A stretch of DNA of 64,000 nucleotides from Bradyrhizobium sp. JYMT SZCCT0180 (GTDB taxonomy: Bacteria; Pseudomonadota; Alphaproteobacteria; Rhizobiales; Xanthobacteraceae). The notes beneath the pieces were generated by a model. It was not told the DNA's origin, did no database searches, and saw only the letters and a list, made by a program, of their open reading frames with translations. Of this stretch, positions 1-64,000 are shown piece after piece. Location of the stretch: contig NZ_JAFCLZ010000001.1 in assembly GCF_018130165.1 (NCBI RefSeq), forward strand, positions 62,001 through 126,000, given 5' to 3'. Within the stretch, counting starts at the first letter, position 1, and each line of letters starts with the position of its first letter. The position numbers and the translations under genes are program-made.

Positions 1-925
1 GATGCTCCAGCATCATCACCGATGACCAGAACGTCCCGACGGGATTGGCGATGCCTTTGCCGATGATGTCGAAGGCCGAGCCGTGTATAGGCTCGAACAT
101 CGAGGGATAGGTCCGCTCCGGATTGAGGTTCGCGGTCGGCGCGATGCCGAGCGAGCCGGCGAGCGCGGCCGCGAGATCCGACAGCACGTCGGCGTGCAAA
201 TTGGTGGCCACCACGGTATCGATCGTCTCCGGCTTCATGACCATGCGCATGGTCATCGCATCGACCAGCATCTTGTCCCAGGTCACGTCCTTGAACTCGG
301 CCGCGATCTCGGTCGCGATCTCGTCCCACATCACCATGGCGTGGCGCTGGGCGTTGGATTTGGTCACGACGGTGAGCAGCTTGCGCGGCCGCGACTGTGC
401 GAGCTTGAAGGCGAAGCGCATGATGCGCTCGACGCCGGACCGGGTCAGGATCGAGACGTCGGTTGCGACTTCGAGCGGCAAGCCCTTGTGGACGCGGCCG
501 CCGACGCCGGCATATTCGCCTTCCGAGTTTTCGCGGACGATCACCCAGTCGAGCTCCTTGCCGTGCACGTTGCGCAGCGGGCTGGTGATGCCGGGCAGGA
601 TCCGCGTCGGGCGGACGTTGGCGTATTGATCGAACGGCTGGCAGATGGCGAGCCGCAGGCCCCACAGCGTGATGTGATCAGGCACATCGGGCGCGCCGGC
701 CGAGCCGAACAGGATCGCGTCGTGATTCCTGATCTGGTCGCGGCCATCCTCCGGCATCATGATGCCGTGCTTCTTGTAGTACTCAGATCCCCAGTCGAAA
801 TGATCGACCTTGAACTTGAAGTTGCCGTCGCGCTGGGCCAGCGCGTGCAGCACCTCGACACCTGCGGCAATGACTTCGGTGCCGATCCCGTCGCCCGGGA
901 TGGCTGCTATGGCGTACGTCTTCAT
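1..925 (-). CDS. ttuC: Tartrate dehydrogenase/decarboxylase family protein (partial, cut by left edge)
   Basis: The frame opens at an ATG (923-925 on the complement) and runs off the window, leaving about 308 residues of a protein that is usually about 350-360 aa. The N-terminus reads MKTYAIAAIPGDGIGTEV, the nucleotide-binding start typical of beta-decarboxylating dehydrogenases (isopropylmalate, isocitrate and tartrate types). Later segments NVRPTRILPG, ENSEGEYAG and NLHADVLSDLAAALAGSLG match substrate and metal sites of that family. The overall pattern is closest to NAD-dependent tartrate/D-malate dehydrogenase (TtuC/DmlA); exact substrate is inferred. It lies 66 bp downstream of a Bug solute receptor on the same strand, so the two probably form a dicarboxylate or hydroxyacid use operon controlled by the divergent LysR gene at 2117. 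Confidence 0.85.
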   Translation of the reverse strand, partial: MKTYAIAAIPGDGIGTEVIAAGVEVLHALAQRDGNFKFKVDHFDWGSEYYKKHGIMMPEDGRDQIRNHDAILFGSAGAPDVPDHITLWGLRLAICQPFDQYANVRPTRILPGITSPLRNVHGKELDWVIVRENSEGEYAGVGGRVHKGLPLEVATDVSILTRSGVERIMRFAFKLAQSRPRKLLTVVTKSNAQRHAMVMWDEIATEIAAEFKDVTWDKMLVDAMTMRMVMKPETIDTVVATNLHADVLSDLAAALAGSLGIAPTANLNPERTYPSMFEPIHGSAFDIIGKGIANPVGTFWSSVMMLEH

Positions 926-991
926 CGATTGGTCTCCGGATTGCGAATGTCGTTGTCAGCTTTGGGTGACCGCACGCTTGCGGCGGCGGGT

Positions 992-1981
992 TCAATTTCC
1001 TTTGGCACCTGCAGCCTTGATCACGGCACCCCAGCGCGGCACTTCGGCTGTCAGATGCGCCTTGAGCGCCGCCGGCGTCGCCAGCTCCGCCGCGACCGGC
1101 TCGGTGCCGAGATTGGCAAACCGCTCGATCACCTTGGGGTCTTTCAGCGCGGCCTGAAGGGCTGCCACGAGCTTGTCGGTGGCGTCTTTGGGCAATCCCT
1201 TCGGGGCCCACAAGGCGTGCCAGGCCGAGGCCTCGAAACCCTTGACGGCGCCACTATCGAGCGTCGGCAGGTCGGGCAATGACGAGACCTTGGCTTTGGT
1301 CGTGACCGCAAAGCCCTTGATCTTGCCTTCCTTGATCTGGTTGGTGGTGTTGGTGGTCTGGTCGCACATCACGTCGAACTGGCCGCTGAGCAGGTCGTTC
1401 ATGGCCGGCCCGGTGCCGCGATAGGGAATCCCGTTCATCTGCACGCCGAGCTCCTTCATCAGCATCAGCATGCAAAGATGCGAGGCGGAACCGATGCCGG
1501 CATGTCCGTAGACGGCCTTTTCGCCGCTCGCGCGAATCCACGCCACGTACTCGGTCACATTGTTGGCAGCAAGTGTCGGCTTCGACACCAGGGTCATCGG
1601 CACGTCGGTGATGCGGCCGAGGTGGTCGAAATCGTCGACGACATCATATTTGAGGGAGTCGTAGAGCGCGGGCGCGGTGGCGTGCGCGATGTGCCAGATC
1701 GCGAGCGTGTAACCGTCGGCGGCCGACTTCGACACGCGCGCCATGCCGAGCGTACCACCGGCGCCGCCGATATTTTCGACCAGGATGGTCTGGCCGAGGC
1801 TTCGGCCCATCGATTCCGCGATGAGGCGGGCCACGGTGTCGGTCGGCCCTCCGGCCGCCGCCGGAACGATGATGGTGATCGGTTTTGTCGGAAAGGCTGT
1901 CTGCCCGAAAGCGGGGTGTGACGCCCATAGCGACGCGGCCGCGAGGGCGCCGGAAAGGATCGTGCGACGATTGAACCGCAT
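992..1981 (-). CDS. Bug-family (TctC-like) periplasmic solute receptor
   Basis: This 329-aa protein starts at the ATG at 1981, preceded by AGGGAG at good spacing; a longer frame to 2053 has no ribosome site. It has a signal peptide (RRTILSGALAAASLWASHPAFGQ region) and the family hallmark PTKPITIIVPAAAGGPTDTVAR near residue 30. Later segments (YGHAGIGSASHLCM, GIPYRGTGPAMNDLLSGQ, PDLPTLDSG) follow the usual Bug receptor order. Such proteins bind small carboxylates for TctAB tripartite transporters, but no TctA or TctB gene is in the window, so the membrane partner must be elsewhere. It likely shares a promoter with the tartrate dehydrogenase gene downstream. Confidence 0.92.
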   Translation of the reverse strand: MRFNRRTILSGALAAASLWASHPAFGQTAFPTKPITIIVPAAAGGPTDTVARLIAESMGRSLGQTILVENIGGAGGTLGMARVSKSAADGYTLAIWHIAHATAPALYDSLKYDVVDDFDHLGRITDVPMTLVSKPTLAANNVTEYVAWIRASGEKAVYGHAGIGSASHLCMLMLMKELGVQMNGIPYRGTGPAMNDLLSGQFDVMCDQTTNTTNQIKEGKIKGFAVTTKAKVSSLPDLPTLDSGAVKGFEASAWHALWAPKGLPKDATDKLVAALQAALKDPKVIERFANLGTEPVAAELATPAALKAHLTAEVPRWGAVIKAAGAKGN

Positions 1982-2073
1982 TGGGTCGCTCCCTGAAGAA
2001 TTCGTTGATCGGCTGATTTCAGCCCTTCCGGACAAGGTACGGCCAAGTGTCACGCGCCTTCAATCGGCATACG

Positions 2074-2096
2074 ATTATACAAATATTTGATATAAT
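2074..2096. promoter_or_regulatory. AT-rich palindrome in the Bug/LysR divergent intergenic region
   Basis: A 10-bp self-complementary core (CAAATATTTG, 2080-2089) is flanked by ATTATA on the left and TATAAT on the right, with one extra A. It sits between the divergent Bug receptor and LysR genes, ends about 20 bp before the LysR start, and contains a TATAAT box at 2091-2096. A dyad here is the expected site for LysR autoregulation and activation; this is inference from position and symmetry. Confidence 0.55.
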
Positions 2097-2116
2097 CTGC
2101 CGGGGGAGGACGAAAT

Positions 2117-3022
2117 ATGGAACTGCACCAGCTTCGCTGCTTCGTGGCGGCGGCCGAGGAATTGCATTTCGGGCGTGCGGCGCAGCGGCTGGAAATGCTG
2201 CCCTCCGCGCTCGGGCGTTACATCCGCCTGCTCGAAGACGATCTCGGCACAAGGCTGATGACGCGAACGACGCGCAGCGTGACGCTGACCGATGACGGCG
2301 TCGTCCTGCTCAAGGAGGCCCGCGCCTTGCTGGCGCAGGCGGACAATCTGGCGGTCAAATTCCAGGCGCGGGGCCGCAAGCAGGGCGCGATCATCCGCGT
2401 CGGCGCGATCGACAGCGCAGCGGCGGGACTGCTGCCGATGCTGCTTTCCGATTTTCGCGAACAGAGGCCGGATGTCACGGTGAGATTGACGGAAGACAAG
2501 ACGATCCGGCTATTGCCGGCGCTGCTCTCCGGCCGGCTCGACATCGCCCTGGTGCGCCCTCCCCAGAAACCCGACAAGCGGCTGGAATTTCTGTTTCTGC
2601 TGCACGAGACGGCCGTCGTCGCGGTGCCGGACCATCATCGCCTCGCGTCGAGAAAACGGGTGACCGTCGCCGATCTTGCCGAACAGCCGCTGATCGTACC
2701 CGAGCGTCGCTCGCGCCCGCATAGCCACGATCTGACCATGAAACTGTTTGCGCAGGCCGGGCTGCAGGCGCGAATCATCCAGATTGCCAATGAAAAGCAG
2801 ACCATCGTGAATCTCGTCGCGGCCGAACTTGGCGTTGCCATCGTGCCGCGATGGACATCGCGAATGGCGGCGCGCGGCGTTCGGTTTGTTCGGCTCGCGG
2901 GGTCGGACATGAACCGCTTGCCGCTCGCAGCCGCCTGGACCCGCGGCACGCGCGATCTCATCCGGGACGAAATGCTCGGGATTCTCAAAGCTTCGCTTAA
3001 GCGCTACGCGCGGGAAGCCTGA
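2117..3022 (+). CDS. LysR-family transcriptional regulator
   Basis: The 301-aa protein starts [22 protein letters not shown], the LysR winged helix-turn-helix (about residues 1-60), followed by the periplasmic-binding-like effector domain from about residue 90 ([43 protein letters not shown]). A GGGGGAGGA box precedes the ATG. It is divergent from the Bug receptor and tartrate dehydrogenase genes, the classic arrangement for a LysR regulator of the neighbouring uptake/catabolic operon. The inducer is unknown; a carboxylate such as tartrate is a reasonable guess from context. Confidence 0.93.
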
Positions 3023-3164
3023 AGCCGGTCGATCGTCTGGACGAGCGGGCTGCCGCCTGACGGCACGTCGGCGTGCGTGACCTGGATCACAAACAAGTCG
3101 GGCCGGAGAAGGCAATGTCCCGTTCGTCGCAGCGTTGTGCTGCGCCTAACCAAGGAAAACAACC

Positions 3165-3341
3165 ATGACCGATTTCACCCCCGTCAAAGCCGAAACATTG
3201 ACTTCCGATGAACTCGATCGTGTTTCGGGTGGCATCATCATCGTGAGCGGATTGCAGCGCCAGCTTACCTCCAGGCTGGACTGGGTCGCGCTCAATCCGC
3301 AGCCGCTGCCGCCGAAGGTTTTCTTCTCATTCGGCCGCTGA
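3165..3341 (+). CDS. Small double-glycine-leader peptide (bacteriocin/RiPP-like precursor)
   Basis: This 58-aa ORF has an AAGGA ribosome site before its ATG. Residues 12-23 read LTSDELDRVSGG, the type of leader found on bacteriocin-like precursors cleaved after GG. The C-terminal part is a short hydrophobic stretch (IIIVSGL) and then WVALNPQPLPPKVF. The same leader motif occurs at 40278 and 41168 with unrelated C-termini. No C39-peptidase exporter or modifying enzyme is adjacent; the next gene (3378, minus strand) is convergent. The ORF is real by ribosome site and leader similarity; its fate as a processed peptide is inference. Confidence 0.7.
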   Translation: MTDFTPVKAETLTSDELDRVSGGIIIVSGLQRQLTSRLDWVALNPQPLPPKVFFSFGR

Positions 3342-3377
3342 TCGCGGCCGCAGCCTCCGGCATGACGAACTCGCTCT

Positions 3378-3797
3378 CTAGTTCGTGTTAAGCCGGAAGC
3401 GCAGCGTCCTGGTGCCGATGAAGGAGATCGCATCGCCCTGCCGCTTCCAGGTCGCGGCGTCGGTCAGTGCGGCAATCAGTTCGTCGTCGGCCTGGGCGCG
3501 ATTGGCCGGACAATTGCGGTTCTCCATCGCGCCGGCGACGAAGATCACGGTGTTGCCCGCCACCGAAAACTGGCCCTTGCCGCCCTTGCACCAGAGTTCG
3601 AGCACCACCTCGCCGCGGTCGCCGATTTCCAGATTGGGTATCCGCTTGGAGCCGGGCTGCGGCGGGACATCCATGGTCATTTCCATTCCGAACGGAAAGC
3701 CGTTGTCGGCCTGGGCCTGAGCCGCATTGGGGACGGCGGAAACCAGCAGCACCGCAGCAACGCCTGCGAGCTTCACCATGCGCGCGAATGAAATCAT
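3378..3797 (-). CDS. Secreted META/HslJ-like domain protein
   Basis: The 139-aa product begins with a signal peptide (residues 1 to about 29, cleaved near AAQAQA). The rest resembles the META/HslJ fold: a strand GEVVLELWCKGGKGQFSV, the segment VIFVAGAMENRNCPANRAQADDE, then a helix-like DDELIAALTDAATWKRQGDAI and a last strand TRTLRFRL. Two cysteines (in ELWCKG and NRNCPA) may form a disulfide. META proteins are small periplasmic or envelope proteins linked to stress and motility; exact role unknown. It lies downstream of the metal-efflux operon on the same strand, separated from it by a terminator at 3888-3916. Confidence 0.65.
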   Translation of the reverse strand: MISFARMVKLAGVAAVLLVSAVPNAAQAQADNGFPFGMEMTMDVPPQPGSKRIPNLEIGDRGEVVLELWCKGGKGQFSVAGNTVIFVAGAMENRNCPANRAQADDELIAALTDAATWKRQGDAISFIGTRTLRFRLNTN

Positions 3798-3887
3798 GCA
3801 ACCTCTCGAAATATCTCAAACCCGATAGCGCGCCGTTCTATTGAACAAGTATGTCGTTGGCTAGAGCTGGTGCGCAAAATGCCGCAC

Positions 3888-3916
3888 CAAAGAAAACCCG
3901 CGGCCTGCGCCGCGGG
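3888..3916 (-). terminator. Intrinsic terminator after the metal-efflux operon
   Basis: Perfect 8-bp stem CCCGCGGC/GCCGCGGG (3897-3904 and 3909-3916) with loop CTGC. On the minus strand it is followed by a TTTTCTTT tract (3889-3896). It lies about 40 bp beyond the stop codon of the small periplasmic gene at 3957. Confidence 0.8.
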
Positions 3917-3956
3917 AATTTGATTGACCGATCCGGGTCTTGCTGCGCAATCCCGC

Positions 3957-4328
3957 TCAGTCGAATTTTGCCTGCGCCGTCTTTCCATCAGGGCCGGTCA
4001 GTTGAACGACGCCTTTTGGCTGAACCGGCAATGCGACGCTGGCGGTGCCGGAAAGCAGCGCGCTCCCGGCAGGCTGCAGCAGGATTCGCTGGGATTTGCC
4101 GTCGACAACGAGGATCGCAATCGCCTTGAAGCCGGTGGCCGGAATCGATTTCTGGTTCTCGTCGCTGACGAACAGTTCGAGCTTGTCGGATTTCGAAACC
4201 AGTTCGACGTGATACGATCCGGCATGGGCGACCCAGCCGCCATTCGTTCCCTTCTCGTCGTGCGCCGAGGCGCAAGTCGACCAGGCCAGCATGGCCACAA
4301 CCATCACAAATTTCGCATTCACCGTCAT
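3957..4328 (-). CDS. Small periplasmic protein of the metal-efflux operon (copy 1)
   Basis: About 123 aa with a signal peptide ending CASAHDEKG. The mature part includes NGGWVAHAGSYHVELVSKSD, LELFVSDENQKSIPATGFKA and a C-terminal VVQLTGPDGKTAQAKFD. It is a close paralogue of the protein at 9989, sharing YHVELVSKS, ATGFKAI and KGVVQLT. The two genes also align upstream: here GGAGA sits too close to the ATG at 4328 but well spaced from a GTG at 4322, as in the paralogue, so 4322 may be the true start. It follows the RND pump gene by 16 bp. A periplasmic metal-binding or pump-accessory role is inferred. Confidence 0.75.
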   Translation of the reverse strand: MTVNAKFVMVVAMLAWSTCASAHDEKGTNGGWVAHAGSYHVELVSKSDKLELFVSDENQKSIPATGFKAIAILVVDGKSQRILLQPAGSALLSGTASVALPVQPKGVVQLTGPDGKTAQAKFD

Positions 4329-4344
4329 TCTCCGCATGTTGATG

Positions 4345-7300
4345 TCAAAAGGCTTCGGCGGCTGAATTTGCCGGGGCCGTTCCCGCCTTGCCCTCGGCGC
4401 CTCGCCGCAGCCGCTCCAGAGGCGCTTCGCCATAGCGAAGGAACAGAACGGGCGTCAGCAGCGTGTCGAGCAGGGTCGCGCTGAGCAGGCCGCCGAAAAT
4501 CGTCACCGCCACCGGATGCAGGATTTCCTTGCCGGGCGTTGCCGCGTCGATCAGCAGCGGCACCAGCGCCACGCCGGCCGCCATCGCCGTCATCAAGACC
4601 GGCGTCAGCCGCTCGACGCTGCCGCAAATCACGAGGTCGTGGCCGAACGGCATTCCTTCCTTCAGCGCCAGGTTGATGTAGTGGCTGATCTTCAGGATGC
4701 CGTTGCGAACCGCAATGCCGGTCAGCGTGACAAATCCAACCATCGACGCAACCGAGAGCGGCTGGCCCGCCAGCCAAAGCGCCGCGACCGACCCGATCAG
4801 CGCCAGCGGGACGTTACCCATGATGATGAAGGCGAGCACGCTCGAGCGGTAGCGGCTGTAGAGAATGGCAAACACCAGCAACAGCGACAGCAGCGAGAGT
4901 ACGCCGATGGTCCGGCTTGCTTCCTCCTGGGCCTGGAACGTTCCCTCCAGGCGAACGTAAAAGCCATCGGGCAGTTTTGTCGAAGCGGTTACTTTTCGGA
5001 TCGCTTCGACAATGTCGGTCATGTCGGCGCCCCCTTTAGTGTTCGCGAACACCACCACGCGGCGGCGGCCGTTCTCGCGCAGGATCTGGTTGGGGCCTTC
5101 GGTCTCCTTGACGTCGGCGATCTGCCGCGCCGGGATCCATCCGGCCGGCGTTTCGATCAAGAGGTCGCCCAGGGTTTGCGTGGTGCGAAGCCGATCCGGC
5201 AGCCGCATCGTGACGTCGAACCGCCGATAACCGTCCACCACCCGTGAAATGACGCGGCCGTTCGAGAGCCGGCTGAGTTGCTCGATCACGGCGGCCGGCT
5301 GGACGCCGTAGAGCGCGGCACGGCGATAATCAACACGGATTTCCAGCTGCGGAATCAGCACCTGCTTTTCGACCTGAAGGTCGGTGAGACCAGGAATATC
5401 CGCCAGCTTGCCGCGCAGCATTTCAGCGGTTGCGCGCAGGCTGTTCAGATCGTCGCCGAACACTTTCAGCGCAATTTCGGCCCGAACGCCCGAAAGCAGG
5501 TGGTCGAGCCGGTGCGAAATCGGCTGGCCTACGTTGATCGCAGCGGGAAGCACGGCGAGCCGGGCCCTTATATCCGCGACGATTTCGGTCTTTGGCCGTT
5601 TCGATGGCTTGAGATTGACCTCGAGGTCCGACGAATGGACGCCCTCGGCATGCTCGTCGAGCTCCGCCCGCCCGGTTCGCCGGCCAACGGTCTTGACCTC
5701 GGGCACCTCAAGGACGAGGCGCTCGGCAATCAACCCGACGCGATGGGATTCGGCGAGCGAAATTCCCGGATTGAACAGCATGTTGATCGTGAAGGTGCCT
5801 TCGTTGAAGGGCGGCAGGAATGCGCGGGGAAGATAGAATGCGCTAACCGCCGCAATGACGACCGCCGCGAGGGCGGCAGCCATCAAGGCGCGCTGATAGT
5901 GGAAGACACGTTCCAGCAAGGCCGCATTGGCACGCTTGAGCATCGCGACCAGAGCGCTGTCGCCGTGATCGAGGCGCTTGAGATGCGGAAGCATATAGTA
6001 AGCCATCACCGGGGTCAGGGTGATGGAGACCGCAAGGCTGGCGAGAATGGAGATGATGTAGGCCTGACCAAGCGGCGCAAACAACTTGCCTTCTATACCC
6101 GACAGCGCGAACAGCGGCACGAACACCAGCACGATGATCGCGGTCGCATAGACGATGCCGGACCGGACCTCCTGCGATGCCGACACAATGACATCGAATG
6201 CCGGGAGCGGATGCTCCAATGTCCGATTTTCGCGCAACCGCCGGAAGATGTTTTCGACGTCGACGACGGCGTCATCGACCAGCTCTCCGATGGCGATGGC
6301 AATGCCGCCAAGGGTCATCGTGTTGATCGACAGGCCGGCAAAATAGAACACGACCGCGGTCGTCAGGATCGACACCGGGATCGCAGCCAGCGAGATCGCC
6401 GTCGTCCGCCAGTTCATCAGGAACAGAAACAGCACGATGGCGACGACCGCGCCGGCCTCGAGCAGGACACGCTCGACATTGCGGATCGAGGTTTCGATGA
6501 AATTGGCCTGGCGGAAGATGATCTGGTCGGCTTTCATGCCCGTCGGCAGCGAGGCCGTGATCTCCTTCAGGGCCTGCTCGATCTCGCGCGTGAGCTTGAT
6601 CGTATCGACGTTCGGCTGCTTCTCGACCGAGACGACGACGGCGGGCTTGCCCATATAGCCGGCGTCGCCACGCTTGACCTTGGGTGCAAACTCGACGGTG
6701 GCGACCTGCTTCAGATAGACCGGCCCGCCATTGACCTGCGCCACCACCACGTTGCGAAGGTCGTCCAGATTGGTGGTCCGCCCGATGTTGCGGATCAGAT
6801 ATTCGCGGGCATGCTGATCGGTAAATCCGCCGCCGGTATTGACGCCGAACTGGTTCAAGGCCAGTTCGACCTGCTCATAGGTGACGCCCAGGCTGCGAAG
6901 CGCGGGCGGATTGGGGGAAATTCGATACTGCCGAACCTCACCGCCCATCGGAATCACCTGCGCTACGCCGGGGATCGTGAGCAGCCGCGGCCGCACCACA
7001 AAGTCCGCGGTCTCGCGGACTTCCATTGCCGAAGCCCGCTCGCTGGTCACCGCAACCAGCAGCACCTGGCCCATGATGGAGTTGATCGGTCCCAGTTGCG
7101 GAACGGTGTTGGGCGGCAACTGGGTCCGGATCAGATTGAGGCGTTCGGCGATCTGCTGCCGGTTACGATAGATGTCGGTGCCCCAGTCGAATTCGACATA
7201 GACGATCGAAAGGCCGATTCCGGAAACCGAGCGGACCCGCGTCACGCCGGGAACACCGTTCATCTGCGTTTCGATCGGAAAGCTGACGAGCTGTTCGACC

Positions 7301-7479
7301 TCGGGGGGCGCGAGCCCGTCCGACTCGGTCATGATCGTGACCGTCGGCTTGTTCAGGTCGGGAAACACGTCCACCGGCAGCCGGCCAGCGCTGAAGATGC
7401 CGAGCAACACCAGGGCCAGCGCGGCCGCCATGACCAGGAGGCTGTTGCGCAGCGACTGTGTGACGAGAAAGCGAAACAT
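4345..7479 (-). CDS. Heavy-metal efflux RND permease (CusA/CzcA family)
   Basis: This 1044-aa inner-membrane pump has the usual RND length. It starts MFRFLVTQSLRNSLLVM and has SAGRLPVDVFPDLNKPTVTI in the first porter region. The proton-relay helix near residue 400 reads AIAIGELVDDAVVDVEN, with paired acidic residues. That is nearer the AIAIG form of Cu/Ag-type pumps than the DFGxxxDGA form of CzcA, so substrate is uncertain (Cu, Ni or Co are possible). The adaptor gene ends 12 bp upstream, showing an operon. No outer-membrane factor gene is nearby, so the tripartite pump must borrow a channel encoded elsewhere. Confidence 0.93.
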   Translation of the reverse strand: MFRFLVTQSLRNSLLVMAAALALVLLGIFSAGRLPVDVFPDLNKPTVTIMTESDGLAPPEVEQLVSFPIETQMNGVPGVTRVRSVSGIGLSIVYVEFDWGTDIYRNRQQIAERLNLIRTQLPPNTVPQLGPINSIMGQVLLVAVTSERASAMEVRETADFVVRPRLLTIPGVAQVIPMGGEVRQYRISPNPPALRSLGVTYEQVELALNQFGVNTGGGFTDQHAREYLIRNIGRTTNLDDLRNVVVAQVNGGPVYLKQVATVEFAPKVKRGDAGYMGKPAVVVSVEKQPNVDTIKLTREIEQALKEITASLPTGMKADQIIFRQANFIETSIRNVERVLLEAGAVVAIVLFLFLMNWRTTAISLAAIPVSILTTAVVFYFAGLSINTMTLGGIAIAIGELVDDAVVDVENIFRRLRENRTLEHPLPAFDVIVSASQEVRSGIVYATAIIVLVFVPLFALSGIEGKLFAPLGQAYIISILASLAVSITLTPVMAYYMLPHLKRLDHGDSALVAMLKRANAALLERVFHYQRALMAAALAAVVIAAVSAFYLPRAFLPPFNEGTFTINMLFNPGISLAESHRVGLIAERLVLEVPEVKTVGRRTGRAELDEHAEGVHSSDLEVNLKPSKRPKTEIVADIRARLAVLPAAINVGQPISHRLDHLLSGVRAEIALKVFGDDLNSLRATAEMLRGKLADIPGLTDLQVEKQVLIPQLEIRVDYRRAALYGVQPAAVIEQLSRLSNGRVISRVVDGYRRFDVTMRLPDRLRTTQTLGDLLIETPAGWIPARQIADVKETEGPNQILRENGRRRVVVFANTKGGADMTDIVEAIRKVTASTKLPDGFYVRLEGTFQAQEEASRTIGVLSLLSLLLVFAILYSRYRSSVLAFIIMGNVPLALIGSVAALWLAGQPLSVASMVGFVTLTGIAVRNGILKISHYINLALKEGMPFGHDLVICGSVERLTPVLMTAMAAGVALVPLLIDAATPGKEILHPVAVTIFGGLLSATLLDTLLTPVLFLRYGEAPLERLRRGAEGKAGTAPANSAAEAF

Positions 7480-7491
7480 CTGTCCTGCTCC

Positions 7492-9195
7492 TCAACGCAC
7501 TTGGTCGAGCAGTTCGGCGCCCTGCACGACGAGGCGCTTGCCTCCGGCAAGGCCCGTGGCGATGAATACGCGGTCACCGTCGAGCGGCTCTACCCGCACC
7601 GGATGTTGTTCGAAACGCTCGGGCGTGACGTGTTCGTAGACGACTTCCTGGCCGTTCATGTTGCGCACCAGACTGGCCCGCGGCACCGCAAGGCCGACTT
7701 TTTCCTCATTGGTGGTGGCAAGGACCGTGACGAACTGCCCGGCGCGAAGGCCGGAAAGGTCGCCCTGAATCGCAAACTGGACCGGAATGGATTGATTGCG
7801 GTCCGCAAAGCCGGAGCCTTGGTAGGTGAGCGTAACGATGCGATCGTTCCCTGCATTCGCGGTCGCGCTGCGAACGCCAGCCAGCGCATCGAAACTGCGG
7901 GCTTCGACCCACAGACGAGTCGGGTCGATGATGTGGAAGATCACGGCATTGGACTGGGCGATCTGCCCGGCCACCGGCGTGCCTTCGGCAATCACACCGT
8001 CGACCGGCGCCAGCAGCGCTTCGGGCTCACGGCGCGCCCGATCGAGCGATCCGCGGCGGTCCTTCAATCCCTGCAGCTCGGACCTCGTGTCTTCGAGCTG
8101 GGAGCGGGCAATGGCGCCGCTCGGCACCAGCGTTTCATAGCGGGCGAGCCGGCGCTCCACGATGGAAATCTGCTGGTCGAGTTCGCCCTGGCGCTGGCGC
8201 ATATCCGACACGTCGATGGCCTGCAGCGGCGGGTCGACATAAGCGACGATGTCGCCCTTTTTGACCGGCGTCCCCAGCTTTGGAAATCCGCCTGGCGGCG
8301 CCGATAGGCGGCCGCCCACCGAGGCTTGCACGAAGCCGCTGGCGTTCGGATCGGGAATGATTCGGCCTGGCAGCTCGATGGCGCGCGGGTGCGCGCGGGA
8401 TTCAGTCATCACGGTGCGGATTGCGAGAATGCGTTGCGTGCTCTTTGGCACGAACACCCCGCCGTCCGGGAGACGCTGGGCCTGGTCGCGAACCGATTGC
8501 ATCGGCGCGGCTTGAGCGGTGTGATCGTGACCGTCATGGGAGCGGGACGGGCTGTTGAACAGGACGACCGCGCCGGCGACGACGAGAACCATTGCCGCTC
8601 TGCGACGCCGCCGCATCAACACCAGACGCCGCCGAATCAACACCGTGAGGCCGATCCCGGCGGCAAGCCCCCCCAGCATGGCCAAAAACAACGCCGGGCG
8701 CTCATGATTGTAGTGGTGCCGAATCTCCCCCGCGATGGCGGAAGCCGAGAACCATGATGTTGGTCCGGCTGTGCCGCCCGGAACATCCGGAATCACGAGC
8801 CGGGCGGGCAACACGTCCACATTGCCGTCTTTCGTGACCGTAAAGATCAGGTCGTAGGCTCCCCGCTTGCTGGACCAGGGCGCGTCGAGACGATAGGGCT
8901 CGCCCGGCCTGGCTTCGGCCTTCTGCGGCCCGGCGGGCGTTTCGATTTCGATTTCGGCGCCATCCACCGGCTCGTTGGTTGCGAACCGGTCGAGATAGAT
9001 GATGAGGACGCCTTCGCGCGCAATCGCAACCAGTTCGTGCGCGTCCGAGTCAGTCTCGGCACGCGGCGCGAGACTGGCGCTCGGCGCCGGAGCGGGCGCG
9101 CCATGATCGTGGCCTTCGTGCGCCAGCACCGGGCCTGCCATGAGCAGGAATAACATAGCCGCCACGCACCGCGCGGCACGGAACAAAAAAGACAT
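7492..9195 (-). CDS. RND efflux periplasmic adaptor with an unusual N-terminal membrane extension
   Basis: The 567-aa protein has a signal peptide (to about residue 25, then HEGHDHG). A beta-rich domain follows (about 50-150), then two hydrophobic segments (about 168-186 and 201-213) around an arginine-rich stretch. A second His-rich spot (SHDGHDHT, about 219-226) leads into the CusB/CzcB core. In the core, ARYETLVPSGAIARSQLEDT marks the hairpin and APVDGVIAEGTPVAGQIAQ the lipoyl region; GLAVPRASLVR lies near the C-terminus. Typical adaptors are about 350-450 aa, so the first 230 residues are an added module that may sense or bind metal. It is co-transcribed with the RND pump. Confidence 0.9.
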   Translation of the reverse strand: MSFLFRAARCVAAMLFLLMAGPVLAHEGHDHGAPAPAPSASLAPRAETDSDAHELVAIAREGVLIIYLDRFATNEPVDGAEIEIETPAGPQKAEARPGEPYRLDAPWSSKRGAYDLIFTVTKDGNVDVLPARLVIPDVPGGTAGPTSWFSASAIAGEIRHHYNHERPALFLAMLGGLAAGIGLTVLIRRRLVLMRRRRRAAMVLVVAGAVVLFNSPSRSHDGHDHTAQAAPMQSVRDQAQRLPDGGVFVPKSTQRILAIRTVMTESRAHPRAIELPGRIIPDPNASGFVQASVGGRLSAPPGGFPKLGTPVKKGDIVAYVDPPLQAIDVSDMRQRQGELDQQISIVERRLARYETLVPSGAIARSQLEDTRSELQGLKDRRGSLDRARREPEALLAPVDGVIAEGTPVAGQIAQSNAVIFHIIDPTRLWVEARSFDALAGVRSATANAGNDRIVTLTYQGSGFADRNQSIPVQFAIQGDLSGLRAGQFVTVLATTNEEKVGLAVPRASLVRNMNGQEVVYEHVTPERFEQHPVRVEPLDGDRVFIATGLAGGKRLVVQGAELLDQVR

Positions 9196-9269
9196 CTGAA
9201 TGACTCACCTGAGAAGAAGCGTGTTCTCGCTCGCGCGGCCGGCACATCGTGCCGCCGCGATATCGTTGC

Positions 9270-9758
9270 TCAGGTGAACGCTCGGGGGGGTTTGCGCAGG
9301 CTTGCAGGCTTTATGCCCGAAGCAAGTACGGCACCGGTGATATCAAGACGGTGCGAATGAACCGCGGGAGGCAAACATTGCGAGGCAGCGACCAAAGCGG
9401 CCCCGCCGCAGCACCCCATGCCCGCCCCGCAACAACCGTCCACGCATCCGTCCGCATCGATCGGCGCTGCGCCCGGCGGCCGACTTGCGGTCAGGACAAG
9501 CGCGTGCGGGATAGAATCGTCGGTTTTGGTGAAGGCGGCCTCGGCAAGGACGTCGTTGGTGAACGCAGCCTTGGTGAGGTGATGCGCCACCGGCGCATGG
9601 GCGCCGTGAGGCACCGCATGATGATGAACGTGGACGTGTCCCTGCAGGCGGTGGGCCTGGTCGGCATGGGCGCGGGCCAAGGCAGGCGCAAATTGAACGG
9701 CGATCAGGACGATCACCGCACAAATAAACTGCCAAAGCTTTGGGTTCGCGTTCATCAT
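9270..9758 (-). CDS. His/Cys-rich secreted protein upstream of the efflux operon
   Basis: About 162 aa from the ATG at 9758 (a second ATG follows at 9755). A hydrophobic N-terminal segment (LWQFICAVIVLIAVQFAPALA) is a signal peptide or anchor. It is followed by a His cluster (HVHVHHHAVPHGAHAPVAHH) and a Cys cluster (DGCVDGCCGAGMGCCGG), both likely metal ligands. It lies 74 bp upstream of the adaptor gene on the same strand and is probably the first gene of the efflux operon. I do not recognise a named family. A periplasmic metal buffer or sensor is the likely role, inferred from composition and location. Confidence 0.65.
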   Translation of the reverse strand: MMNANPKLWQFICAVIVLIAVQFAPALARAHADQAHRLQGHVHVHHHAVPHGAHAPVAHHLTKAAFTNDVLAEAAFTKTDDSIPHALVLTASRPPGAAPIDADGCVDGCCGAGMGCCGGAALVAASQCLPPAVHSHRLDITGAVLASGIKPASLRKPPRAFT

Positions 9759-9988
9759 GCTCACAATATCACAGGGCTCTCGGCACTGCATAGGTCAGGT
9801 TAAAGATGGCTAACACATGCTGCGAGCCATTTGTCTTCCAGTCGTCTTGCATCTTTCTGTCGTCTTCAGGCCAGCAACGGTTCACGAGGCTTTGATGAAC
9901 GGGGCCGCCGGTCCAGACAGGGTGTATATCCACGCTCGAAACTGAATACTATTACGGTCGGCATCCCGTTCAGGGCACCCCATCAGCT

Positions 9989-10351
9989 TCAGTTGAATTT
10001 GGCTTGCACGGTTTTTCCATCGGGTGAGGTCAGTTGCACCACCCCCTTCGGCTGGGCCGACAGCGCGTCGGTGGCGGTTCCGGAAAGCCGCGCGCTTCCG
10101 GCAGGTTCCATCGCAACGCGCTGGGCCTTGCCATTGACGACAAAGATGCCGATGGCCTTGAAGCCGGTTGCGGCGATCGGCTTCTGGTTCGCATCGCTGA
10201 TGTAGAGATCGACCTTTTCGGATTTCGAAACCAGCTCGACATGATACGCGCCGGCATCCTCGACCCTGCCGCCATTCGTGCCCTGGTGATCGTGCGCCCA
10301 GGCGCTGGCGGACGAAGCCACGAGCGCAGCAACCATTAGAAACTTCTTCAT
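9989..10351 (-). CDS. Small periplasmic protein of the metal locus (copy 2)
   Basis: Paralogue of the protein at 3957, about 120 aa. The signal peptide (MKKFLMVAALVASSASAWA) is followed by HDHQGTNGGRVEDAGAYHVE, and the tail reads KGVVQLTSPDGKTVQAKFN. I chose the ATG at 10351 because GGAG lies 7 bases upstream; a further ATG at 10357 sits almost on top of that site. The two copies bracket the adaptor/pump pair, so this is a local duplication kept around the efflux genes. It may bind metal through its N-terminal His residues; no family name is recalled. Confidence 0.75.
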   Translation of the reverse strand: MKKFLMVAALVASSASAWAHDHQGTNGGRVEDAGAYHVELVSKSEKVDLYISDANQKPIAATGFKAIGIFVVNGKAQRVAMEPAGSARLSGTATDALSAQPKGVVQLTSPDGKTVQAKFN

Positions 10352-10434
10352 TGTCATACTCCAGATCTTCGGTTGCCGACAGGCGTCGGAGGGACGTGAT
10401 CAAAGTGGATCAACAGCGATCCAGCCGAGGTGGT

Positions 10435-10465
10435 AAGCCGGCCGACGGCGTCGGCCGGCTTTTTG
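10435..10465. terminator. Strong hairpin downstream of the His-rich gene
   Basis: Perfect 13-bp inverted repeat (arms 10435-10447 and 10449-10461, core GCCGGCCGACG) followed by TTTT on the plus strand and by TT on the minus strand, with an A-tract before it. It begins just beyond the stop codon of the minus-strand His-rich gene (10469) and may act in either direction. Confidence 0.6.
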
Positions 10466-10468
10466 TCG

Positions 10469-10711
10469 TTAGTGGTGGTGGTGGTGACCGTGGTGGTGAT
10501 GATGGCCGTGGTGATGGTGATGGCCATGATGATGATGGTGCCGGCGCCAATGCCAGTAATGGCCATGATGGTGATGACCATGATGGTGATGCCAGCCGTG
10601 GTGATGATGACCATGATGGTGATGCCAATGCCCCGCGCTGCTTGCGGAGACGCCGGCGACCAGGATGGCGGTTGCAGCGAACGCGGAGAGGATTGCTTTA
10701 CGAAACGACAT
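10469..10711 (-). CDS. Extremely histidine-rich secreted peptide
   Basis: The product is 80 aa. The first 26 residues (MSFRKAILSAFAATAILVAG and on to about SSA) form a signal peptide. Of the remaining 54 residues, 39 are histidine, arranged as HHHH and HHHHH blocks separated by glycine with a few Trp, Tyr and Arg. This composition strongly suggests chelation of Ni, Cu, Co or Zn in the periplasm or outside the cell. A GGAG site precedes the ATG at 10711; an in-frame extension to 10960 lacks support. It lies directly upstream of the second small periplasmic gene and the efflux operon, fitting a metal-buffering role. Confidence 0.75.
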   Translation of the reverse strand: MSFRKAILSAFAATAILVAGVSASSAGHWHHHHGHHHHGWHHHHGHHHHGHYWHWRRHHHHHGHHHHHGHHHHHGHHHHH

Positions 10712-11225
10712 GGTAGGGTAGCTCCTTGGGTTCTGGTAGCAGGGGATCTGCTCCGTAGTTCGAACCCTATGATCGTTGTCTGCGGCTGAACGTGAGCTGA
10801 AACACGTTGGTGCACTCGCCTCTTCCTGAAGCGTGGACCTGCAAGCGAATTCGCAAGGCAAATCAGACACGAACAGCGCATTCATCTCGGCGTGCGCCAC
10901 AATGACGCGCGTCGAAATTGCTTCGTCGTCGATCGTGTCAATGTGTCTAGCCGTGTGCATGGCTGTTTGACGCGCGCGTCATTCACATCGTTCATGGAAA
11001 ATTTCTGAACAGTTGTTCAGATGTCCGCTCGGCGATGAAGGGAAAGACGATCGCCAGCACGTATTGAAGATCGCAACCAGCGCCGCGACGCGGCGCAATT
11101 CGTTGCTGCTCACTTGCGCCGTCGGCCGCAGTGAAATTCGGGCTCGGCAAATAGCTGGTTCGGCTCGATGGAGAACCAGGCAATTGGGTGTTGTGATGGA
11201 AGCTGATCTGACCGCCTTGAAAGGC
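10712..11225. other. Gene-free stretch between the His-rich gene and tRNA-His
   Basis: About 510 bases. The open frames here have no ribosome sites or family resemblance and change strand and frame repeatedly. The promoter of the His-rich gene should lie in the first 150 bases. Nothing else could be identified. Confidence 0.5.
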
Positions 11226-11302
11226 TGGTACAGTTGGGTGGGTTCGAACCACCGACCTCCTGTTCCACAGACAGGCGCTCTAACCAACTGAGCTACAACT
11301 GC
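11226..11302 (-). tRNA. tRNA-His (GTG)
   Basis: On the minus strand the acceptor GCAGTTG pairs with CAACTGT, the D arm includes GCTCAGTTGGTTAGAGC, and the anticodon stem CCTGT/ACAGG holds loop CTGTGGA with anticodon GTG. The T arm GGTGG/CCACC encloses TTCGAA. The 3' CCA is encoded (11226-11228). Position 1-72 is G-U and base 73 is A, which fits the known alphaproteobacterial tRNA-His form that lacks the extra G at -1. Confidence 0.95.
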
Positions 11303-11421
11303 ATCCTGCGCGAAGCCCTTGGGTAGGATTGCTTCGACCATCCGTACCTACAGCAGGCACCATCGACTGAATGTGAGTTACCGCACACAGTGGATCGGCC
11401 GGCGAAAATGACAATCCAGCT

Positions 11422-11569
11422 TCGTCATTGCGAGCGCAGCGACTTGTCCGCCGTAGCTCAACGAGCGTAGGCGGAAGCAATCCATGGCACCACTTGCGGA
11501 GGCATGGATTGCTTCGTCGCTGTCGCTCCCTTGCGCAAACGCTTCGCGTTTGTCGCAGGCAATGACGAC
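11422..11569. repeat. Palindromic dispersed element (CGTCATTGCGAGCG type)
   Basis: Outer ends CGTCATTGCGAGCG and CGCAGGCAATGACG are roughly inverted. An inner perfect 13-bp inverted repeat, GAAGCAATCCATG / CATGGATTGCTTC (11474-11486, 11503-11515), surrounds a 16-base loop. From memory this matches a common intergenic repeat of Bradyrhizobium and relatives; copy number was not checked. Confidence 0.7.
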
Positions 11570-11592
11570 GTAGCGAGAGTGGCTGCGACAAA

Positions 11593-11650
11593 TTAACCCG
11601 ACGGGCAAAATTCCGCTTCCCTCGTCGGGCAAATCAGCGGTTTGAATCAT
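11593..11650. repeat. GACGGGCAAA / TCGGGCAAATCA repeat
   Basis: Two related blocks, CCCGACGGGCAAAAT and CTCGTCGGGCAAATCAGCGG, lie within 60 bases. A partial copy (GCGTCGGGCAAATCACCGG) occurs near 36141-36160. I recall this as a frequent intergenic motif of Bradyrhizobium; it is not coding. Confidence 0.5.
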
Positions 11651-11877
11651 CGCGTCCCGCCCGACAAGAGGGGCGTGCGCACGTCACGAACGCGCGGCGG
11701 GATGCGGTGGACGTTTGTTGCGCCTGACGACGGCGTATACAGGCGTACGGCAAAACCGTGTGGTCCTGGCGCCCGTTGCCGGCGTCAAGCTGTCGGAGAA
11801 GCGTGAGCGGAAACGATAGCGACGGAGTCAACCAAGAACTCGTCTCCGGGGAGATCACGGCATAAGCCGTAAAGCCA

Positions 11878-12075
11878 TTGCGCAGGGAAGGCCGGGTGTT
11901 CTCCGCTGCCCTGTATGCTCGTGTGCACTTTGTTTTGTGCAAACCGCACACGGGACCGCGGGTGCAGCGCGCACCCGGTCTTCCCTGCGCCCTCTGTTTG
12001 GAGGGCGGGAAGTTTCTGGCAAAGCTCGGGCGCAATGCGTCGCGAGAATGCGAAGGTGTGTTCAGCACAGTGCAA
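11878..12075. repeat. Probable Bradyrhizobium dispersed repeat (often misannotated as an ORF)
   Basis: Translations of either strand give low-complexity, cysteine-rich sequence without ribosome sites; the minus strand includes GSGEHPAFPAQWLYGL. From memory, near-identical 'hypothetical proteins' recur in Bradyrhizobium genomes, so this looks like a repeat unit rather than a gene. A genome-wide search would decide. Confidence 0.45.
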
Positions 12076-12088
12076 CAACAAACACGCT

Positions 12089-12207
12089 GTCGTCCCGGCC
12101 TTGAGCCGGGACCCATACGCCGCGGCCCATCGGTGAGCGCGCAGACGTTAGATACCTTTCGCAAAACGAGCGCCGCGGAGTATGGGTCCCTGCGTTCGCA
12201 GGGACGA
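12089..12207. repeat. Palindromic element downstream of the lactate permease
   Basis: Left half holds the hairpin GTCCCGGC/GCCGGGAC followed by CCATAC and CCGCGG. The right half holds CCGCGG, GTATGG and the hairpin GTCCCTGCG/CGCAGGGAC. The halves are inverted relative to each other and end GTCGTCCC / GGGACGAC. It is a compound REP-like element about 30 bp beyond the lctP stop. Confidence 0.65.
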
Positions 12208-12234
12208 CATCTTCTCCGTAGGTTCAGTTGCGCC

Positions 12235-13899
12235 CTACTGCAGGACCATCAACGTGAACGGATAGACGTAAGCCTGCAGTGTCACCAGTCCGCCGACCAG
12301 ACACGCCAGCACGATCGAATGCAGAAACACGTAACGAAGGATCGAGCCTTCGTGGCCGTACCAGTTGGTCGCCGTCGAGGCGACGACGATCGATTGCGCG
12401 TCGATCATCTTGCCCATGACGCCGCCGGAGGAATTGGCCGCGGCCATCAGGATCGGCGGCAGGCCCAACTGCTCGGACGTGATCTTTTGCAGATTGCCGA
12501 ACAGCACGTTGGAAGCGGTGTCCGATCCCGTCAGCGCCACGCCGAGCCAGCCGAGCAAGGTGCCGAAGAAAGGATAGAGCACGCCGGTTGCGGCGAAGGC
12601 GAGGCCGAGCGTGGCATCGACGCCGGATAGCCGCGTCAGCGTGCCGATCGCCAGCATCGCCGAGATCGTGATCAGCGAGATCGCGCACAGTTTGATGGTG
12701 CGGCCGTATTCCGCAATCATCCTCGCCGGCGAGAAGCTCATCAGGAAACCGGAAATGATCGCGGCGATCAGCATGCCGGTGCCGGTGAACGACAGATAGG
12801 TGAAGTCGAACAGCGCGGCTTCCGGTGTCGGCCTGGCGGCGACCGGGGGCACCTTGTTGATCAGGTTGTGCAGTTCGGGGACCTGATATTTCCAGACGAA
12901 GCTGGCGTTCGCCCAGCTCTTGAACCCGCCATTGCCCCAGATCAGCATCACCACACAGACGATGATCCATGGCAGCAGCGCGCTCCACAATTCGCCTTGC
13001 GTGAGCGGCGTCCTGTCCATCGGCTTCGGCGTCGTCATGGTCGCGGCCGATTCATCCTTGCCGCGCAAGGCGGGCGACAACCAAAGCTCCTTGGGCTGCC
13101 ACACTTTCAGGAACAGGATCAGGCATCCCATCGAAATCAGCGAGGCGCCGATGTCGACGATCCAGGGGTTGATGTAGTTCGAGATCACGAATTGCGGGAT
13201 CGCGAACGAGACGCCGGTGACCAGGATAGCCGGCCACACGTCCTTCATGCCTTTCCAGCCGGCAAAGGCCCACACCACCCAGAACGGCACGATCAGCGAG
13301 AACAGCGGCAATTGCCGGCCGACCATCGCGCCGAGAATATAGGGATCGAGGCCGGTGACCTGGGCCAGGCCCTGGATCGGCGTGCCCAGCGCGCCATAGG
13401 CAACGGGTGCGGTGTTGGCGATCAGCGACAGGCCGGAGGCCGCCAGCGGCGAGAAGCCGAGCCCGATCAGAACCGCGCCTGTGATCGCGACCGGCGTGCC
13501 GAAACCGGACGCGCCCTCAAAAAATGCGCCGAAGGCGAACGCGATCAGGAGCAGTTGCAGGCGACGGTCGTTGGTGACCCCGCCGATGGCGCGTTTCAAC
13601 AATTCGAAGCGGCCGGTTTCGACCGTAATGCGGTAGAGGAAAATGACATTGAGGACGATCCAGCCGATCGGGAAGAAGCCGACCACCACGCCGAGCAGCG
13701 ATGCCCGGACCGACATGCCCGCGGGCATATGGTAGATGGCAATGGTGACGATGTTGGCGACGATCAACGCAATGATGGCCGCGATGTGCGCCTTGACCTT
13801 GCCGCTGGCGATCAGCACCAGGAGCGTGACCACCGGCACGGCAGCGGCGAGCGTCGACAAGGTCGCGTTGCCCAGCGGATTGTAGACTTGATCCCACAT
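12235..13899 (-). CDS. lctP: L-lactate permease (LctP family)
   Basis: The 554-aa, strongly hydrophobic protein has about a dozen membrane segments and starts MWDQVYNPLGNATLSTLAAA, as LctP/LldP transporters do. Family segments include FFEGASGFGTPVAITGAVLIG (residues about 128-148), NTAPVAYGALGTP and, near the C-terminus, GVALTGSDTASNVLFGNLQ. Length matches the family. A GGGGAG site precedes the ATG. It imports lactate, and probably glycolate, by proton symport. Glycolate oxidase genes lie 4-11 kb away, which suggests the region handles 2-hydroxy acids. It appears monocistronic. Confidence 0.93.
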   Translation of the reverse strand: MWDQVYNPLGNATLSTLAAAVPVVTLLVLIASGKVKAHIAAIIALIVANIVTIAIYHMPAGMSVRASLLGVVVGFFPIGWIVLNVIFLYRITVETGRFELLKRAIGGVTNDRRLQLLLIAFAFGAFFEGASGFGTPVAITGAVLIGLGFSPLAASGLSLIANTAPVAYGALGTPIQGLAQVTGLDPYILGAMVGRQLPLFSLIVPFWVVWAFAGWKGMKDVWPAILVTGVSFAIPQFVISNYINPWIVDIGASLISMGCLILFLKVWQPKELWLSPALRGKDESAATMTTPKPMDRTPLTQGELWSALLPWIIVCVVMLIWGNGGFKSWANASFVWKYQVPELHNLINKVPPVAARPTPEAALFDFTYLSFTGTGMLIAAIISGFLMSFSPARMIAEYGRTIKLCAISLITISAMLAIGTLTRLSGVDATLGLAFAATGVLYPFFGTLLGWLGVALTGSDTASNVLFGNLQKITSEQLGLPPILMAAANSSGGVMGKMIDAQSIVVASTATNWYGHEGSILRYVFLHSIVLACLVGGLVTLQAYVYPFTLMVLQ

Positions 13900-14196
13900 G
13901 TTCGGATTCTCCCCGGATTATTATTGGGCACCCGGCCGTGTGGACGGTCCGGTGTGCCTGGCGCCTGCGGAAACGTGCTCTCATCCGCAAGATCGACTGC
14001 TGGTTCGGCAGTTCGCCGAAACCCGCTCACAACCTCGCGAAGTTCAGAGGTCCCCCGCCCCTCGCCGTGACAGCCATGCTAGGGTCTGCCTGGCCCCCGC
14101 GACAAGTCGCCGCAGGTCGAAAAATCTACGACTTTAGTCCAACGTCAAATTCTTCCATTCTTTCAGCCCTTTAAGGGCCCCTCCCCGGAGACCATC

Positions 14197-15942
14197 GTGA
14201 AGAACATCCGCTCGACGCTCGCGACCGTATGGCGGATCGCCGCGCCCTATTTCCGTTCCGAGGACAAATGGGCCGGCCGCGCGCTGCTCGCGGCTGTCAT
14301 CACGATCCAACTGCTGCTGGTCGCGATCGACGTCCTCGTGAACCAGTGGCAGAATCGCTTCTTCAACGCGCTGCAGGAATACAATTGGGACGTCTTCGTC
14401 CGGGAGATCGGCGTCTTTTGCGTGCTGGCGAGCTGCGCCGTCGTGCTTGCCGTCTACCAGCTCTACCTCAATCAATGGCTGCAGATTCGCTGGCGGCGCT
14501 GGCTGACCCGGCACTATCTCGGCGAATGGATGCACGGCGCCAATCACTACCGCATGCAATTGCAGGGCGACGCCGCCGACAATCCGGACCAGCGCATTGC
14601 CGACGACGTCAGGCTGTTCGTCGAGCGGACGCTGGATATCGGGCTGAGCCTTCTGAATTCGGTGGTGACGCTGCTTTCCTTCGTCATCATCCTGTGGGGC
14701 CTGTCGGCAGCCGCCCCCTTGCACCTGTTCGGCAAGGAGTACGCCATCCCGGGCTACCTGGTCTGGGGCGCGCTGATCTACGCCGTCCTCGGCACGGCGC
14801 TAACGCAATGGATCGGCTCGCCTTTGGTGCGGCTTGATTTCAAGCAGCAGCAATTCGAGGCCGACTTTCGCTTCAACCTGGTTCGGGCACGGGAGAACTC
14901 CGAGCAGATCGCGCTGTTGCAGGGCGAACGCGCGGAGCGCATGGGGCTTTGGGCGCGTTTCCACCATGTGATCGAAAACTGGTACGGCATCATGGGCCGG
15001 ACCAAGCGGCTGACCACGTTCACCGCGAGCTATTCGCAGGCCGCGGTGATCTTTCCCTACATCCTGGTGGCACCGGCCTTCTTCGAAAAGAAGGTCCAGC
15101 TTGGCGGCCTGACCCAGACCGCGTCCGCGTTCGGCAGCGTGCAGTCGTCGCTGTCGATCTTCGTCACGATCTACCGCACGCTGGCCGACTGGCGCGCCAT
15201 CGTCGCCCGTCTCGACGGGTTTGAAGCCGCCATCGCGAGCGCCACGGCGCTGGAGAAATCGAGCGAATCGATCGACGTCGTCGCATCAGAGGGCGGCACG
15301 GCGATCGACCTGCGCGAGCTCACGCTGCGCCTGCCCAACGGCACGCCGTTGGTCTCGGCCGATGCCTTAAGCCTTCGCGGCGGCGAACGTACGCTGCTCA
15401 CCGGCCCGTCGGGCTCCGGCAAGTCGACCCTGTTCCGGGCCATCGCCGGCATCTGGCCGTTCGGCAGCGGCTCGATCGCCATCCCCGCCGGCGCGTCGGT
15501 CATGATGCTGCCGCAGCGGCCTTACTTTCCGATCGGATCGCTGCATGGGGCGATCGCCTATCCCGGCGCAACCGAAACCTTCAGCGCCGATCGGGTCAGG
15601 GAAGCGCTCACCCAGGTCGGCCTGCCAAAGCTTGCCGGGCGGCTGGAGGAGGAATCGCACTGGAACCGGATGCTCTCGCTTGGCGAGCAGCAGCGCCTCG
15701 CCCTGGCGCGCGCGCTGTTGCACGCGCCGCAATATTTGTTCCTCGACGAGGCGACCGCCTCGCTCGACGAACCCTCGGAAGCCGCGCTGTACGATTTGCT
15801 TGGCTCGGAACTGCCGCAAACCACCATCGTCTCGATCGGCCACCGCTCGACGCTCGAGGCCTTCCACCAGCGCCACGTCGCCATGGTCCGCGACGGCGAC
15901 CGGTTCACGCTGCGGGAAGCGGTCAGCGCCCAGCCGGCGTAA
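14197..15942 (+). CDS. SbmA/BacA-like ABC transporter with fused ATPase (BclA/YddA type)
   Basis: This 581-aa half-transporter starts at GTG (GGAG upstream). The membrane domain (residues 1 to about 330) carries SbmA/BacA-family features, including NRFFNALQEYNWDVF and YLNQWLQIRWRRWLTRHYLG. The ATPase has Walker A GPSGSGKST, a signature altered to SLGEQQRLALARA, and Walker B YLFLDEATASLD. Bradyrhizobium BclA, which takes up plant NCR peptides during symbiosis, has this architecture; so do other YddA/Rv1819c-type proteins. It is probably a peptide or cobalamin-like importer, but which subfamily cannot be settled by eye. It stands alone. Confidence 0.88.
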   Translation: MKNIRSTLATVWRIAAPYFRSEDKWAGRALLAAVITIQLLLVAIDVLVNQWQNRFFNALQEYNWDVFVREIGVFCVLASCAVVLAVYQLYLNQWLQIRWRRWLTRHYLGEWMHGANHYRMQLQGDAADNPDQRIADDVRLFVERTLDIGLSLLNSVVTLLSFVIILWGLSAAAPLHLFGKEYAIPGYLVWGALIYAVLGTALTQWIGSPLVRLDFKQQQFEADFRFNLVRARENSEQIALLQGERAERMGLWARFHHVIENWYGIMGRTKRLTTFTASYSQAAVIFPYILVAPAFFEKKVQLGGLTQTASAFGSVQSSLSIFVTIYRTLADWRAIVARLDGFEAAIASATALEKSSESIDVVASEGGTAIDLRELTLRLPNGTPLVSADALSLRGGERTLLTGPSGSGKSTLFRAIAGIWPFGSGSIAIPAGASVMMLPQRPYFPIGSLHGAIAYPGATETFSADRVREALTQVGLPKLAGRLEEESHWNRMLSLGEQQRLALARALLHAPQYLFLDEATASLDEPSEAALYDLLGSELPQTTIVSIGHRSTLEAFHQRHVAMVRDGDRFTLREAVSAQPA

Positions 15943-16070
15943 GCCTGATTAGCAACCATGGCGCTGACGACATGGCCGCCGATCAGCCCGTGCGGCTGCG
16001 GCCGGCTCCGCTTGCGGTGATAGATCGCGCGCGCGGTGCGCCGCCAATCCCATTGCCTCGGAGCCGCCCC

Positions 16071-16105
16071 AAAAGCAAAGGGGCGGCAGATTGCTCTGCC
16101 GCCCC
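16071..16105 (-). terminator. Intrinsic terminator of the TorF porin gene
   Basis: Perfect 11-bp stem GGGGCGGCAGA/TCTGCCGCCCC (16080-16090 and 16095-16105), loop TTGC, followed on the minus strand by TTTGCTTTT. It lies 22 bases past the porin stop codon. Confidence 0.9.
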
Positions 16106-16126
16106 CGGATCTTCGCGAGGAAGATA

Positions 16127-17140
16127 TTACTTCAGGTTGGTCAGCGCGGTCAGGTCAGCCGAGAGCTTGACGATGCCGGCTGCGCCGCACCAGTTCGAAC
16201 CCACGCCGGACGGATTGATCGCAGTGACGTTGGTTCCGGTAAAGGCGTTGAGTTCGCCGCGAGCGGTGAAGTCGCTGGTGAAGGCGTTGCAATCGCCCTT
16301 CGACAGGTTGGTGTCGGAGTAACGGAAGTCCAGCGTGAACACCTTGTAGGTGAAGCCGATGCCGATATTCCAGGTGTTGTAGTCGGCGTAGTTGATGCCA
16401 TTCGGGAACGCGAGGGTGCCGTAGAACGAGTCCGACGTGCCCAGCCACTGGCGGCCGAACTCACCCGACACGTACATGCCGAGGCCGCTGGTGCCGAACC
16501 AGGCGCTCGGCGCGATCGCCTTGCCGACGATCGAAGCATAGGTGCCTTCGGCGCCGCTGTTGAGGAAGCTCGGCGTATAATAAGCGGTGCCGCCCAGCGA
16601 GAAGTTGTCGTTGAAGGTGTAGTTCACCTTGCCGTAGACCTCGAAGAAGCTGACGTCCTTCTTGAGCACGTTGAGATTGAGCAGGGTGTTCGCCTGGCAT
16701 TCAGCGCTGAGCGGAACGCCGGCGAAATCGGCGACGGCGCCGCCGCCGTATTGGCAGGTTCCACCCGGATAGATGTAGCCCCAGGCGCCGACATCGAAGG
16801 CAAAGGCGCCAACGGTCAGGCGGGCACCGCCGTAGGCGTCGACTTCAGCGGCGGCACGGTTGGGGAACGAGATGCTGGCAGCGCCCAGGCCGACATACAG
16901 CTGGAAGTCCTTGGTGACGTTGTAGCGCGGCTCGAAATAGGCGTTGACCGACGGCTTGTGGTTGGACTGGGTGATGCCGCGGAAGATGTAATCGTTGGTG
17001 ATGCCGGCGCCGAAGGCGATATCCCAGGGATCGAACACGACAGGCGGCGGGGCCTTCACAGCCTTGACGCGCAAGTCTGCCGCGAGAGCCGAACCCGATA
17101 CCATTGCCAGCGCCGTTGCTAACAAAGCCAGTTTCTTCAT
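16127..17140 (-). CDS. TorF-family outer-membrane porin (Gcw_chp type)
   Basis: From the ATG at 17140 the product is 337 aa. It has a signal peptide (MKKLALLATALAMVSGSALA) and then a beta-barrel of alternating aromatic/polar strands. The segment ITNDYIFRGITQSNHKPSVN near residue 50 is diagnostic of the TorF/Gcw_chp family. Two cysteines (CQYGGG and SAEC regions) and a late pair (KGDCN, SNWCG) may form disulfides in loops. It would sit in the outer membrane as a putative porin of unknown substrate. A terminator follows at 16071-16105. Confidence 0.85.
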   Translation of the reverse strand: MKKLALLATALAMVSGSALAADLRVKAVKAPPPVVFDPWDIAFGAGITNDYIFRGITQSNHKPSVNAYFEPRYNVTKDFQLYVGLGAASISFPNRAAAEVDAYGGARLTVGAFAFDVGAWGYIYPGGTCQYGGGAVADFAGVPLSAECQANTLLNLNVLKKDVSFFEVYGKVNYTFNDNFSLGGTAYYTPSFLNSGAEGTYASIVGKAIAPSAWFGTSGLGMYVSGEFGRQWLGTSDSFYGTLAFPNGINYADYNTWNIGIGFTYKVFTLDFRYSDTNLSKGDCNAFTSDFTARGELNAFTGTNVTAINPSGVGSNWCGAAGIVKLSADLTALTNLK

Positions 17141-17481
17141 GACGATCCCCATCACCTTCTAGAACAGTCCCGTTCCGGTGGCCCCCAGGGCAAGCGATAA
17201 CCGACTGCAACCAAATTCTGATTGCAATCTGGGACTTGCCGTCATGGGCGTGAAGCAAAAAAGACAATCATCTGCCGCCTTTTTAGGCGTTCTACCCGTT
17301 TCGGAAAATGTTGTCCGCGGGTGTTGCATTCCCACAACAAGTTTGGCGGCCCTCGTGTCCGTCAGGCGACATCTGGAACCGGCAAAACAAGGGGTCAGCT
17401 GCCCGCTTGCCTGAACAGCGGCCGAATCAACTGCCTCCGTAGAAATCCGTGGTGAAATTGATCAGCCGGCCGGCCTCAAGG
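17141..17481. other. Gene-free stretch upstream of the TorF porin
   Basis: About 340 bases, presumably holding the porin promoter in its low-coordinate part. Short open frames have no ribosome sites. Nothing else is recognisable before the terminator at 17482. Confidence 0.5.
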
Positions 17482-17514
17482 AAAAAGCCGCAGCGGTGGA
17501 CGCTGCGGCTTTCC
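17482..17514 (-). terminator. Intrinsic terminator of the histone-like gene
   Basis: A 12-bp stem AAAGCCGCAGCG/CGCTGCGGCTTT (17484-17495, 17501-17512) with loop GTGGA. On the minus strand it ends in a T-run. It lies about 30 bp downstream of the stop at 17546. Confidence 0.85.
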
Positions 17515-17545
17515 GATCAATCAACCTTGGCGGGTCGCGGACGAC

Positions 17546-17947
17546 CTAGTGCTGATCGCCGCCATTGGACGAGCCGGAGCCCCATGACGGGGTCGATGAC
17601 TCCGAACTCGGCGTTGCCCAGCTCGGAGCGGGCGCAGCTTCGGGCTCTGGCGCCGGAGCCGCCGCCGGGGCTGCCGGCTTGGACGCAGCAGGCTTGGCGG
17701 CGGCTTTCTTTTTCTTCGCCGGGCTCTTCGCCACAGCTTTCTTGGCGGCTTTCTTGGCAGCCTTCTTGGGCGCTGCCTTCTTGGCGGATTTCTTTGCGCT
17801 CTTCTTCGAAGCCTTCTTGGCGGATTTCTTTGCCGACTTCTTGGCGGCCTTCTTCGACGACTTCTTGGCAGATTTCTTCTTCGCCGCTACCGCCTTCTTG
17901 GCCTTTTTAGCCTTCTTGCTTTTCTTGCTCTTCTTCGCTTTAGCCAT
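17546..17947 (-). CDS. Histone-H1-like Lys/Ala-rich DNA-binding protein
   Basis: The 133-aa protein has three zones. Residues 1 to about 85 are almost only Lys, Ala and Ser in KKSAKK/KKAAKK-type repeats. Residues about 85-110 are Ala/Pro/Glu-rich. The C-terminus is Ser/Gly-rich (TPSWGSGSSNGGDQH). Such tails resemble eukaryotic histone H1 C-termini and bacterial H1-like proteins that compact DNA or bind RNA. No HU or other folded domain is present, so it is predicted to be intrinsically disordered. It has its own terminator and stands alone. Confidence 0.75.
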   Translation of the reverse strand: MAKAKKSKKSKKAKKAKKAVAAKKKSAKKSSKKAAKKSAKKSAKKASKKSAKKSAKKAAPKKAAKKAAKKAVAKSPAKKKKAAAKPAASKPAAPAAAPAPEPEAAPAPSWATPSSESSTPSWGSGSSNGGDQH

Positions 17948-18007
17948 CGTGGTCCTCCTGTTGCCGCTGGTCGTGTCAGTCGAGCGCTCGAATAGTCGGC
18001 CGATCGA

Positions 18008-19351
18008 TTAGTTCAATGCCGGCCTCAGTCCAGACCCCTTCAATTCAGGTTTTGGACCTCCTGTCGCCCAATCGAGAAGCTCAATCGTGTGCACCACAGG
18101 AACTGACGTACCGCCGGCAATCTGCACCATGCACCCAATATTGCCCGCAGCGATCATGTCCGGTTTGACTGTCGCAATATTGGCGATCTTGCGATCGCGC
18201 AATCTGCTCGCAATGTCAGGCTGGAGAATGTTGTAGGTCCCCGCCGAACCGCAACACAAATGGCTCTCGGGTACATCTTTCACCACGAATCCATTCTTGG
18301 AAAGCAATTCTTTCGGCGCGTGCGTGATTTTCTGTCCGTGCTGCAGCGAACAAGCCGAGTGATAGGCGATGGTGACGTCGCCTTGCTGGCTCGATGGATG
18401 CAGATCGATGCCGGCGAGATACTCGGTGATATCCTTTGTCAGCGCGGATATTCGCGCAGCGGGGCCGGCGAATTCGCGGTCCTCGCGCAGCATGAAACCA
18501 TAGTCCTTGATGACCGTGCCGCAGCCCGACGCCGTCACCAGGATGGCGTCGAGGCCACCTTGGTCTGCTTCGCTTTGCCAGACCGTGACGTTGGCGCGGG
18601 CCCGCGCCAGTGCGTCGCCGTCCTGCCCGAGGTGATGGGTGAGCGCGCCGCAGCATTGTTCGTCCCTGACCAGCACCACCTCGATGCCGTGGCGCGTCAG
18701 GAGATTGATGGCGGCCTGGTTGATGCGCGGCGCCAGCACCTGCTGGGCACAGCCTTGCAGCAGCGCCACCCGCCCCCGCTTGTCGCCAACGGCCGGAAAG
18801 ACACTGCCGGCGGCAGGTCCCGGCGCCGGCAGGCTGCCGGGCGCAAGCGCCAGCATCGCCTTGATCCGCCGCAGCAGGGTGGGCGTCGCCGATGCGGTCT
18901 TCGGTGTCGGCAACAGGCCCGCGAACGGCCGGCCCAGCCGCGCCATGATCATGCTGGCGCGGAACAGACCCGGCCGCGGCAGCACAAAGGCCAGCACCGC
19001 GCGCAAGGCCCGCTCGCCCAGCGGCCTGGAATAATCCCGCTCGATCCTGACCCGCGCCTGATCGACCAGGTGCATGTAGTTCACGCCCGAGGGGCAGGTC
19101 GTCATGCAGGCGAGGCAGGACAGGCAGCGGTCGATATGCTTGACCACCTCCTTGGTCGGCGGGCGGTCCTTCTCCAGCATCTCCTTGATGAGATAGATCC
19201 GGCCACGCGGGCTATCGAGTTCGTCGCCGAGCAGCACGTAAGTCGGGCAGGTCGCGGTGCAGAACCCGCAATGCACGCAGGCCCGCAGGATCTTGTCGGC
19301 TTCGGCGATGTCAGGATCGGCCAGTTGGGCGAGTGAGAATTCGGTTTTCAT
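18008..19351 (-). CDS. glcF: Glycolate oxidase iron-sulfur subunit GlcF
   Basis: The ATG at 19351 overlaps the glcE stop (ATGA), giving 447 aa; a longer open frame runs through glcE in the wrong register and is spurious. Two 4Fe-4S motifs are visible, CVHCGFCTATCP (about residues 24-35) and CLSCLACMTTCP (about 74-85). CCG-domain cysteines follow in EQCCGALTHH, YHSACSLQHG and HLCCGSAGTYN. It passes electrons from the FAD subunits of glycolate oxidase to the respiratory chain. It is coupled to glcE by overlap; glcD is separate, 4 kb away on the same strand. Confidence 0.96.
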   Translation of the reverse strand: MKTEFSLAQLADPDIAEADKILRACVHCGFCTATCPTYVLLGDELDSPRGRIYLIKEMLEKDRPPTKEVVKHIDRCLSCLACMTTCPSGVNYMHLVDQARVRIERDYSRPLGERALRAVLAFVLPRPGLFRASMIMARLGRPFAGLLPTPKTASATPTLLRRIKAMLALAPGSLPAPGPAAGSVFPAVGDKRGRVALLQGCAQQVLAPRINQAAINLLTRHGIEVVLVRDEQCCGALTHHLGQDGDALARARANVTVWQSEADQGGLDAILVTASGCGTVIKDYGFMLREDREFAGPAARISALTKDITEYLAGIDLHPSSQQGDVTIAYHSACSLQHGQKITHAPKELLSKNGFVVKDVPESHLCCGSAGTYNILQPDIASRLRDRKIANIATVKPDMIAAGNIGCMVQIAGGTSVPVVHTIELLDWATGGPKPELKGSGLRPALN

Positions 19352-20586
19352 GTCGCGACCGCCCGCAGCAAGCGGCCCCGGTTGAGGATGTTCCTGGGAT
19401 CGAAGCTCAGGCGGACGCGCTCGCTCAGGGCGGCCACGCCGCCGGATTGCGGATGGAACACGTCGACATTGCGCCGCACCAGTTCGGACGCCCGAACCAG
19501 CATCGCATGGCCGCCGGCGGCATCGACGCGCGCCCGCAGCAGCGCCGCCTGCGCGTCCGGCTTGGGCGGCAACGCCGCCCAGATCAGCCCGCCGCCCCAA
19601 TCGTAGATCACGTCGCCGCCGGTGTCGCGCGCAAGCTGCTGCCCGAGCGCGCCGCCGGACGCCGGCGGACACACGATCCGCCACACCGGCCACGCCCCCA
19701 GCGCGCCTTGGGCGGCAAACGGCAGGACATCGCGGATCGAACTCCAGATCGCGGCCGAAACAGCGTCTTGCAGGACCTCCACGGCGCCGAACGGCGCCAG
19801 CGTCTTGCCGAGCGAGCCGGCGCGGTCGGCGGCGGAAGCCGCGATGCCTTCCAGCCGCAGCAGGGTCGCCGCCTGCCCCGGCGCTCCGAGCCCGGCCAAG
19901 GCGCCGACCGCGGGCCGGAACGCCTGATACGACAGATGCGCCGCACCCGACACGTCGTAGGGCGAGCCCAGTGCCGCGGTCATCGCCCGGTTGGCGGTGA
20001 CATCGTCGAGCCCGCGCAGCACCAGCGTGCGATCGCTTTCGGGTTTCGGCATCACCTTCAGCGTCACTTCCGTCATGACCGCCAGCGTGCCCCACGACCC
20101 CGCCAGCAATTTGCAGAGATCGTAACCGGTGACGTTCTTCACCACCTTACCCCCGGTTTTGAAACTGTCGCCGAAGCCGGACACCGCATGCGCCCCCAAA
20201 AGGTGGTCGCGGGCGCCGCCGGCCCTGATGCGGCGCGGGCCGGCCAGGCCTGCGCCGATCATGCCGCCGATGGTGCCGGCGCCGGAGACGCCGAGCAGCG
20301 CCGAAGTGTCCATCGGTTCGAACGCGAATTGCTGGTTCTTGGAGTCGATCAGCGACAGCACATCGGCTAGCGGCGCGCCCGCCTGGACCGTGATGATCAG
20401 CTCGTTCGGCTCATACGCGGTGACTGCGTTCAGCGCCGACAGTTCGAGCACGGCGTTGGTCGCCATCGGCTGGCCGACCAGGCGTCTGGAACCATGGCCA
20501 ACGATCTCCAGCGGCTGCTCGCTGGCGATCGCCGCCCGCACCACCTGCTCGACGTCCTTGGCATCACGTACTTTGAGAGTGTCCAC
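19348..20586 (-). CDS. glcE: Glycolate oxidase FAD-binding subunit GlcE
   Basis: The 412-aa protein has the FAD_binding_4 fold. AIASEQPLEIVGHGSRRLVG near residue 30 begins the PP-loop region, and GAGTIGGMIGAGLAGPRRIR (about residues 115-134) and KTGGKVVKNVTGYDLCKLLA (about 150) are characteristic of GlcE. The C-terminal half is shorter and more divergent than in GlcD, as expected. It overlaps glcF by 4 bp and follows the ArsR-type gene by 32 bp, so those three may be one transcript. Confidence 0.95.
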   Translation of the reverse strand: MDTLKVRDAKDVEQVVRAAIASEQPLEIVGHGSRRLVGQPMATNAVLELSALNAVTAYEPNELIITVQAGAPLADVLSLIDSKNQQFAFEPMDTSALLGVSGAGTIGGMIGAGLAGPRRIRAGGARDHLLGAHAVSGFGDSFKTGGKVVKNVTGYDLCKLLAGSWGTLAVMTEVTLKVMPKPESDRTLVLRGLDDVTANRAMTAALGSPYDVSGAAHLSYQAFRPAVGALAGLGAPGQAATLLRLEGIAASAADRAGSLGKTLAPFGAVEVLQDAVSAAIWSSIRDVLPFAAQGALGAWPVWRIVCPPASGGALGQQLARDTGGDVIYDWGGGLIWAALPPKPDAQAALLRARVDAAGGHAMLVRASELVRRNVDVFHPQSGGVAALSERVRLSFDPRNILNRGRLLRAVAT

Positions 20587-20618
20587 GCCTTAGCGGGTAG
20601 CCAAATTCGCGACCGAAA

Positions 20619-21308
20619 TCAAATTCGCGCCCCGAACAAGTCCCTGAATGCTGCGATGCCGTCCTCGGTGATTTCGACCGATCGGCCCTGAGGCCGCCGG
20701 CGTATCCAGTCCCGCGCAAAGGCGAGATTTGCGATCGATGCGCCAACCCGTCCCGCCAAATGCGGCCGCCGTTCGCTCCAGTCGAGACAGGGCCGGCAGA
20801 ACGCTCGCCGGCCGCGGCCGGGCGAATTGAGATCGATACCGAGGCCGGCCAGGAACGTCGATCCCTGCGCGGTCAGTTCGCCGGCGTCGGCTTCAAGCGT
20901 GAGATGCCCGCGTTCGATCATGCTGTCGGTGAGCGTGACGCCAAGTTCGCCCGCCAGATGATCGTAGCAGGTTCGCGCCCTGCGCATCTGATCGTCGATT
21001 TTTGACGGCGGCCGGAATCGCGGCGGCCCGGTCACGGCCACATTCATCATCCCTTCCAGCATCCGCGCCACGAGTGGCGTCGCCAGCCGATAGAACCGGC
21101 GCGGCCCGCGTTTTTCGACCGTCAAGAGCTCGCGTTCGACGAGCTTCGCGAGGTGCGAACTCGTCGTTTGCGGGGTGACCCCGGCGACGGCAGCCAATTC
21201 ACCCGCAGTGAGCGCGCGCCCATCCATCAGCGCCGACAGAATATTGGCGCGACCGGGGTCCGCCGCCAGTTGGGCGATTTCGGCGAGTTGCGGGACGATG
21301 GTCGCCAT
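20619..21308 (-). CDS. ArsR-family transcriptional regulator
   Basis: The 229-aa protein has an N-terminal winged helix (LAADPGRANILSALMDGRAL, then VTPQTTSSHLAKLVERELL, about residues 15-65) followed by EKRGPRRFYRLATPLVARML. The extended C-terminus has AFCRPCLDWSERRPHLAGRV with two Cys and ends in a conserved-looking helix. This length is typical of the larger ArsR proteins that sense organic or oxidative signals rather than arsenite; there is no obvious metal-site ELCVCDL. It is divergent from the monooxygenase at 21491, its likely target, and upstream of glcEF. Confidence 0.85.
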   Translation of the reverse strand: MATIVPQLAEIAQLAADPGRANILSALMDGRALTAGELAAVAGVTPQTTSSHLAKLVERELLTVEKRGPRRFYRLATPLVARMLEGMMNVAVTGPPRFRPPSKIDDQMRRARTCYDHLAGELGVTLTDSMIERGHLTLEADAGELTAQGSTFLAGLGIDLNSPGRGRRAFCRPCLDWSERRPHLAGRVGASIANLAFARDWIRRRPQGRSVEITEDGIAAFRDLFGARI

Positions 21309-21370
21309 TGCTGCCTCCAGGTTCGGTCGGGCACCAACGCGCTCTTTCGCACGCCGTTCCACCTGAACGC

Positions 21371-21386
21371 TTCGATTACGATCGAA
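21371..21386. promoter_or_regulatory. Candidate ArsR operator
   Basis: The perfect inverted repeat TTCGAT-TACG-ATCGAA lies between the divergent ArsR and monooxygenase genes, 63 bp from the ArsR start. It is a plausible operator; only symmetry and position support it. Confidence 0.4.
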
Positions 21387-21490
21387 CTATATCTTACGTG
21401 AGTACTTCGACCGCGGCCGAATTGAATCCTGCGAACCATCGATGCAAGGTCGCGTTGGTCGGCGACCGACAACAATCGATGGAGCAAATC

Positions 21491-21988
21491 ATGCAGAGTT
21501 CGAATGTCACGCGGCGCGAACCGCCGCTCACCGAAATGCTTAGCCGACGATCGGTAATCGGAACATTCGGTGCAGTGATGGCGATCGTCAACTTCTCGCC
21601 TTTCGCCATTTCATCATCTCGATCCGAGCAAAACCAGGGAGCGATGAACGTGAGTCAATATGCAATGGACAAGGAGACCGTCAGTGAGGCCATCAGCGGC
21701 GGTGGTTTGCTGGTGGTTGCACAATGGGAAACCAAAGAAGGCCAGGCGGACAAGGTGGCCGATATTCTGCAGCGCTTCCTGCCTGATGCTCAGCGCGATC
21801 TCGGCGTAAAGCTGTTCCTGATCGGACGCGGCAGGGAAAACCCGGCGCAGTTTTTGTTCTACGAACTGTTCCGTGACGAGGCCGCGTTCGATGCGCATCA
21901 GGAAAGTGTGTACTTCAACACCTACATCGCCCGCGAAGCACTGCCGCTTCTCGCCAAGCGTGAGCGCATGCAATACACCTTGCTGTAG
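21491..21988 (+). CDS. Exported antibiotic-biosynthesis-monooxygenase (ABM) domain protein
   Basis: From the ATG at 21491 (GGAG upstream) the product is 165 aa. LSRRSVIGTFGAVMAIVNF at residues 18-36 looks like a twin-arginine signal. The ABM/YgiN-type domain begins near residue 77 (LLVVAQWETKEGQADKVADI) and includes FLFYELFRDEAAFDAHQES and a C-terminal AREALPLLAKR. These ferredoxin-like dimeric proteins act as quinol or small-molecule monooxygenases. Export is unusual for the family. It is divergent from the ArsR gene and followed by a hydrolase on the same strand, suggesting a regulated pair. Confidence 0.78.
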   Translation: MQSSNVTRREPPLTEMLSRRSVIGTFGAVMAIVNFSPFAISSSRSEQNQGAMNVSQYAMDKETVSEAISGGGLLVVAQWETKEGQADKVADILQRFLPDAQRDLGVKLFLIGRGRENPAQFLFYELFRDEAAFDAHQESVYFNTYIAREALPLLAKRERMQYTLL

Positions 21989-22136
21989 GCTTGCGACGCA
22001 CCATCACTTCGACCGTGATCGAATTGATCGGCGGAAACTGATACCGGCGAGGCGCGTTGGTTGTCTGGACCTTCACGCGCCTGCCGGATGTTTCCGAAGC
22101 AAGTTCCATCAGCGCAAATCGTGGTCAGGTAATCGC

Positions 22137-23129
22137 ATGACGGATGTTTCGGCCGCGCCAAAACTCGACCCCCGGGAACAGCATTTCCGGCTTCCTGGCC
22201 CGCGCGAGGGATTGTCGCTGTTCCTTCGCTTCCTGCCTGTTCCAAATAGCGAATCCCGGCCGCGTCGCGTCGTGCTCTACGTCCATGGCGCGACCTTTCC
22301 ATCCGCGCTTTCCATCGCGCACAGATTTGACGGCAAATCCTGGCGCGATGCGCTGACGGAGGCCGGCTTCGATGTCTGGGGACTGGACTTCTACGGCTTC
22401 GGGCACTCCGGCCGTTATCCGGAAATGGATCAGCCGGCGGGAGACAGCGCTCCGCTTTGCGTAGCCCAGGATGCGGCGAAGCAACTGGAAGCGGCAGTCC
22501 GCTTCATCCTCGGCCACCAGAATGTCGACAAACTTTCGCTGATCTCACACTCCTGGGGTTCGATGCCTGCGAGCCTGCTCGCATCGGCCCATCCGGCGCT
22601 GATTGACCGGCTCGTGCTGTTCGCGCCGATCGGGCGACGCGAGCCGCGGCGCTATGAAACTCCAGCAGCGCTCCCTGCGTGGCGCATCGTGACCACGGAG
22701 GATCAGTGGAACAGGTTCATCGAAGATGTGCCCGCGCATGAGCCGCCGGTGCTTTCGCGCGTTCACTTCGACCAATGGAGCCAATCGTATCTCGACAGCG
22801 ATCCGGAGGGCCGCTCACGCGATCCTGCCGGCGTCAAGACACCCCTCGGTCCGTTCAGTGAGATTATCAAGGCGTGGCACGGCCAGCTTGGCTACGACCC
22901 GACCCAGGTCAAATCGCCGGTCGCAATCATCCGCGGCGAATGGGATGGGCTGATGCTGGATAATGATGCGCGGTGGCTATTCAACGCGTTCACGCAAGCA
23001 CCCGTGAAGCGCGACATCAAGATCAGCCGAGGCACCCATTTGATGCATCTGGAAGCCATGCGTCCGGCGCTTTGGCGGGAAAGCATCAATTTCTTGCACG
23101 GCAACGACGTCGCACCGATTCCAGCCTGA
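22137..23129 (+). CDS. Alpha/beta hydrolase
   Basis: The 330-aa protein has VVLYVHGATFPSALS (oxyanion region, about residue 45), WGLDFYGFGHSGRYPEMD (about 82) and the nucleophile elbow SLISHSWGSMPASL with Ser as the likely nucleophile. The acid lies near GEWDGLM and the His in SRGTHLMHLE. These complete a Ser-Asp-His triad. Substrate is unknown; ester or lactone cleavage is possible. It sits 148 bp downstream of the ABM gene on the same strand and may be co-regulated by the ArsR protein. Confidence 0.85.
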   Translation: MTDVSAAPKLDPREQHFRLPGPREGLSLFLRFLPVPNSESRPRRVVLYVHGATFPSALSIAHRFDGKSWRDALTEAGFDVWGLDFYGFGHSGRYPEMDQPAGDSAPLCVAQDAAKQLEAAVRFILGHQNVDKLSLISHSWGSMPASLLASAHPALIDRLVLFAPIGRREPRRYETPAALPAWRIVTTEDQWNRFIEDVPAHEPPVLSRVHFDQWSQSYLDSDPEGRSRDPAGVKTPLGPFSEIIKAWHGQLGYDPTQVKSPVAIIRGEWDGLMLDNDARWLFNAFTQAPVKRDIKISRGTHLMHLEAMRPALWRESINFLHGNDVAPIPA

Positions 23130-23194
23130 ACACCAACGGACAGGAAAGGAGCATTTTCTCCGTGCTGACGCACCGAAGGCGAGCACCACGTCGC

Positions 23195-23293
23195 CTTTTC
23201 CGTTCCGATGGAATCTGAACGGGGCTCTATCTTTTTGTTTTGACGCGTTTTCTTACACGCGAACCGGTATCCACTTCGCTTGAAAACGCTCTG
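23195..23293. repeat. Dispersed repeat family (GGGGCTCTA ... GAAAACGCTCT), copy 1
   Basis: Contains GAACGGGGCTCTA, TTTTGACGCGTTTTCTT, CGCGAACCGGTATCCACTTC and GAAAACGCTCT in order. Partial copies lie at 31788, 33320 and 39950. It fills the gap between the hydrolase and the glcD stop. Confidence 0.65.
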
Positions 23294-23315
23294 GATCGAA
23301 AGCCGGAATATCCGG

Positions 23316-24809
23316 CTAGAACCGCGGCAAATCAGGAAACGCCAGTCTGCCGCCGTGCACATGCACGCGGCCGAGCTCGGCGCAGCGGTGCAGGGTCGGA
23401 AACACCTTGCCGGGATTGAGCAGGCCCTGGGCGTCGAACGCGCATTTCAGCCGCTGCTGCTGGTTGAGGTCGATCTCGCTGAACATTTCCGGCATCAGAT
23501 CGCGTTTCTCGATGCCGACGCCGTGCTCGCCGGTCAGCACGCCGCCGAGTTCGACGCAGCAGCGCAGGATGTCGGCGCCGAACGCCTCGGCCCGCTCCAT
23601 CTCGCCGGGCTGGTTGGCATCGTAGAGGATCAAAGGATGCAGATTGCCGTCGCCGGCATGAAATACATTGGCGACACGCAGATCGTATTTGGCCGAGAGG
23701 TCGCGGATGCGCGCTAAGGCCTTGGGCAGCGCGCCGCGCGGAATGGTGCCGTCCATGCAGAGATAATCAGGGGAAATCCGGCCCACGGCCGGAAACGCCG
23801 CCTTGCGGCCGGCCCAGAACAGGTTGCGCTCGGCTTCAGACGTGGAAATCTGCAGCGTGGTGGAGCCGCAGCCCTTGGCGATGGCCTCGACGCGGCCGAT
23901 CAGTTCATCGACTTCGACGCCGGGACCATCGAGTTCGATGATCAGGAGCGCCTCGACATCGAGCGGGTAGCCGGCATGGACGAAGGCTTCGGCGGCGTGG
24001 ATCGCCGGCTTGTCCATCATCTCCATGCCGCCCGGGATGATGCCGGCGCCGATGATGCGGGCCACGCATTCGCCGGCGGCCTCGACCTCGGCGAAGCCGA
24101 CCATCAGCGCGCGGGCGGTTTCCGGCTTCTGCAGGATCCGCACCGTGATCTCGGTGATGACGCCAAGCAGGCCCTCGGAGCCGGTGATGATCCCCATCAG
24201 GTCGTAGCCTGCGTTCTCGGCCGACTTGCCGCCAATGCGCAGGATTTCCCCTGACATCAGCACGATCTCGCAGCCCAGCACGTTGTTGGTGGTCATGCCG
24301 TATTTCAGGCAGTGCACGCCGCCGGAATTTTCCGCGACATTGCCCCCGATCGAGCAAGCGATCTGCGACGAGGGATCGGGCGCGTAATAGAACCCGGCAT
24401 GCGCCACCGCCTGGCTGATGGCGAGATTGGTCACGCCGGGCTCGGTCACCACCACGCGGTTGTCGAAATCGATCTCGCGGATCCGCTTGAATTTGCCGAG
24501 GCCCAGCAACACGCCATCGGCCAGCGGCAGCGCGCCGCCGGACAGCGAGGTGCCCGAGCCGCGCGGCACCACCTTGATGCCCTGCTCGAAGCAATATTTC
24601 AGGACTTTGGAGACCTGCTCCGTCGTGTCGGGCAACACCACGACCATCGGCGGCTGCCGATAGGCCATCAGGCCGTCGGACTCGTAAGGGATCATTTCGG
24701 CTGCGCTGTCGATCACGCCCTCGCCCGGCACGATCCCCCGCAGGGCGGCCACAATGGCGTCGCGGCGGTCCAGAACGGCCTGATCGGAAGCCGGCATCAT
24801 AATGGCCAT
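23316..24809 (-). CDS. glcD: Glycolate oxidase catalytic subunit GlcD
   Basis: The 497-aa flavoprotein has the FAD-binding PP-loop VVPRGSGTSLSGGALPLADG (about residues 80-99), SIGGNVAENSGGVHCLKYG (about 153-171) and the C-terminal FAD-oxidase signature FHAGDGNLHPLILYD plus GGVLTGEHGVGIEKRDLM. A GGAGG site precedes the ATG. GlcD oxidises glycolate (or D-lactate) to the 2-oxoacid with GlcE and GlcF. It is split from glcEF by the ArsR, ABM and hydrolase genes. Its first 270 bp and upstream region are repeated at 30871-31216. Confidence 0.96.
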   Translation of the reverse strand: MAIMMPASDQAVLDRRDAIVAALRGIVPGEGVIDSAAEMIPYESDGLMAYRQPPMVVVLPDTTEQVSKVLKYCFEQGIKVVPRGSGTSLSGGALPLADGVLLGLGKFKRIREIDFDNRVVVTEPGVTNLAISQAVAHAGFYYAPDPSSQIACSIGGNVAENSGGVHCLKYGMTTNNVLGCEIVLMSGEILRIGGKSAENAGYDLMGIITGSEGLLGVITEITVRILQKPETARALMVGFAEVEAAGECVARIIGAGIIPGGMEMMDKPAIHAAEAFVHAGYPLDVEALLIIELDGPGVEVDELIGRVEAIAKGCGSTTLQISTSEAERNLFWAGRKAAFPAVGRISPDYLCMDGTIPRGALPKALARIRDLSAKYDLRVANVFHAGDGNLHPLILYDANQPGEMERAEAFGADILRCCVELGGVLTGEHGVGIEKRDLMPEMFSEIDLNQQQRLKCAFDAQGLLNPGKVFPTLHRCAELGRVHVHGGRLAFPDLPRF

Positions 24810-24887
24810 GCGTTTCCTCCAGGGCCTAGTGCGTGATCGATTTGTCGCGGTAAATCAAGCACGTCTCGACGCGCTTGGGTAGGCTGC
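24536..24887. repeat. Left copy of a ~350-bp direct repeat (glcD 5' end and upstream)
   Basis: This stretch is nearly identical to 30871-31216 in the same orientation. It covers the first 90 or so codons of glcD and about 80 bases upstream, including the TTTGTCGCGGTAAATCAAGC block. Weaker similarity continues beyond (GTGGCTTGTCCA at 24963 and 31301). Confidence 0.85.
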
Positions 24888-25032
24888 GTAAGGCCAATGG
24901 ACATCCGGAGCGTCCGCGATGGACCGGAAAAGGCCGGCCGTGGTGAAACCCGTCAAGCTCTCGTGGCTTGTCCATTCGAAACGGGCCGTGCCACAAGCAA
25001 CCCGCTGCGAAAAGTGCCTACAACGGGAGTCC

Positions 25033-28000
25033 CTACCACTGATAGCGAACGACGCCCTTGCCGGCGTAGGATCGGCTCACGTCGGAGAACTCACCCTCGA
25101 ACGTCGCGGCGGCGGACCAGCCGTTGATCCATTTCACTTCGGCGGACGCTGTCGTGAGCGCCTTGTTGTGCGACGGCGCCGCGCCGTTGACGACGAAGGA
25201 TGCGCCGGGCAGCGTCTGGGAAGTCGCGCCGATCGAGCGGTCGGTATTATAGTCATAGGCCCACGCCAGCCGGCCGCGCAGCGTGAGGATCGCGTTCTGC
25301 ATCGCCCAGGACTTGTCGGTGCGCACACCAATCTCGCTGCGCGGGGCCGTGACGCTCTTCGCGCCGTACGCGAGTGCAAACGTATTGGCGCCGGACAGAA
25401 CCTGTTCGGCATAGGCGGGCAGCTCGAAGGTGGTGAATTGTCCGGCGGCATAGGGCGTGATGCCGATGCCGCCGATCCATGGGCCGACAAAACGATAGCC
25501 GCCCTCGGCGCGGCCGGAGAAGGCATTGGCCTTGAACTCGGCGCGCAACCGGTCGATGCCGGCGATGGTCACGGTGCGATCGGTCGTGACGTCCTGCCAG
25601 CCATAGGCCAGCGCTGCCGTCAGATACGCCGGGCCAACATTGTGCCGCACGAACGCTCCGGCCTGGAACAGATCAGAGCGGCCGCTTCCCATTCCGTTGA
25701 CGGCAAAACTGGTGCCGCCGCCGGCCAGCGCAAAGCCGGCGATCGTGAACGGCGAGAAGCGATAGTCGGCGCCCACCGCCGTGCCGGCAATGCGCGAAGT
25801 CGCGGTGTTGGAGCCGAGCGCAGCATTGCCGTCTGATGTCTGCGAGCCGCCATAGCCCGCCGCCCACACGCTCCAGCGCGGCCCCCACCCTAGCCCTCCC
25901 CCGCTTGCGGGGGAGGGTTGGGAGGGGGACGCCGCCTTGGTGAACATCGCATAGGCGTCACGGGCGGCAGGCTTTTGCGTCGACGCGTAACCGTTGGCGG
26001 TACTGGTGCCGCCCGCGCCTGGACCATCGCCGCGGCCATCGATAAAGGGATCGGTCAGCAGACCCATGAACTGGTTCATGGCATTGAACGTGGTCGCTTG
26101 CGAACCGGTCGCGGACTCGCCCGACGCTTGGGACAGGCTCCCCGCCGACAGCGTCGCGAACGTCAACGGAATGCCGCCGTTGCTGTTGAAGGAATTGATC
26201 AGCGCGTTGGCGACGTTGTTCTGGTTGCCGTTGAGGGTGCCGGACGCGGGCGTCGTGAAACTCAGGATCAGGTTGAGGTAAGCGTGGGTGGCATCGTAGC
26301 TCAGCGTATCGTGAAAGTTCGCCGGCAGATTGGTGTTGGCGACGGTCGGATTAAACGTTCCGCTCACGCTGCCGGCGGTCAGGATGGTGTACTGCTTGGC
26401 GATATAGCTGCCGGTCGCAAAGTTGGCATTCACGGTCGCGCCGCCGAGCGTGGCCACGCCCGAGACGTTGGCTAACGACGATGTCGTTGGATTGATGTTG
26501 ATGGCATAGGCCGCCGCCGCATTGAAGCCGAGCGTGCCGCTGACCGTCATCGATGACCCGGGCGTGCCCGAACCCGGCGCGAAGGTGCCGCCGGAAACCA
26601 ACGTGTTGCCAACCGTGCCGGTGCCGCTGAGCGTGCCGCCGCTCACGGTGAAAGCCGCGTTGCTCAGGCTGCCATTCACCGCCAGCGTGCCGCCGCTGAC
26701 GGCGAATGTGCCGATGCCGGCGTTGGTGCCGGTGAGCGTCCAGCTGCCGCTGCCGGTCTTCTCGCCGGCCTCGAACGAGGAGAGCTGACCGACATTGAAG
26801 CTGCCCGATCCGGTGCCGCTCAGCCCCAGCGTGTCGGTGCCGAGGCCGCCGAGCACGTTGCCGTTGATGACGGCGCCGGTCACCAGTTCGAGGCGGTTGG
26901 CGAAGGCGCCCGCCTGGTCGAAGTTGATGGCGCCGCTGGCGCCGCCGTTCACCGTGCCGGCCACCGTGACGGTCGCAGGGCGGCCGAGAGCCTGGATGCC
27001 AAAGCCACTGGTGCCGCTCACGGTGCCGGCGGCGGCGACGGTGACGGCGAGCGCGCCGGTGCCGTTGGTGCGCGCAAAAATGCCGTTGGTGCTGCCGCTC
27101 ACCGTTGCGCCGGCTGCGGTGGTCACGCTGAGATTGGTGCCCGCGCCGGAATTGTATGCGAAGATGCCGTTATCATTGGTGCCGGTGACATTGCCGTTGG
27201 CGGTGATGGTCAGCGCGCCCGTGCCTTGGTTGTCCGCAAAAATGCCGATGTTGCCGCCGCTCACCGCGGTGCCGGCGCCGGTGGTCACGGTGAGATTGGT
27301 GCCCGCGCCGGAACTGTATGCGTTGATGCCGCGATTAGAGGTGCCGGTGACATTGCCGTTGGCGGTGATGGTCAGCGCGCCCGTGCCGTAGTTCTGCGCA
27401 AAAATGCCGTTGGCGCCGCTGACCGTCGTGCCGGCGCCGGTGGTCACGGTGAGAGTGGTGCCGGCGCCGGTGTTCCGCGCGTCGATGCCGACACCACTGG
27501 TGGCGGTGACATCGCCGTTGGCGGCGATGGTCAGCGCGCCCGTGCCGTAGTGGCGCGCAAAAATGCCGTTGGTGCCGCTGACCGTTGTGCCGGCGCCGGT
27601 GGTCACGGTGAGAGTGGTGCCGGCGCCGATGTTCCGCGCGTCGATGCCGTTACCAGCGGTGCCGGTGACATCGCCGTTGGCGGCGATGGTCAGCGCGCCC
27701 GTGCCGTAGTGGCGCGCATTAATGCCGTTGGTGCCGCCGCTGACCGTCGTGCCGGCGCCGGTGGTCACCGTGAGATCGGTGCCCGCGCCGAAATTGTATG
27801 CGTTGATGCCGCGATTAGAGGTGCCGGTGACATCGCCGTTGGCAGTGACGGTCAGCGCGCCCGTGCCGCTGTTGATCGCAGAAATGCCGAAGCCGCCGCC
27901 GCTGACCGTGGTGCCCGCGCCGGTGGTCACGCTGAGATCGGTGCCGGCGAAGTTCCGCGCGTAGATGCCTAAACCAGTGGTGCTGGTGACATCGCCATTG

Positions 28001-29346
28001 GCGGTGACACTCAGCGCGCCCGTGCCGTAGTTGCGCGCAAGAATGCCGGAGGTGCCGCCGCTGACCGTCGTGCCGGCGCCGGTGGTCACGCTGAAAGTGG
28101 TGCCGGTGCTGTTGTTCCGCGCGAAGATACCGTAAGTGCCGGTGCCGGTGACGTCGCCATTGGCGGTGACGGTCAGCGCGCCCGTGCCGTCGTTGGCCGC
28201 ATAAATGCCAAGGGTGGCGCCGCTGACCGTCGTGCCGGCGCTGGAGGTCACGCTGAGAGCGGTGCCGGTGCCGCTGTTCCTCGCGTAGATGCCGTTACCA
28301 TTGGTGCCGGTGACATCGCCATTGGCGGTGATGGTGAGCGCGCCCGTGCCGTAGTTCTGCGCAAAAATGCCGTTGGTACTGCCGCTGACCGTCGTGCCGG
28401 CGCCGGTGGTCATGGTGAGATCGGTGCCGGTGTTCCGCGCGTAGATGCCGTTAACACTGGTGCCGGTGACATTGCCGCTTGCGGTGATGGTCAGCGCGCC
28501 CGTGCCGAAGTTGCGCGCAAGAATGCCGAAGTTGCCGCTGACCGTCGTGCCGGCGCCGGTGGTTACGCTGAGAGCGGTGCCGGAGTTGTTCTGCGCGTAG
28601 ATGCCGTTAACACTGGTGCCGGTGACATCGCCGTTGGCGGTGACGGTCAGCGCGCCCGTGCCGAAGTTGCGCGCCCGGATGCCGAAGCCGCCGCTGACCG
28701 TGGTGCCGGCGCCGGTGGTCACGGTGAGAGCGGTGCCGGAGTTGTTCTGCGCGAAGATGCCGTTACCACCGGCGCCGGTGACATTGCCGTTGGCGGTGAT
28801 GGTCAGCGCCCCCGTGCCGTTGTTTTGCCCAACAATGCCGGCGGCGCCGCTGAGCGCGCCATTGGTGGCGATGGTGACGCTGCCGGGCGTGCCGGCAAAG
28901 TCGCCGTTGGAGCGAACATTAAGAGCGTAGCCCGCCGCAGCGGTAAGCGACGAGGCGTTGGTGTCGGTATAGGACAGGGCGCCGTCGCCGGTAATCGTAA
29001 TCGCATGGCCGGCGGCGGTGTTGACGCTGAACCCGGCGACGGTGGAGACGCTGGCGTTGTTGGCGTTGATCGTCTGCGTGGTGACTTCGGCGCCCGAGCA
29101 CTGGTAGGTCGAGCCGCCGGAGTTCACGCAAGCGCCATAGGCGCGACGGCCATAGCCGACGACCGCCGCCGCCAGCATGGTGCCCGACAGCAGAACCCGC
29201 CGGCGCAACGCGCCTGCATGACCAGAATTCAAGACCCCAACTCCCGTCGCCTGGGCCGTACTCTTATGCTCTGCAGCACAAGCGGCCGTACGCCCCACCC
29301 GGCGGCGGTTCCTCGCCAGACTACTGGACCGGCGTCGGCCCATCAA
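25033..29346 (-). CDS. Giant repetitive autotransporter (type Va) with beta-barrel
   Basis: The 1437-aa protein has an extended N-terminus (RRRVLLSGTMLAAAVVGYG signal core at about residues 48-66) and a passenger with 11 full and one degenerate copies of a ~52-residue unit (TGALTVTANGDVTGT ... VTTGAGTTVSG). An autotransporter beta-strand region follows (GSGSWTLTGTNAGIGTFAVS, then GGTLSGTGTVGNTLVSGG). The barrel occupies the last ~280 residues, from RWSVWAAGYGGSQTSDGN to the terminal RYQW. The passenger should form a long beta-helix on the cell surface. Between passenger and barrel the frame crosses a REP-like hairpin (25881-25931). Confidence 0.9.
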   Translation of the reverse strand: MMGRRRSSSLARNRRRVGRTAACAAEHKSTAQATGVGVLNSGHAGALRRRVLLSGTMLAAAVVGYGRRAYGACVNSGGSTYQCSGAEVTTQTINANNASVSTVAGFSVNTAAGHAITITGDGALSYTDTNASSLTAAAGYALNVRSNGDFAGTPGSVTIATNGALSGAAGIVGQNNGTGALTITANGNVTGAGGNGIFAQNNSGTALTVTTGAGTTVSGGFGIRARNFGTGALTVTANGDVTGTSVNGIYAQNNSGTALSVTTGAGTTVSGNFGILARNFGTGALTITASGNVTGTSVNGIYARNTGTDLTMTTGAGTTVSGSTNGIFAQNYGTGALTITANGDVTGTNGNGIYARNSGTGTALSVTSSAGTTVSGATLGIYAANDGTGALTVTANGDVTGTGTYGIFARNNSTGTTFSVTTGAGTTVSGGTSGILARNYGTGALSVTANGDVTSTTGLGIYARNFAGTDLSVTTGAGTTVSGGGFGISAINSGTGALTVTANGDVTGTSNRGINAYNFGAGTDLTVTTGAGTTVSGGTNGINARHYGTGALTIAANGDVTGTAGNGIDARNIGAGTTLTVTTGAGTTVSGTNGIFARHYGTGALTIAANGDVTATSGVGIDARNTGAGTTLTVTTGAGTTVSGANGIFAQNYGTGALTITANGNVTGTSNRGINAYSSGAGTNLTVTTGAGTAVSGGNIGIFADNQGTGALTITANGNVTGTNDNGIFAYNSGAGTNLSVTTAAGATVSGSTNGIFARTNGTGALAVTVAAAGTVSGTSGFGIQALGRPATVTVAGTVNGGASGAINFDQAGAFANRLELVTGAVINGNVLGGLGTDTLGLSGTGSGSFNVGQLSSFEAGEKTGSGSWTLTGTNAGIGTFAVSGGTLAVNGSLSNAAFTVSGGTLSGTGTVGNTLVSGGTFAPGSGTPGSSMTVSGTLGFNAAAAYAININPTTSSLANVSGVATLGGATVNANFATGSYIAKQYTILTAGSVSGTFNPTVANTNLPANFHDTLSYDATHAYLNLILSFTTPASGTLNGNQNNVANALINSFNSNGGIPLTFATLSAGSLSQASGESATGSQATTFNAMNQFMGLLTDPFIDGRGDGPGAGGTSTANGYASTQKPAARDAYAMFTKAASPSQPSPASGGGLGWGPRWSVWAAGYGGSQTSDGNAALGSNTATSRIAGTAVGADYRFSPFTIAGFALAGGGTSFAVNGMGSGRSDLFQAGAFVRHNVGPAYLTAALAYGWQDVTTDRTVTIAGIDRLRAEFKANAFSGRAEGGYRFVGPWIGGIGITPYAAGQFTTFELPAYAEQVLSGANTFALAYGAKSVTAPRSEIGVRTDKSWAMQNAILTLRGRLAWAYDYNTDRSIGATSQTLPGASFVVNGAAPSHNKALTTASAEVKWINGWSAAATFEGEFSDVSRSYAGKGVVRYQW
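25881..25931. repeat. REP-like hairpin inside the autotransporter coding sequence
   Basis: A perfect 11-bp stem CCCTCCCCCGC/GCGGGGGAGGG (25894-25904, 25907-25917) with loop TT is set in C/G-rich flanks that are themselves imperfectly inverted. The protein reads PSQPSPASGGGLGWGP across it, in frame. Such GGGGGAGGG palindromes are common intergenic elements in Rhizobiales, so this looks like an in-frame insertion. Confidence 0.65.
26980..28818. repeat. ~156-bp tandem repeats in the autotransporter passenger
   Basis: About 12 direct copies of a 52-codon unit. Each encodes an ANGDVTGT-type strand, a GIYARN-type turn, a VTTGAGTTVSG strand and a second GI-ARN turn. Units 8 and 9 are almost identical, which points to recent duplication or gene conversion. 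Confidence 0.85.
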
Positions 29347-29514
29347 TGCGAGTCTGGACTTTCATGGCGATTACGTTCCGCGATTTTCTGAAATTATTCT
29401 GATATTTGAGTTTCCGCGCCGATTTCATACGTCATTGCAGTTCGCGGCGCGATTCGCACGGTGCGGCGGCAGGATAGACTGCTAGGATGCGTTGGGATCG
29501 GCAGGAGCGAAGGC

Positions 29515-30714
29515 ATGAGCGAGCGGGAGTTGTCATCCGCGTTGGACGACGAGGAAAGGCCGGCACCAGCCGCCCCTCCGGCGAGCACGGAGATCGCGCC
29601 CGCCGGGCAAGAGACCAAGGCCGCCGAGCCGCAGTCGACGCCGGCCGAAGAGCGCGTCACCTATTCGATGTCGCCGGGCCTGCCCGGCTTCCTCGCCGCG
29701 CAGCGGATCGCGCTCGCGGTCTCGTCCTATCAGTCGGGCAAGTTCTACCTGTTGGGGCAGAACGTCGATGGCGGGCTCATGGTCGACGAGCGCTTCTTCC
29801 GCAAGGCGATGGGGATTTGCGTTCCCGACAAGGACACCCTGCTGCTGGCGACGCTGTTCCAGATCGTGCGGTTCAAGAACGTGCTGAACCCAGGCGAGCA
29901 GATCAACAATGTGTTCGATGCCTGCTATGTGCCGCGCGAAACCTATGTCACCGGCGAGATCGACGCGCACGACGTCGGCGTTCTCAAGGACGGGCGCGTG
30001 GTGTTCGTCAACACGCTTTACAACTGCCTCGCCACGCCGTCCGAGCGCCACAGCTTCACGCCGCTGTGGAAGCCGCCGTTCATCTCGGGAATCGTCAAGG
30101 AGGACCGCTGCCACCTGAACGGCCTCGCCATGGCGGACGGCGTGCCGCGCTACGTCACCGCCGTGAGCAGGTCCGACACCATCGACGGCTGGCGTGACCG
30201 GCGTGCCAGCGGCGGTGTCGTCATCGACGTGCAATCGGGCGAGATCGTCATCGGCGGCCTGTCGATGCCGCATTCGCCGCGGATCTATCGCGACCGCCTC
30301 TGGCTGCTGAACTCGGGCACCGGCGAACTCGGCTGGATCGAGCCGGGATCAGGCGGCGGCGCGGCCAAATTCCACGTGCTGGCGTTCTGCCCCGGCTTTT
30401 TGCGCGGGCTCGCCTTCCACGGCAACCACGCCTTCGTCGGGCTGTCGAAGCCGCGCTATCAGCGCTTCGAGGGACTGGCGCTCGATCAGAAGCTCGCGGA
30501 CGCCGATTCCGAGCCGTGGTGCGGCGTGCAGGTGATCGATCTCGACAGCGGGGCCTGCGTGCACTGGTTCCGCCTCGACGGCGCGGTGGCGGAGCTCTAC
30601 GACCTTGCGGTCGTGCCCGGCGCGATGCGTCCGATGTCGCTCGGCTTCGCCAGCGACGAAATCCTCGGGCTGATCACGCACGATCCGCTCGCCGACGGCG
30701 CGCTGCCGAGCTGA
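29515..30714 (+). CDS. TIGR03032-family protein (predicted beta-propeller)
   Basis: The 399-aa protein starts at the ATG at 29515 with AGGAG upstream. The first 45 residues are Ala/Pro/Glu-rich and disordered. The rest matches the TIGR03032 family: SMSPGLPGFLAAQRIALAVS, RFFRKAMGICVPDKDTLLLA, IDAHDVGVLKDGRVVFVNTL, HLNGLAMADGVPRYVTAVS, MPHSPRIYRDRLWLLNSGTG and LAFHGNHAFVGLSKPR. Repeated short strand patterns suggest a propeller. Members are often found near surface or glycan genes but have no assigned activity. It is divergent from the autotransporter and has its own terminator. Confidence 0.85.
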   Translation: MSERELSSALDDEERPAPAAPPASTEIAPAGQETKAAEPQSTPAEERVTYSMSPGLPGFLAAQRIALAVSSYQSGKFYLLGQNVDGGLMVDERFFRKAMGICVPDKDTLLLATLFQIVRFKNVLNPGEQINNVFDACYVPRETYVTGEIDAHDVGVLKDGRVVFVNTLYNCLATPSERHSFTPLWKPPFISGIVKEDRCHLNGLAMADGVPRYVTAVSRSDTIDGWRDRRASGGVVIDVQSGEIVIGGLSMPHSPRIYRDRLWLLNSGTGELGWIEPGSGGGAAKFHVLAFCPGFLRGLAFHGNHAFVGLSKPRYQRFEGLALDQKLADADSEPWCGVQVIDLDSGACVHWFRLDGAVAELYDLAVVPGAMRPMSLGFASDEILGLITHDPLADGALPS

Positions 30715-30734
30715 GCGACAGCGGGGTAAATAAC

Positions 30735-30766
30735 AAAGCCCCGGGTTTGCGCGCGGGGCTTTGTCG
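30735..30766 (+). terminator. Intrinsic terminator of the TIGR03032 gene
   Basis: Stem AAAGCCCCG/CGGGGCTTT (30735-30743, 30754-30762) with a 10-base loop, followed by TGTCGTT. It starts 21 bases after the stop codon. Confidence 0.8.
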
Positions 30767-30870
30767 TTCGCGGATGTCTCAATCGAGATTACGGTGCGCT
30801 TAACTCTCATTGTGACTATCATCCACTCGAAGCGCTCGGCGGATCAATTGAGTGCACTGGACCGTAATTG

Positions 30871-31216
30871 CGCCGGACAACGAGGTGCCGGAGCCGCGCG
30901 GCACCACCTTGATGCCCTGCTCGAAGCAATATTTCAGGACGTTGGAGACCTGCTCGGTCGTGTCGGGCAGCACCACGACCATCGGCGGCTGCCGGTACGC
31001 CATCAGGCTCGGACTCGTAAGGGACCATTTCCGCTGCGCTGTCGATCACGCCCTCACCCGGCAGGATCCCCCGCAATGCGGCCACAATGGCGTCGCGGCG
31101 GTCCAGAACGGCCTGATCGGAAGCCGGCATCATAATGGCCATGCGTTTCCTCCAGGGCCTAGCCCGTTATCGATTTGTCGCGGTAAATCAAGCACGTCTG
31201 GGCGCATTTGGGTAGG
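30871..31216 (-). pseudogene. Truncated duplicate of glcD 5' end with upstream region
   Basis: The minus strand from 31142 down to about 30871 repeats glcD codons 1 to about 91 (start MAIMMPASDQAVLDRRDAIV) and then stops matching inside the PP-loop (SGTSLSG). A 2-base deletion near 31010 (CAGGCTCGG against CAGGCCGTCGG) breaks the frame, so it cannot encode GlcD. Bases 31143-31216 repeat the glcD upstream region. The cytochrome c gene starts 155 bp beyond. The copy is in the same orientation as glcD, making a direct repeat about 6.3 kb apart. Confidence 0.85.
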
Positions 31217-31371
31217 CCATCACACCAATGTCGGATCGCCTCCCCCAAATCGTGAGTTCGCTCTCGGGCAAGCCTGCGATGCCGGAACCTGTCAAAGTTT
31301 CGTGGCTTGTCCAATCGGAACGAGCCTGCCAAAAGCAATCGACCTCTAGGGAAAGAGACGAAGAGCACCAC

Positions 31372-31764
31372 ATGAAAACACCGATCTTGGGTACGCTGGT
31401 TGTTGTCACCTCATTGATGGCCGTGTCGGGCGCGCTGGCGCAGGACGTCACCGCCGGCAAATCCTCGTTCAACAAATGCATGGCCTGCCATGCGATCGGC
31501 GAAGGCGCCAAGAACAAGGTCGGGCCGGAGCTGAATGGGCTCGACGGCCGCAAATCCGGCACCACGGCAGGTTACTCCTATTCGGAGGCCAACAAGAACT
31601 CCGGCATTACCTGGGGCAAGGATGTGTTCCTCGAATACATCAAGGAGCCGAAGGCGAAGATTCCCGGCACCAAGATGGTGTTCGCCGGCATCAAGAACGA
31701 GAAGGAGGCGGGCGACCTCTGGGCGTTCCTTGTGCAATACGACAAGGACGGCAAGACCAAGTAG
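31372..31764 (+). CDS. Periplasmic class I cytochrome c (c2/c550-like)
   Basis: The 130-aa protein has a signal peptide (to about residue 23, VSGALA-QDV) and one heme site CMACH at residues 36-40. The axial Met is probably in GTKMVFAGI (M102). The segments AIGEGAKNKVGPELNGLDGRK and GYSYSEANKNSGITWGKD are typical of small soluble cytochromes c2/c550 in rhizobia. It is a one-electron carrier. Because it sits just beyond the duplicated glcD upstream region, it may once have been the divergent neighbour of glcD and may accept electrons from glycolate oxidation; this is inference. Confidence 0.92.
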   Translation: MKTPILGTLVVVTSLMAVSGALAQDVTAGKSSFNKCMACHAIGEGAKNKVGPELNGLDGRKSGTTAGYSYSEANKNSGITWGKDVFLEYIKEPKAKIPGTKMVFAGIKNEKEAGDLWAFLVQYDKDGKTK

Positions 31765-31787
31765 CGGCTGTCAATATCGCCATTCCA

Positions 31788-31870
31788 GAGCTTCGGTTCT
31801 GATTGAAGCAGAGCCGAAGCTCCCGCTTCTGGTTTGACGCGTTTTCTTGACGCAAAGCGCTATCCGCCCT
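31788..31870. repeat. Dispersed repeat family, copy 2 (variant)
   Basis: Begins with the hairpin GAGCTTCGG/CCGAAGCTC (31788-31796, 31814-31822) and continues GGTTTGACGCGTTTTCTTGA, shared with the copy at 23195. It could also end the cytochrome c transcript, 24 bases upstream. Confidence 0.5.
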
Positions 31871-31971
31871 TGGCGATCAGCTCCCAGGGCATGCTCGCTC
31901 ACAAGCGTTTCAGTTCGCTGCGGCCGCGGTGTTCTGCGCCATTTTGCCTATCATCGCTTCGATCTCGGAGA

Positions 31972-33003
31972 TTACGAGATCGGCACCGCGTTCTGCACCA
32001 TGTGACCGAGGCCGGGCAGCACGATCAATTTGACGTTGGGCGCGGTCGCCGCCAGCGGCCGCGAATGGATGTTGGTCGACACCGTCTTGTCGACATCGCC
32101 GGTGACGATCGTGATCGGCGCTTTGATACTGGCATAGCGCGGCGACTGCTCGGCGACGGCCGCCTTCAGCGTCACCAGATCGCGCGCATTGGCGAGAAAC
32201 TCGCGCGGGCGCAGCAGCAGCGAGCTTGCGGTGTTTTCGACATATCCGTCCGGGACCGGTTGCGGCAGGAACACGCCGCGGACGCCGGAATTGATGAGGA
32301 GTTTACCCAGCGGCAGCGTAATCGTATGGGCCAGCAACGGGCCGATCACGGGCGTCGCAACGATCTGGTTGTAGCGTCCGACGCCGCCCGGCCACGGATA
32401 GGCCACCGGCGCCAGCATCACCATGCCGGCGACGCGCTCCGGATAATCCAGCGCCATGCGCGCGCCGAGCGCGCCCGCCCAGGAATGCACCACCAGGATC
32501 GCACGCCCGATGCCGAGCTTGGCCAGCGCCTCGTCAATCATCCGTCCCTGAATTTCGGGCGTAGAGTCCTCAAGATTGGCGCGCGTGCTCCAGCCGTGGC
32601 CTGGACGATCGATCAGGATCACCCGATGGCTTTTCGCAAGCCGATCACCCACCGGCTGGCGCATCACCTCCAGGTTCGAACTGGCGCCATGCAGCATCAC
32701 GATCGGAGGGCTGGCCGAATCGCGCGGGCCGATATCGACGATATGAAGGGTCGCGCCGGCTACCTCGACCATCTTGCCCTGGGCGGGATGGGCCCGCTGC
32801 GTCAGCCACACCCCTCCCTGCGTGACCAACGCCAGGATCATCAGCGCCGCCACGACAATCGCTACCACCATTGAAAATGTCCGAATGATCTTGGGCACCA
32901 ACGAGATACGGCCGGAATGGGTGCGGGTTTCGGGAGTTCTCCACAGTCCGCCCAACCCTGTGGATAGCGGGGTCATACTGCCGTCACTGGGCTTTTTATA
33001 CAT
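31972..33003 (-). CDS. Membrane-anchored alpha/beta hydrolase
   Basis: 343 aa from the ATG at 33003; an internal ATG at 32976 is an equally weak start because no clear ribosome site precedes either. A membrane segment (SMVVAIVVAALMILALVTQG, about residues 44-63) precedes the hydrolase fold. Key motifs are PPIVMLHGASSNLE (oxyanion loop), LIDRPGHGWS, the nucleophile elbow VVHSWAGALGARM with Ser, VTGDVDKTVS for the acid and LPGLGHMVQ for His. The triad is complete. Substrate is unknown. The C-terminal half carries a lid region rich in hydrophobics. Confidence 0.85.
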   Translation of the reverse strand: MYKKPSDGSMTPLSTGLGGLWRTPETRTHSGRISLVPKIIRTFSMVVAIVVAALMILALVTQGGVWLTQRAHPAQGKMVEVAGATLHIVDIGPRDSASPPIVMLHGASSNLEVMRQPVGDRLAKSHRVILIDRPGHGWSTRANLEDSTPEIQGRMIDEALAKLGIGRAILVVHSWAGALGARMALDYPERVAGMVMLAPVAYPWPGGVGRYNQIVATPVIGPLLAHTITLPLGKLLINSGVRGVFLPQPVPDGYVENTASSLLLRPREFLANARDLVTLKAAVAEQSPRYASIKAPITIVTGDVDKTVSTNIHSRPLAATAPNVKLIVLPGLGHMVQNAVPIS

Positions 33004-33136
33004 TCACGCTAACACTTTCGCCATGTGTCGACGTGTTTGATCGAGGTGTGGCCGCAACCTGAAACTTGTACCCAAAATTCACAGGAACGCAGGCGAAGAC
33101 CACACATTGTTCCACGGTACAATCGGAGGACTATCC

Positions 33137-33316
33137 ATGATTTCCGACGCAAGCGAAGCGGCCATCGACCAGATCGTAGCGACCTGCAATGGCGACATGC
33201 GCGGCGCGCTGAAGGCGCTGCTGCTGGTCAATGAACAGCTGGAAGCGGAGCTGGCGCAGTTCTACGCGGCGGCAGGCCTCGACGGCATGGCGCGCGGCAG
33301 CAACGTGCTGCACTAG
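33137..33316 (+). CDS. Small conserved-looking hypothetical protein
   Basis: A 59-aa ORF with GGAG upstream of the ATG at 33137. It is mainly helical: AIDQIVATCNGDMRGALKAL and LLVNEQLEAELAQFYAA. No signal peptide or membrane segment. I recall similar short proteins in Bradyrhizobium without function. A copy of the dispersed repeat follows directly. Confidence 0.6.
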   Translation: MISDASEAAIDQIVATCNGDMRGALKALLLVNEQLEAELAQFYAAAGLDGMARGSNVLH

Positions 33317-33319
33317 GAC

Positions 33320-33390
33320 GTTACGCGAAACGGTATCCACCCCCGGATCCAGGTCCGAGGGCATGCTTGGCTTGAAAACGCTCCAGCCTG
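33320..33390. repeat. Dispersed repeat family, copy 3 (partial)
   Basis: TTACGCGAAACGGTATCCAC and CTTGAAAACGCTC match the right half of the copy at 23195; the left half is missing. Confidence 0.5.
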
Positions 33391-33406
33391 ATTTGGTCCG
33401 ACTTGT

Positions 33407-33682
33407 TCAGTCCGACTTGTCCTCATCCCCCGCATCGGAGGAAGGCTGTTCTACCTTCGGGCAAGCGCTGAGGGTCGTGCGTGCGAGTTTGGCATCGTCG
33501 AGTGATCGATAGGGCCCGCTGCCGAACCAGATATTTCCGCCGACCTGCGCGTTGATCACTGGATTGCTGGTGACGATCTCGCATTTGTTGGCCGCGCGGT
33601 CGCCGACCACCCAATAGTCTGCGCCGAAAGCGCTCGTGCCGGCAGTGACAATCACCGCGCCGGCCAGCAGCAATGATTTCAT
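33407..33682 (-). CDS. Small secreted hypothetical protein
   Basis: The 91-aa product has a signal peptide (MKSLLLAGAVIVTAGTSAFG, cleaved before ADYWVV). The mature protein has VVGDRAANKCEIVTSNPVI, GNIWFGSGPYRSLDDAKLAR and a Cys before an acidic C-terminus (DAGDEDKSD). Two cysteines could pair. The pattern YRSLDDAKLARTTLSAC is like a family of short rhizobial periplasmic proteins without known role. It is not obviously linked to the TPR gene 110 bp upstream on the same strand. Confidence 0.65.
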   Translation of the reverse strand: MKSLLLAGAVIVTAGTSAFGADYWVVGDRAANKCEIVTSNPVINAQVGGNIWFGSGPYRSLDDAKLARTTLSACPKVEQPSSDAGDEDKSD

Positions 33683-33791
33683 GGCTTCGCTCCTGACAAG
33701 CTGACGGCCGATAATAATGCGTTGGCGGGAAACGTTCCGGCCTGTCCGGAAACAGGGTTAACCGCGACGGACCACAGCGCTTCTGATTGAA

Positions 33792-34451
33792 TCAGATATC
33801 GCGGCCCTCGACCTTTTCCGTCAGCGTCTTGACCAGTTCCGGCACCTTTTCGAGGTACGGGTTGACCGCGAGCGCCTTGCGGAACGCTTCCAGCGCCCGC
33901 TTTTCCTCGCCGATGTCCTGCATGATCATGCCGAGCCCGGCCAGCGCGCCGAAATGGCGGGGTTCGCGGACCAGCACCTGCCGGATGTCCTCGAGCGAAT
34001 GGGCGTAGTCGTTCTTCAGATAATACAGCGTCGCGCGCCGATTCCAGGCTTCGACATAATCGGGTCGCAGCTTGACCACGGCATCCAGCAGCTTCAGCGC
34101 GACGTCGGCCTTCTGCGCGTCCATGGCCGCCTTGGCGCGCACCATCAACAGCGCCGCGGTATCGCTCGGGGTCTGCATCCACAGCGCCCAGATCCGCGCC
34201 TCGACATGCTTGGCGCTGGCCTCATCGGGCGCAGCCTTCAGCGCACCGAACAGGAAATCCAGACCGCGCGTCCGATCGGCGCCGACCTTCGGCAGTTTGC
34301 TCGGCGCTTCCGGCAGCTTCTTCTGTTGCTTGGGCGGCGGGATGATCCGGGGATCGTTCTGGGCAAACGCCATCACCGGCACGGCTGTCATGACAGCGGC
34401 GACAAGGATCGCGATCCGGCAGTTAGGAGCTTGCAGGAATCTCAAAGCCAT
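33792..34451 (-). CDS. Secreted TPR-repeat protein
   Basis: The 219-aa protein has a signal sequence (AILVAAVMTAVPVMAFA, about residues 14-30), a Pro/Lys linker (IIPPPKQQKKLPEAPSKLP), then TPR-type helices from about residue 60. Repeats are visible in LMVRAKAAMDAQKADVALKL, LRPDYVEAWNRRATLYYL, DYAHSLEDIRQVLVREPRHF and KRALEAFRKALAVNPYLEK, ending in LVKTLTEKVEGRDI. It is a periplasmic protein-protein interaction scaffold of unknown partner. Genes of this kind are common singletons in Bradyrhizobium. Confidence 0.82.
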   Translation of the reverse strand: MALRFLQAPNCRIAILVAAVMTAVPVMAFAQNDPRIIPPPKQQKKLPEAPSKLPKVGADRTRGLDFLFGALKAAPDEASAKHVEARIWALWMQTPSDTAALLMVRAKAAMDAQKADVALKLLDAVVKLRPDYVEAWNRRATLYYLKNDYAHSLEDIRQVLVREPRHFGALAGLGMIMQDIGEEKRALEAFRKALAVNPYLEKVPELVKTLTEKVEGRDI

Positions 34452-34544
34452 GGGGCAAGTCTAGACGCACAAAAACGCGCTGCAAAGCAGCACGTCGTCA
34501 AAGACCTGTGAAGCGTGACGGAATCTAAGGGCGAAAAGCCGACC

Positions 34545-34670
34545 TCAGCCCTGACGGGCCTTGAAGCGGCGCTGCACCTTGTTGATCACGTAGACCCGGC
34601 CCTTGCGGCGGACCAGACGGTTGTTGCGGTGGCGACCGCGCAACGATTTCAGCGAGTTACGGACCTTCAT
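34545..34670 (-). CDS. rpmJ: 50S ribosomal protein L36 (zinc-free type)
   Basis: A 41-aa basic protein reading [20 protein letters not shown] and ending [14 protein letters not shown]. This is the L36 form of alphaproteobacteria in which the zinc-binding Cys residues are absent. It is part of the large ribosomal subunit. The gene is monocistronic here. Confidence 0.95.
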
Positions 34671-35002
34671 GGGACAATCCTGATGCGTTGAAAGGCCGTG
34701 ATGGAGGCCGAACCTGCGCTACCCGAAAGTGGCAAAATGAGATTTTTCCCGCCAGCGGCCATACCGCCCGGGACGGGGCGGTTTCTAAGCCATCGCAGGG
34801 GAGAATGTCAATCAACCCTGCGAAATCCGGTCCATCTGCCTCGGGAGGCTGCTAGCCAGCTGATTCTCCAGCGATTTTTCTCGGGAATCCAGCGTCAATT
34901 AGCCCCAGATTTTGGACCCCGGTGCCAGCGCGAACCGTATAAGAGGAATCGCTCCCTTGCGCCGCCGACGGCGCCTCCCCGCAGAATGGAACTAGCCTCC
35001 TT
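34671..35002. other. Gene-free stretch between rpmJ and the desaturase
   Basis: About 330 bases that must hold the divergent promoters of rpmJ and the desaturase. Short open frames lack ribosome sites. No repeat or hairpin of note was found. Confidence 0.5.
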
Positions 35003-36031
35003 ATGACGACCGCTCCCCGGCCGACCGTCAAGACTGCGGTGCTGACCCCTGACGCCCCGATTAACCTGCCCCCAGGCGCCAGGCTGCTGCTGCCGGCCGG
35101 CGTGCTGCCGTATCAGCTCAACTGGCCCTACATTCTGGGGATCGGCGCCTACCACGCCCTGGCGCTGCTGGCGTTGCTGCCAGGCTATTTCAGCTGGAGC
35201 GGCCTGATCGTCGCCATCGTGGGCACGCATCTGTGCGGGCTGTTCGGCATCAACCTTTGCTACCACCGGCTGCTCACCCATCGCGGCCTGAAATGCCCGA
35301 AATGGCTGGAGCACGCGATGGTTGTCATCGCGATGTCCTGCCTGCAGGAAACGCCGGCGCGCTGGGTCGCGATCCACCGCCGGCACCATCAATTCGCCGA
35401 CCAGCAGCCGGACCCGCACAGCCCGCTGGCAAGTTTCTTCTGGGCCCATATCGGCTGGATCCTGGTGCATCAGCCGGAGCTGTCGCGGCTCGGGATCTAT
35501 GAGCGCTACGCCAAGGACATTTTGCGCGATCGCTTCTATGTCGCGCTGGAACGCCATCACTGGCTGATCTGGATCAATCTCATCCAGATGCCGCTGTTCT
35601 TCGCCGCCGGATTCGCCGTGGCCTGGCTGCTTGGCGCAACGCCGGCCGACGCAACGCAGACCGGCCTCGGCATTCTCCTGTTCGGCGTCTTCGTCCGCAC
35701 CGTGCTGGTCTGGCACATCACCTGGGCGGTCAATTCGGTGACGCATGTCTGGGGCTACCGGAATTATGAGACCGACGAGGACAGCCGCAACAATATGATC
35801 GTCGGCCTGATCTCCAACGGCGAAGGCTGGCACAACAACCACCACGCCGACCCCCGTTCGGCGCGCCATGGTCATCGCTGGTGGGAGATGGACAACACCT
35901 GGCTCACCATTCGCTTTCTGGCATGGCTCGGATTGGCCACCGACGTGGTGCCGCCGAGCGCGCATCTGGCAAAGCAGCCTGCCGGGAGCAAACTGACGAC
36001 GCGCGGCTCGACCGGCGTCCCAGCCGAGTAG
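35003..36031 (+). CDS. Membrane fatty-acid desaturase (acyl-CoA desaturase type)
   Basis: The 342-aa protein has the three histidine boxes that bind the di-iron centre: HRLLTH (88-93), HRRHH (125-129) and a WHNNHH box near residue 276. Four hydrophobic membrane segments are spaced as in delta-9 desaturases (about 45-62, 66-84, 195-215, 220-240). It introduces a double bond into long-chain acyl groups in the cytoplasmic membrane and so controls fluidity. No partner ferredoxin or cytochrome b5 domain is attached. It is monocistronic. Confidence 0.92.
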   Translation: MTTAPRPTVKTAVLTPDAPINLPPGARLLLPAGVLPYQLNWPYILGIGAYHALALLALLPGYFSWSGLIVAIVGTHLCGLFGINLCYHRLLTHRGLKCPKWLEHAMVVIAMSCLQETPARWVAIHRRHHQFADQQPDPHSPLASFFWAHIGWILVHQPELSRLGIYERYAKDILRDRFYVALERHHWLIWINLIQMPLFFAAGFAVAWLLGATPADATQTGLGILLFGVFVRTVLVWHITWAVNSVTHVWGYRNYETDEDSRNNMIVGLISNGEGWHNNHHADPRSARHGHRWWEMDNTWLTIRFLAWLGLATDVVPPSAHLAKQPAGSKLTTRGSTGVPAE

Positions 36032-36317
36032 AGGGTCCACTCAACGCGGCTTTTGCTTCCAACCGAAAATATCGAAAACAACCCCATGCAAAGAAACAAG
36101 GGGTGTCGCCGATGTGGATGCTTTGCCCGCGAAACATTTGACGCGTCGGGCAAATCACCGGCACTATTTTAACATTGCGCAACTTCAAGACCGCTCATGG
36201 CCCTGCCAAACGGCTGTTTGCGCGTGCAGGCAACTTGTAGCCAGTACAGCCATTAACCGTTCCGCCGATCGGAGATCGGATCAATGGTTCACGCGCCGGC
36301 GAGCCTGCAACTTCCGG

Positions 36318-36515
36318 CTAGGCGGTAACGTCGAGATTGCCGCCGACGCCGGGGCCAGGATCGGCGGGCGAAGACTGCCCGGCCAAAAGCGCCTGGGCCG
36401 CGATTTTCTCCGCATCTGCCTTGGCGGTGGATCTCAGGACGGTGGTCGCGATTTGCAGCTGCTTACTCTCATCCTGAGTGGCGAGAATGCCGCTGACCAT
36501 GGTCGAGATATCCAT
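36318..36515 (-). CDS. YjfB-family putative motility protein
   Basis: 65 aa from the ATG at 36515 with GGAG eight bases upstream. It starts MDISTMVSGILATQDESKQL and continues with a helix (ATTVLRSTAKADAEKIAAQ) and a Gly/Pro-rich tail. This matches the short YjfB family, linked by annotation to motility but without known activity. No flagellar gene is nearby. Confidence 0.75.
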   Translation of the reverse strand: MDISTMVSGILATQDESKQLQIATTVLRSTAKADAEKIAAQALLAGQSSPADPGPGVGGNLDVTA

Positions 36516-36621
36516 ACGCAACGCTCCAACGCGGGGCAGACTACGGGCGGAGGTCGCAGACTACCTGGCGGAGGTTAATGTCGCGTGTCTCGGACGCGGA
36601 CCGGAAAGCTGCGGCCTGTCG

Positions 36622-36707
36622 CTATCGCGCCGGAACCGGCTTGTCGCCACTGTGGTCGTAGAAGCCGCGTTGGGTCTTGCTGCCGAGCCGACCGGCCCAG
36701 GCACCGT
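36622..36707 (-). pseudogene. C-terminal remnant of a 3-hydroxyacyl-CoA dehydrogenase
   Basis: The minus-strand frame ending at the TAG at 36622 reads GRLGSKTQRGFYDHSGDKPV before the stop. That is the conserved C-terminal end of 3-hydroxybutyryl-CoA dehydrogenases (GRKTGRGFYDY). Nothing upstream continues the gene, so only about 28 codons remain. It adjoins the truncated maoC copy and marks a rearrangement junction. Confidence 0.65.
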
Positions 36708-36753
36708 GGTTTATGGCAACGCCTTGGATACCGAGATTCGACGTCAACACGGA

Positions 36754-37050
36754 TCATGCGGCCGCGTCGTCCGGAAACTCGACCATCGCCTCGCCGCTCG
36801 CGACCTTCTCGCCCGTCTGGTTGCGCACCATGACGTCGATCAGCACCCAGCGCGAGTTCTTGGTCACCCGCTTCGACTTGACCATTCCCTTCGGCTGGAT
36901 GGTGTCGCCGGACTTCATCGGCTTGACCCATCGCGTTTCCAGCCGCCGGTGGATAGCGTCAGCTGAATAGGCCCAGTCGGTCAGCATCCGCGAGATCGGC
37001 CCGAAATTGTTCATGCCGTGCATCATGATGCCGCCGAAATTGGTCTTACC
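36754..37050 (-). pseudogene. Truncated MaoC-dehydratase copy
   Basis: The C-terminal two thirds of the MaoC-like gene at 43045 is repeated here with about 90 percent identity by eye (MHGMNNFG-ISRMLTDWAY, IHRRLETRWVKP, VMVRNQTGEKVASGEAMVEF). Homology ends abruptly near 37050, where the ABC receptor gene stops. The N-terminal ~58 residues are missing and no ribosome site precedes the remaining Met. It is a direct repeat of the intact copy 6.3 kb away. Confidence 0.8.
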
Positions 37051-37074
37051 CTGCGCGCGCGACCAACTGAGGCT

Positions 37075-38289
37075 TCAGCGGGTCGGGTTCTTGACCAGCG
37101 CGCACTTGCTCTCGGACAGCGGCCACACCGTCTCCTCGGGCGGAATCGAGCGAACGATCTCGAGATAGTCCCAAGGGTAGCGGGATTCCTCGGGCTTCTT
37201 TACCCGCGCGAGATACATCGTGCGTGTGACGCGGCCATCGTCGCGGATCTGCGCGTTCTCCGAGAAGGCGTCCTCGACCGGTATGGTGCGCATCTCCGCG
37301 GCGACCTTGTCGGCATCGTCGGTGCCGGCCTTGGCGACCGCCTTGAGATAGTGGCGAACCGCGCCGTAGACGCCGGCATGCAGCATCGAGGGCATCATCC
37401 CGGTCCGTGCCATGAACGCCTTCGACCAGCTGCGGGTCGCTTCATTCGTGTCCCAGTAGGAGGCGGTGGTGAGATAGGTGCCCTGTGTCGCCTTCAAGCC
37501 GAGGGCATGGACGTCCTGAAGGAAGAAGATCAGCGCCGCGAGGTTCTGACCGCCCTGCACTAGTCCGAACTCTCCGGCCTGCTTCATCGTGTTGGTGGTG
37601 TCGTTGCCCGCGTTGGCGATGCCGATGACCTTGGCGCCGGAGGACTGCGCGCGAAGCAGAAAGGAGGAAAAATCCGCCGTGTTGAGTGGATGGCGCAGCG
37701 CGCCCACGACCTTGCCGCCGGCGGCTTCGATCACTTTGGTCGCATCGGCCTGGAGCTGGTGCCCGAATGCATAGTCCGAGGCGAGGATAAACCAGGACGT
37801 TCCGCCCGCCTTCACAACTGCCGAGGCCGTCCCGTGCGACACCGCGTAGGTGTCATAGGTCCAGTGGAATCCGTAAGGCGAGCACTGTTCGTTGGTGAGC
37901 GCGGTGGTGCCGGCGCCGGAATAAAGCGCGATCCGCTTCTTCTCGCGCGCCGCATTCTGCACCGCGAGCGCGACGCCCGAGTTCGGCACGTCGACGATCG
38001 CATCGACGCCCTCCACGTCGAACCAGCGTCGCGCGATCGAGAGGCCGATGTCGGCCTTGTGCTGATGGTCCGCCGAGATCACCTGCACGGGCTTGCCGAG
38101 CACGGTGCCGCCGATTTCCTCGACCGCCATTTCGGCGGCAGCAACCGATCCCTTGCCGGTGATATCGGCCGTCACGCCGGCAAGATCGGTGAGAACGCCG
38201 AGCTTGACGACATCGCCGCTGATCTGGGCTTGCGCCGCGGCCGGCAGCAATGCGGTCAGGAGTGCAACGCCGAGTACATTCAGCCTCAT
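37075..38289 (-). CDS. LivK-type ABC transporter substrate-binding protein
   Basis: 404 aa from the ATG at 38289 with GGAGGAAATCC upstream; a longer frame to 38892 is a shadow of the next gene. A signal peptide (MRLNVLGVALLTALLPAAAQ) precedes the type I periplasmic-binding fold: VKLGVLTDLAGVTADITGKG, VISADHQHKADIGLSIARRW, VDAIVDVPNSGVALAVQNAA. This is the family of branched-chain amino acid and aromatic-compound receptors. No permease or ATPase gene adjoins it. With the hydrolase upstream and MaoC genes nearby, an aromatic or acyl substrate is more likely than an amino acid. Confidence 0.92.
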   Translation of the reverse strand: MRLNVLGVALLTALLPAAAQAQISGDVVKLGVLTDLAGVTADITGKGSVAAAEMAVEEIGGTVLGKPVQVISADHQHKADIGLSIARRWFDVEGVDAIVDVPNSGVALAVQNAAREKKRIALYSGAGTTALTNEQCSPYGFHWTYDTYAVSHGTASAVVKAGGTSWFILASDYAFGHQLQADATKVIEAAGGKVVGALRHPLNTADFSSFLLRAQSSGAKVIGIANAGNDTTNTMKQAGEFGLVQGGQNLAALIFFLQDVHALGLKATQGTYLTTASYWDTNEATRSWSKAFMARTGMMPSMLHAGVYGAVRHYLKAVAKAGTDDADKVAAEMRTIPVEDAFSENAQIRDDGRVTRTMYLARVKKPEESRYPWDYLEIVRSIPPEETVWPLSESKCALVKNPTR

Positions 38290-38342
38290 CCTGGATTTCC
38301 TCCCCGTAAGCGTTTTCTGGTGGTCTTTTCTGGCGGTTTGCG

Positions 38343-39290
38343 TCAGCAACCGCTGACGTCGAGCCAGTCGAGAACCATCGCGGCGAGTTCGTCGCTGTTG
38401 TCCTCGATCATCATCATGTGACCGTTGCCGCGGATGCCGCGCTCCGGCAGCCATACGAACTCCGCGCCGAGATAGCTGGCCGTCGCCTCGTCCACCTCGC
38501 GGGGGTGGCGCGCGTCGTGATCGCCGGTCACGATCAGAATCCGGTGCTCCTTGAGACTGGCCGGATCGCTGATCCTCAAGCCGCGTCCGCCGATGTTGAA
38601 TCGCTCGTTGAGGATGCGCGCGCTCTCCGGGACGATCGAACGGCGGTAGTTCTCGAAGGCTTGGCTCGGAAAGCGCGGCGCGTTCGCCCAATAGGCGGCG
38701 GCGAATTCGGCGCCGAACCACACCGGCCTGTTTTCCTCGGAATAGACCGGGCAGCCCGCGCGCGCGTCGTCGCGCAGCTGCAGAATGGCGGCTGGATCGT
38801 CGGGCAGGTCTGCAAGCAGGTTCGCGGGCGGTCCCGGCGCGATGGCGACGACCGCCACCACCAGATCGGGGCGCTGCTCCACCATCCACCACGCCATCGG
38901 TCCGCTGGCCGAATGCACCAGCAGCACCGCGGGTCCGACCCGCTCCAGAAGTCCGAGCAGCGCGCTTGCGACATCTTGCGTGCCAAGCCTTGCAAAGTCC
39001 GGCCCCATCGGCGAGCGGCCGTGGCCCGGCCAGTCAGGCACAAAGACGCTGCGGCCCGCGGCGGCGAAGCGCGGCGCCCAGCCCGGCCGCAAGTCCGGCG
39101 TCGCCAGATAGCAGGCGCCGGTATGGCCGCCCCCATGCACCATGACGACGGGCGCCTTGCGGGGCACGCGTTCAGTCGGACGGACGTGATCGACATAGAT
39201 GGGATGGGCCGCAGCTCCCGCGTAGAAGGCAGGCGGCACATTGTCCCATGACCCAGGCATGAATTCCCGCTGGGCCGGCACGGCGTCCAT
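38343..39290 (-). CDS. Alpha/beta hydrolase of the catabolic cluster
   Basis: The 315-aa protein has a GGAGG site before the ATG. Motifs are VVMVHGGGHTGACYLATPD (oxyanion), VPDWPGHGRSPMGPDFARLG, the nucleophile elbow LLVHSASGPMAWWM with Ser, VTGDHDARHPREVDE for the acid and IRGNGHMMMIEDNS for His. It lies 53 bp upstream of the LivK-type receptor gene and is probably co-transcribed with it. It is divergent from the MarR gene at 39379, which likely controls both. Hydrolysis of an ester or ring-cleavage product is plausible. Confidence 0.87.
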   Translation of the reverse strand: MDAVPAQREFMPGSWDNVPPAFYAGAAAHPIYVDHVRPTERVPRKAPVVMVHGGGHTGACYLATPDLRPGWAPRFAAAGRSVFVPDWPGHGRSPMGPDFARLGTQDVASALLGLLERVGPAVLLVHSASGPMAWWMVEQRPDLVVAVVAIAPGPPANLLADLPDDPAAILQLRDDARAGCPVYSEENRPVWFGAEFAAAYWANAPRFPSQAFENYRRSIVPESARILNERFNIGGRGLRISDPASLKEHRILIVTGDHDARHPREVDEATASYLGAEFVWLPERGIRGNGHMMMIEDNSDELAAMVLDWLDVSGC

Positions 39291-39370
39291 GCCACCCTCC
39301 CTGTCGCTCGCATTGATCTTTCTTGTTGTCCGGCGATGCTAAGGTGGCACCGATTCTGATGCAAGATGAA

Positions 39371-39407
39371 AGTCACAGATGAGACTAAAAAAGTCACATA
39401 TAAGACT
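39371..39407. promoter_or_regulatory. Direct-repeat operator over the marR start codon
   Basis: Two copies of a 16-base element, AGTCACAGATGAGACT (39371-39386) and AGTCACATATAAGACT (39392-39407), begin exactly 21 bp apart, two helical turns. The first contains the marR ATG. This suggests autorepression and control of the divergent hydrolase promoter. Confidence 0.45.
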
Positions 39408-39924
39408 ATCTAGACCGAAGGCCGCACCGGCCCGCACCGCGCGTCAGGGTGCGGCCGGCGCGATCGCCGACGTGCTCGGCGGCACCGAGATCAAGATCGC
39501 CTACAAGATGGGTTACGTGCTGAACTTCTACCGCGAGCCTTCATTCCGGAAGATCGAGATGGAGTTCGGCCTGACCCGCCCCGAGATCGTCACGCTGATC
39601 TTCCTGAATTTTCGCGAGGCCGTGACCGCAAGCGACATCTGCGAATATACCGGCCACCTCAAGGCGAATATCAGCCGCGGGATCATCGCGCTCGAGAAGA
39701 AAAAGCTGTTGCGCCGCGAAGCCGACAGCACCGACAACCGGCGCCAGATTCTGTTCATCACACCGGCCGGCCGCGCGCTCTATGCGCAGTACATTCCGGC
39801 GCTGCGCGAGCGCGAGCGCAACATGCTTGCCTGCCTGACCCAGCCGGAGCGCAAGGCGTTCGAACGCCTGCTCGACAAACTCGCCGGCCATGTGCCGCTC
39901 TGGGCGGCGCTCGGTGAATTGTAA
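39379..39924 (+). CDS. MarR-family transcriptional regulator
   Basis: 181 aa. After a basic, disordered N-terminus (about 1-28) comes the MarR winged helix: GLTRPEIVTLIFLNFREAVT, ASDICEYTGHLKANISRGII (recognition helix), LEKKKLLRREADSTDNRRQI (wing) and AGRALYAQYIPALRERERN. MarR proteins of this kind repress aromatic or acyl-CoA degradation genes and respond to CoA thioesters. It is divergent from the hydrolase/receptor pair. A fragment of this gene is duplicated at 41480. Confidence 0.9.
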   Translation: MRLKKSHIRLSRPKAAPARTARQGAAGAIADVLGGTEIKIAYKMGYVLNFYREPSFRKIEMEFGLTRPEIVTLIFLNFREAVTASDICEYTGHLKANISRGIIALEKKKLLRREADSTDNRRQILFITPAGRALYAQYIPALRERERNMLACLTQPERKAFERLLDKLAGHVPLWAALGEL

Positions 39925-39949
39925 GGCGGCGCGCCGGTGCAGCACCCAG

Positions 39950-40014
39950 AGCCTTTTCCGTTTCGATTGAATCGGAACGGGGCTCTAGATTCACTTCGCT
40001 GGAAAACGCTCTAG
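39950..40014. repeat. Dispersed repeat family, copy 4
   Basis: AGAGCCTTTTCCGTT, GAATCGGAACGGGGCTCTAG and GAAAACGCTCTAG match the outer parts of the copy at 23195; the TTTTGACGCG centre is deleted. The rest of the gap to 40277 holds only the region upstream of the peptide gene at 40278. Confidence 0.6.
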
Positions 40015-40277
40015 GACGCGGACGGCGGCCGCGGACCGCCGAACCGATGACGTCCGTTTTTGGGAGCAGAGCGACCTCGCCAATGCAGGCGCTGACTTCC
40101 GCAAATGACTTAAAACGGACTTGCTGCGCCTCCGCACACCGGAGATCAAATAAGCCATTGCCCGGGCCGTGAAACAATGCTGCAATCCGGATGAAGTCGT
40201 TTTCTATGTCTTGCGAACTCGTCCCGAAACCGACCCGTGGTCTCGCTCGACCTGCGGTCACACAACGGAGGTCCGCC

Positions 40278-40445
40278 ATGGCCAAGATCAGGAAGCAAAA
40301 CGAGGAAGCGAAAACAACCAAAGCTCCCGACCTGGAAACGGCAGACCTGACCACCGCCGAACTCGACGCGGTGAATGGCGGTACGAGAATAACGGAAAAG
40401 TATAACGAATCGGCTCGGAAGGTAATTGACAAGCTTCGTGGATGA
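40278..40445 (+). CDS. Double-glycine-leader peptide 2
   Basis: The 55-aa ORF has a GGAGG site before the ATG. Residues 24-35 read LTTAELDAVNGG, the same leader type as at 3165 and 41168. The N-terminus (MAKIRKQNEEAKTTK) is charged; the 20 residues after GG (TRITEKYNESARKVIDKLRG) form a basic, amphipathic helix by eye. That would be the released peptide if cleaved after GG. A terminator with a UUCG loop follows at 40540. No exporter or modification gene is beside it. Confidence 0.65.
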   Translation: MAKIRKQNEEAKTTKAPDLETADLTTAELDAVNGGTRITEKYNESARKVIDKLRG

Positions 40446-40539
40446 CGGATCGAGGGTGCCATCGTGCACCTCGATCGAAATCGTCGGAAGTCAGACTTGG
40501 TACTGATGGTCGTTTGACTGTTTCAGGTTTTGAATTTGG

Positions 40540-40562
40540 AAGCCGCCTTCGGGCGGTTTTTC
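40540..40562 (+). terminator. UUCG-loop intrinsic terminator
   Basis: GCCGCC-TTCG-GGCGGT followed by TTTT, with an A-rich upstream flank. It lies about 95 bp after the stop of the peptide at 40278. Confidence 0.8.
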
Positions 40563-40584
40563 GTTGTGCAAGACTGCATCCGCT

Positions 40585-40713
40585 ATGTCAGACCGACAGA
40601 ACGGCGGTTTTGACCCCCTTGCGGAAGCGGTCGGCTTTAAGGGCGAGCGCCATAAACCTTCGTATAGTTCAGCGACCCGTTGGGATACCCGACGCTTACC
40701 TACGTCCAATTGA
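40585..40713 (+). CDS. Possible very small ORF between the two leader peptides
   Basis: ATG to TGA encodes 42 aa, starting MSDRQNGGFDPLAEAVGFKG and ending in a basic segment. There is no convincing ribosome site and no leader motif. It is listed because it is the only plausible frame in the 720-base gap; the gap also holds a hairpin terminator at 40804. Confidence 0.2.
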   Translation: MSDRQNGGFDPLAEAVGFKGERHKPSYSSATRWDTRRLPTSN

Positions 40714-40803
40714 GCCGCCGATCGCGATCATCTTAGCTAGGGGGGTGCGGTAGCGCCCCTTGCGCTATCGCTGCCCTCTTTGGGCGTTTCCTCCCTAGAC
40801 TTG

Positions 40804-40837
40804 GGCCGCTTGCGCCAACGCAGGCGGCCTTTCTTTT
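40804..40837 (+). terminator. Orphan intrinsic terminator
   Basis: An 11-bp stem GGCCGCTTGCG/CGCAGGCGGCC (one G-T pair), loop CCAA, followed by TTTCTTTTT. No gene ends within 90 bp upstream, so an unrecognised small RNA or the weak ORF at 40585 may use it. Confidence 0.75.
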
Positions 40838-41167
40838 TGTGTTTGCCGTCACGTCCGCAACAATGCCGCGCCAGCACTGATTCCAACCACAACGCTCCTG
40901 CCGCTTCGGCAAGCAAAGCAAGACGTGAGCGAGGAGGAAATGATCCGGCAGCGCCTCGCCGACTTCGAACGGACGCGCAGGTTGCCTTGAGGACTTCCTG
41001 AAGCAGGGTGCGAATGATCGAGGGCGCGGGAGACCTCGGCGTGTGATGCTGGTCACCTATTGGCTGTTACCGGGGGAACAGCGCATCATTGCAAGGTGGG
41101 GCATTTTCCCGGCATCGACGGAACGGGGCGAATGATCGCGCCGGTCGAGCTAGAGGGAGAATGTGCC

Positions 41168-41356
41168 ATGTCTAACGGGAATCGGAACGATCTTCGCGAC
41201 CTCACCGAGAACGACCTCGCCGCCGTCACGGGAGGCGGATATATCCATCTGCATCCGACTGGCTTTGGCGTCAGGGCCGACTTCATGATCGCTCAGAAGC
41301 AGCTGATGGAGAGCAACTATCGCGGCGCAATCGAAGTCCCGACAATTCGGCTGTGA
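41168..41356 (+). CDS. Double-glycine-leader peptide 3
   Basis: The 62-aa ORF has GGGAGA before its ATG. Residues 12-24 read LTENDLAAVTGGG, matching the leaders at 3165 and 40278. The part after GG (YIHLHPTGFGVRADFMIAQK and onward to TIRL) has two His and no Cys. It differs completely from the other two. Bases just downstream (41480 on) carry a duplicated marR fragment. Processing and export are inferred from the leader only. Confidence 0.65.
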   Translation: MSNGNRNDLRDLTENDLAAVTGGGYIHLHPTGFGVRADFMIAQKQLMESNYRGAIEVPTIRL

Positions 41357-41479
41357 GTGAAACGGTCACCTCGACCAAAAGTCGCCCCCGGTCGGCGTGA
41401 CCGACCTGGGGCGGATGGTCTCGACCAAGCCGGTCTAGCCAGCAGCCAGATTGCCTTGGCCACAGGCGGAGATCCGACA

Positions 41480-41567
41480 CGGCATCATCGCGCTCGAGAA
41501 GAAAACGCTGTTGCGCCGCGAAGCCGACAGCTCCGACGACCGGCGCCAAATCCTGTTTCATCACACC
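41480..41567 (+). pseudogene. Fragment of the marR gene
   Basis: About 88 bp repeat marR 39678-39764 (coding IIALEKKKLLRREADS and on) with a few substitutions and one extra T near 41557 that shifts the frame. Neither end of the gene is present. Confidence 0.75.
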
Positions 41568-41624
41568 ATCACGGCATGCCGGCCCGCAGGCTTCTGCAAT
41601 CTGTCGGAACGCGGTATGGCGCCG

Positions 41625-42536
41625 TCAGGGGACAGGCTTTCGAGCGGGGGGAGATTTCGCCAGGTATTTCACGAGATTTTGCGCATGCGGAGACAGCGAT
41701 GCCAGCTTTCGCACGCACAGGGTGAGGTGGCGGAGAGCCCAGACTTCGTCCAGCGGAATGATGCGCAGCTTGCTGGTCCAGCGCCGGGCAACAGGTTCGG
41801 GAACGATGGCAAGCCCGATCCGGTTTTCAACCACGCGGCAAATTGAATCGAAACCGTCCAGCCGCACACGCAGTTTCAGCCTCTTGCCGGCTCGCGTTGC
41901 CTGTTCATTCAGAAAGTCCTGCCAGGCCGTCTCAGCTCGAAGGCCCACCAGATCGTAATCAAGCACTTCCTTGAACGGTATTTTACGGCAGCGCGCGAGC
42001 TCATGCCTGAGCGGCACGACAAGTACAAACCGGTATTCGCCGACTGGCATGGTCTCAAGCTCGGCAGCGGCTTCGAGCCCCTCGGCAACGATACCGATTT
42101 CCACTTTTCCAGCGGCAACCGCCCTCACAATGTCGCGACTTCTGCCCTCTTCCAGATCCACGTCGATGTTCGGATGGGCCGAGAGAAAGCGTGCCAGGCG
42201 CGCGGGGAGAAATACCGAAATGCCCATCGTGTTGGAGCGAACATGAATCTGCGCCCGCAGTCCCTTCGCATAATCGTTCAATTCTCCACGCATGTGCTCG
42301 AGCTGCTGTATGACAAGACGGGCATGATGAAGGAGCGCCGTTCCCGCCGCCGTCAGTTCGACGCCTCGGCGCTTTCTCACCAGCAGCGGCGTGCCAAGAT
42401 CGACCTCCATGTCGCGGATTCGCTCGCTGGCGGAAGCCAGAGTCATGTTGGCGCGAAGGGCCCCGTGGGTGATGTTCGAGGCATCCGCCACGTGCAGGAA
42501 CAAGCGAAGGTCAGTGAGATCAAATCGCTCAGCCAT
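41625..42536 (-). CDS. LysR-family transcriptional regulator
   Basis: The 303-aa protein starts MAERFDLTDLRLFLHVADAS with the LysR helix-turn-helix (about residues 5-65, including ANMTLASASERIRDMEVDLG). The effector domain follows from about 93 (QIHVRSNTMGISVFLPARLA, IDVDLEEGRSRDIVRAVAAG). It ends in a basic, proline-rich tail. Its target is unclear because the flanking gene on the high-coordinate side is only a weak ORF; no obvious divergent operon partner exists. Confidence 0.9.
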   Translation of the reverse strand: MAERFDLTDLRLFLHVADASNITHGALRANMTLASASERIRDMEVDLGTPLLVRKRRGVELTAAGTALLHHARLVIQQLEHMRGELNDYAKGLRAQIHVRSNTMGISVFLPARLARFLSAHPNIDVDLEEGRSRDIVRAVAAGKVEIGIVAEGLEAAAELETMPVGEYRFVLVVPLRHELARCRKIPFKEVLDYDLVGLRAETAWQDFLNEQATRAGKRLKLRVRLDGFDSICRVVENRIGLAIVPEPVARRWTSKLRIIPLDEVWALRHLTLCVRKLASLSPHAQNLVKYLAKSPPARKPVP

Positions 42537-42647
42537 AGGATCGGAGCCTTCAGCCTAGCCTGAGGCTACCTTAGCGCCTTCCGCATTGTGAGTCCCGCGC
42601 AACGCATCATGCTGAGCGGAGAGACGCCGTCCTGCGCGGAGGCCGCC

Positions 42648-42938
42648 ATGAAACAATATGCGTTGGAGCTGTTCGGATATTGTGTGGGCTTCCTCAGCTT
42701 GTTGCCGAAGCCACGGAGCCCGGAGGAGCCGATCCACCCAATATTTTCCAGCTCCGGCCCTTGTCCCGTTGATCGATATGAAACAGGTTCAGATCACAGA
42801 CCGGTCGCCGGGCATCTCGTCCAAATTGGAGTCATCGCGCTCGACTACCGCCCGAACCTGCCAGGAGCGCACGCACCGATCGCTTCCGGCGGACGCCGCC
42901 CGCTGGGACCGGTGCGCATTATCGCCTCGGTAGGGTGA
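42648..42938 (+). CDS. Possible small ORF upstream of the maoC genes
   Basis: A 96-aa frame with a good GGAGG site six bases before the ATG. It starts MKQYALELFGYCVGFLSLLP, a hydrophobic N-terminus that could be a signal or anchor, then PKPRSPEEPIHPIF. The remainder is Pro/Arg-rich and not recognisable. It is divergent from the LysR gene. The rest of the 42537-43044 gap shows nothing else. Confidence 0.3.
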   Translation: MKQYALELFGYCVGFLSLLPKPRSPEEPIHPIFSSSGPCPVDRYETGSDHRPVAGHLVQIGVIALDYRPNLPGAHAPIASGGRRPLGPVRIIASVG

Positions 42939-43044
42939 CCATAACGGACCCGCCGAGTGCGCCGATCTAGCCGCAACGACCTCAAGCGCGGCACAAGCCG
43001 CCCGCCGAGAAGATTTATGGTTCGCGACCTGATCACATCCCGCT

Positions 43045-43479
43045 TTAGTTCGGAAACTCGACCATCGCCTCGCCGGTCGCGACCTTCTCGCCCGCCTGGT
43101 TGCGCACCATGACGTCGATCAGCACCCAGCGCGAGTTCTTGGTCACCTGCTTCGACTTGACGATCCCCGTCGGCTGGATGGTGTCGCCGGGCTTCACCGG
43201 CTTGACCCAGCGGGTTTCCAGCCTCCGGTGGATGGCGCCCGCCGGATAGGCCCAGTCGGTCAGCATCCGCGAGATCAACCCGAAATTGTTCATGCCATGC
43301 ATGATGATGCCGCCGAAATTGGTCTTGCCGAAATTACCCTTCATGTAGTCGTCGTCGAGATGCAGCGGGTTGTAGTCGAGCGAGGCATCGCAAAACAGCC
43401 GGATCGATTCGCGTGACACCGCGAATTTCGGTCCGTCGATGGCATCGCCGGCATTCAGGTTTTCGAAGCTGGTCGTCAT
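43045..43479 (-). CDS. MaoC-like hot-dog dehydratase (C-half subunit)
   Basis: 144 aa from the ATG at 43479. The hydratase-2 motif region is FCDASLDYNPLHLDDDYMKG with the DxNPxH pattern (Asp/Asn/His catalytic), followed by FGGIIMHGMNNFGLISRMLT. The C-terminal hot-dog strand is WVKPVKPGDTIQPTGIVKSK. It lies 13 bp downstream of the partner gene at 43493, so the two probably make a heteromeric (R)-enoyl-CoA hydratase. A truncated copy is at 36754. Confidence 0.88.
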   Translation of the reverse strand: MTTSFENLNAGDAIDGPKFAVSRESIRLFCDASLDYNPLHLDDDYMKGNFGKTNFGGIIMHGMNNFGLISRMLTDWAYPAGAIHRRLETRWVKPVKPGDTIQPTGIVKSKQVTKNSRWVLIDVMVRNQAGEKVATGEAMVEFPN

Positions 43480-43492
43480 GATCGCTCTCCGC

Positions 43493-43969
43493 TCATTCGG
43501 GCCGGATGGTCCAGCCACGGCCGGAACAGATCACGTCGCCATGCTGGTTGAAGAAGACGTTGTCGTGCACCACGAACAGACGCTCGCGCTTGATGAACTT
43601 GTCGAGCGCGCGGGCCTGCAATGTGATGACGTCGTTCGGCCGCGCCGGAATGTTGTAGCTCCAGGATTGCCCGGCGTTGACGGTGCCGGGCGAGCGCATC
43701 CAGTCGTCCGCCGGCGTACAGGAAAACATCAGCAGGATGTGGATCGAGGGCGGCGCGATCAGCCCGCCATAGCGGGTGGTTTTCGCGTAGGCCTCGTCGA
43801 AATAGATCGGGTGATCCTCGCCGACCGATCTGCAGTACAGCTCGATCGCCTCTTTGGTCAGCGTGTAGGGGATGGTCTTGCGCGGCGCGCCCGGCACGAT
43901 GTCGTCCCAGGCCTTGCGCAAATTGGCGTCTTTCCAGAAATCGGTCTCGAAGGCTTCCGCCTGAGCCAT
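43493..43969 (-). CDS. MaoC-like hot-dog dehydratase (N-half subunit)
   Basis: 158 aa with AGGAGG before the ATG at 43969. It has the FAS1/MaoC N-type fold: KTIPYTLTKEAIELYCRSVG, EDHPIYFDEAYAKTTRYGGL and IAPPSIHILLMFSC. The late strand is PARPNDVITLQARALDKF and the C-terminus GDVICSGRGWTIRPE. The catalytic DxNPxH motif is in the partner at 43045 and reads EDHPIY here, so this is likely the non-catalytic half. The operon is divergent from the amidohydrolase, with a palindrome between them. Confidence 0.85.
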   Translation of the reverse strand: MAQAEAFETDFWKDANLRKAWDDIVPGAPRKTIPYTLTKEAIELYCRSVGEDHPIYFDEAYAKTTRYGGLIAPPSIHILLMFSCTPADDWMRSPGTVNAGQSWSYNIPARPNDVITLQARALDKFIKRERLFVVHDNVFFNQHGDVICSGRGWTIRPE

Positions 43970-44033
43970 GCCATCCTCCTCGTTTCTTGCCTGTTTTTCC
44001 GCGATCTTTGATTCTGCCGCCTTGCGGAATTTG

Positions 44034-44046
44034 TTATATAGTATAA
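44034..44046. promoter_or_regulatory. TTATA-TAG-TATAA palindrome between maoC and amidohydrolase
   Basis: Perfect 5-bp arms around TAG, with TTG and CAA a few bases outside. It lies 65 bp from the maoC-type start and 42 bp from the amidohydrolase start. Short AT-rich dyads like this are typical MarR-family operators, and a MarR gene lies 4 kb away; binding is untested. Confidence 0.45.
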
Positions 44047-44088
44047 TCAATTTCCCAGACCGAAAAATCAAGCCACCGGGAACCCCAA

Positions 44089-44973
44089 ATGGCCAAGCTC
44101 AAGCTGCCCAATATCGACGACGTCGTGGCGATCGACATCCACACCCACGCCGAAGAGCCCTGCGGCATGCACGGCGACGACGGCTATGACGATTTCCAGG
44201 CGCAGATGGCCGACTATTTCAAGTCGCCGCACAAGCACCCACCGACGGTGCCGGAAACCGCGGCCTATTACCGCTCCAAGAAAATCGCGGCCGTGATCTT
44301 CCCGGTCGACGCCGAGCGCGAGACCGGTTTCCGCCGCTACAACAATTACGAGATGCTGGAAGTCGCCTCCGACCATCTCGACGTCCTGATCCCGTTCGTC
44401 AGCATCGATCCCCACAAGGGCAAGCTCGGCGTGCGCGAGGCGCGCAAGCTGATCGAGGAATACGGCGTCCGCGGCTTCAAATTCCACCCGACCATGCAGG
44501 GCTTCTATGCCAACGACCGCATGGCCTACCCGCTCTATGAGGCGATCAACGAGGGCGGCGCGATCGCGCTGTTCCACACCGGCCAGACCGGCGTCGGCTC
44601 CGGCATGCCCGGCGGCATGGGGATGCGGCTGAAATATTCCAACCCGATGTACATGGACGACGTCGCGGCTGATTTTCCCGACCTGAAGATCATCCTCGCT
44701 CACCCGTCGTTTCCCTGGCAGGAAGAGGCGCTGTCGGTCGCGACCCACAAGCCGAACGTCTATATCGACCTCTCCGGATGGTCGCCGAAATATTTCCCGC
44801 CGATCCTGGTGCGCTACATCAACTCGATCCTGCAGGACAAGATGCTGTTCGGCTCCGACTGGCCTGTGATCACGCCGGACCGCTGGCTGGCGGATTTTGC
44901 CAAGCTCGACATCCGCGACGAGATCCGGCCCAAGGTCCTGAAGGCCAACGCGCGGAAGATTTTGGGTATATAA
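44089..44973 (+). CDS. Amidohydrolase-2 family protein (decarboxylase/hydrolase)
   Basis: The 294-aa TIM-barrel enzyme has the metal motif IDIHTHAEE (about residues 15-23), the segment GVRGFKFHPTMQGFYANDRM, FHTGQTGVGSGM, ILAHPSFPWQEEALSVA and the terminal metal-site strand KMLFGSDWPVITPDRW. This is the ACMSD/gamma-resorcylate decarboxylase-like branch that acts on aromatic or ring-cleavage acids. It heads a plus-strand operon with a dienelactone-hydrolase-like gene, a haloacid dehalogenase and YbaK. It is divergent from the maoC pair, so the whole group may break down one aromatic acid. Confidence 0.9.
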   Translation: MAKLKLPNIDDVVAIDIHTHAEEPCGMHGDDGYDDFQAQMADYFKSPHKHPPTVPETAAYYRSKKIAAVIFPVDAERETGFRRYNNYEMLEVASDHLDVLIPFVSIDPHKGKLGVREARKLIEEYGVRGFKFHPTMQGFYANDRMAYPLYEAINEGGAIALFHTGQTGVGSGMPGGMGMRLKYSNPMYMDDVAADFPDLKIILAHPSFPWQEEALSVATHKPNVYIDLSGWSPKYFPPILVRYINSILQDKMLFGSDWPVITPDRWLADFAKLDIRDEIRPKVLKANARKILGI

Positions 44974-45019
44974 AGGGGCGTTCGCTTCGCAGGCGGACGG
45001 TTGAACGAGATGGTGGCCA

Positions 45020-45844
45020 GTGACCCAACTTGCCAAAATCGCTGTCCTCGTCACCGCGATCTCGACGGCAAGCATCGTTCAATGCTTCGCAGCTGAATCG
45101 CCGCCGATCGCCGTCGAGATCGAGAGCCCGCTCGCCAGTTCGCATCCGCTGCAGGGTTACCTGCGGCAAACAAGCAGCGTGAGCCCCTCGCCCGCCGTCG
45201 TGTTGCTGCATAGCTGCTACGGGAATTGGGGGCGGCTGGACGCGCGCTGGGGAAAGCGGATCGCATCCTGGGGCTATGTGACGCTCACCGTCGACAGCTT
45301 CGGCCCGCGCGGCCTGAAGAACTGCGGCGAACATCCCCCGCAGGATCTGATCCTGGATGCCTACCGGGCTCTGAAGTTTCTGGTGCGCCATCCATCGGTC
45401 GATCCTGCGCGTGTTGCGGTGCTGGGTTTTGCCAATGGCGGTCGGGTTGCTCTCACGTCCGTCGAGCACGGCTTCCTGGAACAGGCTTCGCCAAACAAGT
45501 TTCATGCCGCCATCGCCTTCTATCCGCCCTGCCGTAGTTTCAAGGGCGCCATGACGGTGCCCACGCTGATCCTGATCGGCGAACGCGATGACCTGACACC
45601 TGCCGAAGAGTGCCGCAACATGGTGGACGGCCGGGACGCCTTGGGGATCTCAAGGCAGAAGGATCGGGGCACGCCGATCAAACTCATCGTCTATCCCGAC
45701 GCCTATCACGCCTTTGACGCACCCAACGTCACGACACCGGCCAAGCTTTCGGGGCACCGTCTCGAATTCAACCAGACAGCAACGGACCAATCGATCGTCG
45801 CGCTCCGCGAATTCCTCGACGCAACGATTGGCAGGAGAGAGTAA
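45020..45844 (+). CDS. Secreted dienelactone-hydrolase-like protein lacking the usual nucleophile
   Basis: 274 aa from a GTG start. Signal peptide: IAVLVTAISTASIVQCFAAE. The DLH fold shows VVLLHSCYGNWGRLDARWGK, GYVTLTVDSFGPRGLKNCG, VAVLGFANGGRVALTSVEHG, TLILIGERDDLTPAEECRNM and LIVYPDAYHAFDAPN. The nucleophile elbow normally reads GxCxG or GxSxG, but here it is GFANG, with Ala (codon GCC) at the nucleophile position. The acid (ERDD) and His (AYHAF) remain. It may be inactive or use another residue. It follows the amidohydrolase by 46 bp and precedes the dehalogenase by 5 bp. Confidence 0.85.
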   Translation: MTQLAKIAVLVTAISTASIVQCFAAESPPIAVEIESPLASSHPLQGYLRQTSSVSPSPAVVLLHSCYGNWGRLDARWGKRIASWGYVTLTVDSFGPRGLKNCGEHPPQDLILDAYRALKFLVRHPSVDPARVAVLGFANGGRVALTSVEHGFLEQASPNKFHAAIAFYPPCRSFKGAMTVPTLILIGERDDLTPAEECRNMVDGRDALGISRQKDRGTPIKLIVYPDAYHAFDAPNVTTPAKLSGHRLEFNQTATDQSIVALREFLDATIGRRE

Positions 45845-45849
45845 GTCAC

Positions 45850-46596
45850 GTGAATATCAAAGCCGTCGTGTTCGATGCCTATGGCACGCTCTACGATGTC
45901 CAGTCGGTGGCAGATATCACCGAGGACGCGTTTCCCGGCTATGGCGAGATCATCACGCAGGTCTGGCGCATCAAGCAGCTGGAATATACCTGGCTGCGCT
46001 CGCTGATGCGACGCTATGAGGATTTCTCCGAAGTGACGCGCGACTCGCTGGCCTACACGCTTGCCAGCCTCGGGCTCAAGTATGGCGACGACACCTTCGC
46101 GCGCATCATCGACAAATATCTGCATCTCGATCTCTATCCGGACGCGCTTGCGGCATTGTCGGCGATAAAGGATCGCAAGCTCGCGATTCTCTCCAACGGC
46201 AGCCCCGACATGCTCGAGGGACTGGTGTGCAACAGCGGGCTCGACCGCGTGCTCGATGCGGTCATCAGCGTCGACGCCAGGAAGACCTTCAAGCCCAGTC
46301 CCGAAGCGTACATGCTGATTGAGGAACTACTGCATGTGCCGCCCGCCGAGGTACTGTTCATCTCATCTAATCCATGGGACGTCTGCGGCGCCAAGGCGTT
46401 CGGGCTCAACGTCGCCTGGATCGAGCGGGTGACGCCGGAAGCGATGGCGCTGGCCTGTCTCGAAAGCGAGACGCTGCCGCCCTTGACGATGTTCAAGATA
46501 TTGCGCACCCAGATGGACGAGCTCGGCGTTGCGCCCGATCATCGCATCCATGGTCTCGCCGAGCTTCCCGCCCTGGTGTCTGCCCAAAGGTCCTGA
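45850..46596 (+). CDS. Haloacid dehalogenase, type II (L-2-haloacid dehalogenase family)
   Basis: 248 aa from a GTG start 5 bp after the previous stop. HAD motif I is VVFDAYGTLYDVQSVAD with Asp near residue 8; motif II is ILSNGSPDML; motif III lies in RKTFKPSPEAYMLIEELL; motif IV is FISSNPWDVCGAKAFGLNVA. The LSNGSP and SSNPWD forms are typical of L-2-haloacid dehalogenases. It hydrolyses 2-haloacids, or a related phospho or halo acid. Tight spacing shows it is in the amidohydrolase operon. Confidence 0.9.
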   Translation: MNIKAVVFDAYGTLYDVQSVADITEDAFPGYGEIITQVWRIKQLEYTWLRSLMRRYEDFSEVTRDSLAYTLASLGLKYGDDTFARIIDKYLHLDLYPDALAALSAIKDRKLAILSNGSPDMLEGLVCNSGLDRVLDAVISVDARKTFKPSPEAYMLIEELLHVPPAEVLFISSNPWDVCGAKAFGLNVAWIERVTPEAMALACLESETLPPLTMFKILRTQMDELGVAPDHRIHGLAELPALVSAQRS

Positions 46597-46597
46597 A

Positions 46598-47083
46598 ATG
46601 AGTCTTGCCTCCGTTCGCGCCTTCTTCGCCGAGAAGGCGCCCGACATTACCGTGATCGAATCATCGATGAGTTCAGCTACCGTGACGCTGGCCGCCGAAG
46701 CCTATGGCGTCGAGCCGGCGCGGATCGCCAAGACGCTTTCCCTGCGGATCGGCGAACGCGTGGTGTTGATCGTAGCCGCCGGCACCTCGCGGATGGACAA
46801 CAAGAAGGTGAAGGCGCTGTTCGGGGGCAAGCCGAAGATGCTCGGGCTCGACGAGGTCGCCGAGATCACCGGCCATGAAGTCGGCGGGGTCTGTCCGTTC
46901 GGATTGAAGACGCCGCTGCCGGTCTATTGCGATGTGTCGCTAAAGGCGTTCGATATCGTGGTTCCGGCGGCGGGCTCGACGCACAGCGCGGTGCGCATCA
47001 CACCCGCGCGCATGGCGGAACTGACCTCGGCCGAATGGGTCGATGTCTGCGAGGTCAGAACCGAAAGCCAAGCGACGGCCTAA
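46598..47083 (+). CDS. YbaK/EbsC-family aminoacyl-tRNA deacylase
   Basis: 161 aa, starting one base after the dehalogenase stop. It has the YbaK fold: EAYGVEPARIAKTLSLRIGE, VLIVAAGTSRMDNKKVKALF, EITGHEVGGVCPFGLKTPLP and DVVPAAGSTHSAVRITPARM-type C-terminal strands, with the conserved GGVCPFG and the Lys in IAKTL. These trans-editing proteins clear misacylated tRNA. Its place at the end of a catabolic operon is probably historical rather than functional. Confidence 0.88.
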   Translation: MSLASVRAFFAEKAPDITVIESSMSSATVTLAAEAYGVEPARIAKTLSLRIGERVVLIVAAGTSRMDNKKVKALFGGKPKMLGLDEVAEITGHEVGGVCPFGLKTPLPVYCDVSLKAFDIVVPAAGSTHSAVRITPARMAELTSAEWVDVCEVRTESQATA

Positions 47084-47439
47084 TCGTCGTCTTGATAGTA
47101 GGGTCTCGGCGGCAACGGCTGGGGCTGTACCAGTGGTGCTGCGCGGCCGCGCGGCGCCATTTGCTGCTGTGGCGCCCGGCCGGCCGATGGCTGTTGCGCA
47201 TTCGCCTGCGACTCGAACACGGCGCGGCAATTGTTTGACAGTTGCGGCGTGTTCTGCCGCAAACACGTCACGATCCGGCTGACATCCGGAACCTGATCAC
47301 TGCAGAGACGCCATACGTCGGGCGTGCAGGCCATCTGTTGTTCCCAGGTTCCTCTGTACTCTTGAGATGACGCGGGGGCGATAACGGCCGCAATGCCGGC
47401 GGCGATCGCAAGGCTCAGGACAATCCGCTGCGTGCGCAT
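47080..47439 (-). CDS. Small secreted four-cysteine protein
   Basis: 119 aa from the ATG at 47439. The signal peptide (LSLAIAAGIAAVIAPASS) is followed by MACTPDVWRLCSDQVPDVSR, IVTCLRQNTPQLSNNCRAVF and a disordered Gln/Pro-rich tail. The four-Cys pattern (CTPDVWRLC...CLRQN...CRAVF) is a familiar short rhizobial secreted-protein family of unknown role. It is convergent with YbaK and overlaps its stop by 4 bp. Confidence 0.75.
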   Translation of the reverse strand: MRTQRIVLSLAIAAGIAAVIAPASSQEYRGTWEQQMACTPDVWRLCSDQVPDVSRIVTCLRQNTPQLSNNCRAVFESQANAQQPSAGRAPQQQMAPRGRAAPLVQPQPLPPRPYYQDDD

Positions 47440-47665
47440 GGATGGGTCCCCTTCGTTCGATTCCAGAGATAACGCGGAGGTTCCGCGCGGCGTCGGGACG
47501 AAAGCTGTCAAACGAATGCGGCCAAGCAACGTTCGCGCAGACAAGAAAATGTGAATGGAGTTCCCTGCTCCGCCTTGCCGATCTTCCTTGCCGATCTTCA
47601 GCGCCATCGCCTCGCGAAGCGCGCCATGAGCGCCCGCCCGAACGACGTCGCATCGCCGCGTGGAG

Positions 47666-48646
47666 CTACTCGTTCTCCGGGCGCCGCATTTTCGCGTCCA
47701 GAGGCGTCATGCCAAAACGCCGACGAAACGACCGGTGAAAATACGAGACATCGTTGAAGCCGGAGAGATAGGCGATATCGCTGATCTTGCTCACCCGGCG
47801 CATCGGATCGCGCAGCAGCCGCACCGCGCGCATCAGCCGCTGCTCCAGCACGAATTCCGAAAACGTGGTACCAGCGCGCTCGAACAGCATCTGGATGGAG
47901 CGCGGGCTGGCGCGGTGGCGCTGCGCGAGGTCGGCGAGCGTGAGCCTGCCGTCGCCGAGGCGCGACAGAATGTCGGCCTTGATCGCTTCCAGCCGAGCCG
48001 CCGCAAGGCCGCGGTCTTTTGCGAGTTCGGTCTCGTCGCGCCCTGTCCCCAGCATCAGGACCACCAGGTCCAGAAGATGCTGCGAGACGGCGCTCTGCGC
48101 CAGTGCGTCGAGACCCGGGGCATGCTGAAGCACGAGGTCATAATATTGGTGCAGCATCGCCGCGAGCGCGGGGTTTTGCGCGAGCGGCCGCGCAATGCGA
48201 TCTTCCGCATCGGGACAATGAGCGAGCAGCGTCCGACGTTCGATGAACAGTGACTTGAAGCGCCCTTCGGCCAGTTGCGAGACGTCGGCGCCTTCATGGG
48301 CCGCATCGGCAAGGCCGGTACCCATCGGTTCGAGGTCGACCGACCGGCCGCCGACCTTGATGCGCATCGGCGCGGCCGTGGCCAGCACGAAGGCGAGCGC
48401 GCTGTCGCGGTCGGCGCCGGTCGCGACAAATTGCATCGGCGAGCCTGCGGCCCCCGACATCATCAGGCCCGGCAGCGGCACCGCGGTCACGTCGCATCGC
48501 ACGGGCCCGGCGGCGAGTGGCGCCACATCGCCGCACATCACGCGGCGGCAAAACTCCTCCCGCCAGGCGTCATAGGTTGGCCCATGCGGGTCGCCGGCAT
48601 AGCCGAGGCGCGGCGCGCCGCGGGTCGATTGGCTGTCGGCCGCCAT
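47666..48646 (-). CDS. AraC-family transcriptional regulator
   Basis: 326 aa from the ATG at 48646. The C-terminal AraC domain has two helix-turn-helix units: LTLADLAQRHRASPRSIQML and ISDIAYLSGFNDVSYFHRSF, followed by FRRRFGMTPLDAKM. The N-terminal half (about 1-200) is the AraC-binding-like sensor of the FeaR/OruR type. It is divergent from the autotransporter at 48931, which it may control; the intergenic gap is 284 bp. Confidence 0.9.
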   Translation of the reverse strand: MAADSQSTRGAPRLGYAGDPHGPTYDAWREEFCRRVMCGDVAPLAAGPVRCDVTAVPLPGLMMSGAAGSPMQFVATGADRDSALAFVLATAAPMRIKVGGRSVDLEPMGTGLADAAHEGADVSQLAEGRFKSLFIERRTLLAHCPDAEDRIARPLAQNPALAAMLHQYYDLVLQHAPGLDALAQSAVSQHLLDLVVLMLGTGRDETELAKDRGLAAARLEAIKADILSRLGDGRLTLADLAQRHRASPRSIQMLFERAGTTFSEFVLEQRLMRAVRLLRDPMRRVSKISDIAYLSGFNDVSYFHRSFRRRFGMTPLDAKMRRPENE

Positions 48647-48930
48647 AAGCGCGCGCGTCTCCAGGCTCGTGTAACGGAACACCAATATCGCGTTGGCGGC
48701 CCGGCGCAACGTCTTCCAGCACAATTGCGCGCCAGGCCATGACAATTTGCGCTGTAGTCCAATTGGTGCGGCAACCCGTCGCGCCGTCGGTCCGCCGTCC
48801 GTGGCAGCGCCGCAACAGGCCGGCACAAACCGCCGCCCTGCGCTTTCGGCCACAATGCGTTTCGCTCGGCTCCAAGAAGCGCCACGACGTTCCCGCTAGC
48901 AGTTCGGATGCTGCAACGAAGGAATCGTCG

Positions 48931-51795
48931 ATGCCAACCGGAATACAGGCCCGCGCCCGAAACGCCGTGAAGCCGAAAGACTTGCGCAACAGGCTGCTCG
49001 TCAGCACCGCGCTGGCGCCGCTCATGTTTGGGGGACTGCTTGCGCTGGCACCCGGCCCGGCGCGCGCCGCCTGCACGGTGGCCGGCACCGGTACCATCGG
49101 CGCGCTCGACTCCGGCGACGTGGCGACCTGCACGGGTGCGGGCAATACCAACACAATCCATGCCTCAGGCAGCGCTGGCGTCACGGTCAACATCGGGGAT
49201 GGCGCCACGGCTACGACCGTCACTCCGACGGCAGGCGCGCTGGGCATTCACCTCGACGCTTCACCGGGGGCAGCCGTAACGATCACCAACAACGCGCAGC
49301 TTGTTTCGAACGGTAATAACGCCATTTTTCTGTCAGCGGCCAGCGACAATGCCACGATCAGCATCACGGCTGGAGGGCTTGTCGATGCCCTTGGCGGCGC
49401 CCCCGCGATACGTTTGTTCGGCACTGTTGGCGACTCACTCACCGGCCTCAATTTGACGATCAACGGCACGGTGAACGCGGCAGGATCGGCGGTCTACACT
49501 GCCTACGTAACCGGCGGGCAATTTACGGTCGGAGCAACTGCCGCGCTCAACGCAGGCTTTCACTTTGCGGACGGTTCGAACAACAATACGATCTCGATGG
49601 CCGCCGGATCATCGGTGCAGAGTTCCTTGCTTGGCGCCTCGATGGTTACCTTAACGAATGCGAACAACAACACCCTCAATCTCGGTGGTGCGATCGCTGC
49701 CCCCAACCTGGGCAGCGTTGGCATAGATGTCACTGGTACATCGACAGGGAACATCATCAACATTCTTTCGACCGGCACGGTCCAGGGCGGAAACACTGCC
49801 GTGTTATTTGGCGCTGGTGGAAACACGTTGAACAACGCGGGCGTCATCACCGGCACCAACAACCCCGCGATCAGCGGCTCGAACGGCACCGATACCGTCT
49901 TCAATTCCGGAACGATCACGGCTAACTCGATCGCCATCAGCCTCAATGACGGCGCGGATTCTCTGACGCTGGCGCCGGGATCAATCATCAACGGATGGGT
50001 CCATGGCGGCAACGGAACCGACACGCTGGGATTTGGCGGCACCGGAAGCGCCACGTTCAACCTCAATAGTCTCGGCGCCGGCCAGCAATATCGGGAATTC
50101 GAACTGCTGCAAAAGACCGGCACCTCGGTCTGGACGCTGACCGGCACCACCGCCTTCAACGGCGCGACGACGGTGGAAGCCGGCGGCCTGATCGTAAACG
50201 GCACATTGCCATCGGTCGTCACGGTCAATGGCGGCTATCTCGGCGGCACCGGCACGGTCGGCGGCCTCGTCGTCAACAATGGCGGCACCGTCGCGCCTGG
50301 CAATTCGATCGGCACCACCAACGTCAACGGCAACGTCACCTTCAACGCCGGCTCGACCTACCAGGTCGAAATCAACGCCGCCGGACAATCCGACAAGATC
50401 GCGGCGATCGGCACTGCGACCCTCAATGGCGGCACCGTGCAGATCGTGCCGCTCGGCACCGGTTTTCTCGCCAACACGCAGTACACGATCGTCACCGCGG
50501 CCGGCGGCGTCACCGGCACCTTCGCATCGCTGGCGCCGCTGAACGCGCCGCTGGTTTCAGGGCAGCTCAGCTACGACGCCAACAATGCGTATTTCACGCT
50601 GCAGCAGATCGCAGGCTTCGGAACGCTGTCGCTGTCGATGTCTGGTTTGACGCCGAACCAGGCCGCCGTGGCTGGCGCGCTGGACACGGCACAGCTCGGC
50701 GGCGTGTCCGGGCCACTCTCCACCGCCATCAACACGCTTGCCGCGCTCAACACGCCCGGTATCAAGGCCGGCCTCGACGATCTCGCCGGACAGATTCACG
50801 CCGACGGGCGCCGTTTCATCACCGATCAAGCCGGCGCCTTCCAGAACTTCATGTGGAACGCCGGTACCCAGTCGCGCGGCGAGACCGTGCGGATGTCGGC
50901 CTCGTCCTACGCGCCGGAGCCTAACGACCCGATCAGCAAGGCGCTTCGAGCGCGCCGCGCCGCGCCAGTGCAGAGCGTGTGGTTCGGCGGCTATGGCAAT
51001 TGGGACAAGGTAGCGACGACCGACATCGCCTACGGCACCAACACCAGCATCGGCGGCGCCGCGCTCGGTGTCGATCTGTGGAACAGCCCCGGTGCCACAG
51101 TCGGCCTCGCAGTCGGCGCATCGACCGGTAAGATCCGGTCGGCAAGTCGCGCCGACCGGATCGACGCCAATGCCGGCCACGCCGGGTTCTACGCACGCGG
51201 CGAGAGCTACGGATTCAACGTCGCATCGGCCATCAGCTATTCCCTCGCGGCGCTCGAATCCTCGCGCACGATCGCGTTCCTGGGAGAAACCGCCACCGGC
51301 CAGTCCCGCGCCAACACGTTTGCCGCCACGTTCGGCATCGCTCGGCCGTTCCAGTTCGGCGGCTTCAAGGCCGAGCCCTTTGCCAACCTCGACTGGTACG
51401 CGACGCGGCAAAACGGCTTCAGCGAAACCGGCGCCCCCGGCGTCAACCAGATTGTACAGGCCGGCAACTTCGACGCGCTGTTCGGCACCGCGGGCCTGCG
51501 CCTGATGCATCAGACCGTGATGGCCAATGGCCTTCCGGCGCAGTTCGGCGTCACGGTCGGCGCGCGCCATGAATTCTCCGGCAACGCGCCAGGCATGCTT
51601 GCGGCCTTCGAAGGCGCGCCGGGAATCCAATTCGCGATCGCCGGCGTCGAACGCGCCCGTACCACGGCGCTCACCGGCCTCGAGGCGCGGTGGGATCTGA
51701 CGGCGACGACGTCGTTCAAGGCCTCCTACGAGGGCGCGTTCGCGCCGGGCCTCGACCGGCACACATTGCGGGGCGCAATCCGCAGCGAATTCTGA
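48931..51795 (+). CDS. Autotransporter with beta-strand-repeat passenger
   Basis: 954 aa from the ATG at 48931 (AAGGA upstream). The extended signal (LLVSTALAPLMFGGLLALAP) precedes ACTVAGTGTIGALDSGDVAT, and the passenger is rich in GNTxTxxxxG strands. An autotransporter-associated repeat (SVWTLTGTTAFNGATTVEAG) leads to GGTVAPGNSIGTTNVNGNVT. The barrel starts near residue 680 (SVWFGGYGNWDKV) and ends RSEF. Unlike the 25033 protein it lacks long tandem repeats and a linker hairpin. It is a surface or secreted adhesin-like protein of unknown partner. Confidence 0.9.
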   Translation: MPTGIQARARNAVKPKDLRNRLLVSTALAPLMFGGLLALAPGPARAACTVAGTGTIGALDSGDVATCTGAGNTNTIHASGSAGVTVNIGDGATATTVTPTAGALGIHLDASPGAAVTITNNAQLVSNGNNAIFLSAASDNATISITAGGLVDALGGAPAIRLFGTVGDSLTGLNLTINGTVNAAGSAVYTAYVTGGQFTVGATAALNAGFHFADGSNNNTISMAAGSSVQSSLLGASMVTLTNANNNTLNLGGAIAAPNLGSVGIDVTGTSTGNIINILSTGTVQGGNTAVLFGAGGNTLNNAGVITGTNNPAISGSNGTDTVFNSGTITANSIAISLNDGADSLTLAPGSIINGWVHGGNGTDTLGFGGTGSATFNLNSLGAGQQYREFELLQKTGTSVWTLTGTTAFNGATTVEAGGLIVNGTLPSVVTVNGGYLGGTGTVGGLVVNNGGTVAPGNSIGTTNVNGNVTFNAGSTYQVEINAAGQSDKIAAIGTATLNGGTVQIVPLGTGFLANTQYTIVTAAGGVTGTFASLAPLNAPLVSGQLSYDANNAYFTLQQIAGFGTLSLSMSGLTPNQAAVAGALDTAQLGGVSGPLSTAINTLAALNTPGIKAGLDDLAGQIHADGRRFITDQAGAFQNFMWNAGTQSRGETVRMSASSYAPEPNDPISKALRARRAAPVQSVWFGGYGNWDKVATTDIAYGTNTSIGGAALGVDLWNSPGATVGLAVGASTGKIRSASRADRIDANAGHAGFYARGESYGFNVASAISYSLAALESSRTIAFLGETATGQSRANTFAATFGIARPFQFGGFKAEPFANLDWYATRQNGFSETGAPGVNQIVQAGNFDALFGTAGLRLMHQTVMANGLPAQFGVTVGARHEFSGNAPGMLAAFEGAPGIQFAIAGVERARTTALTGLEARWDLTATTSFKASYEGAFAPGLDRHTLRGAIRSEF

Positions 51796-51804
51796 GGCAG
51801 GCCC

Positions 51805-52794
51805 CTACTCCACCTTGCCGATCTTCTTCACCGCGGCGACCAGCCGCGCGCTGTCGTCGGCGACGAACTTTGCAAATTCCGGCGCGTCCATGTAGGCGAC
51901 CGGGCTGCCCGCGGTCTCGAAGGTCCTGATCACCTCGGGCGCCTTCACCGCCTGGGCCATCGCGCCGCGCAACTGCGTCATGATCGGCGCCGGCAACGCG
52001 CTCTGCGCGAACAATCCCGCCCAGATGTAGAACTCGACGTCCTTGTAGCCAAGCTCCTGGAAGGTCGGCAGATCGGGAAAGCTCGCGATGCGTGATGCGC
52101 CCCAATTCGCGAGCACGCGCATCTTGCCGTCGTCGACCTGCTGCTTCAGCGTGCCCGGCGCAGAGGCTACCGCCTGCACCGTGCCGCTGAGCAGCGCGGT
52201 CAGCGCGGGTGCGGCGCCGCGGAACGGCACGTGCAGCAGCTTGATGCCGGCGCTCGCGGCGAACATTTCCATCGCGACATGCAGCGTGCCGTAGGGGCCC
52301 GACGAGCCGTAGGGGATCTGGCCGGGGCGCTTTTTGGCGTCATCGACGAAATCCTGCAGCGTCTTCCATGGCGCCGAGGCCGGCACCGCCAGCAGCGTGG
52401 GGTCGGCCAGCACGCGCGCGACCGGCGCGAATTGCGATACTTCGTAGGCCACCGGCCGCTCGAACAGCCGGTCGGCTTCCGGCAGCACCGCCAGCGACGA
52501 CAGCGTCATCAACAATGTGTAGCCGTCGGGCTCGGCGCGCGCCGCCGCCGCATTACCGACCGATCCGCCGCCGCCGCCGGCGCGGTTGTCGACGAGCACA
52601 GGCTTGCCGAGGATTTTCTCCAGCGCCTGCGCCACCGGCCGCGCCGCCAGATCAGCCTGGCCGCCGGGCGGAAACGGCACGATCATGGTGATGTTGCGCG
52701 AGGGGTACGCGGCTTGCGCGAAGGCCGTGTTAGCGAGCGCAGATTGCGCGAGCGGCAGCACGGCAGCGGTTTTGAGAAGTTCGCGGCGATTCAT
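51805..52794 (-). CDS. Bug-family periplasmic solute receptor 2
   Basis: 329 aa from the ATG at 52794, where GGGGGA is well spaced (a further ATG at 52800 is too close). The signal peptide RRELLKTAAVLPLAQSALAN may be twin-arginine. Hallmark segments: ITMIVPFPPGGQADLAARPV, VLVDNRAGGGGGSVGNAAAA, IPYGSSGPYGTLHVAMEMFA and LHVPFRGAAPALTALLSGTV. It has the same length as the receptor at 992. The upstream LysR gene on the same strand is probably its regulator. No TctAB genes are nearby. Confidence 0.92.
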   Translation of the reverse strand: MNRRELLKTAAVLPLAQSALANTAFAQAAYPSRNITMIVPFPPGGQADLAARPVAQALEKILGKPVLVDNRAGGGGGSVGNAAAARAEPDGYTLLMTLSSLAVLPEADRLFERPVAYEVSQFAPVARVLADPTLLAVPASAPWKTLQDFVDDAKKRPGQIPYGSSGPYGTLHVAMEMFAASAGIKLLHVPFRGAAPALTALLSGTVQAVASAPGTLKQQVDDGKMRVLANWGASRIASFPDLPTFQELGYKDVEFYIWAGLFAQSALPAPIMTQLRGAMAQAVKAPEVIRTFETAGSPVAYMDAPEFAKFVADDSARLVAAVKKIGKVE

Positions 52795-52892
52795 TGGCAT
52801 TTCCCCCGGAGTTCTTGTTTTGGTTGTTGGAGGTAGCCTAGCCGAAACACCGTGCCCTGGGCAAAGGCGCCGTTCGTCGCGCCGTCTCGGAA

Positions 52893-53801
52893 CTACTTCT
52901 TCTTCCCCTTGGCGAAATGCTTCATCAGAAACTCCGCCAGCACCTCGACGCGGGCGGGGCGCGGGCCGCCGGGCGGGGTTACCAGATGCACCGCGCCTTC
53001 CGGTTGCTTCCAGCCCTTGAGGATCACCTCGACCTCGCCGGAGGCGATCGCATCGCCGACGATGAAGTCGGGCAGATCGGCGATGCCGAGCCCTGCAATC
53101 ACCGACGGCAACACCGCCTCGCCATTGTTGACGCGCAGTTGCCCGGCCGGGCGCACGCTGGCCTGCTCGCCGGCGGCGTTGGTGTAGTGCCAGACGCCTT
53201 GCGTCGAGAGATAGGCGTAGCCGAAACATTTGTGCTGGGAGAGATGCATCGGATGCGTCGGCCGGCCGTGGCGCTTGAGATAGGACGGCGCCGCCACCGT
53301 GTAGCGCGGCATCGCGCAGAGCCGCCGCGCGATCAGCGAGGAATCAGGCAGCCGCGCGATGCGCAGGCCGGCATCGAAGCCCTCGCCGATCAAATCCACC
53401 GTCGCATCGCTTAAGTGCAGGTCGATCGAGACTTCCGGATACTGGCTCAGGAATTCCGGCAATAGCGGCGCCACCGCCTTGACCCCGAACGTCATCGGCA
53501 CCGCGAGCCGCACCAGCCCGCGCGGCGCCGTCGATTGCGACAGCGCCTCGTTCTCGGCCGCTTCACCATCGACCAGGAGCTGCGTCGCGCGCTCGGCGAG
53601 CTTTTGGCCGGCGTCGGTCAACGCCAGCCGCCGCGAGGTGCGGTTGAACAGCCGCGCGCCGAGACGTTGTTCGAGCCGGCTCACCGCCTTCGACACCGTG
53701 GCCTTGGACAGCGCGAGTTCGGTCGAAGCGGCCGCAAACGACCGCAATTCCACGACCTTCGCGAAAATCGCGAGCGCTTCGAAATCCGGAAGTTTCGCCA
53801 T
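52893..53801 (-). CDS. LysR-family transcriptional regulator
   Basis: 302 aa. The DNA-binding domain is at residues 1-60 (FEALAIFAKVVELRSFAAAS, LSKATVSKAVSRLEQRLGAR). The effector domain has VRLAVPMTFGVKAVAPLLPE, IDLHLSDATVDLIGEGFDAG and LPSVIAGLGIADLPDFIVGD, in the CrgA-like subgroup. A basic KHFAKGKKK end closes it. It lies 98 bp upstream of the Bug receptor gene in the same direction. Confidence 0.93.
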   Translation of the reverse strand: MAKLPDFEALAIFAKVVELRSFAAASTELALSKATVSKAVSRLEQRLGARLFNRTSRRLALTDAGQKLAERATQLLVDGEAAENEALSQSTAPRGLVRLAVPMTFGVKAVAPLLPEFLSQYPEVSIDLHLSDATVDLIGEGFDAGLRIARLPDSSLIARRLCAMPRYTVAAPSYLKRHGRPTHPMHLSQHKCFGYAYLSTQGVWHYTNAAGEQASVRPAGQLRVNNGEAVLPSVIAGLGIADLPDFIVGDAIASGEVEVILKGWKQPEGAVHLVTPPGGPRPARVEVLAEFLMKHFAKGKKK

Positions 53802-53844
53802 TCGGCCCGCCTGTCAGATTGGAATCATCGGGCCTCGCCCGAAA

Positions 53845-54699
53845 TCAGGATGCGAGCTTCACGATACCATAGAGATTGAATTTGAAATCACCCTCCGCGT
53901 AATCGGACTCGAAGGACAGTTTGGCGCGGCGCGACTTAAGCGTTGCCTCCAGTCCTTGCCGCGCGATCTCGTCAGCGACCGCATCCATGGTCGCGACGGC
54001 TTCGCGTTCACTGCCATGGGACTTCGGCACAAACACTTCGGGCAATCCTGCCAGGTGAAAACCGACGCTTTCCAGATAATCGTCCGAGGCCAGCGGCCGC
54101 TTGGCAAATGCCAGGCGACAAACGCGTCGCAACGCGAAGTCATCATCGGATTTCAGTGCCGCACTGGCCTGAAGGATGAGTTCGTTCCACCTGACGAGGC
54201 CGTGCGCGACACCGGCGCTCTCGCCCTTGACGGCGGTAGCCCCTGCCTTGATGACCTGATGGACCAGCATCAAGGCACCGGTGGAAACGACCATGGCGGT
54301 TTCCGACGTCATCGGCGGGCCCAGCACGTACAGCACCGATTGGTGATTTTCCACCGCGTCCTCATCGGCGCTGGAGCGGGCATTGGGATGCACGCGATCC
54401 CACGAAACCCCAAACGAACGGCTCATGCGCGGATCCGGCTTGTCCTGGGAATAGGTGTGATCGATGCTGAAGCCGGTGGCGAAATCGCGGATGGCCATTG
54501 AAGCCGCGTCCGACAGCTTCGCCAGGCCGTTCGCACCGCCAAGGAAACAAAGAACGTGGCGGGGTTTCACCGCCAATCGCCGCGCTTTCGCAGCGGCATC
54601 CTGACCGGACGAGGCCGGCTTCCGGCCACCGGCGTCTGACGGTCCTGCCACCAGCAGCGCTCCCATCAATCCCAATACTCCGCGGCGAACGGCGTTCAT
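53845..54699 (-). CDS. Exported hypothetical protein (unknown family)
   Basis: 284 aa from the ATG at 54699 with GGAGGAG upstream. RRGVLGLMGALLVAGPSDAG at residues 5-24 looks like a twin-arginine or Sec signal. The mature part contains VKPRHVLCFLGGANGLAKLS, FSIDHTYSQDKPDPRMSRSF, LYVLGPPMTSETAMVVSTGA and VKGESAGVAHGLVRWNELI. It may belong to the DUF4261-like group of immunity-type proteins (my recall, weak). No neighbour suggests a function. It lies between the LysR gene and the divergent SDR operon. Confidence 0.65.
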   Translation of the reverse strand: MNAVRRGVLGLMGALLVAGPSDAGGRKPASSGQDAAAKARRLAVKPRHVLCFLGGANGLAKLSDAASMAIRDFATGFSIDHTYSQDKPDPRMSRSFGVSWDRVHPNARSSADEDAVENHQSVLYVLGPPMTSETAMVVSTGALMLVHQVIKAGATAVKGESAGVAHGLVRWNELILQASAALKSDDDFALRRVCRLAFAKRPLASDDYLESVGFHLAGLPEVFVPKSHGSEREAVATMDAVADEIARQGLEATLKSRRAKLSFESDYAEGDFKFNLYGIVKLAS

Positions 54700-54849
54700 G
54701 CGTAACTCCTCCATACGGCGCCTCGCGCCCGAGTGACTGGCATCAGTCTGGGCAAGCCGCCCGGCGGTTCGGTCCAAGAGACCGATTCCGTTGTTTGCGC
54801 GGCCGAAAATAATGGATGTCCGGCACGGGCGGCATTTCCATTAGCCCAC

Positions 54850-54883
54850 AAATAGAAACAATATGTTTCGATAGTTTCTATTT
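54850..54883. promoter_or_regulatory. Strong operator-like palindrome upstream of the SDR operon
   Basis: Perfect 10-bp arms AAATAGAAAC (54850-54859) and GTTTCTATTT (54874-54883), with an inner GAAAC-AATAT-GTTTC (54855-54869). GTTTC or its complement thus occurs three times within 25 bp. TATATA follows at about 54884. It lies 60 bp before the SDR start. This arrangement is typical of TetR or HxlR operators; no such regulator gene is in the window. Confidence 0.6.
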
Positions 54884-54943
54884 ATATACCACGTCGGGAG
54901 GCATATCCAATGGCCATCGGAATTCAAGCAACGGAGAAATCCA

Positions 54944-55696
54944 ATGGCCAAGAAACTTTCGGGCAAGGTAGCACTCGTCACCGGCGGCTCCCGCGGTATC
55001 GGCGCAGCCAGCGCCCGCGCCCTCGCGGATCAGGGCGCCAACGTCGCCATCAGCTATGTCGCCTCCCCTGACAAGGCCGAAGCCGTCGTCAAGGAATTGA
55101 AAGCGAGGGGTGTCGAAGCTCGCGCCTTCAAGGCGGACCAGGCTTCATCTGTCGAGGTCGAGCAACTGGTGAACGACGTCGCCAAGCACTTTGGCCGGCT
55201 CGACATTCTCGTCAACAATGCCGGCGTCGCCGTCAGCGGCGCAGTCGATGATGTCAACGCCGACACCGCGGCACTGGCGCGGCAGGACGCGATCAATGTG
55301 CACGGCGTTGTCACCGCGATCCGCGCTGCCTCGAAACTGATGGGCGAAGGCGGACGCATCGTCACCATCGGTTCGGGCATTGCGACCCGCGCCTCGTTCC
55401 CGGGCCTCGCCGACTACGCCGCCACCAAGGCTGCGATCGTCGGCTACAGCAAGGGCGCATCGCGCGACCTCGGCCCCCGCGGCATCACTGTGAACGTGCT
55501 GCAGCCGGGCTCGATTGATACCGACATGAACCCGAAGGACGGCGGCGATTTCGCCGAAGCCCAGCGTACGCAGCACGCGCTGCAACGCTACGGCACCGCC
55601 GAAGAGATCGCAGCCGGCGTCGTGTTCCTCACCAGCCCGGACGCCTCGTTCGTGACCGGCACCGTCCTCAACGTCGATGGCGGCTTCGGCGCCTGA
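54944..55696 (+). CDS. Short-chain dehydrogenase/reductase (SDR)
   Basis: 250 aa. The NAD(P)-binding motif is TGGSRGIGAASARALADQGA (about residues 14-33), NNAGVAVSG follows near 90, and the active site is IGSGIATRASFPGLADYAATK with Tyr and Lys in YAATK. It ends VTGTVLNVDGGFGA, the classical family end. GGAGA precedes the ATG. It is the first gene of an operon with pirin and WrbA, which suggests quinone or carbonyl detoxification. The operator at 54850 should control it. Confidence 0.93.
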   Translation: MAKKLSGKVALVTGGSRGIGAASARALADQGANVAISYVASPDKAEAVVKELKARGVEARAFKADQASSVEVEQLVNDVAKHFGRLDILVNNAGVAVSGAVDDVNADTAALARQDAINVHGVVTAIRAASKLMGEGGRIVTIGSGIATRASFPGLADYAATKAAIVGYSKGASRDLGPRGITVNVLQPGSIDTDMNPKDGGDFAEAQRTQHALQRYGTAEEIAAGVVFLTSPDASFVTGTVLNVDGGFGA

Positions 55697-55759
55697 TCCA
55701 ATCCAACCTGGGCGCGTTGCGCCTGCTCCTCGCACAAAACTCAACAAGGAGTATTTCCC

Positions 55760-56458
55760 ATGATCGAACTCAGACCCTTTGCAAAACTCGGCGGCGCTGA
55801 CCACGGCTGGCTGAAGGCAAAGCATCACTTCTCCTTCGGCAGCCATTATGACCCCGACAATATGGGGCATGGTAGCTTACGGGTGTGGAATGACGACGAG
55901 ATCGCCCCCAACACCGGCTTTCCCGCCCATCCCCATGCCAACATGGAAATCATCACCTATGTGCGCGAAGGCGCGATCACCCATCAGGACTCCCTTGGCA
56001 ACAAGGGCCGCACTGAAGCCGGCGACGTGCAGGTGATGAGCGCCGGATCCGGCATTCGTCACGCCGAGTATAATCTGGAGCCGACCAATACACGTATCTT
56101 CCAGATCTGGATCGAGCCGACCACACAGGGCGGCCAGCCGACCTGGGGAGCAAAGCCGTTTCCGAAGTCGGACCGTTCCGGCAAGCTCGTCACCATCGCC
56201 AGCGGCATTGCCGGCGACAAGGATGCACTGCCGATCCGCGCCGACGCCCGCGTGCTCGCCACCACGCTGAAGGCCGGCGAGAGCGCGGAGTACGAAGCCG
56301 GCAAGGCGCGGCATCTGTATCTGGTGCCGGCAGCGGGTAGCGTCGAAGTCAACGGCGTGCGCGTCAACGCCCGCGATGGTGCCGCGATCCGCGATGAGGC
56401 CAGGCTGACCATTACGGCGCTGGAAGATAGCGAACTGGTGCTGGTCGACGCGGCGTAG
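55760..56458 (+). CDS. Pirin-family protein (putative quercetinase/redox cupin)
   Basis: 232 aa with AAGGAG before the ATG. The N-terminal cupin carries the metal ligands in GFPAHPHANMEIITYVREG and in THQDSLGNKG, with a Glu in VMSAGSGIRHAEYN. The second cupin is degenerate (VLATTLKAGESAEYEAGKAR). Bacterial pirins oxidise flavonoids or act as redox sensors. It follows the SDR gene by 63 bp. Confidence 0.92.
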   Translation: MIELRPFAKLGGADHGWLKAKHHFSFGSHYDPDNMGHGSLRVWNDDEIAPNTGFPAHPHANMEIITYVREGAITHQDSLGNKGRTEAGDVQVMSAGSGIRHAEYNLEPTNTRIFQIWIEPTTQGGQPTWGAKPFPKSDRSGKLVTIASGIAGDKDALPIRADARVLATTLKAGESAEYEAGKARHLYLVPAAGSVEVNGVRVNARDGAAIRDEARLTITALEDSELVLVDAA

Positions 56459-56474
56459 TCACCACACTCAATAG

Positions 56475-56563
56475 TCGTCATGCCCGGCCTTGTGCCGGGC
56501 ATCCACGACTTCCCCCAGCAGATCGAAAGACGTGGATGGCCGGGACAAGCCCGGCCATGACGA
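56475..56563. repeat. Palindromic REP-like element in the pirin-wrbA gap
   Basis: Left part GTCATGCCCGGC-CTTGT-GCCGGGCATCCACG and right part CGTGGATGGCCGGG...CCCGGCCATGACG are inverted and each forms its own hairpin. The element is inside the likely SDR-pirin-wrbA transcript and could modulate it. It is of the same type as the element at 12089. Confidence 0.7.
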
Positions 56564-56597
56564 ACTTCAATTAAACCAACCTCAAAGGAGAGCCATC

Positions 56598-57197
56598 ATG
56601 GCCAAAGTACTCGTCCTCTATTACTCCGCTTACGGTCACATCGAGGCGATGGCGAACGCCATTGCCGAAGGCGCGCGCGAAGCCGGCGCCACTGTCGATA
56701 TCAAGCGCGTGCCCGAACTGGTGCCCGCCGAGGTCGCCAAGGCGTCGTACTACAAGGTCGACCAGGCCGCTCCCATCGCGAAAGTCGAAGAACTCGCCAA
56801 TTACGATGCCATCATCGTCGGCACCGGCACCCGCTTCGGCCGGATGGCGTCGCAGATGGCGAACTTCCTCGATCAGGCCGGCGGCCTCTGGGCCAAGGGC
56901 GCCCTGCACGGCAAGGTCGGCGGCGCCTTCACCGCAACCGCCACGCAACATGGCGGCCAGGAGACCACGCTGTTTTCGATCATCACCAACCTGCTGCACT
57001 TCGGCATGACCATCGTCGGCCTCAACTACGGCTTTGCCGGCCAGATGAAGCTCGATGAAGTCACCGGCGGCGCGCCCTATGGCGCCACCACGATCACCGG
57101 CGGCGATGGCAGCCGTCAGCCGAGCGACAACGAGCTCGCCGGCGCGCGCTATCAAGGACGCGTGATCGCGGAGACCGCGAAAAAACTGCATGGCTGA
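56598..57197 (+). CDS. wrbA: NAD(P)H:quinone oxidoreductase WrbA
   Basis: 199 aa from the ATG at 56598. The flavodoxin-like FMN site is [20 protein letters not shown] (about residues 4-23), followed by [39 protein letters not shown] and [20 protein letters not shown]. These match WrbA. It reduces quinones in a two-electron step, protecting against redox cycling. It is the third gene of the stress operon, separated from pirin by a palindromic element. Confidence 0.95.
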
Positions 57198-57265
57198 TGC
57201 GAGATGGGCGGCATTCTCATTTGAGATTGCCGCCCCATTTATCCATCGGGGACGATGGATTTAGC

Positions 57266-57397
57266 ATGGTCGAACTTCTCTTTATGGCCCAACTGGTGCG
57301 CCGACCGCTGCAGGCGATTGCACGGCGCTGGTGGTGCCGCAGCCTTTTCCGCGCCTCGCGCGGGCAGCGGCGCTGCCCGGAGTGCACCAAATCGTGA
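57266..57397 (+). CDS. Possible small basic ORF
   Basis: 43 aa, MVELLFMAQLVRRPLQAIAR then RRWWCRSLFRASRGQRRCPE and a short end. No strong ribosome site. It is arginine-rich with Cys in a CPEC pair. It fills the gap between wrbA and the DUF5996 gene. Confidence 0.25.
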   Translation: MVELLFMAQLVRRPLQAIARRWWCRSLFRASRGQRRCPECTKS

Positions 57398-57480
57398 AAT
57401 CGGTCTGACGGTTTCGTGATACGAAACGGATTCGTGATACGGAATCCACCACTCGCTTTTCACCGATACGGGGTTCAGGC

Positions 57481-58428
57481 ATGAGCAATCTTCCGCAATC
57501 CCCGTGGCCGGAATTGCCGACCGCGGCGTGGCGTGACACCTATGCGACGCTGCATCTCTGGACCCAGATCGTCGGCAAGATCAGGTTGAGCAAAGCCCCC
57601 TGGCTGAACCATTCCTGGCATGTGGCGCTCTATGTTACGCCGCGCGGGCTGACGACGACGCCAGTGCCGGACGGCACACGTACGTTCCAGATCGATCTTG
57701 ATTTCATCGATCACGTCCTGCGCATCTCGACCAGCGATGGCGCGAAGCGGCAGTTTGCGCTTCCGGGAAAATCGGTAGCCAGCTTCTACGCCGCCACCTT
57801 GGTGACGCTGACCGAGCTGGACATTTCCGTCACCATCGACGAGATGCCGAATGAACTGCCGGACCCGGTCCGGTTTTCGGAAGATAACGTCCACGCTTCC
57901 TACGATCCCGAAGCGGTCAAGGGTTTTCTGCAGATTCTCGTAAACTGCGATCGCGTCTTCAAGCAATTCCGCACCGGCTTTCTCGGCAAGGCCAGCCCGG
58001 TGCATTTCTTCTGGGGCAGCTTTGATCTGGCGGTGACCCGCTTCTCCGGCCGTCGCGCGCCACGTCATCCCGGTGGCGTACCGTATCTGTCCGACGACGT
58101 CGCCTGCGAAGCGTATTCGCACGAGGTCAGCAGCGCCGGCTTCTGGCCGGGAAGCGGCGCGATCGATTATCCCGCCTTCTACTGCTACGCCTATCCGGAG
58201 CCTGCGGGCTTTCGCGCTACGAAGGTGCGGCCGGACGCGGCGTTCTTCAGCGAAGCGCTCGGCGAATTCATCCTGCCCTATGATGCCGTGCGCACGGCTG
58301 ATAATCCCGACCAGGCGTTGCTGGATTTCCTGCAAAGCACCTATGAAGCCGCGGCGATTTCAGCGAAATGGGATCGCGACGCGCTGGAATGCGACTTGGG
58401 CCAACCCAGCGTGGTGCGGCAGGTTTAG
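57481..58428 (+). CDS. DUF5996 family protein
   Basis: The 315-aa protein matches DUF5996: PELPTAAWRDTYATLHLWTQ, LNHSWHVALYVTPRGLTTTP, FQIDLDFIDHVLRISTSDGA, SPVHFFWGSFDLAVTRFSGR and EVSSAGFWPGSGAIDYPAFY. It is soluble with no signal peptide. Function is unknown; the fold is predicted all-beta with several conserved Trp and His. It is convergent with the methyltransferase gene 7 bp downstream. Confidence 0.85.
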   Translation: MSNLPQSPWPELPTAAWRDTYATLHLWTQIVGKIRLSKAPWLNHSWHVALYVTPRGLTTTPVPDGTRTFQIDLDFIDHVLRISTSDGAKRQFALPGKSVASFYAATLVTLTELDISVTIDEMPNELPDPVRFSEDNVHASYDPEAVKGFLQILVNCDRVFKQFRTGFLGKASPVHFFWGSFDLAVTRFSGRRAPRHPGGVPYLSDDVACEAYSHEVSSAGFWPGSGAIDYPAFYCYAYPEPAGFRATKVRPDAAFFSEALGEFILPYDAVRTADNPDQALLDFLQSTYEAAAISAKWDRDALECDLGQPSVVRQV

Positions 58429-58435
58429 CCGCGGA

Positions 58436-59290
58436 TCAATTCTCGTGGCCAGGGCTGGCTTCTGCCGTTGAAAGCCACCAGCCATCACCCGCAAACCAGC
58501 AGGTGTCATCGACGGCGCCATCGAGCCGGAGCGACCGCACGTCTTCCCACCCCTGCAGAAACGCCTCCGTCAGGCGGCGGCCGGCATCCTCGTCCTGAAG
58601 ACCGATGCAGCCAATAAACTGTGCCCGGCCGCGGAACCTCGCCGGCCAGACCGCGCCCTGATCGGGACGTGTGACCAGCAGCATCCCGCCATGCACACCC
58701 GCGGGCGCAAGTGGAAACAACAGCCGGCCACCGCGACGCAACGCATCGAGCCACTGTTGGGCTGGCTGGGCCGCACCGGCACACACGTAGATCAAATCCG
58801 CTTTCGGCAAATCCGCCGCAATGCCCGATTTTGACTGAACGCTTACCTGTGGCAGGTCTTTCAGATTGTCGCGCGCGCGATCCGCCAGGCCTTCGTCAAT
58901 CTCATAGGCGTGCACCTGACCGCGCGGCCCGACGAGTTGTGCGAGAATCGCTGTGTAGTATCCCGTGCCCACGCCGACTTGCAGAACCGTCTCACCTTCC
59001 TTCAATTCGCAGCCATCGAGCCAGTAGGCATGCGCGCTGGGCATTCCGATATTGAGACGTTGCGCGCTATCCAGCGCGACCAGCGCATTCTGATAAATAA
59101 ACGCCGGATCATCATTCGGGGTCGTCACGTAATCATGCGCGCCGAGCGTGATCAGCCAGGGCCCGGGCCCCACAAACGGTTCGCGCTTGACCGCGCGAAA
59201 AGCCTGTTCAATCCGGGAATCCCGGACCTTGGCTGCGGCGCAGACAAGGCTGGCATAGAATGAATGCAGATTTTCCGACCGCTCTTGCAT
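58436..59290 (-). CDS. Protein-L-isoaspartate O-methyltransferase-like protein
   Basis: 284 aa from the ATG at 59290 (GGAAG upstream). It has the PCMT fold: RDSRIEQAFRAVKREPFVGP, then AYWLDGCELKEGETVLQVGV and the SAM site GVGTGYYTAILAQLVGPRG. The first third includes YQNALVALDSAQRLNIGMPS. The C-terminal part (from about 220) is longer than in Pcm. It may methylate isoaspartate in damaged proteins or another carboxylate. Confidence 0.82.
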   Translation of the reverse strand: MQERSENLHSFYASLVCAAAKVRDSRIEQAFRAVKREPFVGPGPWLITLGAHDYVTTPNDDPAFIYQNALVALDSAQRLNIGMPSAHAYWLDGCELKEGETVLQVGVGTGYYTAILAQLVGPRGQVHAYEIDEGLADRARDNLKDLPQVSVQSKSGIAADLPKADLIYVCAGAAQPAQQWLDALRRGGRLLFPLAPAGVHGGMLLVTRPDQGAVWPARFRGRAQFIGCIGLQDEDAGRRLTEAFLQGWEDVRSLRLDGAVDDTCWFAGDGWWLSTAEASPGHEN

Positions 59291-59440
59291 GATCAACTTC
59301 CGGCGTTGCGATGCTCGATCCTATTCGAGGCTGTCGCCTGCAGGAAGTTCCGCACGATGGCCAAAAAAGCCGGGAAGCGCCGCCATCACGGCGAAACGGG
59401 ATCGCGATATAGTTTCAAGTCCAATCGGAATGAAACGGCG

Positions 59441-59635
59441 CTAATGCTGCAATTGCGGCTTGACCACGGTCTGGCGAACTTCTGCGCCGCAGTCGGCGCA
59501 TTCAAAGGTGAAGTCGATCTTCGCCATGCTCCAATGCGGCTCGACGTCCCTTACAAACATCGGAATCCCGATGCAGCTCGGACAAATGACGAAAGCCGGC
59601 TCGATGTTGTCGTGATGGTGGATATAGGCTGGCAT
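59441..59635 (-). CDS. Small zinc-ribbon protein
   Basis: 64 aa with GGGGAG before the ATG at 59635. Two Cys pairs (VICPSCIG and ECADCGAEV) form a likely zinc ribbon; a His cluster (YIHHHDN) is near the start. No DNA-binding signature. It is a stand-alone short protein of a kind common in Bradyrhizobium; function unknown. Confidence 0.65.
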   Translation of the reverse strand: MPAYIHHHDNIEPAFVICPSCIGIPMFVRDVEPHWSMAKIDFTFECADCGAEVRQTVVKPQLQH

Positions 59636-59797
59636 GTCGGCACTCCCCACGGAAGCATTTTGTAGCCCTTGACCCGACCATCAGCATACGCCGCTGCCGT
59701 AAGGGCGATCATGAACTCTTGCGAACACAGGTAGAACAGCCGCACAATCCCGCCGAGTGTGACAGATTTGCACGACCGTGTCGTCTCTGCCACAGCG

Positions 59798-61000
59798 TCA
59801 ATTCTCTTCGCGCGGCAAGGGTTTACCAGGCGCCCGCTTCAAATAAGCCATGAGCTTCGGATAGTTGCGCAGCTCGCGCGCGGCGCGGTCGCGCAATGCG
59901 TAGGGCAATCCGCGCAGGCTCAAGGCGGCGCTGATGTCGACCAGTGGCAGCGGTGTCACGCCAAAACGTCGCTTATAGTCATAATCGCCCACGCTGAAGT
60001 CGAACTCGCGCACGCCGTCTCTGTGCAAGGCAGCCATGGTACGTTCGATGACCAGCCGGCCCGGCGAACAAGCCGACCATGTGTCGCCGGCATTGCTGAC
60101 CCGCAGCATGACATAGCGCAGGCCACTGCGAACGCCCAGCAAGGTCGCGACGACTTCCTCGCCGACGGTCAGCGCCGACAACACGGCATAGCCTTCACTG
60201 AGGCCATCACGTACGAGGTTTCGATAGAAATCGGCGCAGGCCCCGTCGCCGAGAATGAAGCTCGCCCCGAGATGCTGCATGCGGGCGCTCTGTTGCGCAT
60301 CCAGGGTGGCAAGAACGCGCAAGGCTTCGTCGTTCTCTCCTGCAATCCTGAATGCAGCGCCGGGATACGCCGTAAACGCGCGCCAGCTCCGTTCGAGAAC
60401 CCTGCGGACGTCGCGCTTCAGCGAACGCTTGTACTGATCGAAATCCTCGCCTGTGGTGACGAGATTACCGTTCAGCGAGCACGGCCCGGCACCATCCAGC
60501 ATCGCCAGCGGGTTGGACCCGCCCTGCAGATCGAGTGGCATTTTCTTGAAGCGAATGAGATCAGCGCCGCCAGGCAGCCGGCGCAACGCCAGCCGCAGCT
60601 CGCGCCACAGGATGGCTGCCGCCTTAGGTTCGCGCGGCGCGGCCGGACCGAGCAGCGGCGCATTGTAGTCGGTCAGTTCGAGGTCGGCGAACTCTACGAC
60701 GCAGATGCGCTTCAGCTTGCGCCTGATCAGCGGCAGAAGCAGTGCGACTTCGCCTGTCGCACGGTCCCTGACCGTTGCAATGAGCGGCTCGATACCGGGC
60801 TGTCCGGCGAACGCGCCATACCATGCCGCGAGCCATTTTTCGTGCTGGAAGATGGTCGCCTGTCCACGACGATACGCACCGTCCCAGTTACCTGCGACGG
60901 TATCCCAATTGTCGAACTCCACGGAGAACGCCGCAACCTGCGACGTGCGGTTGCGCCCCACGTGCCGTGCTGCGTCGTTCGTCAGTGTCGTCACGATCAA
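59798..61000 (-). CDS. CelD/BcsL-type GNAT acetyltransferase (polysaccharide cluster)
   Basis: 400 aa. The core GNAT region (about 170-330) includes GEDFDQYKRSLKRDVRRVLE, NDEALRVLATLDAQQSARMQ, YAVLSALTVGEEVVATLLGV and REFDFSVGDYDYKRRFGV, as in CelD/BcsL-type acyltransferases. It starts 7 bp after the cupin-type gene at 61008, so both form one operon. Such enzymes add acyl groups to exported polysaccharide precursors. The cellular substrate is unknown. Confidence 0.82.
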   Translation of the reverse strand: MIVTTLTNDAARHVGRNRTSQVAAFSVEFDNWDTVAGNWDGAYRRGQATIFQHEKWLAAWYGAFAGQPGIEPLIATVRDRATGEVALLLPLIRRKLKRICVVEFADLELTDYNAPLLGPAAPREPKAAAILWRELRLALRRLPGGADLIRFKKMPLDLQGGSNPLAMLDGAGPCSLNGNLVTTGEDFDQYKRSLKRDVRRVLERSWRAFTAYPGAAFRIAGENDEALRVLATLDAQQSARMQHLGASFILGDGACADFYRNLVRDGLSEGYAVLSALTVGEEVVATLLGVRSGLRYVMLRVSNAGDTWSACSPGRLVIERTMAALHRDGVREFDFSVGDYDYKRRFGVTPLPLVDISAALSLRGLPYALRDRAARELRNYPKLMAYLKRAPGKPLPREEN

Positions 61001-61007
61001 GCCGCCT

Positions 61008-61946
61008 TCATGCCGCCTTGAGAAGATCGACCACCTGCTCCGGATGATCGTGGTCGAGCCGGAATTCGATCTCGTTGCGCGCCTTGCGCTCGCGCTTGAC
61101 CCAGGAAGTGTTGCGCAGTGCCTTCTGCATCACCGCCTTGCCCCAGAACGCCGGACCCTTGAGCGAACGGCTCTTGGGCGTATATCCGAAGCGATTGCGC
61201 AGCAGGCCGTTGGCCAGATTGACGATCCGGGTCCGCCTGATCTCTTCATTTTCGTAACCCACCGTCATGGAGATGTTGACGGTGCCGAGATTGTCGACGC
61301 GGTGCGGCGCGTTCAGCGGCCAGTTCAGCATTTGCCCAGGTTCGAGATCGAGCACGGTCGCATAGCGATCGTACCATTCATGATAGGGCATATCGAGTTC
61401 GAGCTCGAACAGCTGGATGTCCTCGAGGTTCTTCGGAGTGACGAAGGGAGGGTTCGACGGATAGATATGGACGCGCTTGCGGCCGGCGATTTGAATCAGG
61501 CTCTGGCCGGGAAGATCGGCGTGGTAGTGAACCTGCGCCTTCGGCGCCGACAGCAGAATGCCTGCGTTGTACTGGTGCGGCAGCGCGAAGTGCGGGACCT
61601 TCTCGCCGATTTCGGCAAACATCTGGGCCAGCAGGTCGCTGTAGCGCTGGTCGATATCCGAAACCATGCGCAGGTTGAGCCAGAGGTCGCCTCTGGAAAT
61701 CGCGTCGATGACCTGATGTCCGCTGAAATTGCCGATATCGCCATGCCGCCAGATACGCTTGTCGCCCTTCACGCCGGTCTGCATCAGGCTGTAGTGCTCG
61801 CGCGGATAATTCTCGATCAGTGCGGCAAGATGATCCATCGAGAACAACGGTGACTTGTGCATGTTGTGCGCAAGCCGGATGGGTGCGTGTCCCCACAGCA
61901 CCGAATGGGTGTCGTCCCAATTACTAAAAATGCGATCTGCTGCCAT
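61008..61946 (-). CDS. JmjC/cupin-like protein (Cupin_8 family)
   Basis: 312 aa from the ATG at 61946 (GGAG upstream). The jelly roll has the iron motif VHYHADLPGQSLIQIAGRKR with His and Asp (H-x-D) and a distal His in NWPLNAPHRVDNLG. The Arg/Lys stretch in GRKRVHIYPS probably binds 2-oxoglutarate. The C-terminus (SLKGPAFWGKAVMQKALRNT) is basic. It is likely a 2-oxoglutarate- and Fe(II)-dependent hydroxylase. It is the first gene of an operon with the CelD-like gene and is divergent from the glycosyltransferase. Confidence 0.8.
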   Translation of the reverse strand: MAADRIFSNWDDTHSVLWGHAPIRLAHNMHKSPLFSMDHLAALIENYPREHYSLMQTGVKGDKRIWRHGDIGNFSGHQVIDAISRGDLWLNLRMVSDIDQRYSDLLAQMFAEIGEKVPHFALPHQYNAGILLSAPKAQVHYHADLPGQSLIQIAGRKRVHIYPSNPPFVTPKNLEDIQLFELELDMPYHEWYDRYATVLDLEPGQMLNWPLNAPHRVDNLGTVNISMTVGYENEEIRRTRIVNLANGLLRNRFGYTPKSRSLKGPAFWGKAVMQKALRNTSWVKRERKARNEIEFRLDHDHPEQVVDLLKAA

Positions 61947-62162
61947 CGTCCAACTCCTTTTTGACCTAAATTTTTTTCGCTCCGGATGACGACCGATTTC
62001 GGCTGCGTCCTGCGCGCTGTCCCGAAATCTCAGATGGCTGCCACGCCGTCGATCATCCGATGTCCCGTTATGAGACGGCCGGACAACCTTCACGCTCTAA
62101 CTGGCAAGAAGGATGCCGCAGGGGTGTCGCACCCACTTACCGGACGATAAGGTCTGGGATGT

Positions 62163-63299
62163 ATGGCTAACGCTGGCATAACCGAGAGAGCGCCGGCGAC
62201 CCCCACGATGGCTTCAGAACCGCAATATCGGGCGCTGTTTCTCGGCGCGGGACCGCAAATGCAGTGCGGCGTCGGGCAATTCACGCGATTGCTGGGCGAG
62301 TGGATCGAAAAGGCCGAACCCGGCAGCTGCACGACGTTAACCCTGACGCGATCGGAAGGGTCATTCAGCGATATCTGGCGCGCCGTCGGCTCCGCACGGA
62401 GCGTGGTCTGCAACTTTCCGATCGTGGCCTGGAAGCGCGTGATGTTCGCGCCGCTGCTGGCGATGGCCATGGCGCGGCTGCGCCGGCGCAAAACTGTCCT
62501 GATTCAGCACGAATGGGCCGGACTGCATTGGCTGCGCCGGATCACCTACATGCCGGCCCTCCTGCTCGCCGACACTATCGTCATGTTCTCGCCGCTGGTG
62601 CGGCAGGAACTCGCCGAGGATTCCCTGGTGGGCTGGACCGCGAAGAAAATTGTGCTGGCCCCGCTGCCGCCGAACATAGAGGCGCCTGCAGGGATGGCGG
62701 ATTCGGAGTTGCGCCGGCGTCTCGTTGCCGCAAGGCAAGACGGGCAGCTGGTGATCGGTCATTTCGGCTCGATCTATCCGGCCAAACAACCCAATGCGCT
62801 GCTGGAGATCGGCGCGATCCTGAAGCAACGTGGGCTGAGGCCCCTGATCGTCTATGTCGGCTCCTTCATCCGCGGCACCGACAATGTCGAGGAGGCATTC
62901 CACGCCCGCGCCGCGGAACTCGGGATCGCCGATAATGTGATCGTATCCGGTTTCGTCGCCTCCGATCACGAGGTGTTCGGACTGTTCGGCGCGGTCGACG
63001 GGTTTTGTTATCCGCTCGATGAAGGGCTCACCGCGCGCCGCTCCAGCGTTCTTGCCTGCGTGCAGGCCGGCCGGCCGCTGATCGTGACCGGCCCTGCGCT
63101 GCCCGACGAATTCGACCATCACGCGCGCTTCAAGGAATTGATCGATCGCTGTGCCATCGTGCTCGTGCCGCGTGGATCGAGCGCGGACGCCTACGCCGAT
63201 GACATCGTTGCCGCGCTGAAACGGCCGCCGGTGCAGGCCGCGTTCGACTTCGATGGGTGGTGGCAGGACGTCGCGAACGCGGTTCGCGCGCAGCTTTGA
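62163..63299 (+). CDS. Glycosyltransferase (GT-B, family 4-like)
   Basis: 378 aa. The N-domain starts ALFLGAGPQMQCGVGQFTRL, the CGVG turn of family-4 enzymes. The C-domain has VIGHFGSIYPAKQPNALLEI and VIVSGFVASDHEVFGLFGAV, then DGFCYPLDEGLTARRSSVLA (donor site). The start at 62163 has no strong ribosome site; an ATG at 62208 is an alternative. It probably transfers a sugar to a lipid-linked glycan, with the O-antigen ligase and CelD-like genes around it. Confidence 0.87.
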   Translation: MANAGITERAPATPTMASEPQYRALFLGAGPQMQCGVGQFTRLLGEWIEKAEPGSCTTLTLTRSEGSFSDIWRAVGSARSVVCNFPIVAWKRVMFAPLLAMAMARLRRRKTVLIQHEWAGLHWLRRITYMPALLLADTIVMFSPLVRQELAEDSLVGWTAKKIVLAPLPPNIEAPAGMADSELRRRLVAARQDGQLVIGHFGSIYPAKQPNALLEIGAILKQRGLRPLIVYVGSFIRGTDNVEEAFHARAAELGIADNVIVSGFVASDHEVFGLFGAVDGFCYPLDEGLTARRSSVLACVQAGRPLIVTGPALPDEFDHHARFKELIDRCAIVLVPRGSSADAYADDIVAALKRPPVQAAFDFDGWWQDVANAVRAQL

Positions 63300-63302
63300 G
63301 CC

Positions 63303-64000
63303 TCACTCCCGGACGCGAAATCGCGCCAGAAAGTGCAGGCCGAACACCGCCACCAGGAAGGTGAACCACAGGGGATCGGCGCGGTCGAGGAAGAAGCTCT
63401 CCATCGCCGACAGATAAAGTCCAAACAGCCAGATGCGCAACAGCGCCATCGCCAGCGGACCGTTGTTGCCGCCCTGGTCGGCTTGCTGGAAATTCCGCAG
63501 CGGCGCGATCACCAGCACCACGATGAGCAGAGTAAGGCCGGGCAGGCCCATGCCGAGCGCGGTATCGAGATAACCATTGTGGCTGTGCGCCGCGAACGCG
63601 GCCCATTCCTTGCCCGCAGGCAACTCCTCGAACGCCTTGCTGCCCCAGAACGCCACGAAGCCATAGCCGGTTGCCAGCCGCTGCCGCAGCGCGTCCAGCG
63701 CAAAATTCCAGATGTCGGTACGGCCGGTGAAGGTCGAATCCAGCGGCAGCAGCTTGGCGACCGCGGCCAGGCCTTCGCTCATGACGGTGCCGACGCTGAG
63801 CATGTTCAGCAATAGCAGCGGCGTCAGCAGCAGGATCGCCCGCACCCAGAACGAGCGAAACACAGATGTAAGCGACGTCAAAAGCAGCACGGCGAAGCAC
63901 AGCGTCAGCGAACTCTTGCCGGCGGCATGAAACAGAAACAGCGAACTCAAGCCGATAATGACCGCGCCGGACAGAAGGGCGCCGGAACGCGCGATGTAGA
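63303..64000 (-). CDS. O-antigen ligase/Wzy-like membrane protein (partial, cut by right edge)
   Basis: The minus-strand frame is open to base 64000, leaving the last ~231 residues. It has four or more membrane segments and the Wzy_C signature: STFTGRTDIWNFALDALRQR, then AFAAHSHNGYLDTALGMGLP. The AHSHNGYLD motif is the ligase/polymerase active region. It ends LHFLARFRVRE. It ligates or polymerises O-units or exopolysaccharide repeats at the periplasmic membrane face. It is convergent with the glycosyltransferase gene. Confidence 0.9.
   Translation of the reverse strand, partial: YIARSGALLSGAVIIGLSSLFLFHAAGKSSLTLCFAVLLLTSLTSVFRSFWVRAILLLTPLLLLNMLSVGTVMSEGLAAVAKLLPLDSTFTGRTDIWNFALDALRQRLATGYGFVAFWGSKAFEELPAGKEWAAFAAHSHNGYLDTALGMGLPGLTLLIVVLVIAPLRNFQQADQGGNNGPLAMALLRIWLFGLYLSAMESFFLDRADPLWFTFLVAVFGLHFLARFRVRE

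What the first reader, a model, noticed from the sequence alone, without database searches (positions are those of the whole stretch)
3165..41356. Three scattered small peptides share an LTxxELxxVxGG leader but have unrelated C-termini
ORFs at 3165-3341, 40278-40445 and 41168-41356 (55-62 aa, each with its own ribosome site) carry LTSDELDRVSGG, LTTAELDAVNGG and LTENDLAAVTGG at similar positions. The parts after GG do not resemble each other. That is the pattern of a leader-guided peptide family: constant leader, variable core. No C39-type exporter, YcaO, radical SAM or lanthipeptide synthase is in the window, so any exporter would act from elsewhere. This may be a family of secreted peptides with an unlinked maturation system.
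Basis: partly seen in the sequence, partly recalled or inferred. Interest (0 to 1): 0.7.

Follow-up and report, generated by a model that had tools for sequence, protein, structure and literature searches.

The report
Scattered cAMP-switched secreted peptide genes
A soil Bradyrhizobium carries about 49 predicted small peptide genes scattered through its genome; they share one export tag and nearly all sit behind the same kind of genetic switch, so a single exporter elsewhere in the genome would likely trim and release them together as a mixed peptide cocktail.

Summary
The three ORFs are real and belong to a far larger family. The fetched parts of this 8.04-Mb Bradyrhizobium genome hold 49 short ORFs with an L-xxx-E-L-xx-V-x-GG leader (reversed motif: 3), in 39 core groups. 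One C39 exporter in the genome keeps the catalytic cysteine: an NHLM-type system on another contig. Across 117 Bradyrhizobium genomes leader and exporter occur together (30/6/4/77; p = 1e-17, not tree-corrected); 21 of 27 named exporter loci carry such peptides (reversed motif: 0).

New here: 44 of 49 genes carry a Crp-family box upstream (40 GTGA-N6-TCAC with at most one mismatch; 7 perfect Clr-type). The box lies 32 bp from a -10-like element, as in class II CRP promoters. Its half-sites changed at 1 of 332 positions between species, against 15% around. A Clr-like regulator and a CHASE2 cyclase gene lie near the exporter; that regulator was found in 5 of 117 genomes, including the four with most leader hits. 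Cores are under purifying selection in one species comparison, unclear in the other.

Secretion, cleavage, regulator binding and peptide function are untested. P0002 (40278-40445) has no box; P0003 survives only as a fragment in the one relative with a clear trace.

The parts
3077..3090 (+). Crp-family box GTGACCTGGATCAC, 88 bp before the start of P0001
   Evidence: in G012 one base of the spacer differs and both half-sites are kept
3113..3118 (+). -10-like hexamer CAATGT at box+36, predicted class II promoter spacing
   Evidence: alignment of 32 genes on the box; sequence
3128..3144 (+). short hairpin at the predicted 5' end of the mRNA
   Evidence: no compensatory changes found between species
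3165..3233 (+). P0001 leader MTDFTPVKAETLTSDELDRVSGG
   Evidence: leader HMM E 0.003
3234..3341 (+). P0001 core (35 aa) and stop; conserved IIIVSG...ALNPQPLPP core family
   Evidence: 119 of 121 sequences examined keep NPQPLP; syntenic ortholog in G012
40278..40382 (+). P0002 leader, 35 aa, ending LTTAELDAVNGG; no Crp-family box found upstream
40383..40445 (+). P0002 core (20 aa) and stop
41043..41056 (+). Crp-family box GTGATGCTGGTCAC upstream of P0003
41065..41080 (+). Clr-type box TGTTACCGGGGGAACA (12 of 12), 103 bp before the start of P0003
   Evidence: consensus HGTYHCNNNNGRWACA from PMC10127613 (passages)
41168..41236 (+). P0003 leader MSNGNRNDLRDLTENDLAAVTGG
   Evidence: HMM E 0.058
41237..41356 (+). 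P0003 core (39 aa) and stop
   Evidence: in G012 only a 79-bp piece of the core is matched

Best explanation
The three ORFs are members of a genome-wide set of about 49 predicted double-glycine-leader peptide genes, nearly all behind Crp-family boxes, whose products are likely cut after GG and exported by one NHLM-type C39 transporter system encoded on another contig. Shown by sequence: the shared leader; the single C39 protein with a catalytic cysteine (ABC1, with ABC2 and HlyD partners); leader and exporter occurring together across the genus; the promoter box and its spacing to a -10-like element; the footprint between species. Inferred: a cyclic-nucleotide signal (the CHASE2-cyclase gene near the exporter would make it) activates a Clr-like regulator, which turns on the scattered genes from class II promoters. 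The C39 domain reads Leu-12, Leu-7 and Val-4 of each leader, cuts after GG, and the complex releases unmodified mature peptides of 19-49 residues. Their task outside the cell is not known. I lean to secreted signals or mild antagonists acting between cells, because orthologous cores are conserved in the clean comparison and I recognised no adjacent immunity genes.
For: Genome-wide leader excess: 75 vs 6 by DNA pattern, 49 vs 3 ORFs. Leader composition of 42 motif rows: Leu-12 in 37, Glu-8 in 28, Leu-7 in 42, Val-4 in 36, Gly-Gly in 42 (the search motif limits these positions to classes), the positions LahT150 reads (PMC6363468, passages). Only one of three C39 proteins shows the Cys at the expected place (by eye); it scores 1059 bits to TIGR03796, with ABC2 866 and HlyD 303, all over cut-off. 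Co-occurrence over 117 genomes: 30 both, 6 exporter only, 4 leader only (two of them incomplete genomes with a cut exporter), 77 neither, Fisher p = 9.6e-18. 21 of 27 named exporter loci hold such peptides, reversed motif 0 of 27. Promoter: exact GTGA-N6-TCAC in 32 of 49, at least 7/8 in 40; 200 shuffles give means 0.135 and 3.55 (max 2 and 10); other spacers give at most 2 exact cases. 7 perfect Clr-type boxes (shuffles mean 0.09, max 1), 44 of 49 with either. -10-like element 32 bp from the box centre. Footprint: half-sites 1 of 332 changed, other upstream 846 of 5483, over 42 gene pairs. Clr-like gene in 5 of 117 genomes, those with 38, 45, 40, 23 and 8 leader hits.
Against: No exact CRP-type and no near-perfect Clr-type box lies within 500 bp upstream of the exporter's HlyD gene in any of 20 exporter loci, so the exporter is not shown to share the switch. 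The linked Clr-like gene is absent from the other exporter loci although 37 of 60 peptides there have a box, so another Crp protein must act there, and the five Clr-bearing genomes may simply be one clade. The co-occurrence test is not corrected for phylogeny. The box was noticed by eye in the same genes on which it was then counted. P0002 has no box. In the own-G085 comparison, which includes mispaired neighbours, the core ratio is 0.59; for P0001 alone vs G012 the core shows 1 silent and 5 replacement changes. The hairpin has no compensatory changes. Six exporter-bearing genomes give no leader hit, and 6 of 27 named exporter loci show no peptide.
Confidence: 0.7

Rival explanations
1. A scattered arsenal of class II microcin-like bacteriocins: each core kills or inhibits neighbours, sharing one exporter.
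For: The leader type and C39 exporter are those of class II microcins and bacteriocins (established knowledge); 6 of 49 cores have glycine-zipper runs and 9 of 49 have GRAVY above 0.3; weak matches of P0001 to Bacteriocin_IIc and of P0003 to bacteriocin_sig, below cut-off.
Against: Most genes stand alone: 13 of 49 have a same-strand ORF of 35 aa or more with a ribosome site starting within 160 nt behind them; one of these 13 (143 aa, GRAVY 0.94) is strongly hydrophobic and one is another GG peptide. Opposite-strand or more distant immunity genes were not looked for. The median core is not hydrophobic (GRAVY -0.17). The P0001 core is nearly constant in the 121 sequences examined.
Confidence: 0.3
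2. RiPP precursors modified in trans by an unlinked enzyme (for example the genome's single YcaO) before export by the NHLM system.
For: The NHLM exporter families were described together with modified NHLP/Nif11 precursors (PMC2887384, passages); one YcaO match exists, on contig C8.
Against: No maturase among the exporter-locus ORFs scanned; only 4 of 49 cores have two or more Cys; the NHLP leader family has no match over its cut-off. Other maturase families were not searched genome-wide.
Confidence: 0.12
3. Leader and exporter co-occur only because both mark certain lineages; the peptides are not substrates of this exporter.
For: The test is not tree-corrected; the largest peptide counts may all sit in one clade.
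Against: Exporters only 61-73% identical to this one also have GG peptides close by: 21 of 27 named loci, reversed motif 0, and 13 of 14 loci fetched by handle. No other C39 protein of the genome shows the catalytic Cys.
Confidence: 0.1

Closest known systems
Prochlorosins / synechococsins (procA/syncA with one ProcM/SyncM)
   Same: Many precursor genes scattered through a genome, shared leader, varied cores, one processing hub (PMC10783134, passages).
   Different: Those are Nif11-leader lanthipeptides made by a LanM-type enzyme; here the leaders are short, no LanM was seen among the exporter-locus ORFs scanned, and nearly all genes share a Crp-family promoter box.
NHLM export cassette TIGR03794/03796/03797 (Haft et al. 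2010)
   Same: All three exporter proteins score over the curated cut-offs; Haft et al. also linked precursors to the cassette by species distribution (PMC2887384, passages).
   Different: Most precursors here have short leaders (about 17-35 residues) and the genome has no NHLP-type leader over cut-off; they are dispersed, about 49 against 1-12 NHLPs per genome in the passages.
Class II microcins / double-glycine bacteriocins with PCAT exporters
   Same: Leader positions L-12, E-8, L-7, V-4, GG and a C39 exporter with HlyD partner.
   Different: No adjacent immunity genes recognised, median core not hydrophobic, about 49 dispersed genes.
Clr regulon of Sinorhizobium meliloti (CHASE2 cyclases, cAMP/cGMP, Clr)
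   Same: The linked regulator best matches Clr 7pza (155 bits, next 85); 7 boxes fit HGTYHCNNNNGRWACA; a CHASE2-cyclase gene adjoins.
   Different: The passages I saw say nothing of GG peptides; most boxes here are the GTGA-N6-TCAC variant; binding is untested.

Membership tests
Double-glycine (C39/PCAT) leader peptides | Leu-12, Glu-8, Leu-7, Val/Ile-4 and Gly-Gly before the cut | tested here: met
   42 motif rows: L-12 37, E-8 28, L-7 42, V-4 36, GG 42; the search motif demands GG and limits the other positions to residue classes
Double-glycine (C39/PCAT) leader peptides | A C39 peptidase-exporter with catalytic Cys in the genome | tested here: met
   One of three C39 proteins shows the Cys, on C10 (position judged by eye)
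Double-glycine (C39/PCAT) leader peptides | Cleavage after GG and export | not testable with these tools
   needs biochemistry or mass spectrometry
NHLM export system | ABC1 (TIGR03796), ABC2 (TIGR03797), HlyD (TIGR03794) over cut-off | tested here: met
   1059, 866 and 303 bits vs cut-offs 853, 709 and 156
NHLP precursor family (TIGR03793) | Nitrile-hydratase-like leader over cut-off | tested here: not met
   Best own-genome match 37.1 bits vs 50.9, in a 224-residue open frame
Nif11 precursor family (TIGR03798) | Nif11-like leader | tested here: inconclusive
   The three window peptides have no NCBIfam match to it at E <= 10; the other 46 and the genome were not searched
Class II microcins / bacteriocins | Immunity gene next to the precursor | tested here: inconclusive
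   13 of 49 have a following same-strand ORF within 160 nt, one of them strongly hydrophobic; other places not examined
Class II microcins / bacteriocins | Antibacterial activity | not testable with these tools
   -
Class II Crp/Clr-dependent promoters | Palindromic box with about 32 bp from box centre to -10 centre | tested here: met
   the class II geometry itself is recalled
Class II Crp/Clr-dependent promoters | Regulator binding and cNMP response | not testable with these tools
   -

The most novel reading that the evidence does not exclude
A host- or neighbour-responsive peptide-release programme: a CHASE2 cyclase senses an outside signal, cyclic nucleotide activates a dedicated Clr-like regulator, and about 49 scattered promoters fire together, filling one C39 exporter with some 39 unrelated unmodified peptides. 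Genes with this promoter-leader module appear to have spread through one Bradyrhizobium lineage as a plug-in format, with at least one genomic slot whose core differs between species while promoter and flanks stayed.
Probability: 0.4. Interest if true: 0.85.

Novelty: new variant of a known kind. Interest (0 to 1): 0.72.

Why it matters
Peptide-secreting gene clusters are usually found because precursor, exporter and immunity genes sit together; here nearly all precursors would be missed that way. The shared leader plus shared promoter box gives a search rule for hidden secreted peptides in soil and plant-associated bacteria. If the Clr link holds, cyclic-nucleotide signalling, known in Sinorhizobium for plant-signal control of infection, would also govern a secreted peptide cocktail, which is directly testable with one deletion and one supernatant analysis.

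Tried and rejected
Tried without gain: Pfam and NCBIfam scans of the three peptides gave no match over cut-off. The first leader regular expression was wrong by one position and was replaced. A k-mer count of upstream regions showed little by itself; the box was seen by eye in its printout and then counted, so discovery and count used the same 49 genes. The relatives were counted afterwards: at least 7/8 or Clr-type in 32 of 36 (G012), 26 of 31 (G085) and 37 of 60 (others). A 5'-UTR hairpin is enriched at -50..-12 (23 of 49 vs mean 5.9, max 9 in 40 shuffles) and its stem is conserved, but no compensatory changes were seen (0 two-sided, 4 one-sided kept, 2 broken), so I do not claim an RNA element. 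I looked for the box before the exporter's HlyD gene and did not find it. The box at L006:12867 precedes no ORF I could find. The core-matched ortholog counts are biased towards conserved cores, so I prefer the synteny pairs. Rows dropped: the first footprint used 35 of the 49 synteny pairs, leaving out 14 by hand (second genes, mispairs, weak flanks); I reran it with all 42 pairs of at least 70% peptide identity, leaving out 7. In some searches the 117 'relatives' span 47 genera and are not the 117 genus genomes; G085 may not have been among them. The 14 exporter loci all came from genomes with leader hits; the 27 named loci were not chosen so (several are the same loci as). Papers: passages only of PMC10127613, PMC6363468, PMC3140520, PMC2887384, PMC10783134, PMC13001267; otherwise search listings. 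Searches for prior description (only the listed rows seen, open-access library) listed no title describing such a Bradyrhizobium peptide set.
Full report
What was given. All three ORFs are as described.

The family is genome-wide. The window lies in an 8.04-Mb genome. The DNA pattern for ELDxVxGG occurs 75 times with up to 2 mismatches against 6 for the reversed pattern. I fetched stretches around hits and counted short ORFs with a leader, a plausible start and ribosome site and fewer than 110 residues: 49, against 3 for the reversed motif under the same filter. A leader HMM built from 41 of the leaders gives 61 own-genome matches at E <= 10 and 38 at E <= 0.05. Not all of the genome was read, so 49 is a lower figure with perhaps three chance entries. 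The 49 cores fall into 39 groups, 33 of them singletons, with a median length of 31 residues and a range of 19-49.

One exporter. Pfam's C39 model finds four matches in three proteins. Two are HlyB/LssB-type transporters that by eye lack the catalytic Cys; the third, L006:8493-10721 on contig C10, shows it and is an NHLM ABC1 at 1059 bits, followed by ABC2, with HlyD in front and one GG peptide beside them. The leaders mostly have Leu-12, Leu-7, Val-4 and Gly-Gly, the positions that the C39 domain LahT150 binds (PMC6363468, passages).

Co-occurrence. In 117 genomes of the genus (handles G000-G116), 36 have an ABC1 over the cut-off and 34 have at least one leader hit at E <= 0.05. The overlap is 30, with 6 exporter-only, 4 leader-only and 77 with neither, Fisher p = 9.6e-18. 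Of the four leader-only genomes, G090 and G101 are incomplete and have a cut exporter; G009 and G116 have one hit each. Outside the genus (80 genomes), 4 have the exporter and 5 a single leader hit, with 2 in common. The test ignores relatedness. In 14 exporter loci fetched by handle, all from genomes with leader hits, 13 hold GG peptides within the 12-20 kb fetched, up to ten. In 27 named exporter loci (L164-L189, L224), not chosen for leaders but overlapping the first set, 21 hold at least one and none a reversed motif. Most leader-positive genomes have 1-8 hits; G000, G012, G085 and G090 have 38, 45, 40 and 23, and G083 has 15.

A shared promoter. Upstream of the 49 genes, an exact GTGA-N6-TCAC is present in 32 and at least 7 of 8 bases in 40; 200 shuffles give means of 0.135 and 3.55, and no other spacer length from 2 to 12 has more than 2 exact cases, although spacer 8 gives 14 genes at 7 of 8. 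Seven genes have a perfect TGTYAC-N4-GGAACA box, which fits the Clr consensus HGTYHCNNNNGRWACA (PMC10127613, passages); 44 of 49 have one kind or the other. Of the five without, L017:15865, L020:9093 and L114:1254 are second genes directly behind a boxed peptide gene; P0002 and L017:16663 are unexplained. Aligned on the box, 32 genes show a (C/T)A...T hexamer 36-41 bases on (C or T in 30, A in 23, T in 19 of 32), so box centre and -10 centre are 32 bp apart, the geometry of class II CRP promoters (geometry recalled). Genome-wide, the stricter GTGAYNNNNRTCAC has 100 places (reversed control 2); 28 of the 49 genes own at least one. So the box is not exclusive to peptides.

Footprint. Over 42 syntenic gene pairs with two related species (33 of them boxed), box half-sites changed at 1 of 332 positions, the box spacer at 26 of 224, and other upstream positions at 846 of 5483 (a first version with 35 pairs gave 1 of 316, 22 of 212 and 674 of 4154). 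Boxes were defined in the own genome. Divergence is 14-25% beyond -100 and falls to 4-13% from -100 to the start codon (35 pairs). For 18 own-G012 pairs with both flanks syntenic, dN/dS is 0.15 for cores, 0.16 for the leader motif and 0.46 for the rest of the leader. For 17 own-G085 pairs it is 0.59, 0.33 and 0.91, a set that includes at least three mispaired neighbours or exchanged peptides.

The regulator. Within about 12 kb, the exporter locus also encodes a Crp-type protein (L006:371-1069) and a CHASE2-cyclase. The regulator's best solved relative is S. meliloti Clr, 155 bits against 85 for the next. At E <= 1e-40 it occurs in 5 of 117 genus genomes: G000, G012, G085, G090 and G100. These have 38, 45, 40, 23 and 8 leader hits, more than the 32 other exporter-bearing genomes (maximum 15; rank test p = 2e-4; not tree-corrected). 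In S. meliloti, CHASE2 cyclases and Clr respond to a plant protein signal (PMC13001267, passages). Against a simple story: no exact box lies within 500 bp upstream of HlyD in 20 exporter loci, and other lineages have boxes without this regulator.

The three window peptides. P0001 is the typical case: box, -10-like element, hairpin, leader and a core family whose NPQPLP part is kept in 119 of the 121 sequences examined (the query plus the best 120 of 268); a syntenic ortholog exists in G012. P0003 has both box types; G012 keeps only a piece of its core, and one other genome gives a weak match inside a 558-residue frame. P0002 has a good leader but no box, and only weak matches in the 117 genomes; the protein database holds 6 other entries, one of them an identical longer call.

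How it likely works. Cyclic nucleotide, Clr-like protein, class II promoters, leader-tagged precursors, C39 cut and export by one NHLM complex. The sequence facts are shown; each working step is inferred. Function outside the cell is open: lack of recognised immunity genes and, in the clean comparison, conserved cores favour signals or mild antagonists over classical bacteriocins, but I hold bacteriocins at 0.3.

Novelty. Many scattered precursors with one hub are known from prochlorosins, and NHLM exporters are known. New, as far as the listed literature searches show, are the short-leader format without a linked maturase, the Bradyrhizobium setting and the common Crp-family promoter. I therefore call it a new variant of a known kind.

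Noticed in passing
L008:19583-19753 (own) vs L100:1006-1152 (G085): Same promoter and flanks (88-97% identical) but a different peptide coding region in the two species; the G085 peptide resembles another own peptide (L031:9010). Core exchange at a fixed slot, or differential loss from a tandem pair.
   Followed up: partly
L126:14359-14481 (G041): A GG leader followed by only LNPQPLPRE, nearly the motif near the end of the P0001 core.
   Followed up: no
L117, L118, L119, L121: Relatives carry several near-identical GG peptides beside the exporter with cores (NNIVAQANNATQVGVAQGG...) that recall curlin repeats by eye.
   Followed up: no
L017:4671-16830: A loose cluster of eight GG peptides of different cores within about 12 kb on contig C23, on both strands, without the exporter.
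   Followed up: partly
L005:10333-13098: A 921-residue HlyB-type transporter with two C39-like domains, neither with the catalytic Cys at the expected place by eye.
   Followed up: no
window 41464-41567: A 104-bp piece 88% identical to part of the ORF at 39379-39924 (regulator-like by eye; no Pfam match at 1e-10), so P0002 and P0003 lie between a gene and a partial copy of it.
   Followed up: partly
window 14197-15942: ABC transporter with SbmA/BacA-like membrane part and its own ATPase domain, a type known for peptide uptake in rhizobia (recalled).
   Followed up: no
window 25033-29346 and 48739-51795: Two large autotransporter-domain proteins (PF03797).
   Followed up: no
L006:12867-12880: A perfect box of the same type with no ORF found behind it, near the exporter; possibly a lost peptide gene.
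   Followed up: partly
G000 C8:162669-163628 (L246): The genome's only YcaO match; no GG leader seen by eye among the ORFs of 60 aa or more in the 4 kb around it.
   Followed up: partly
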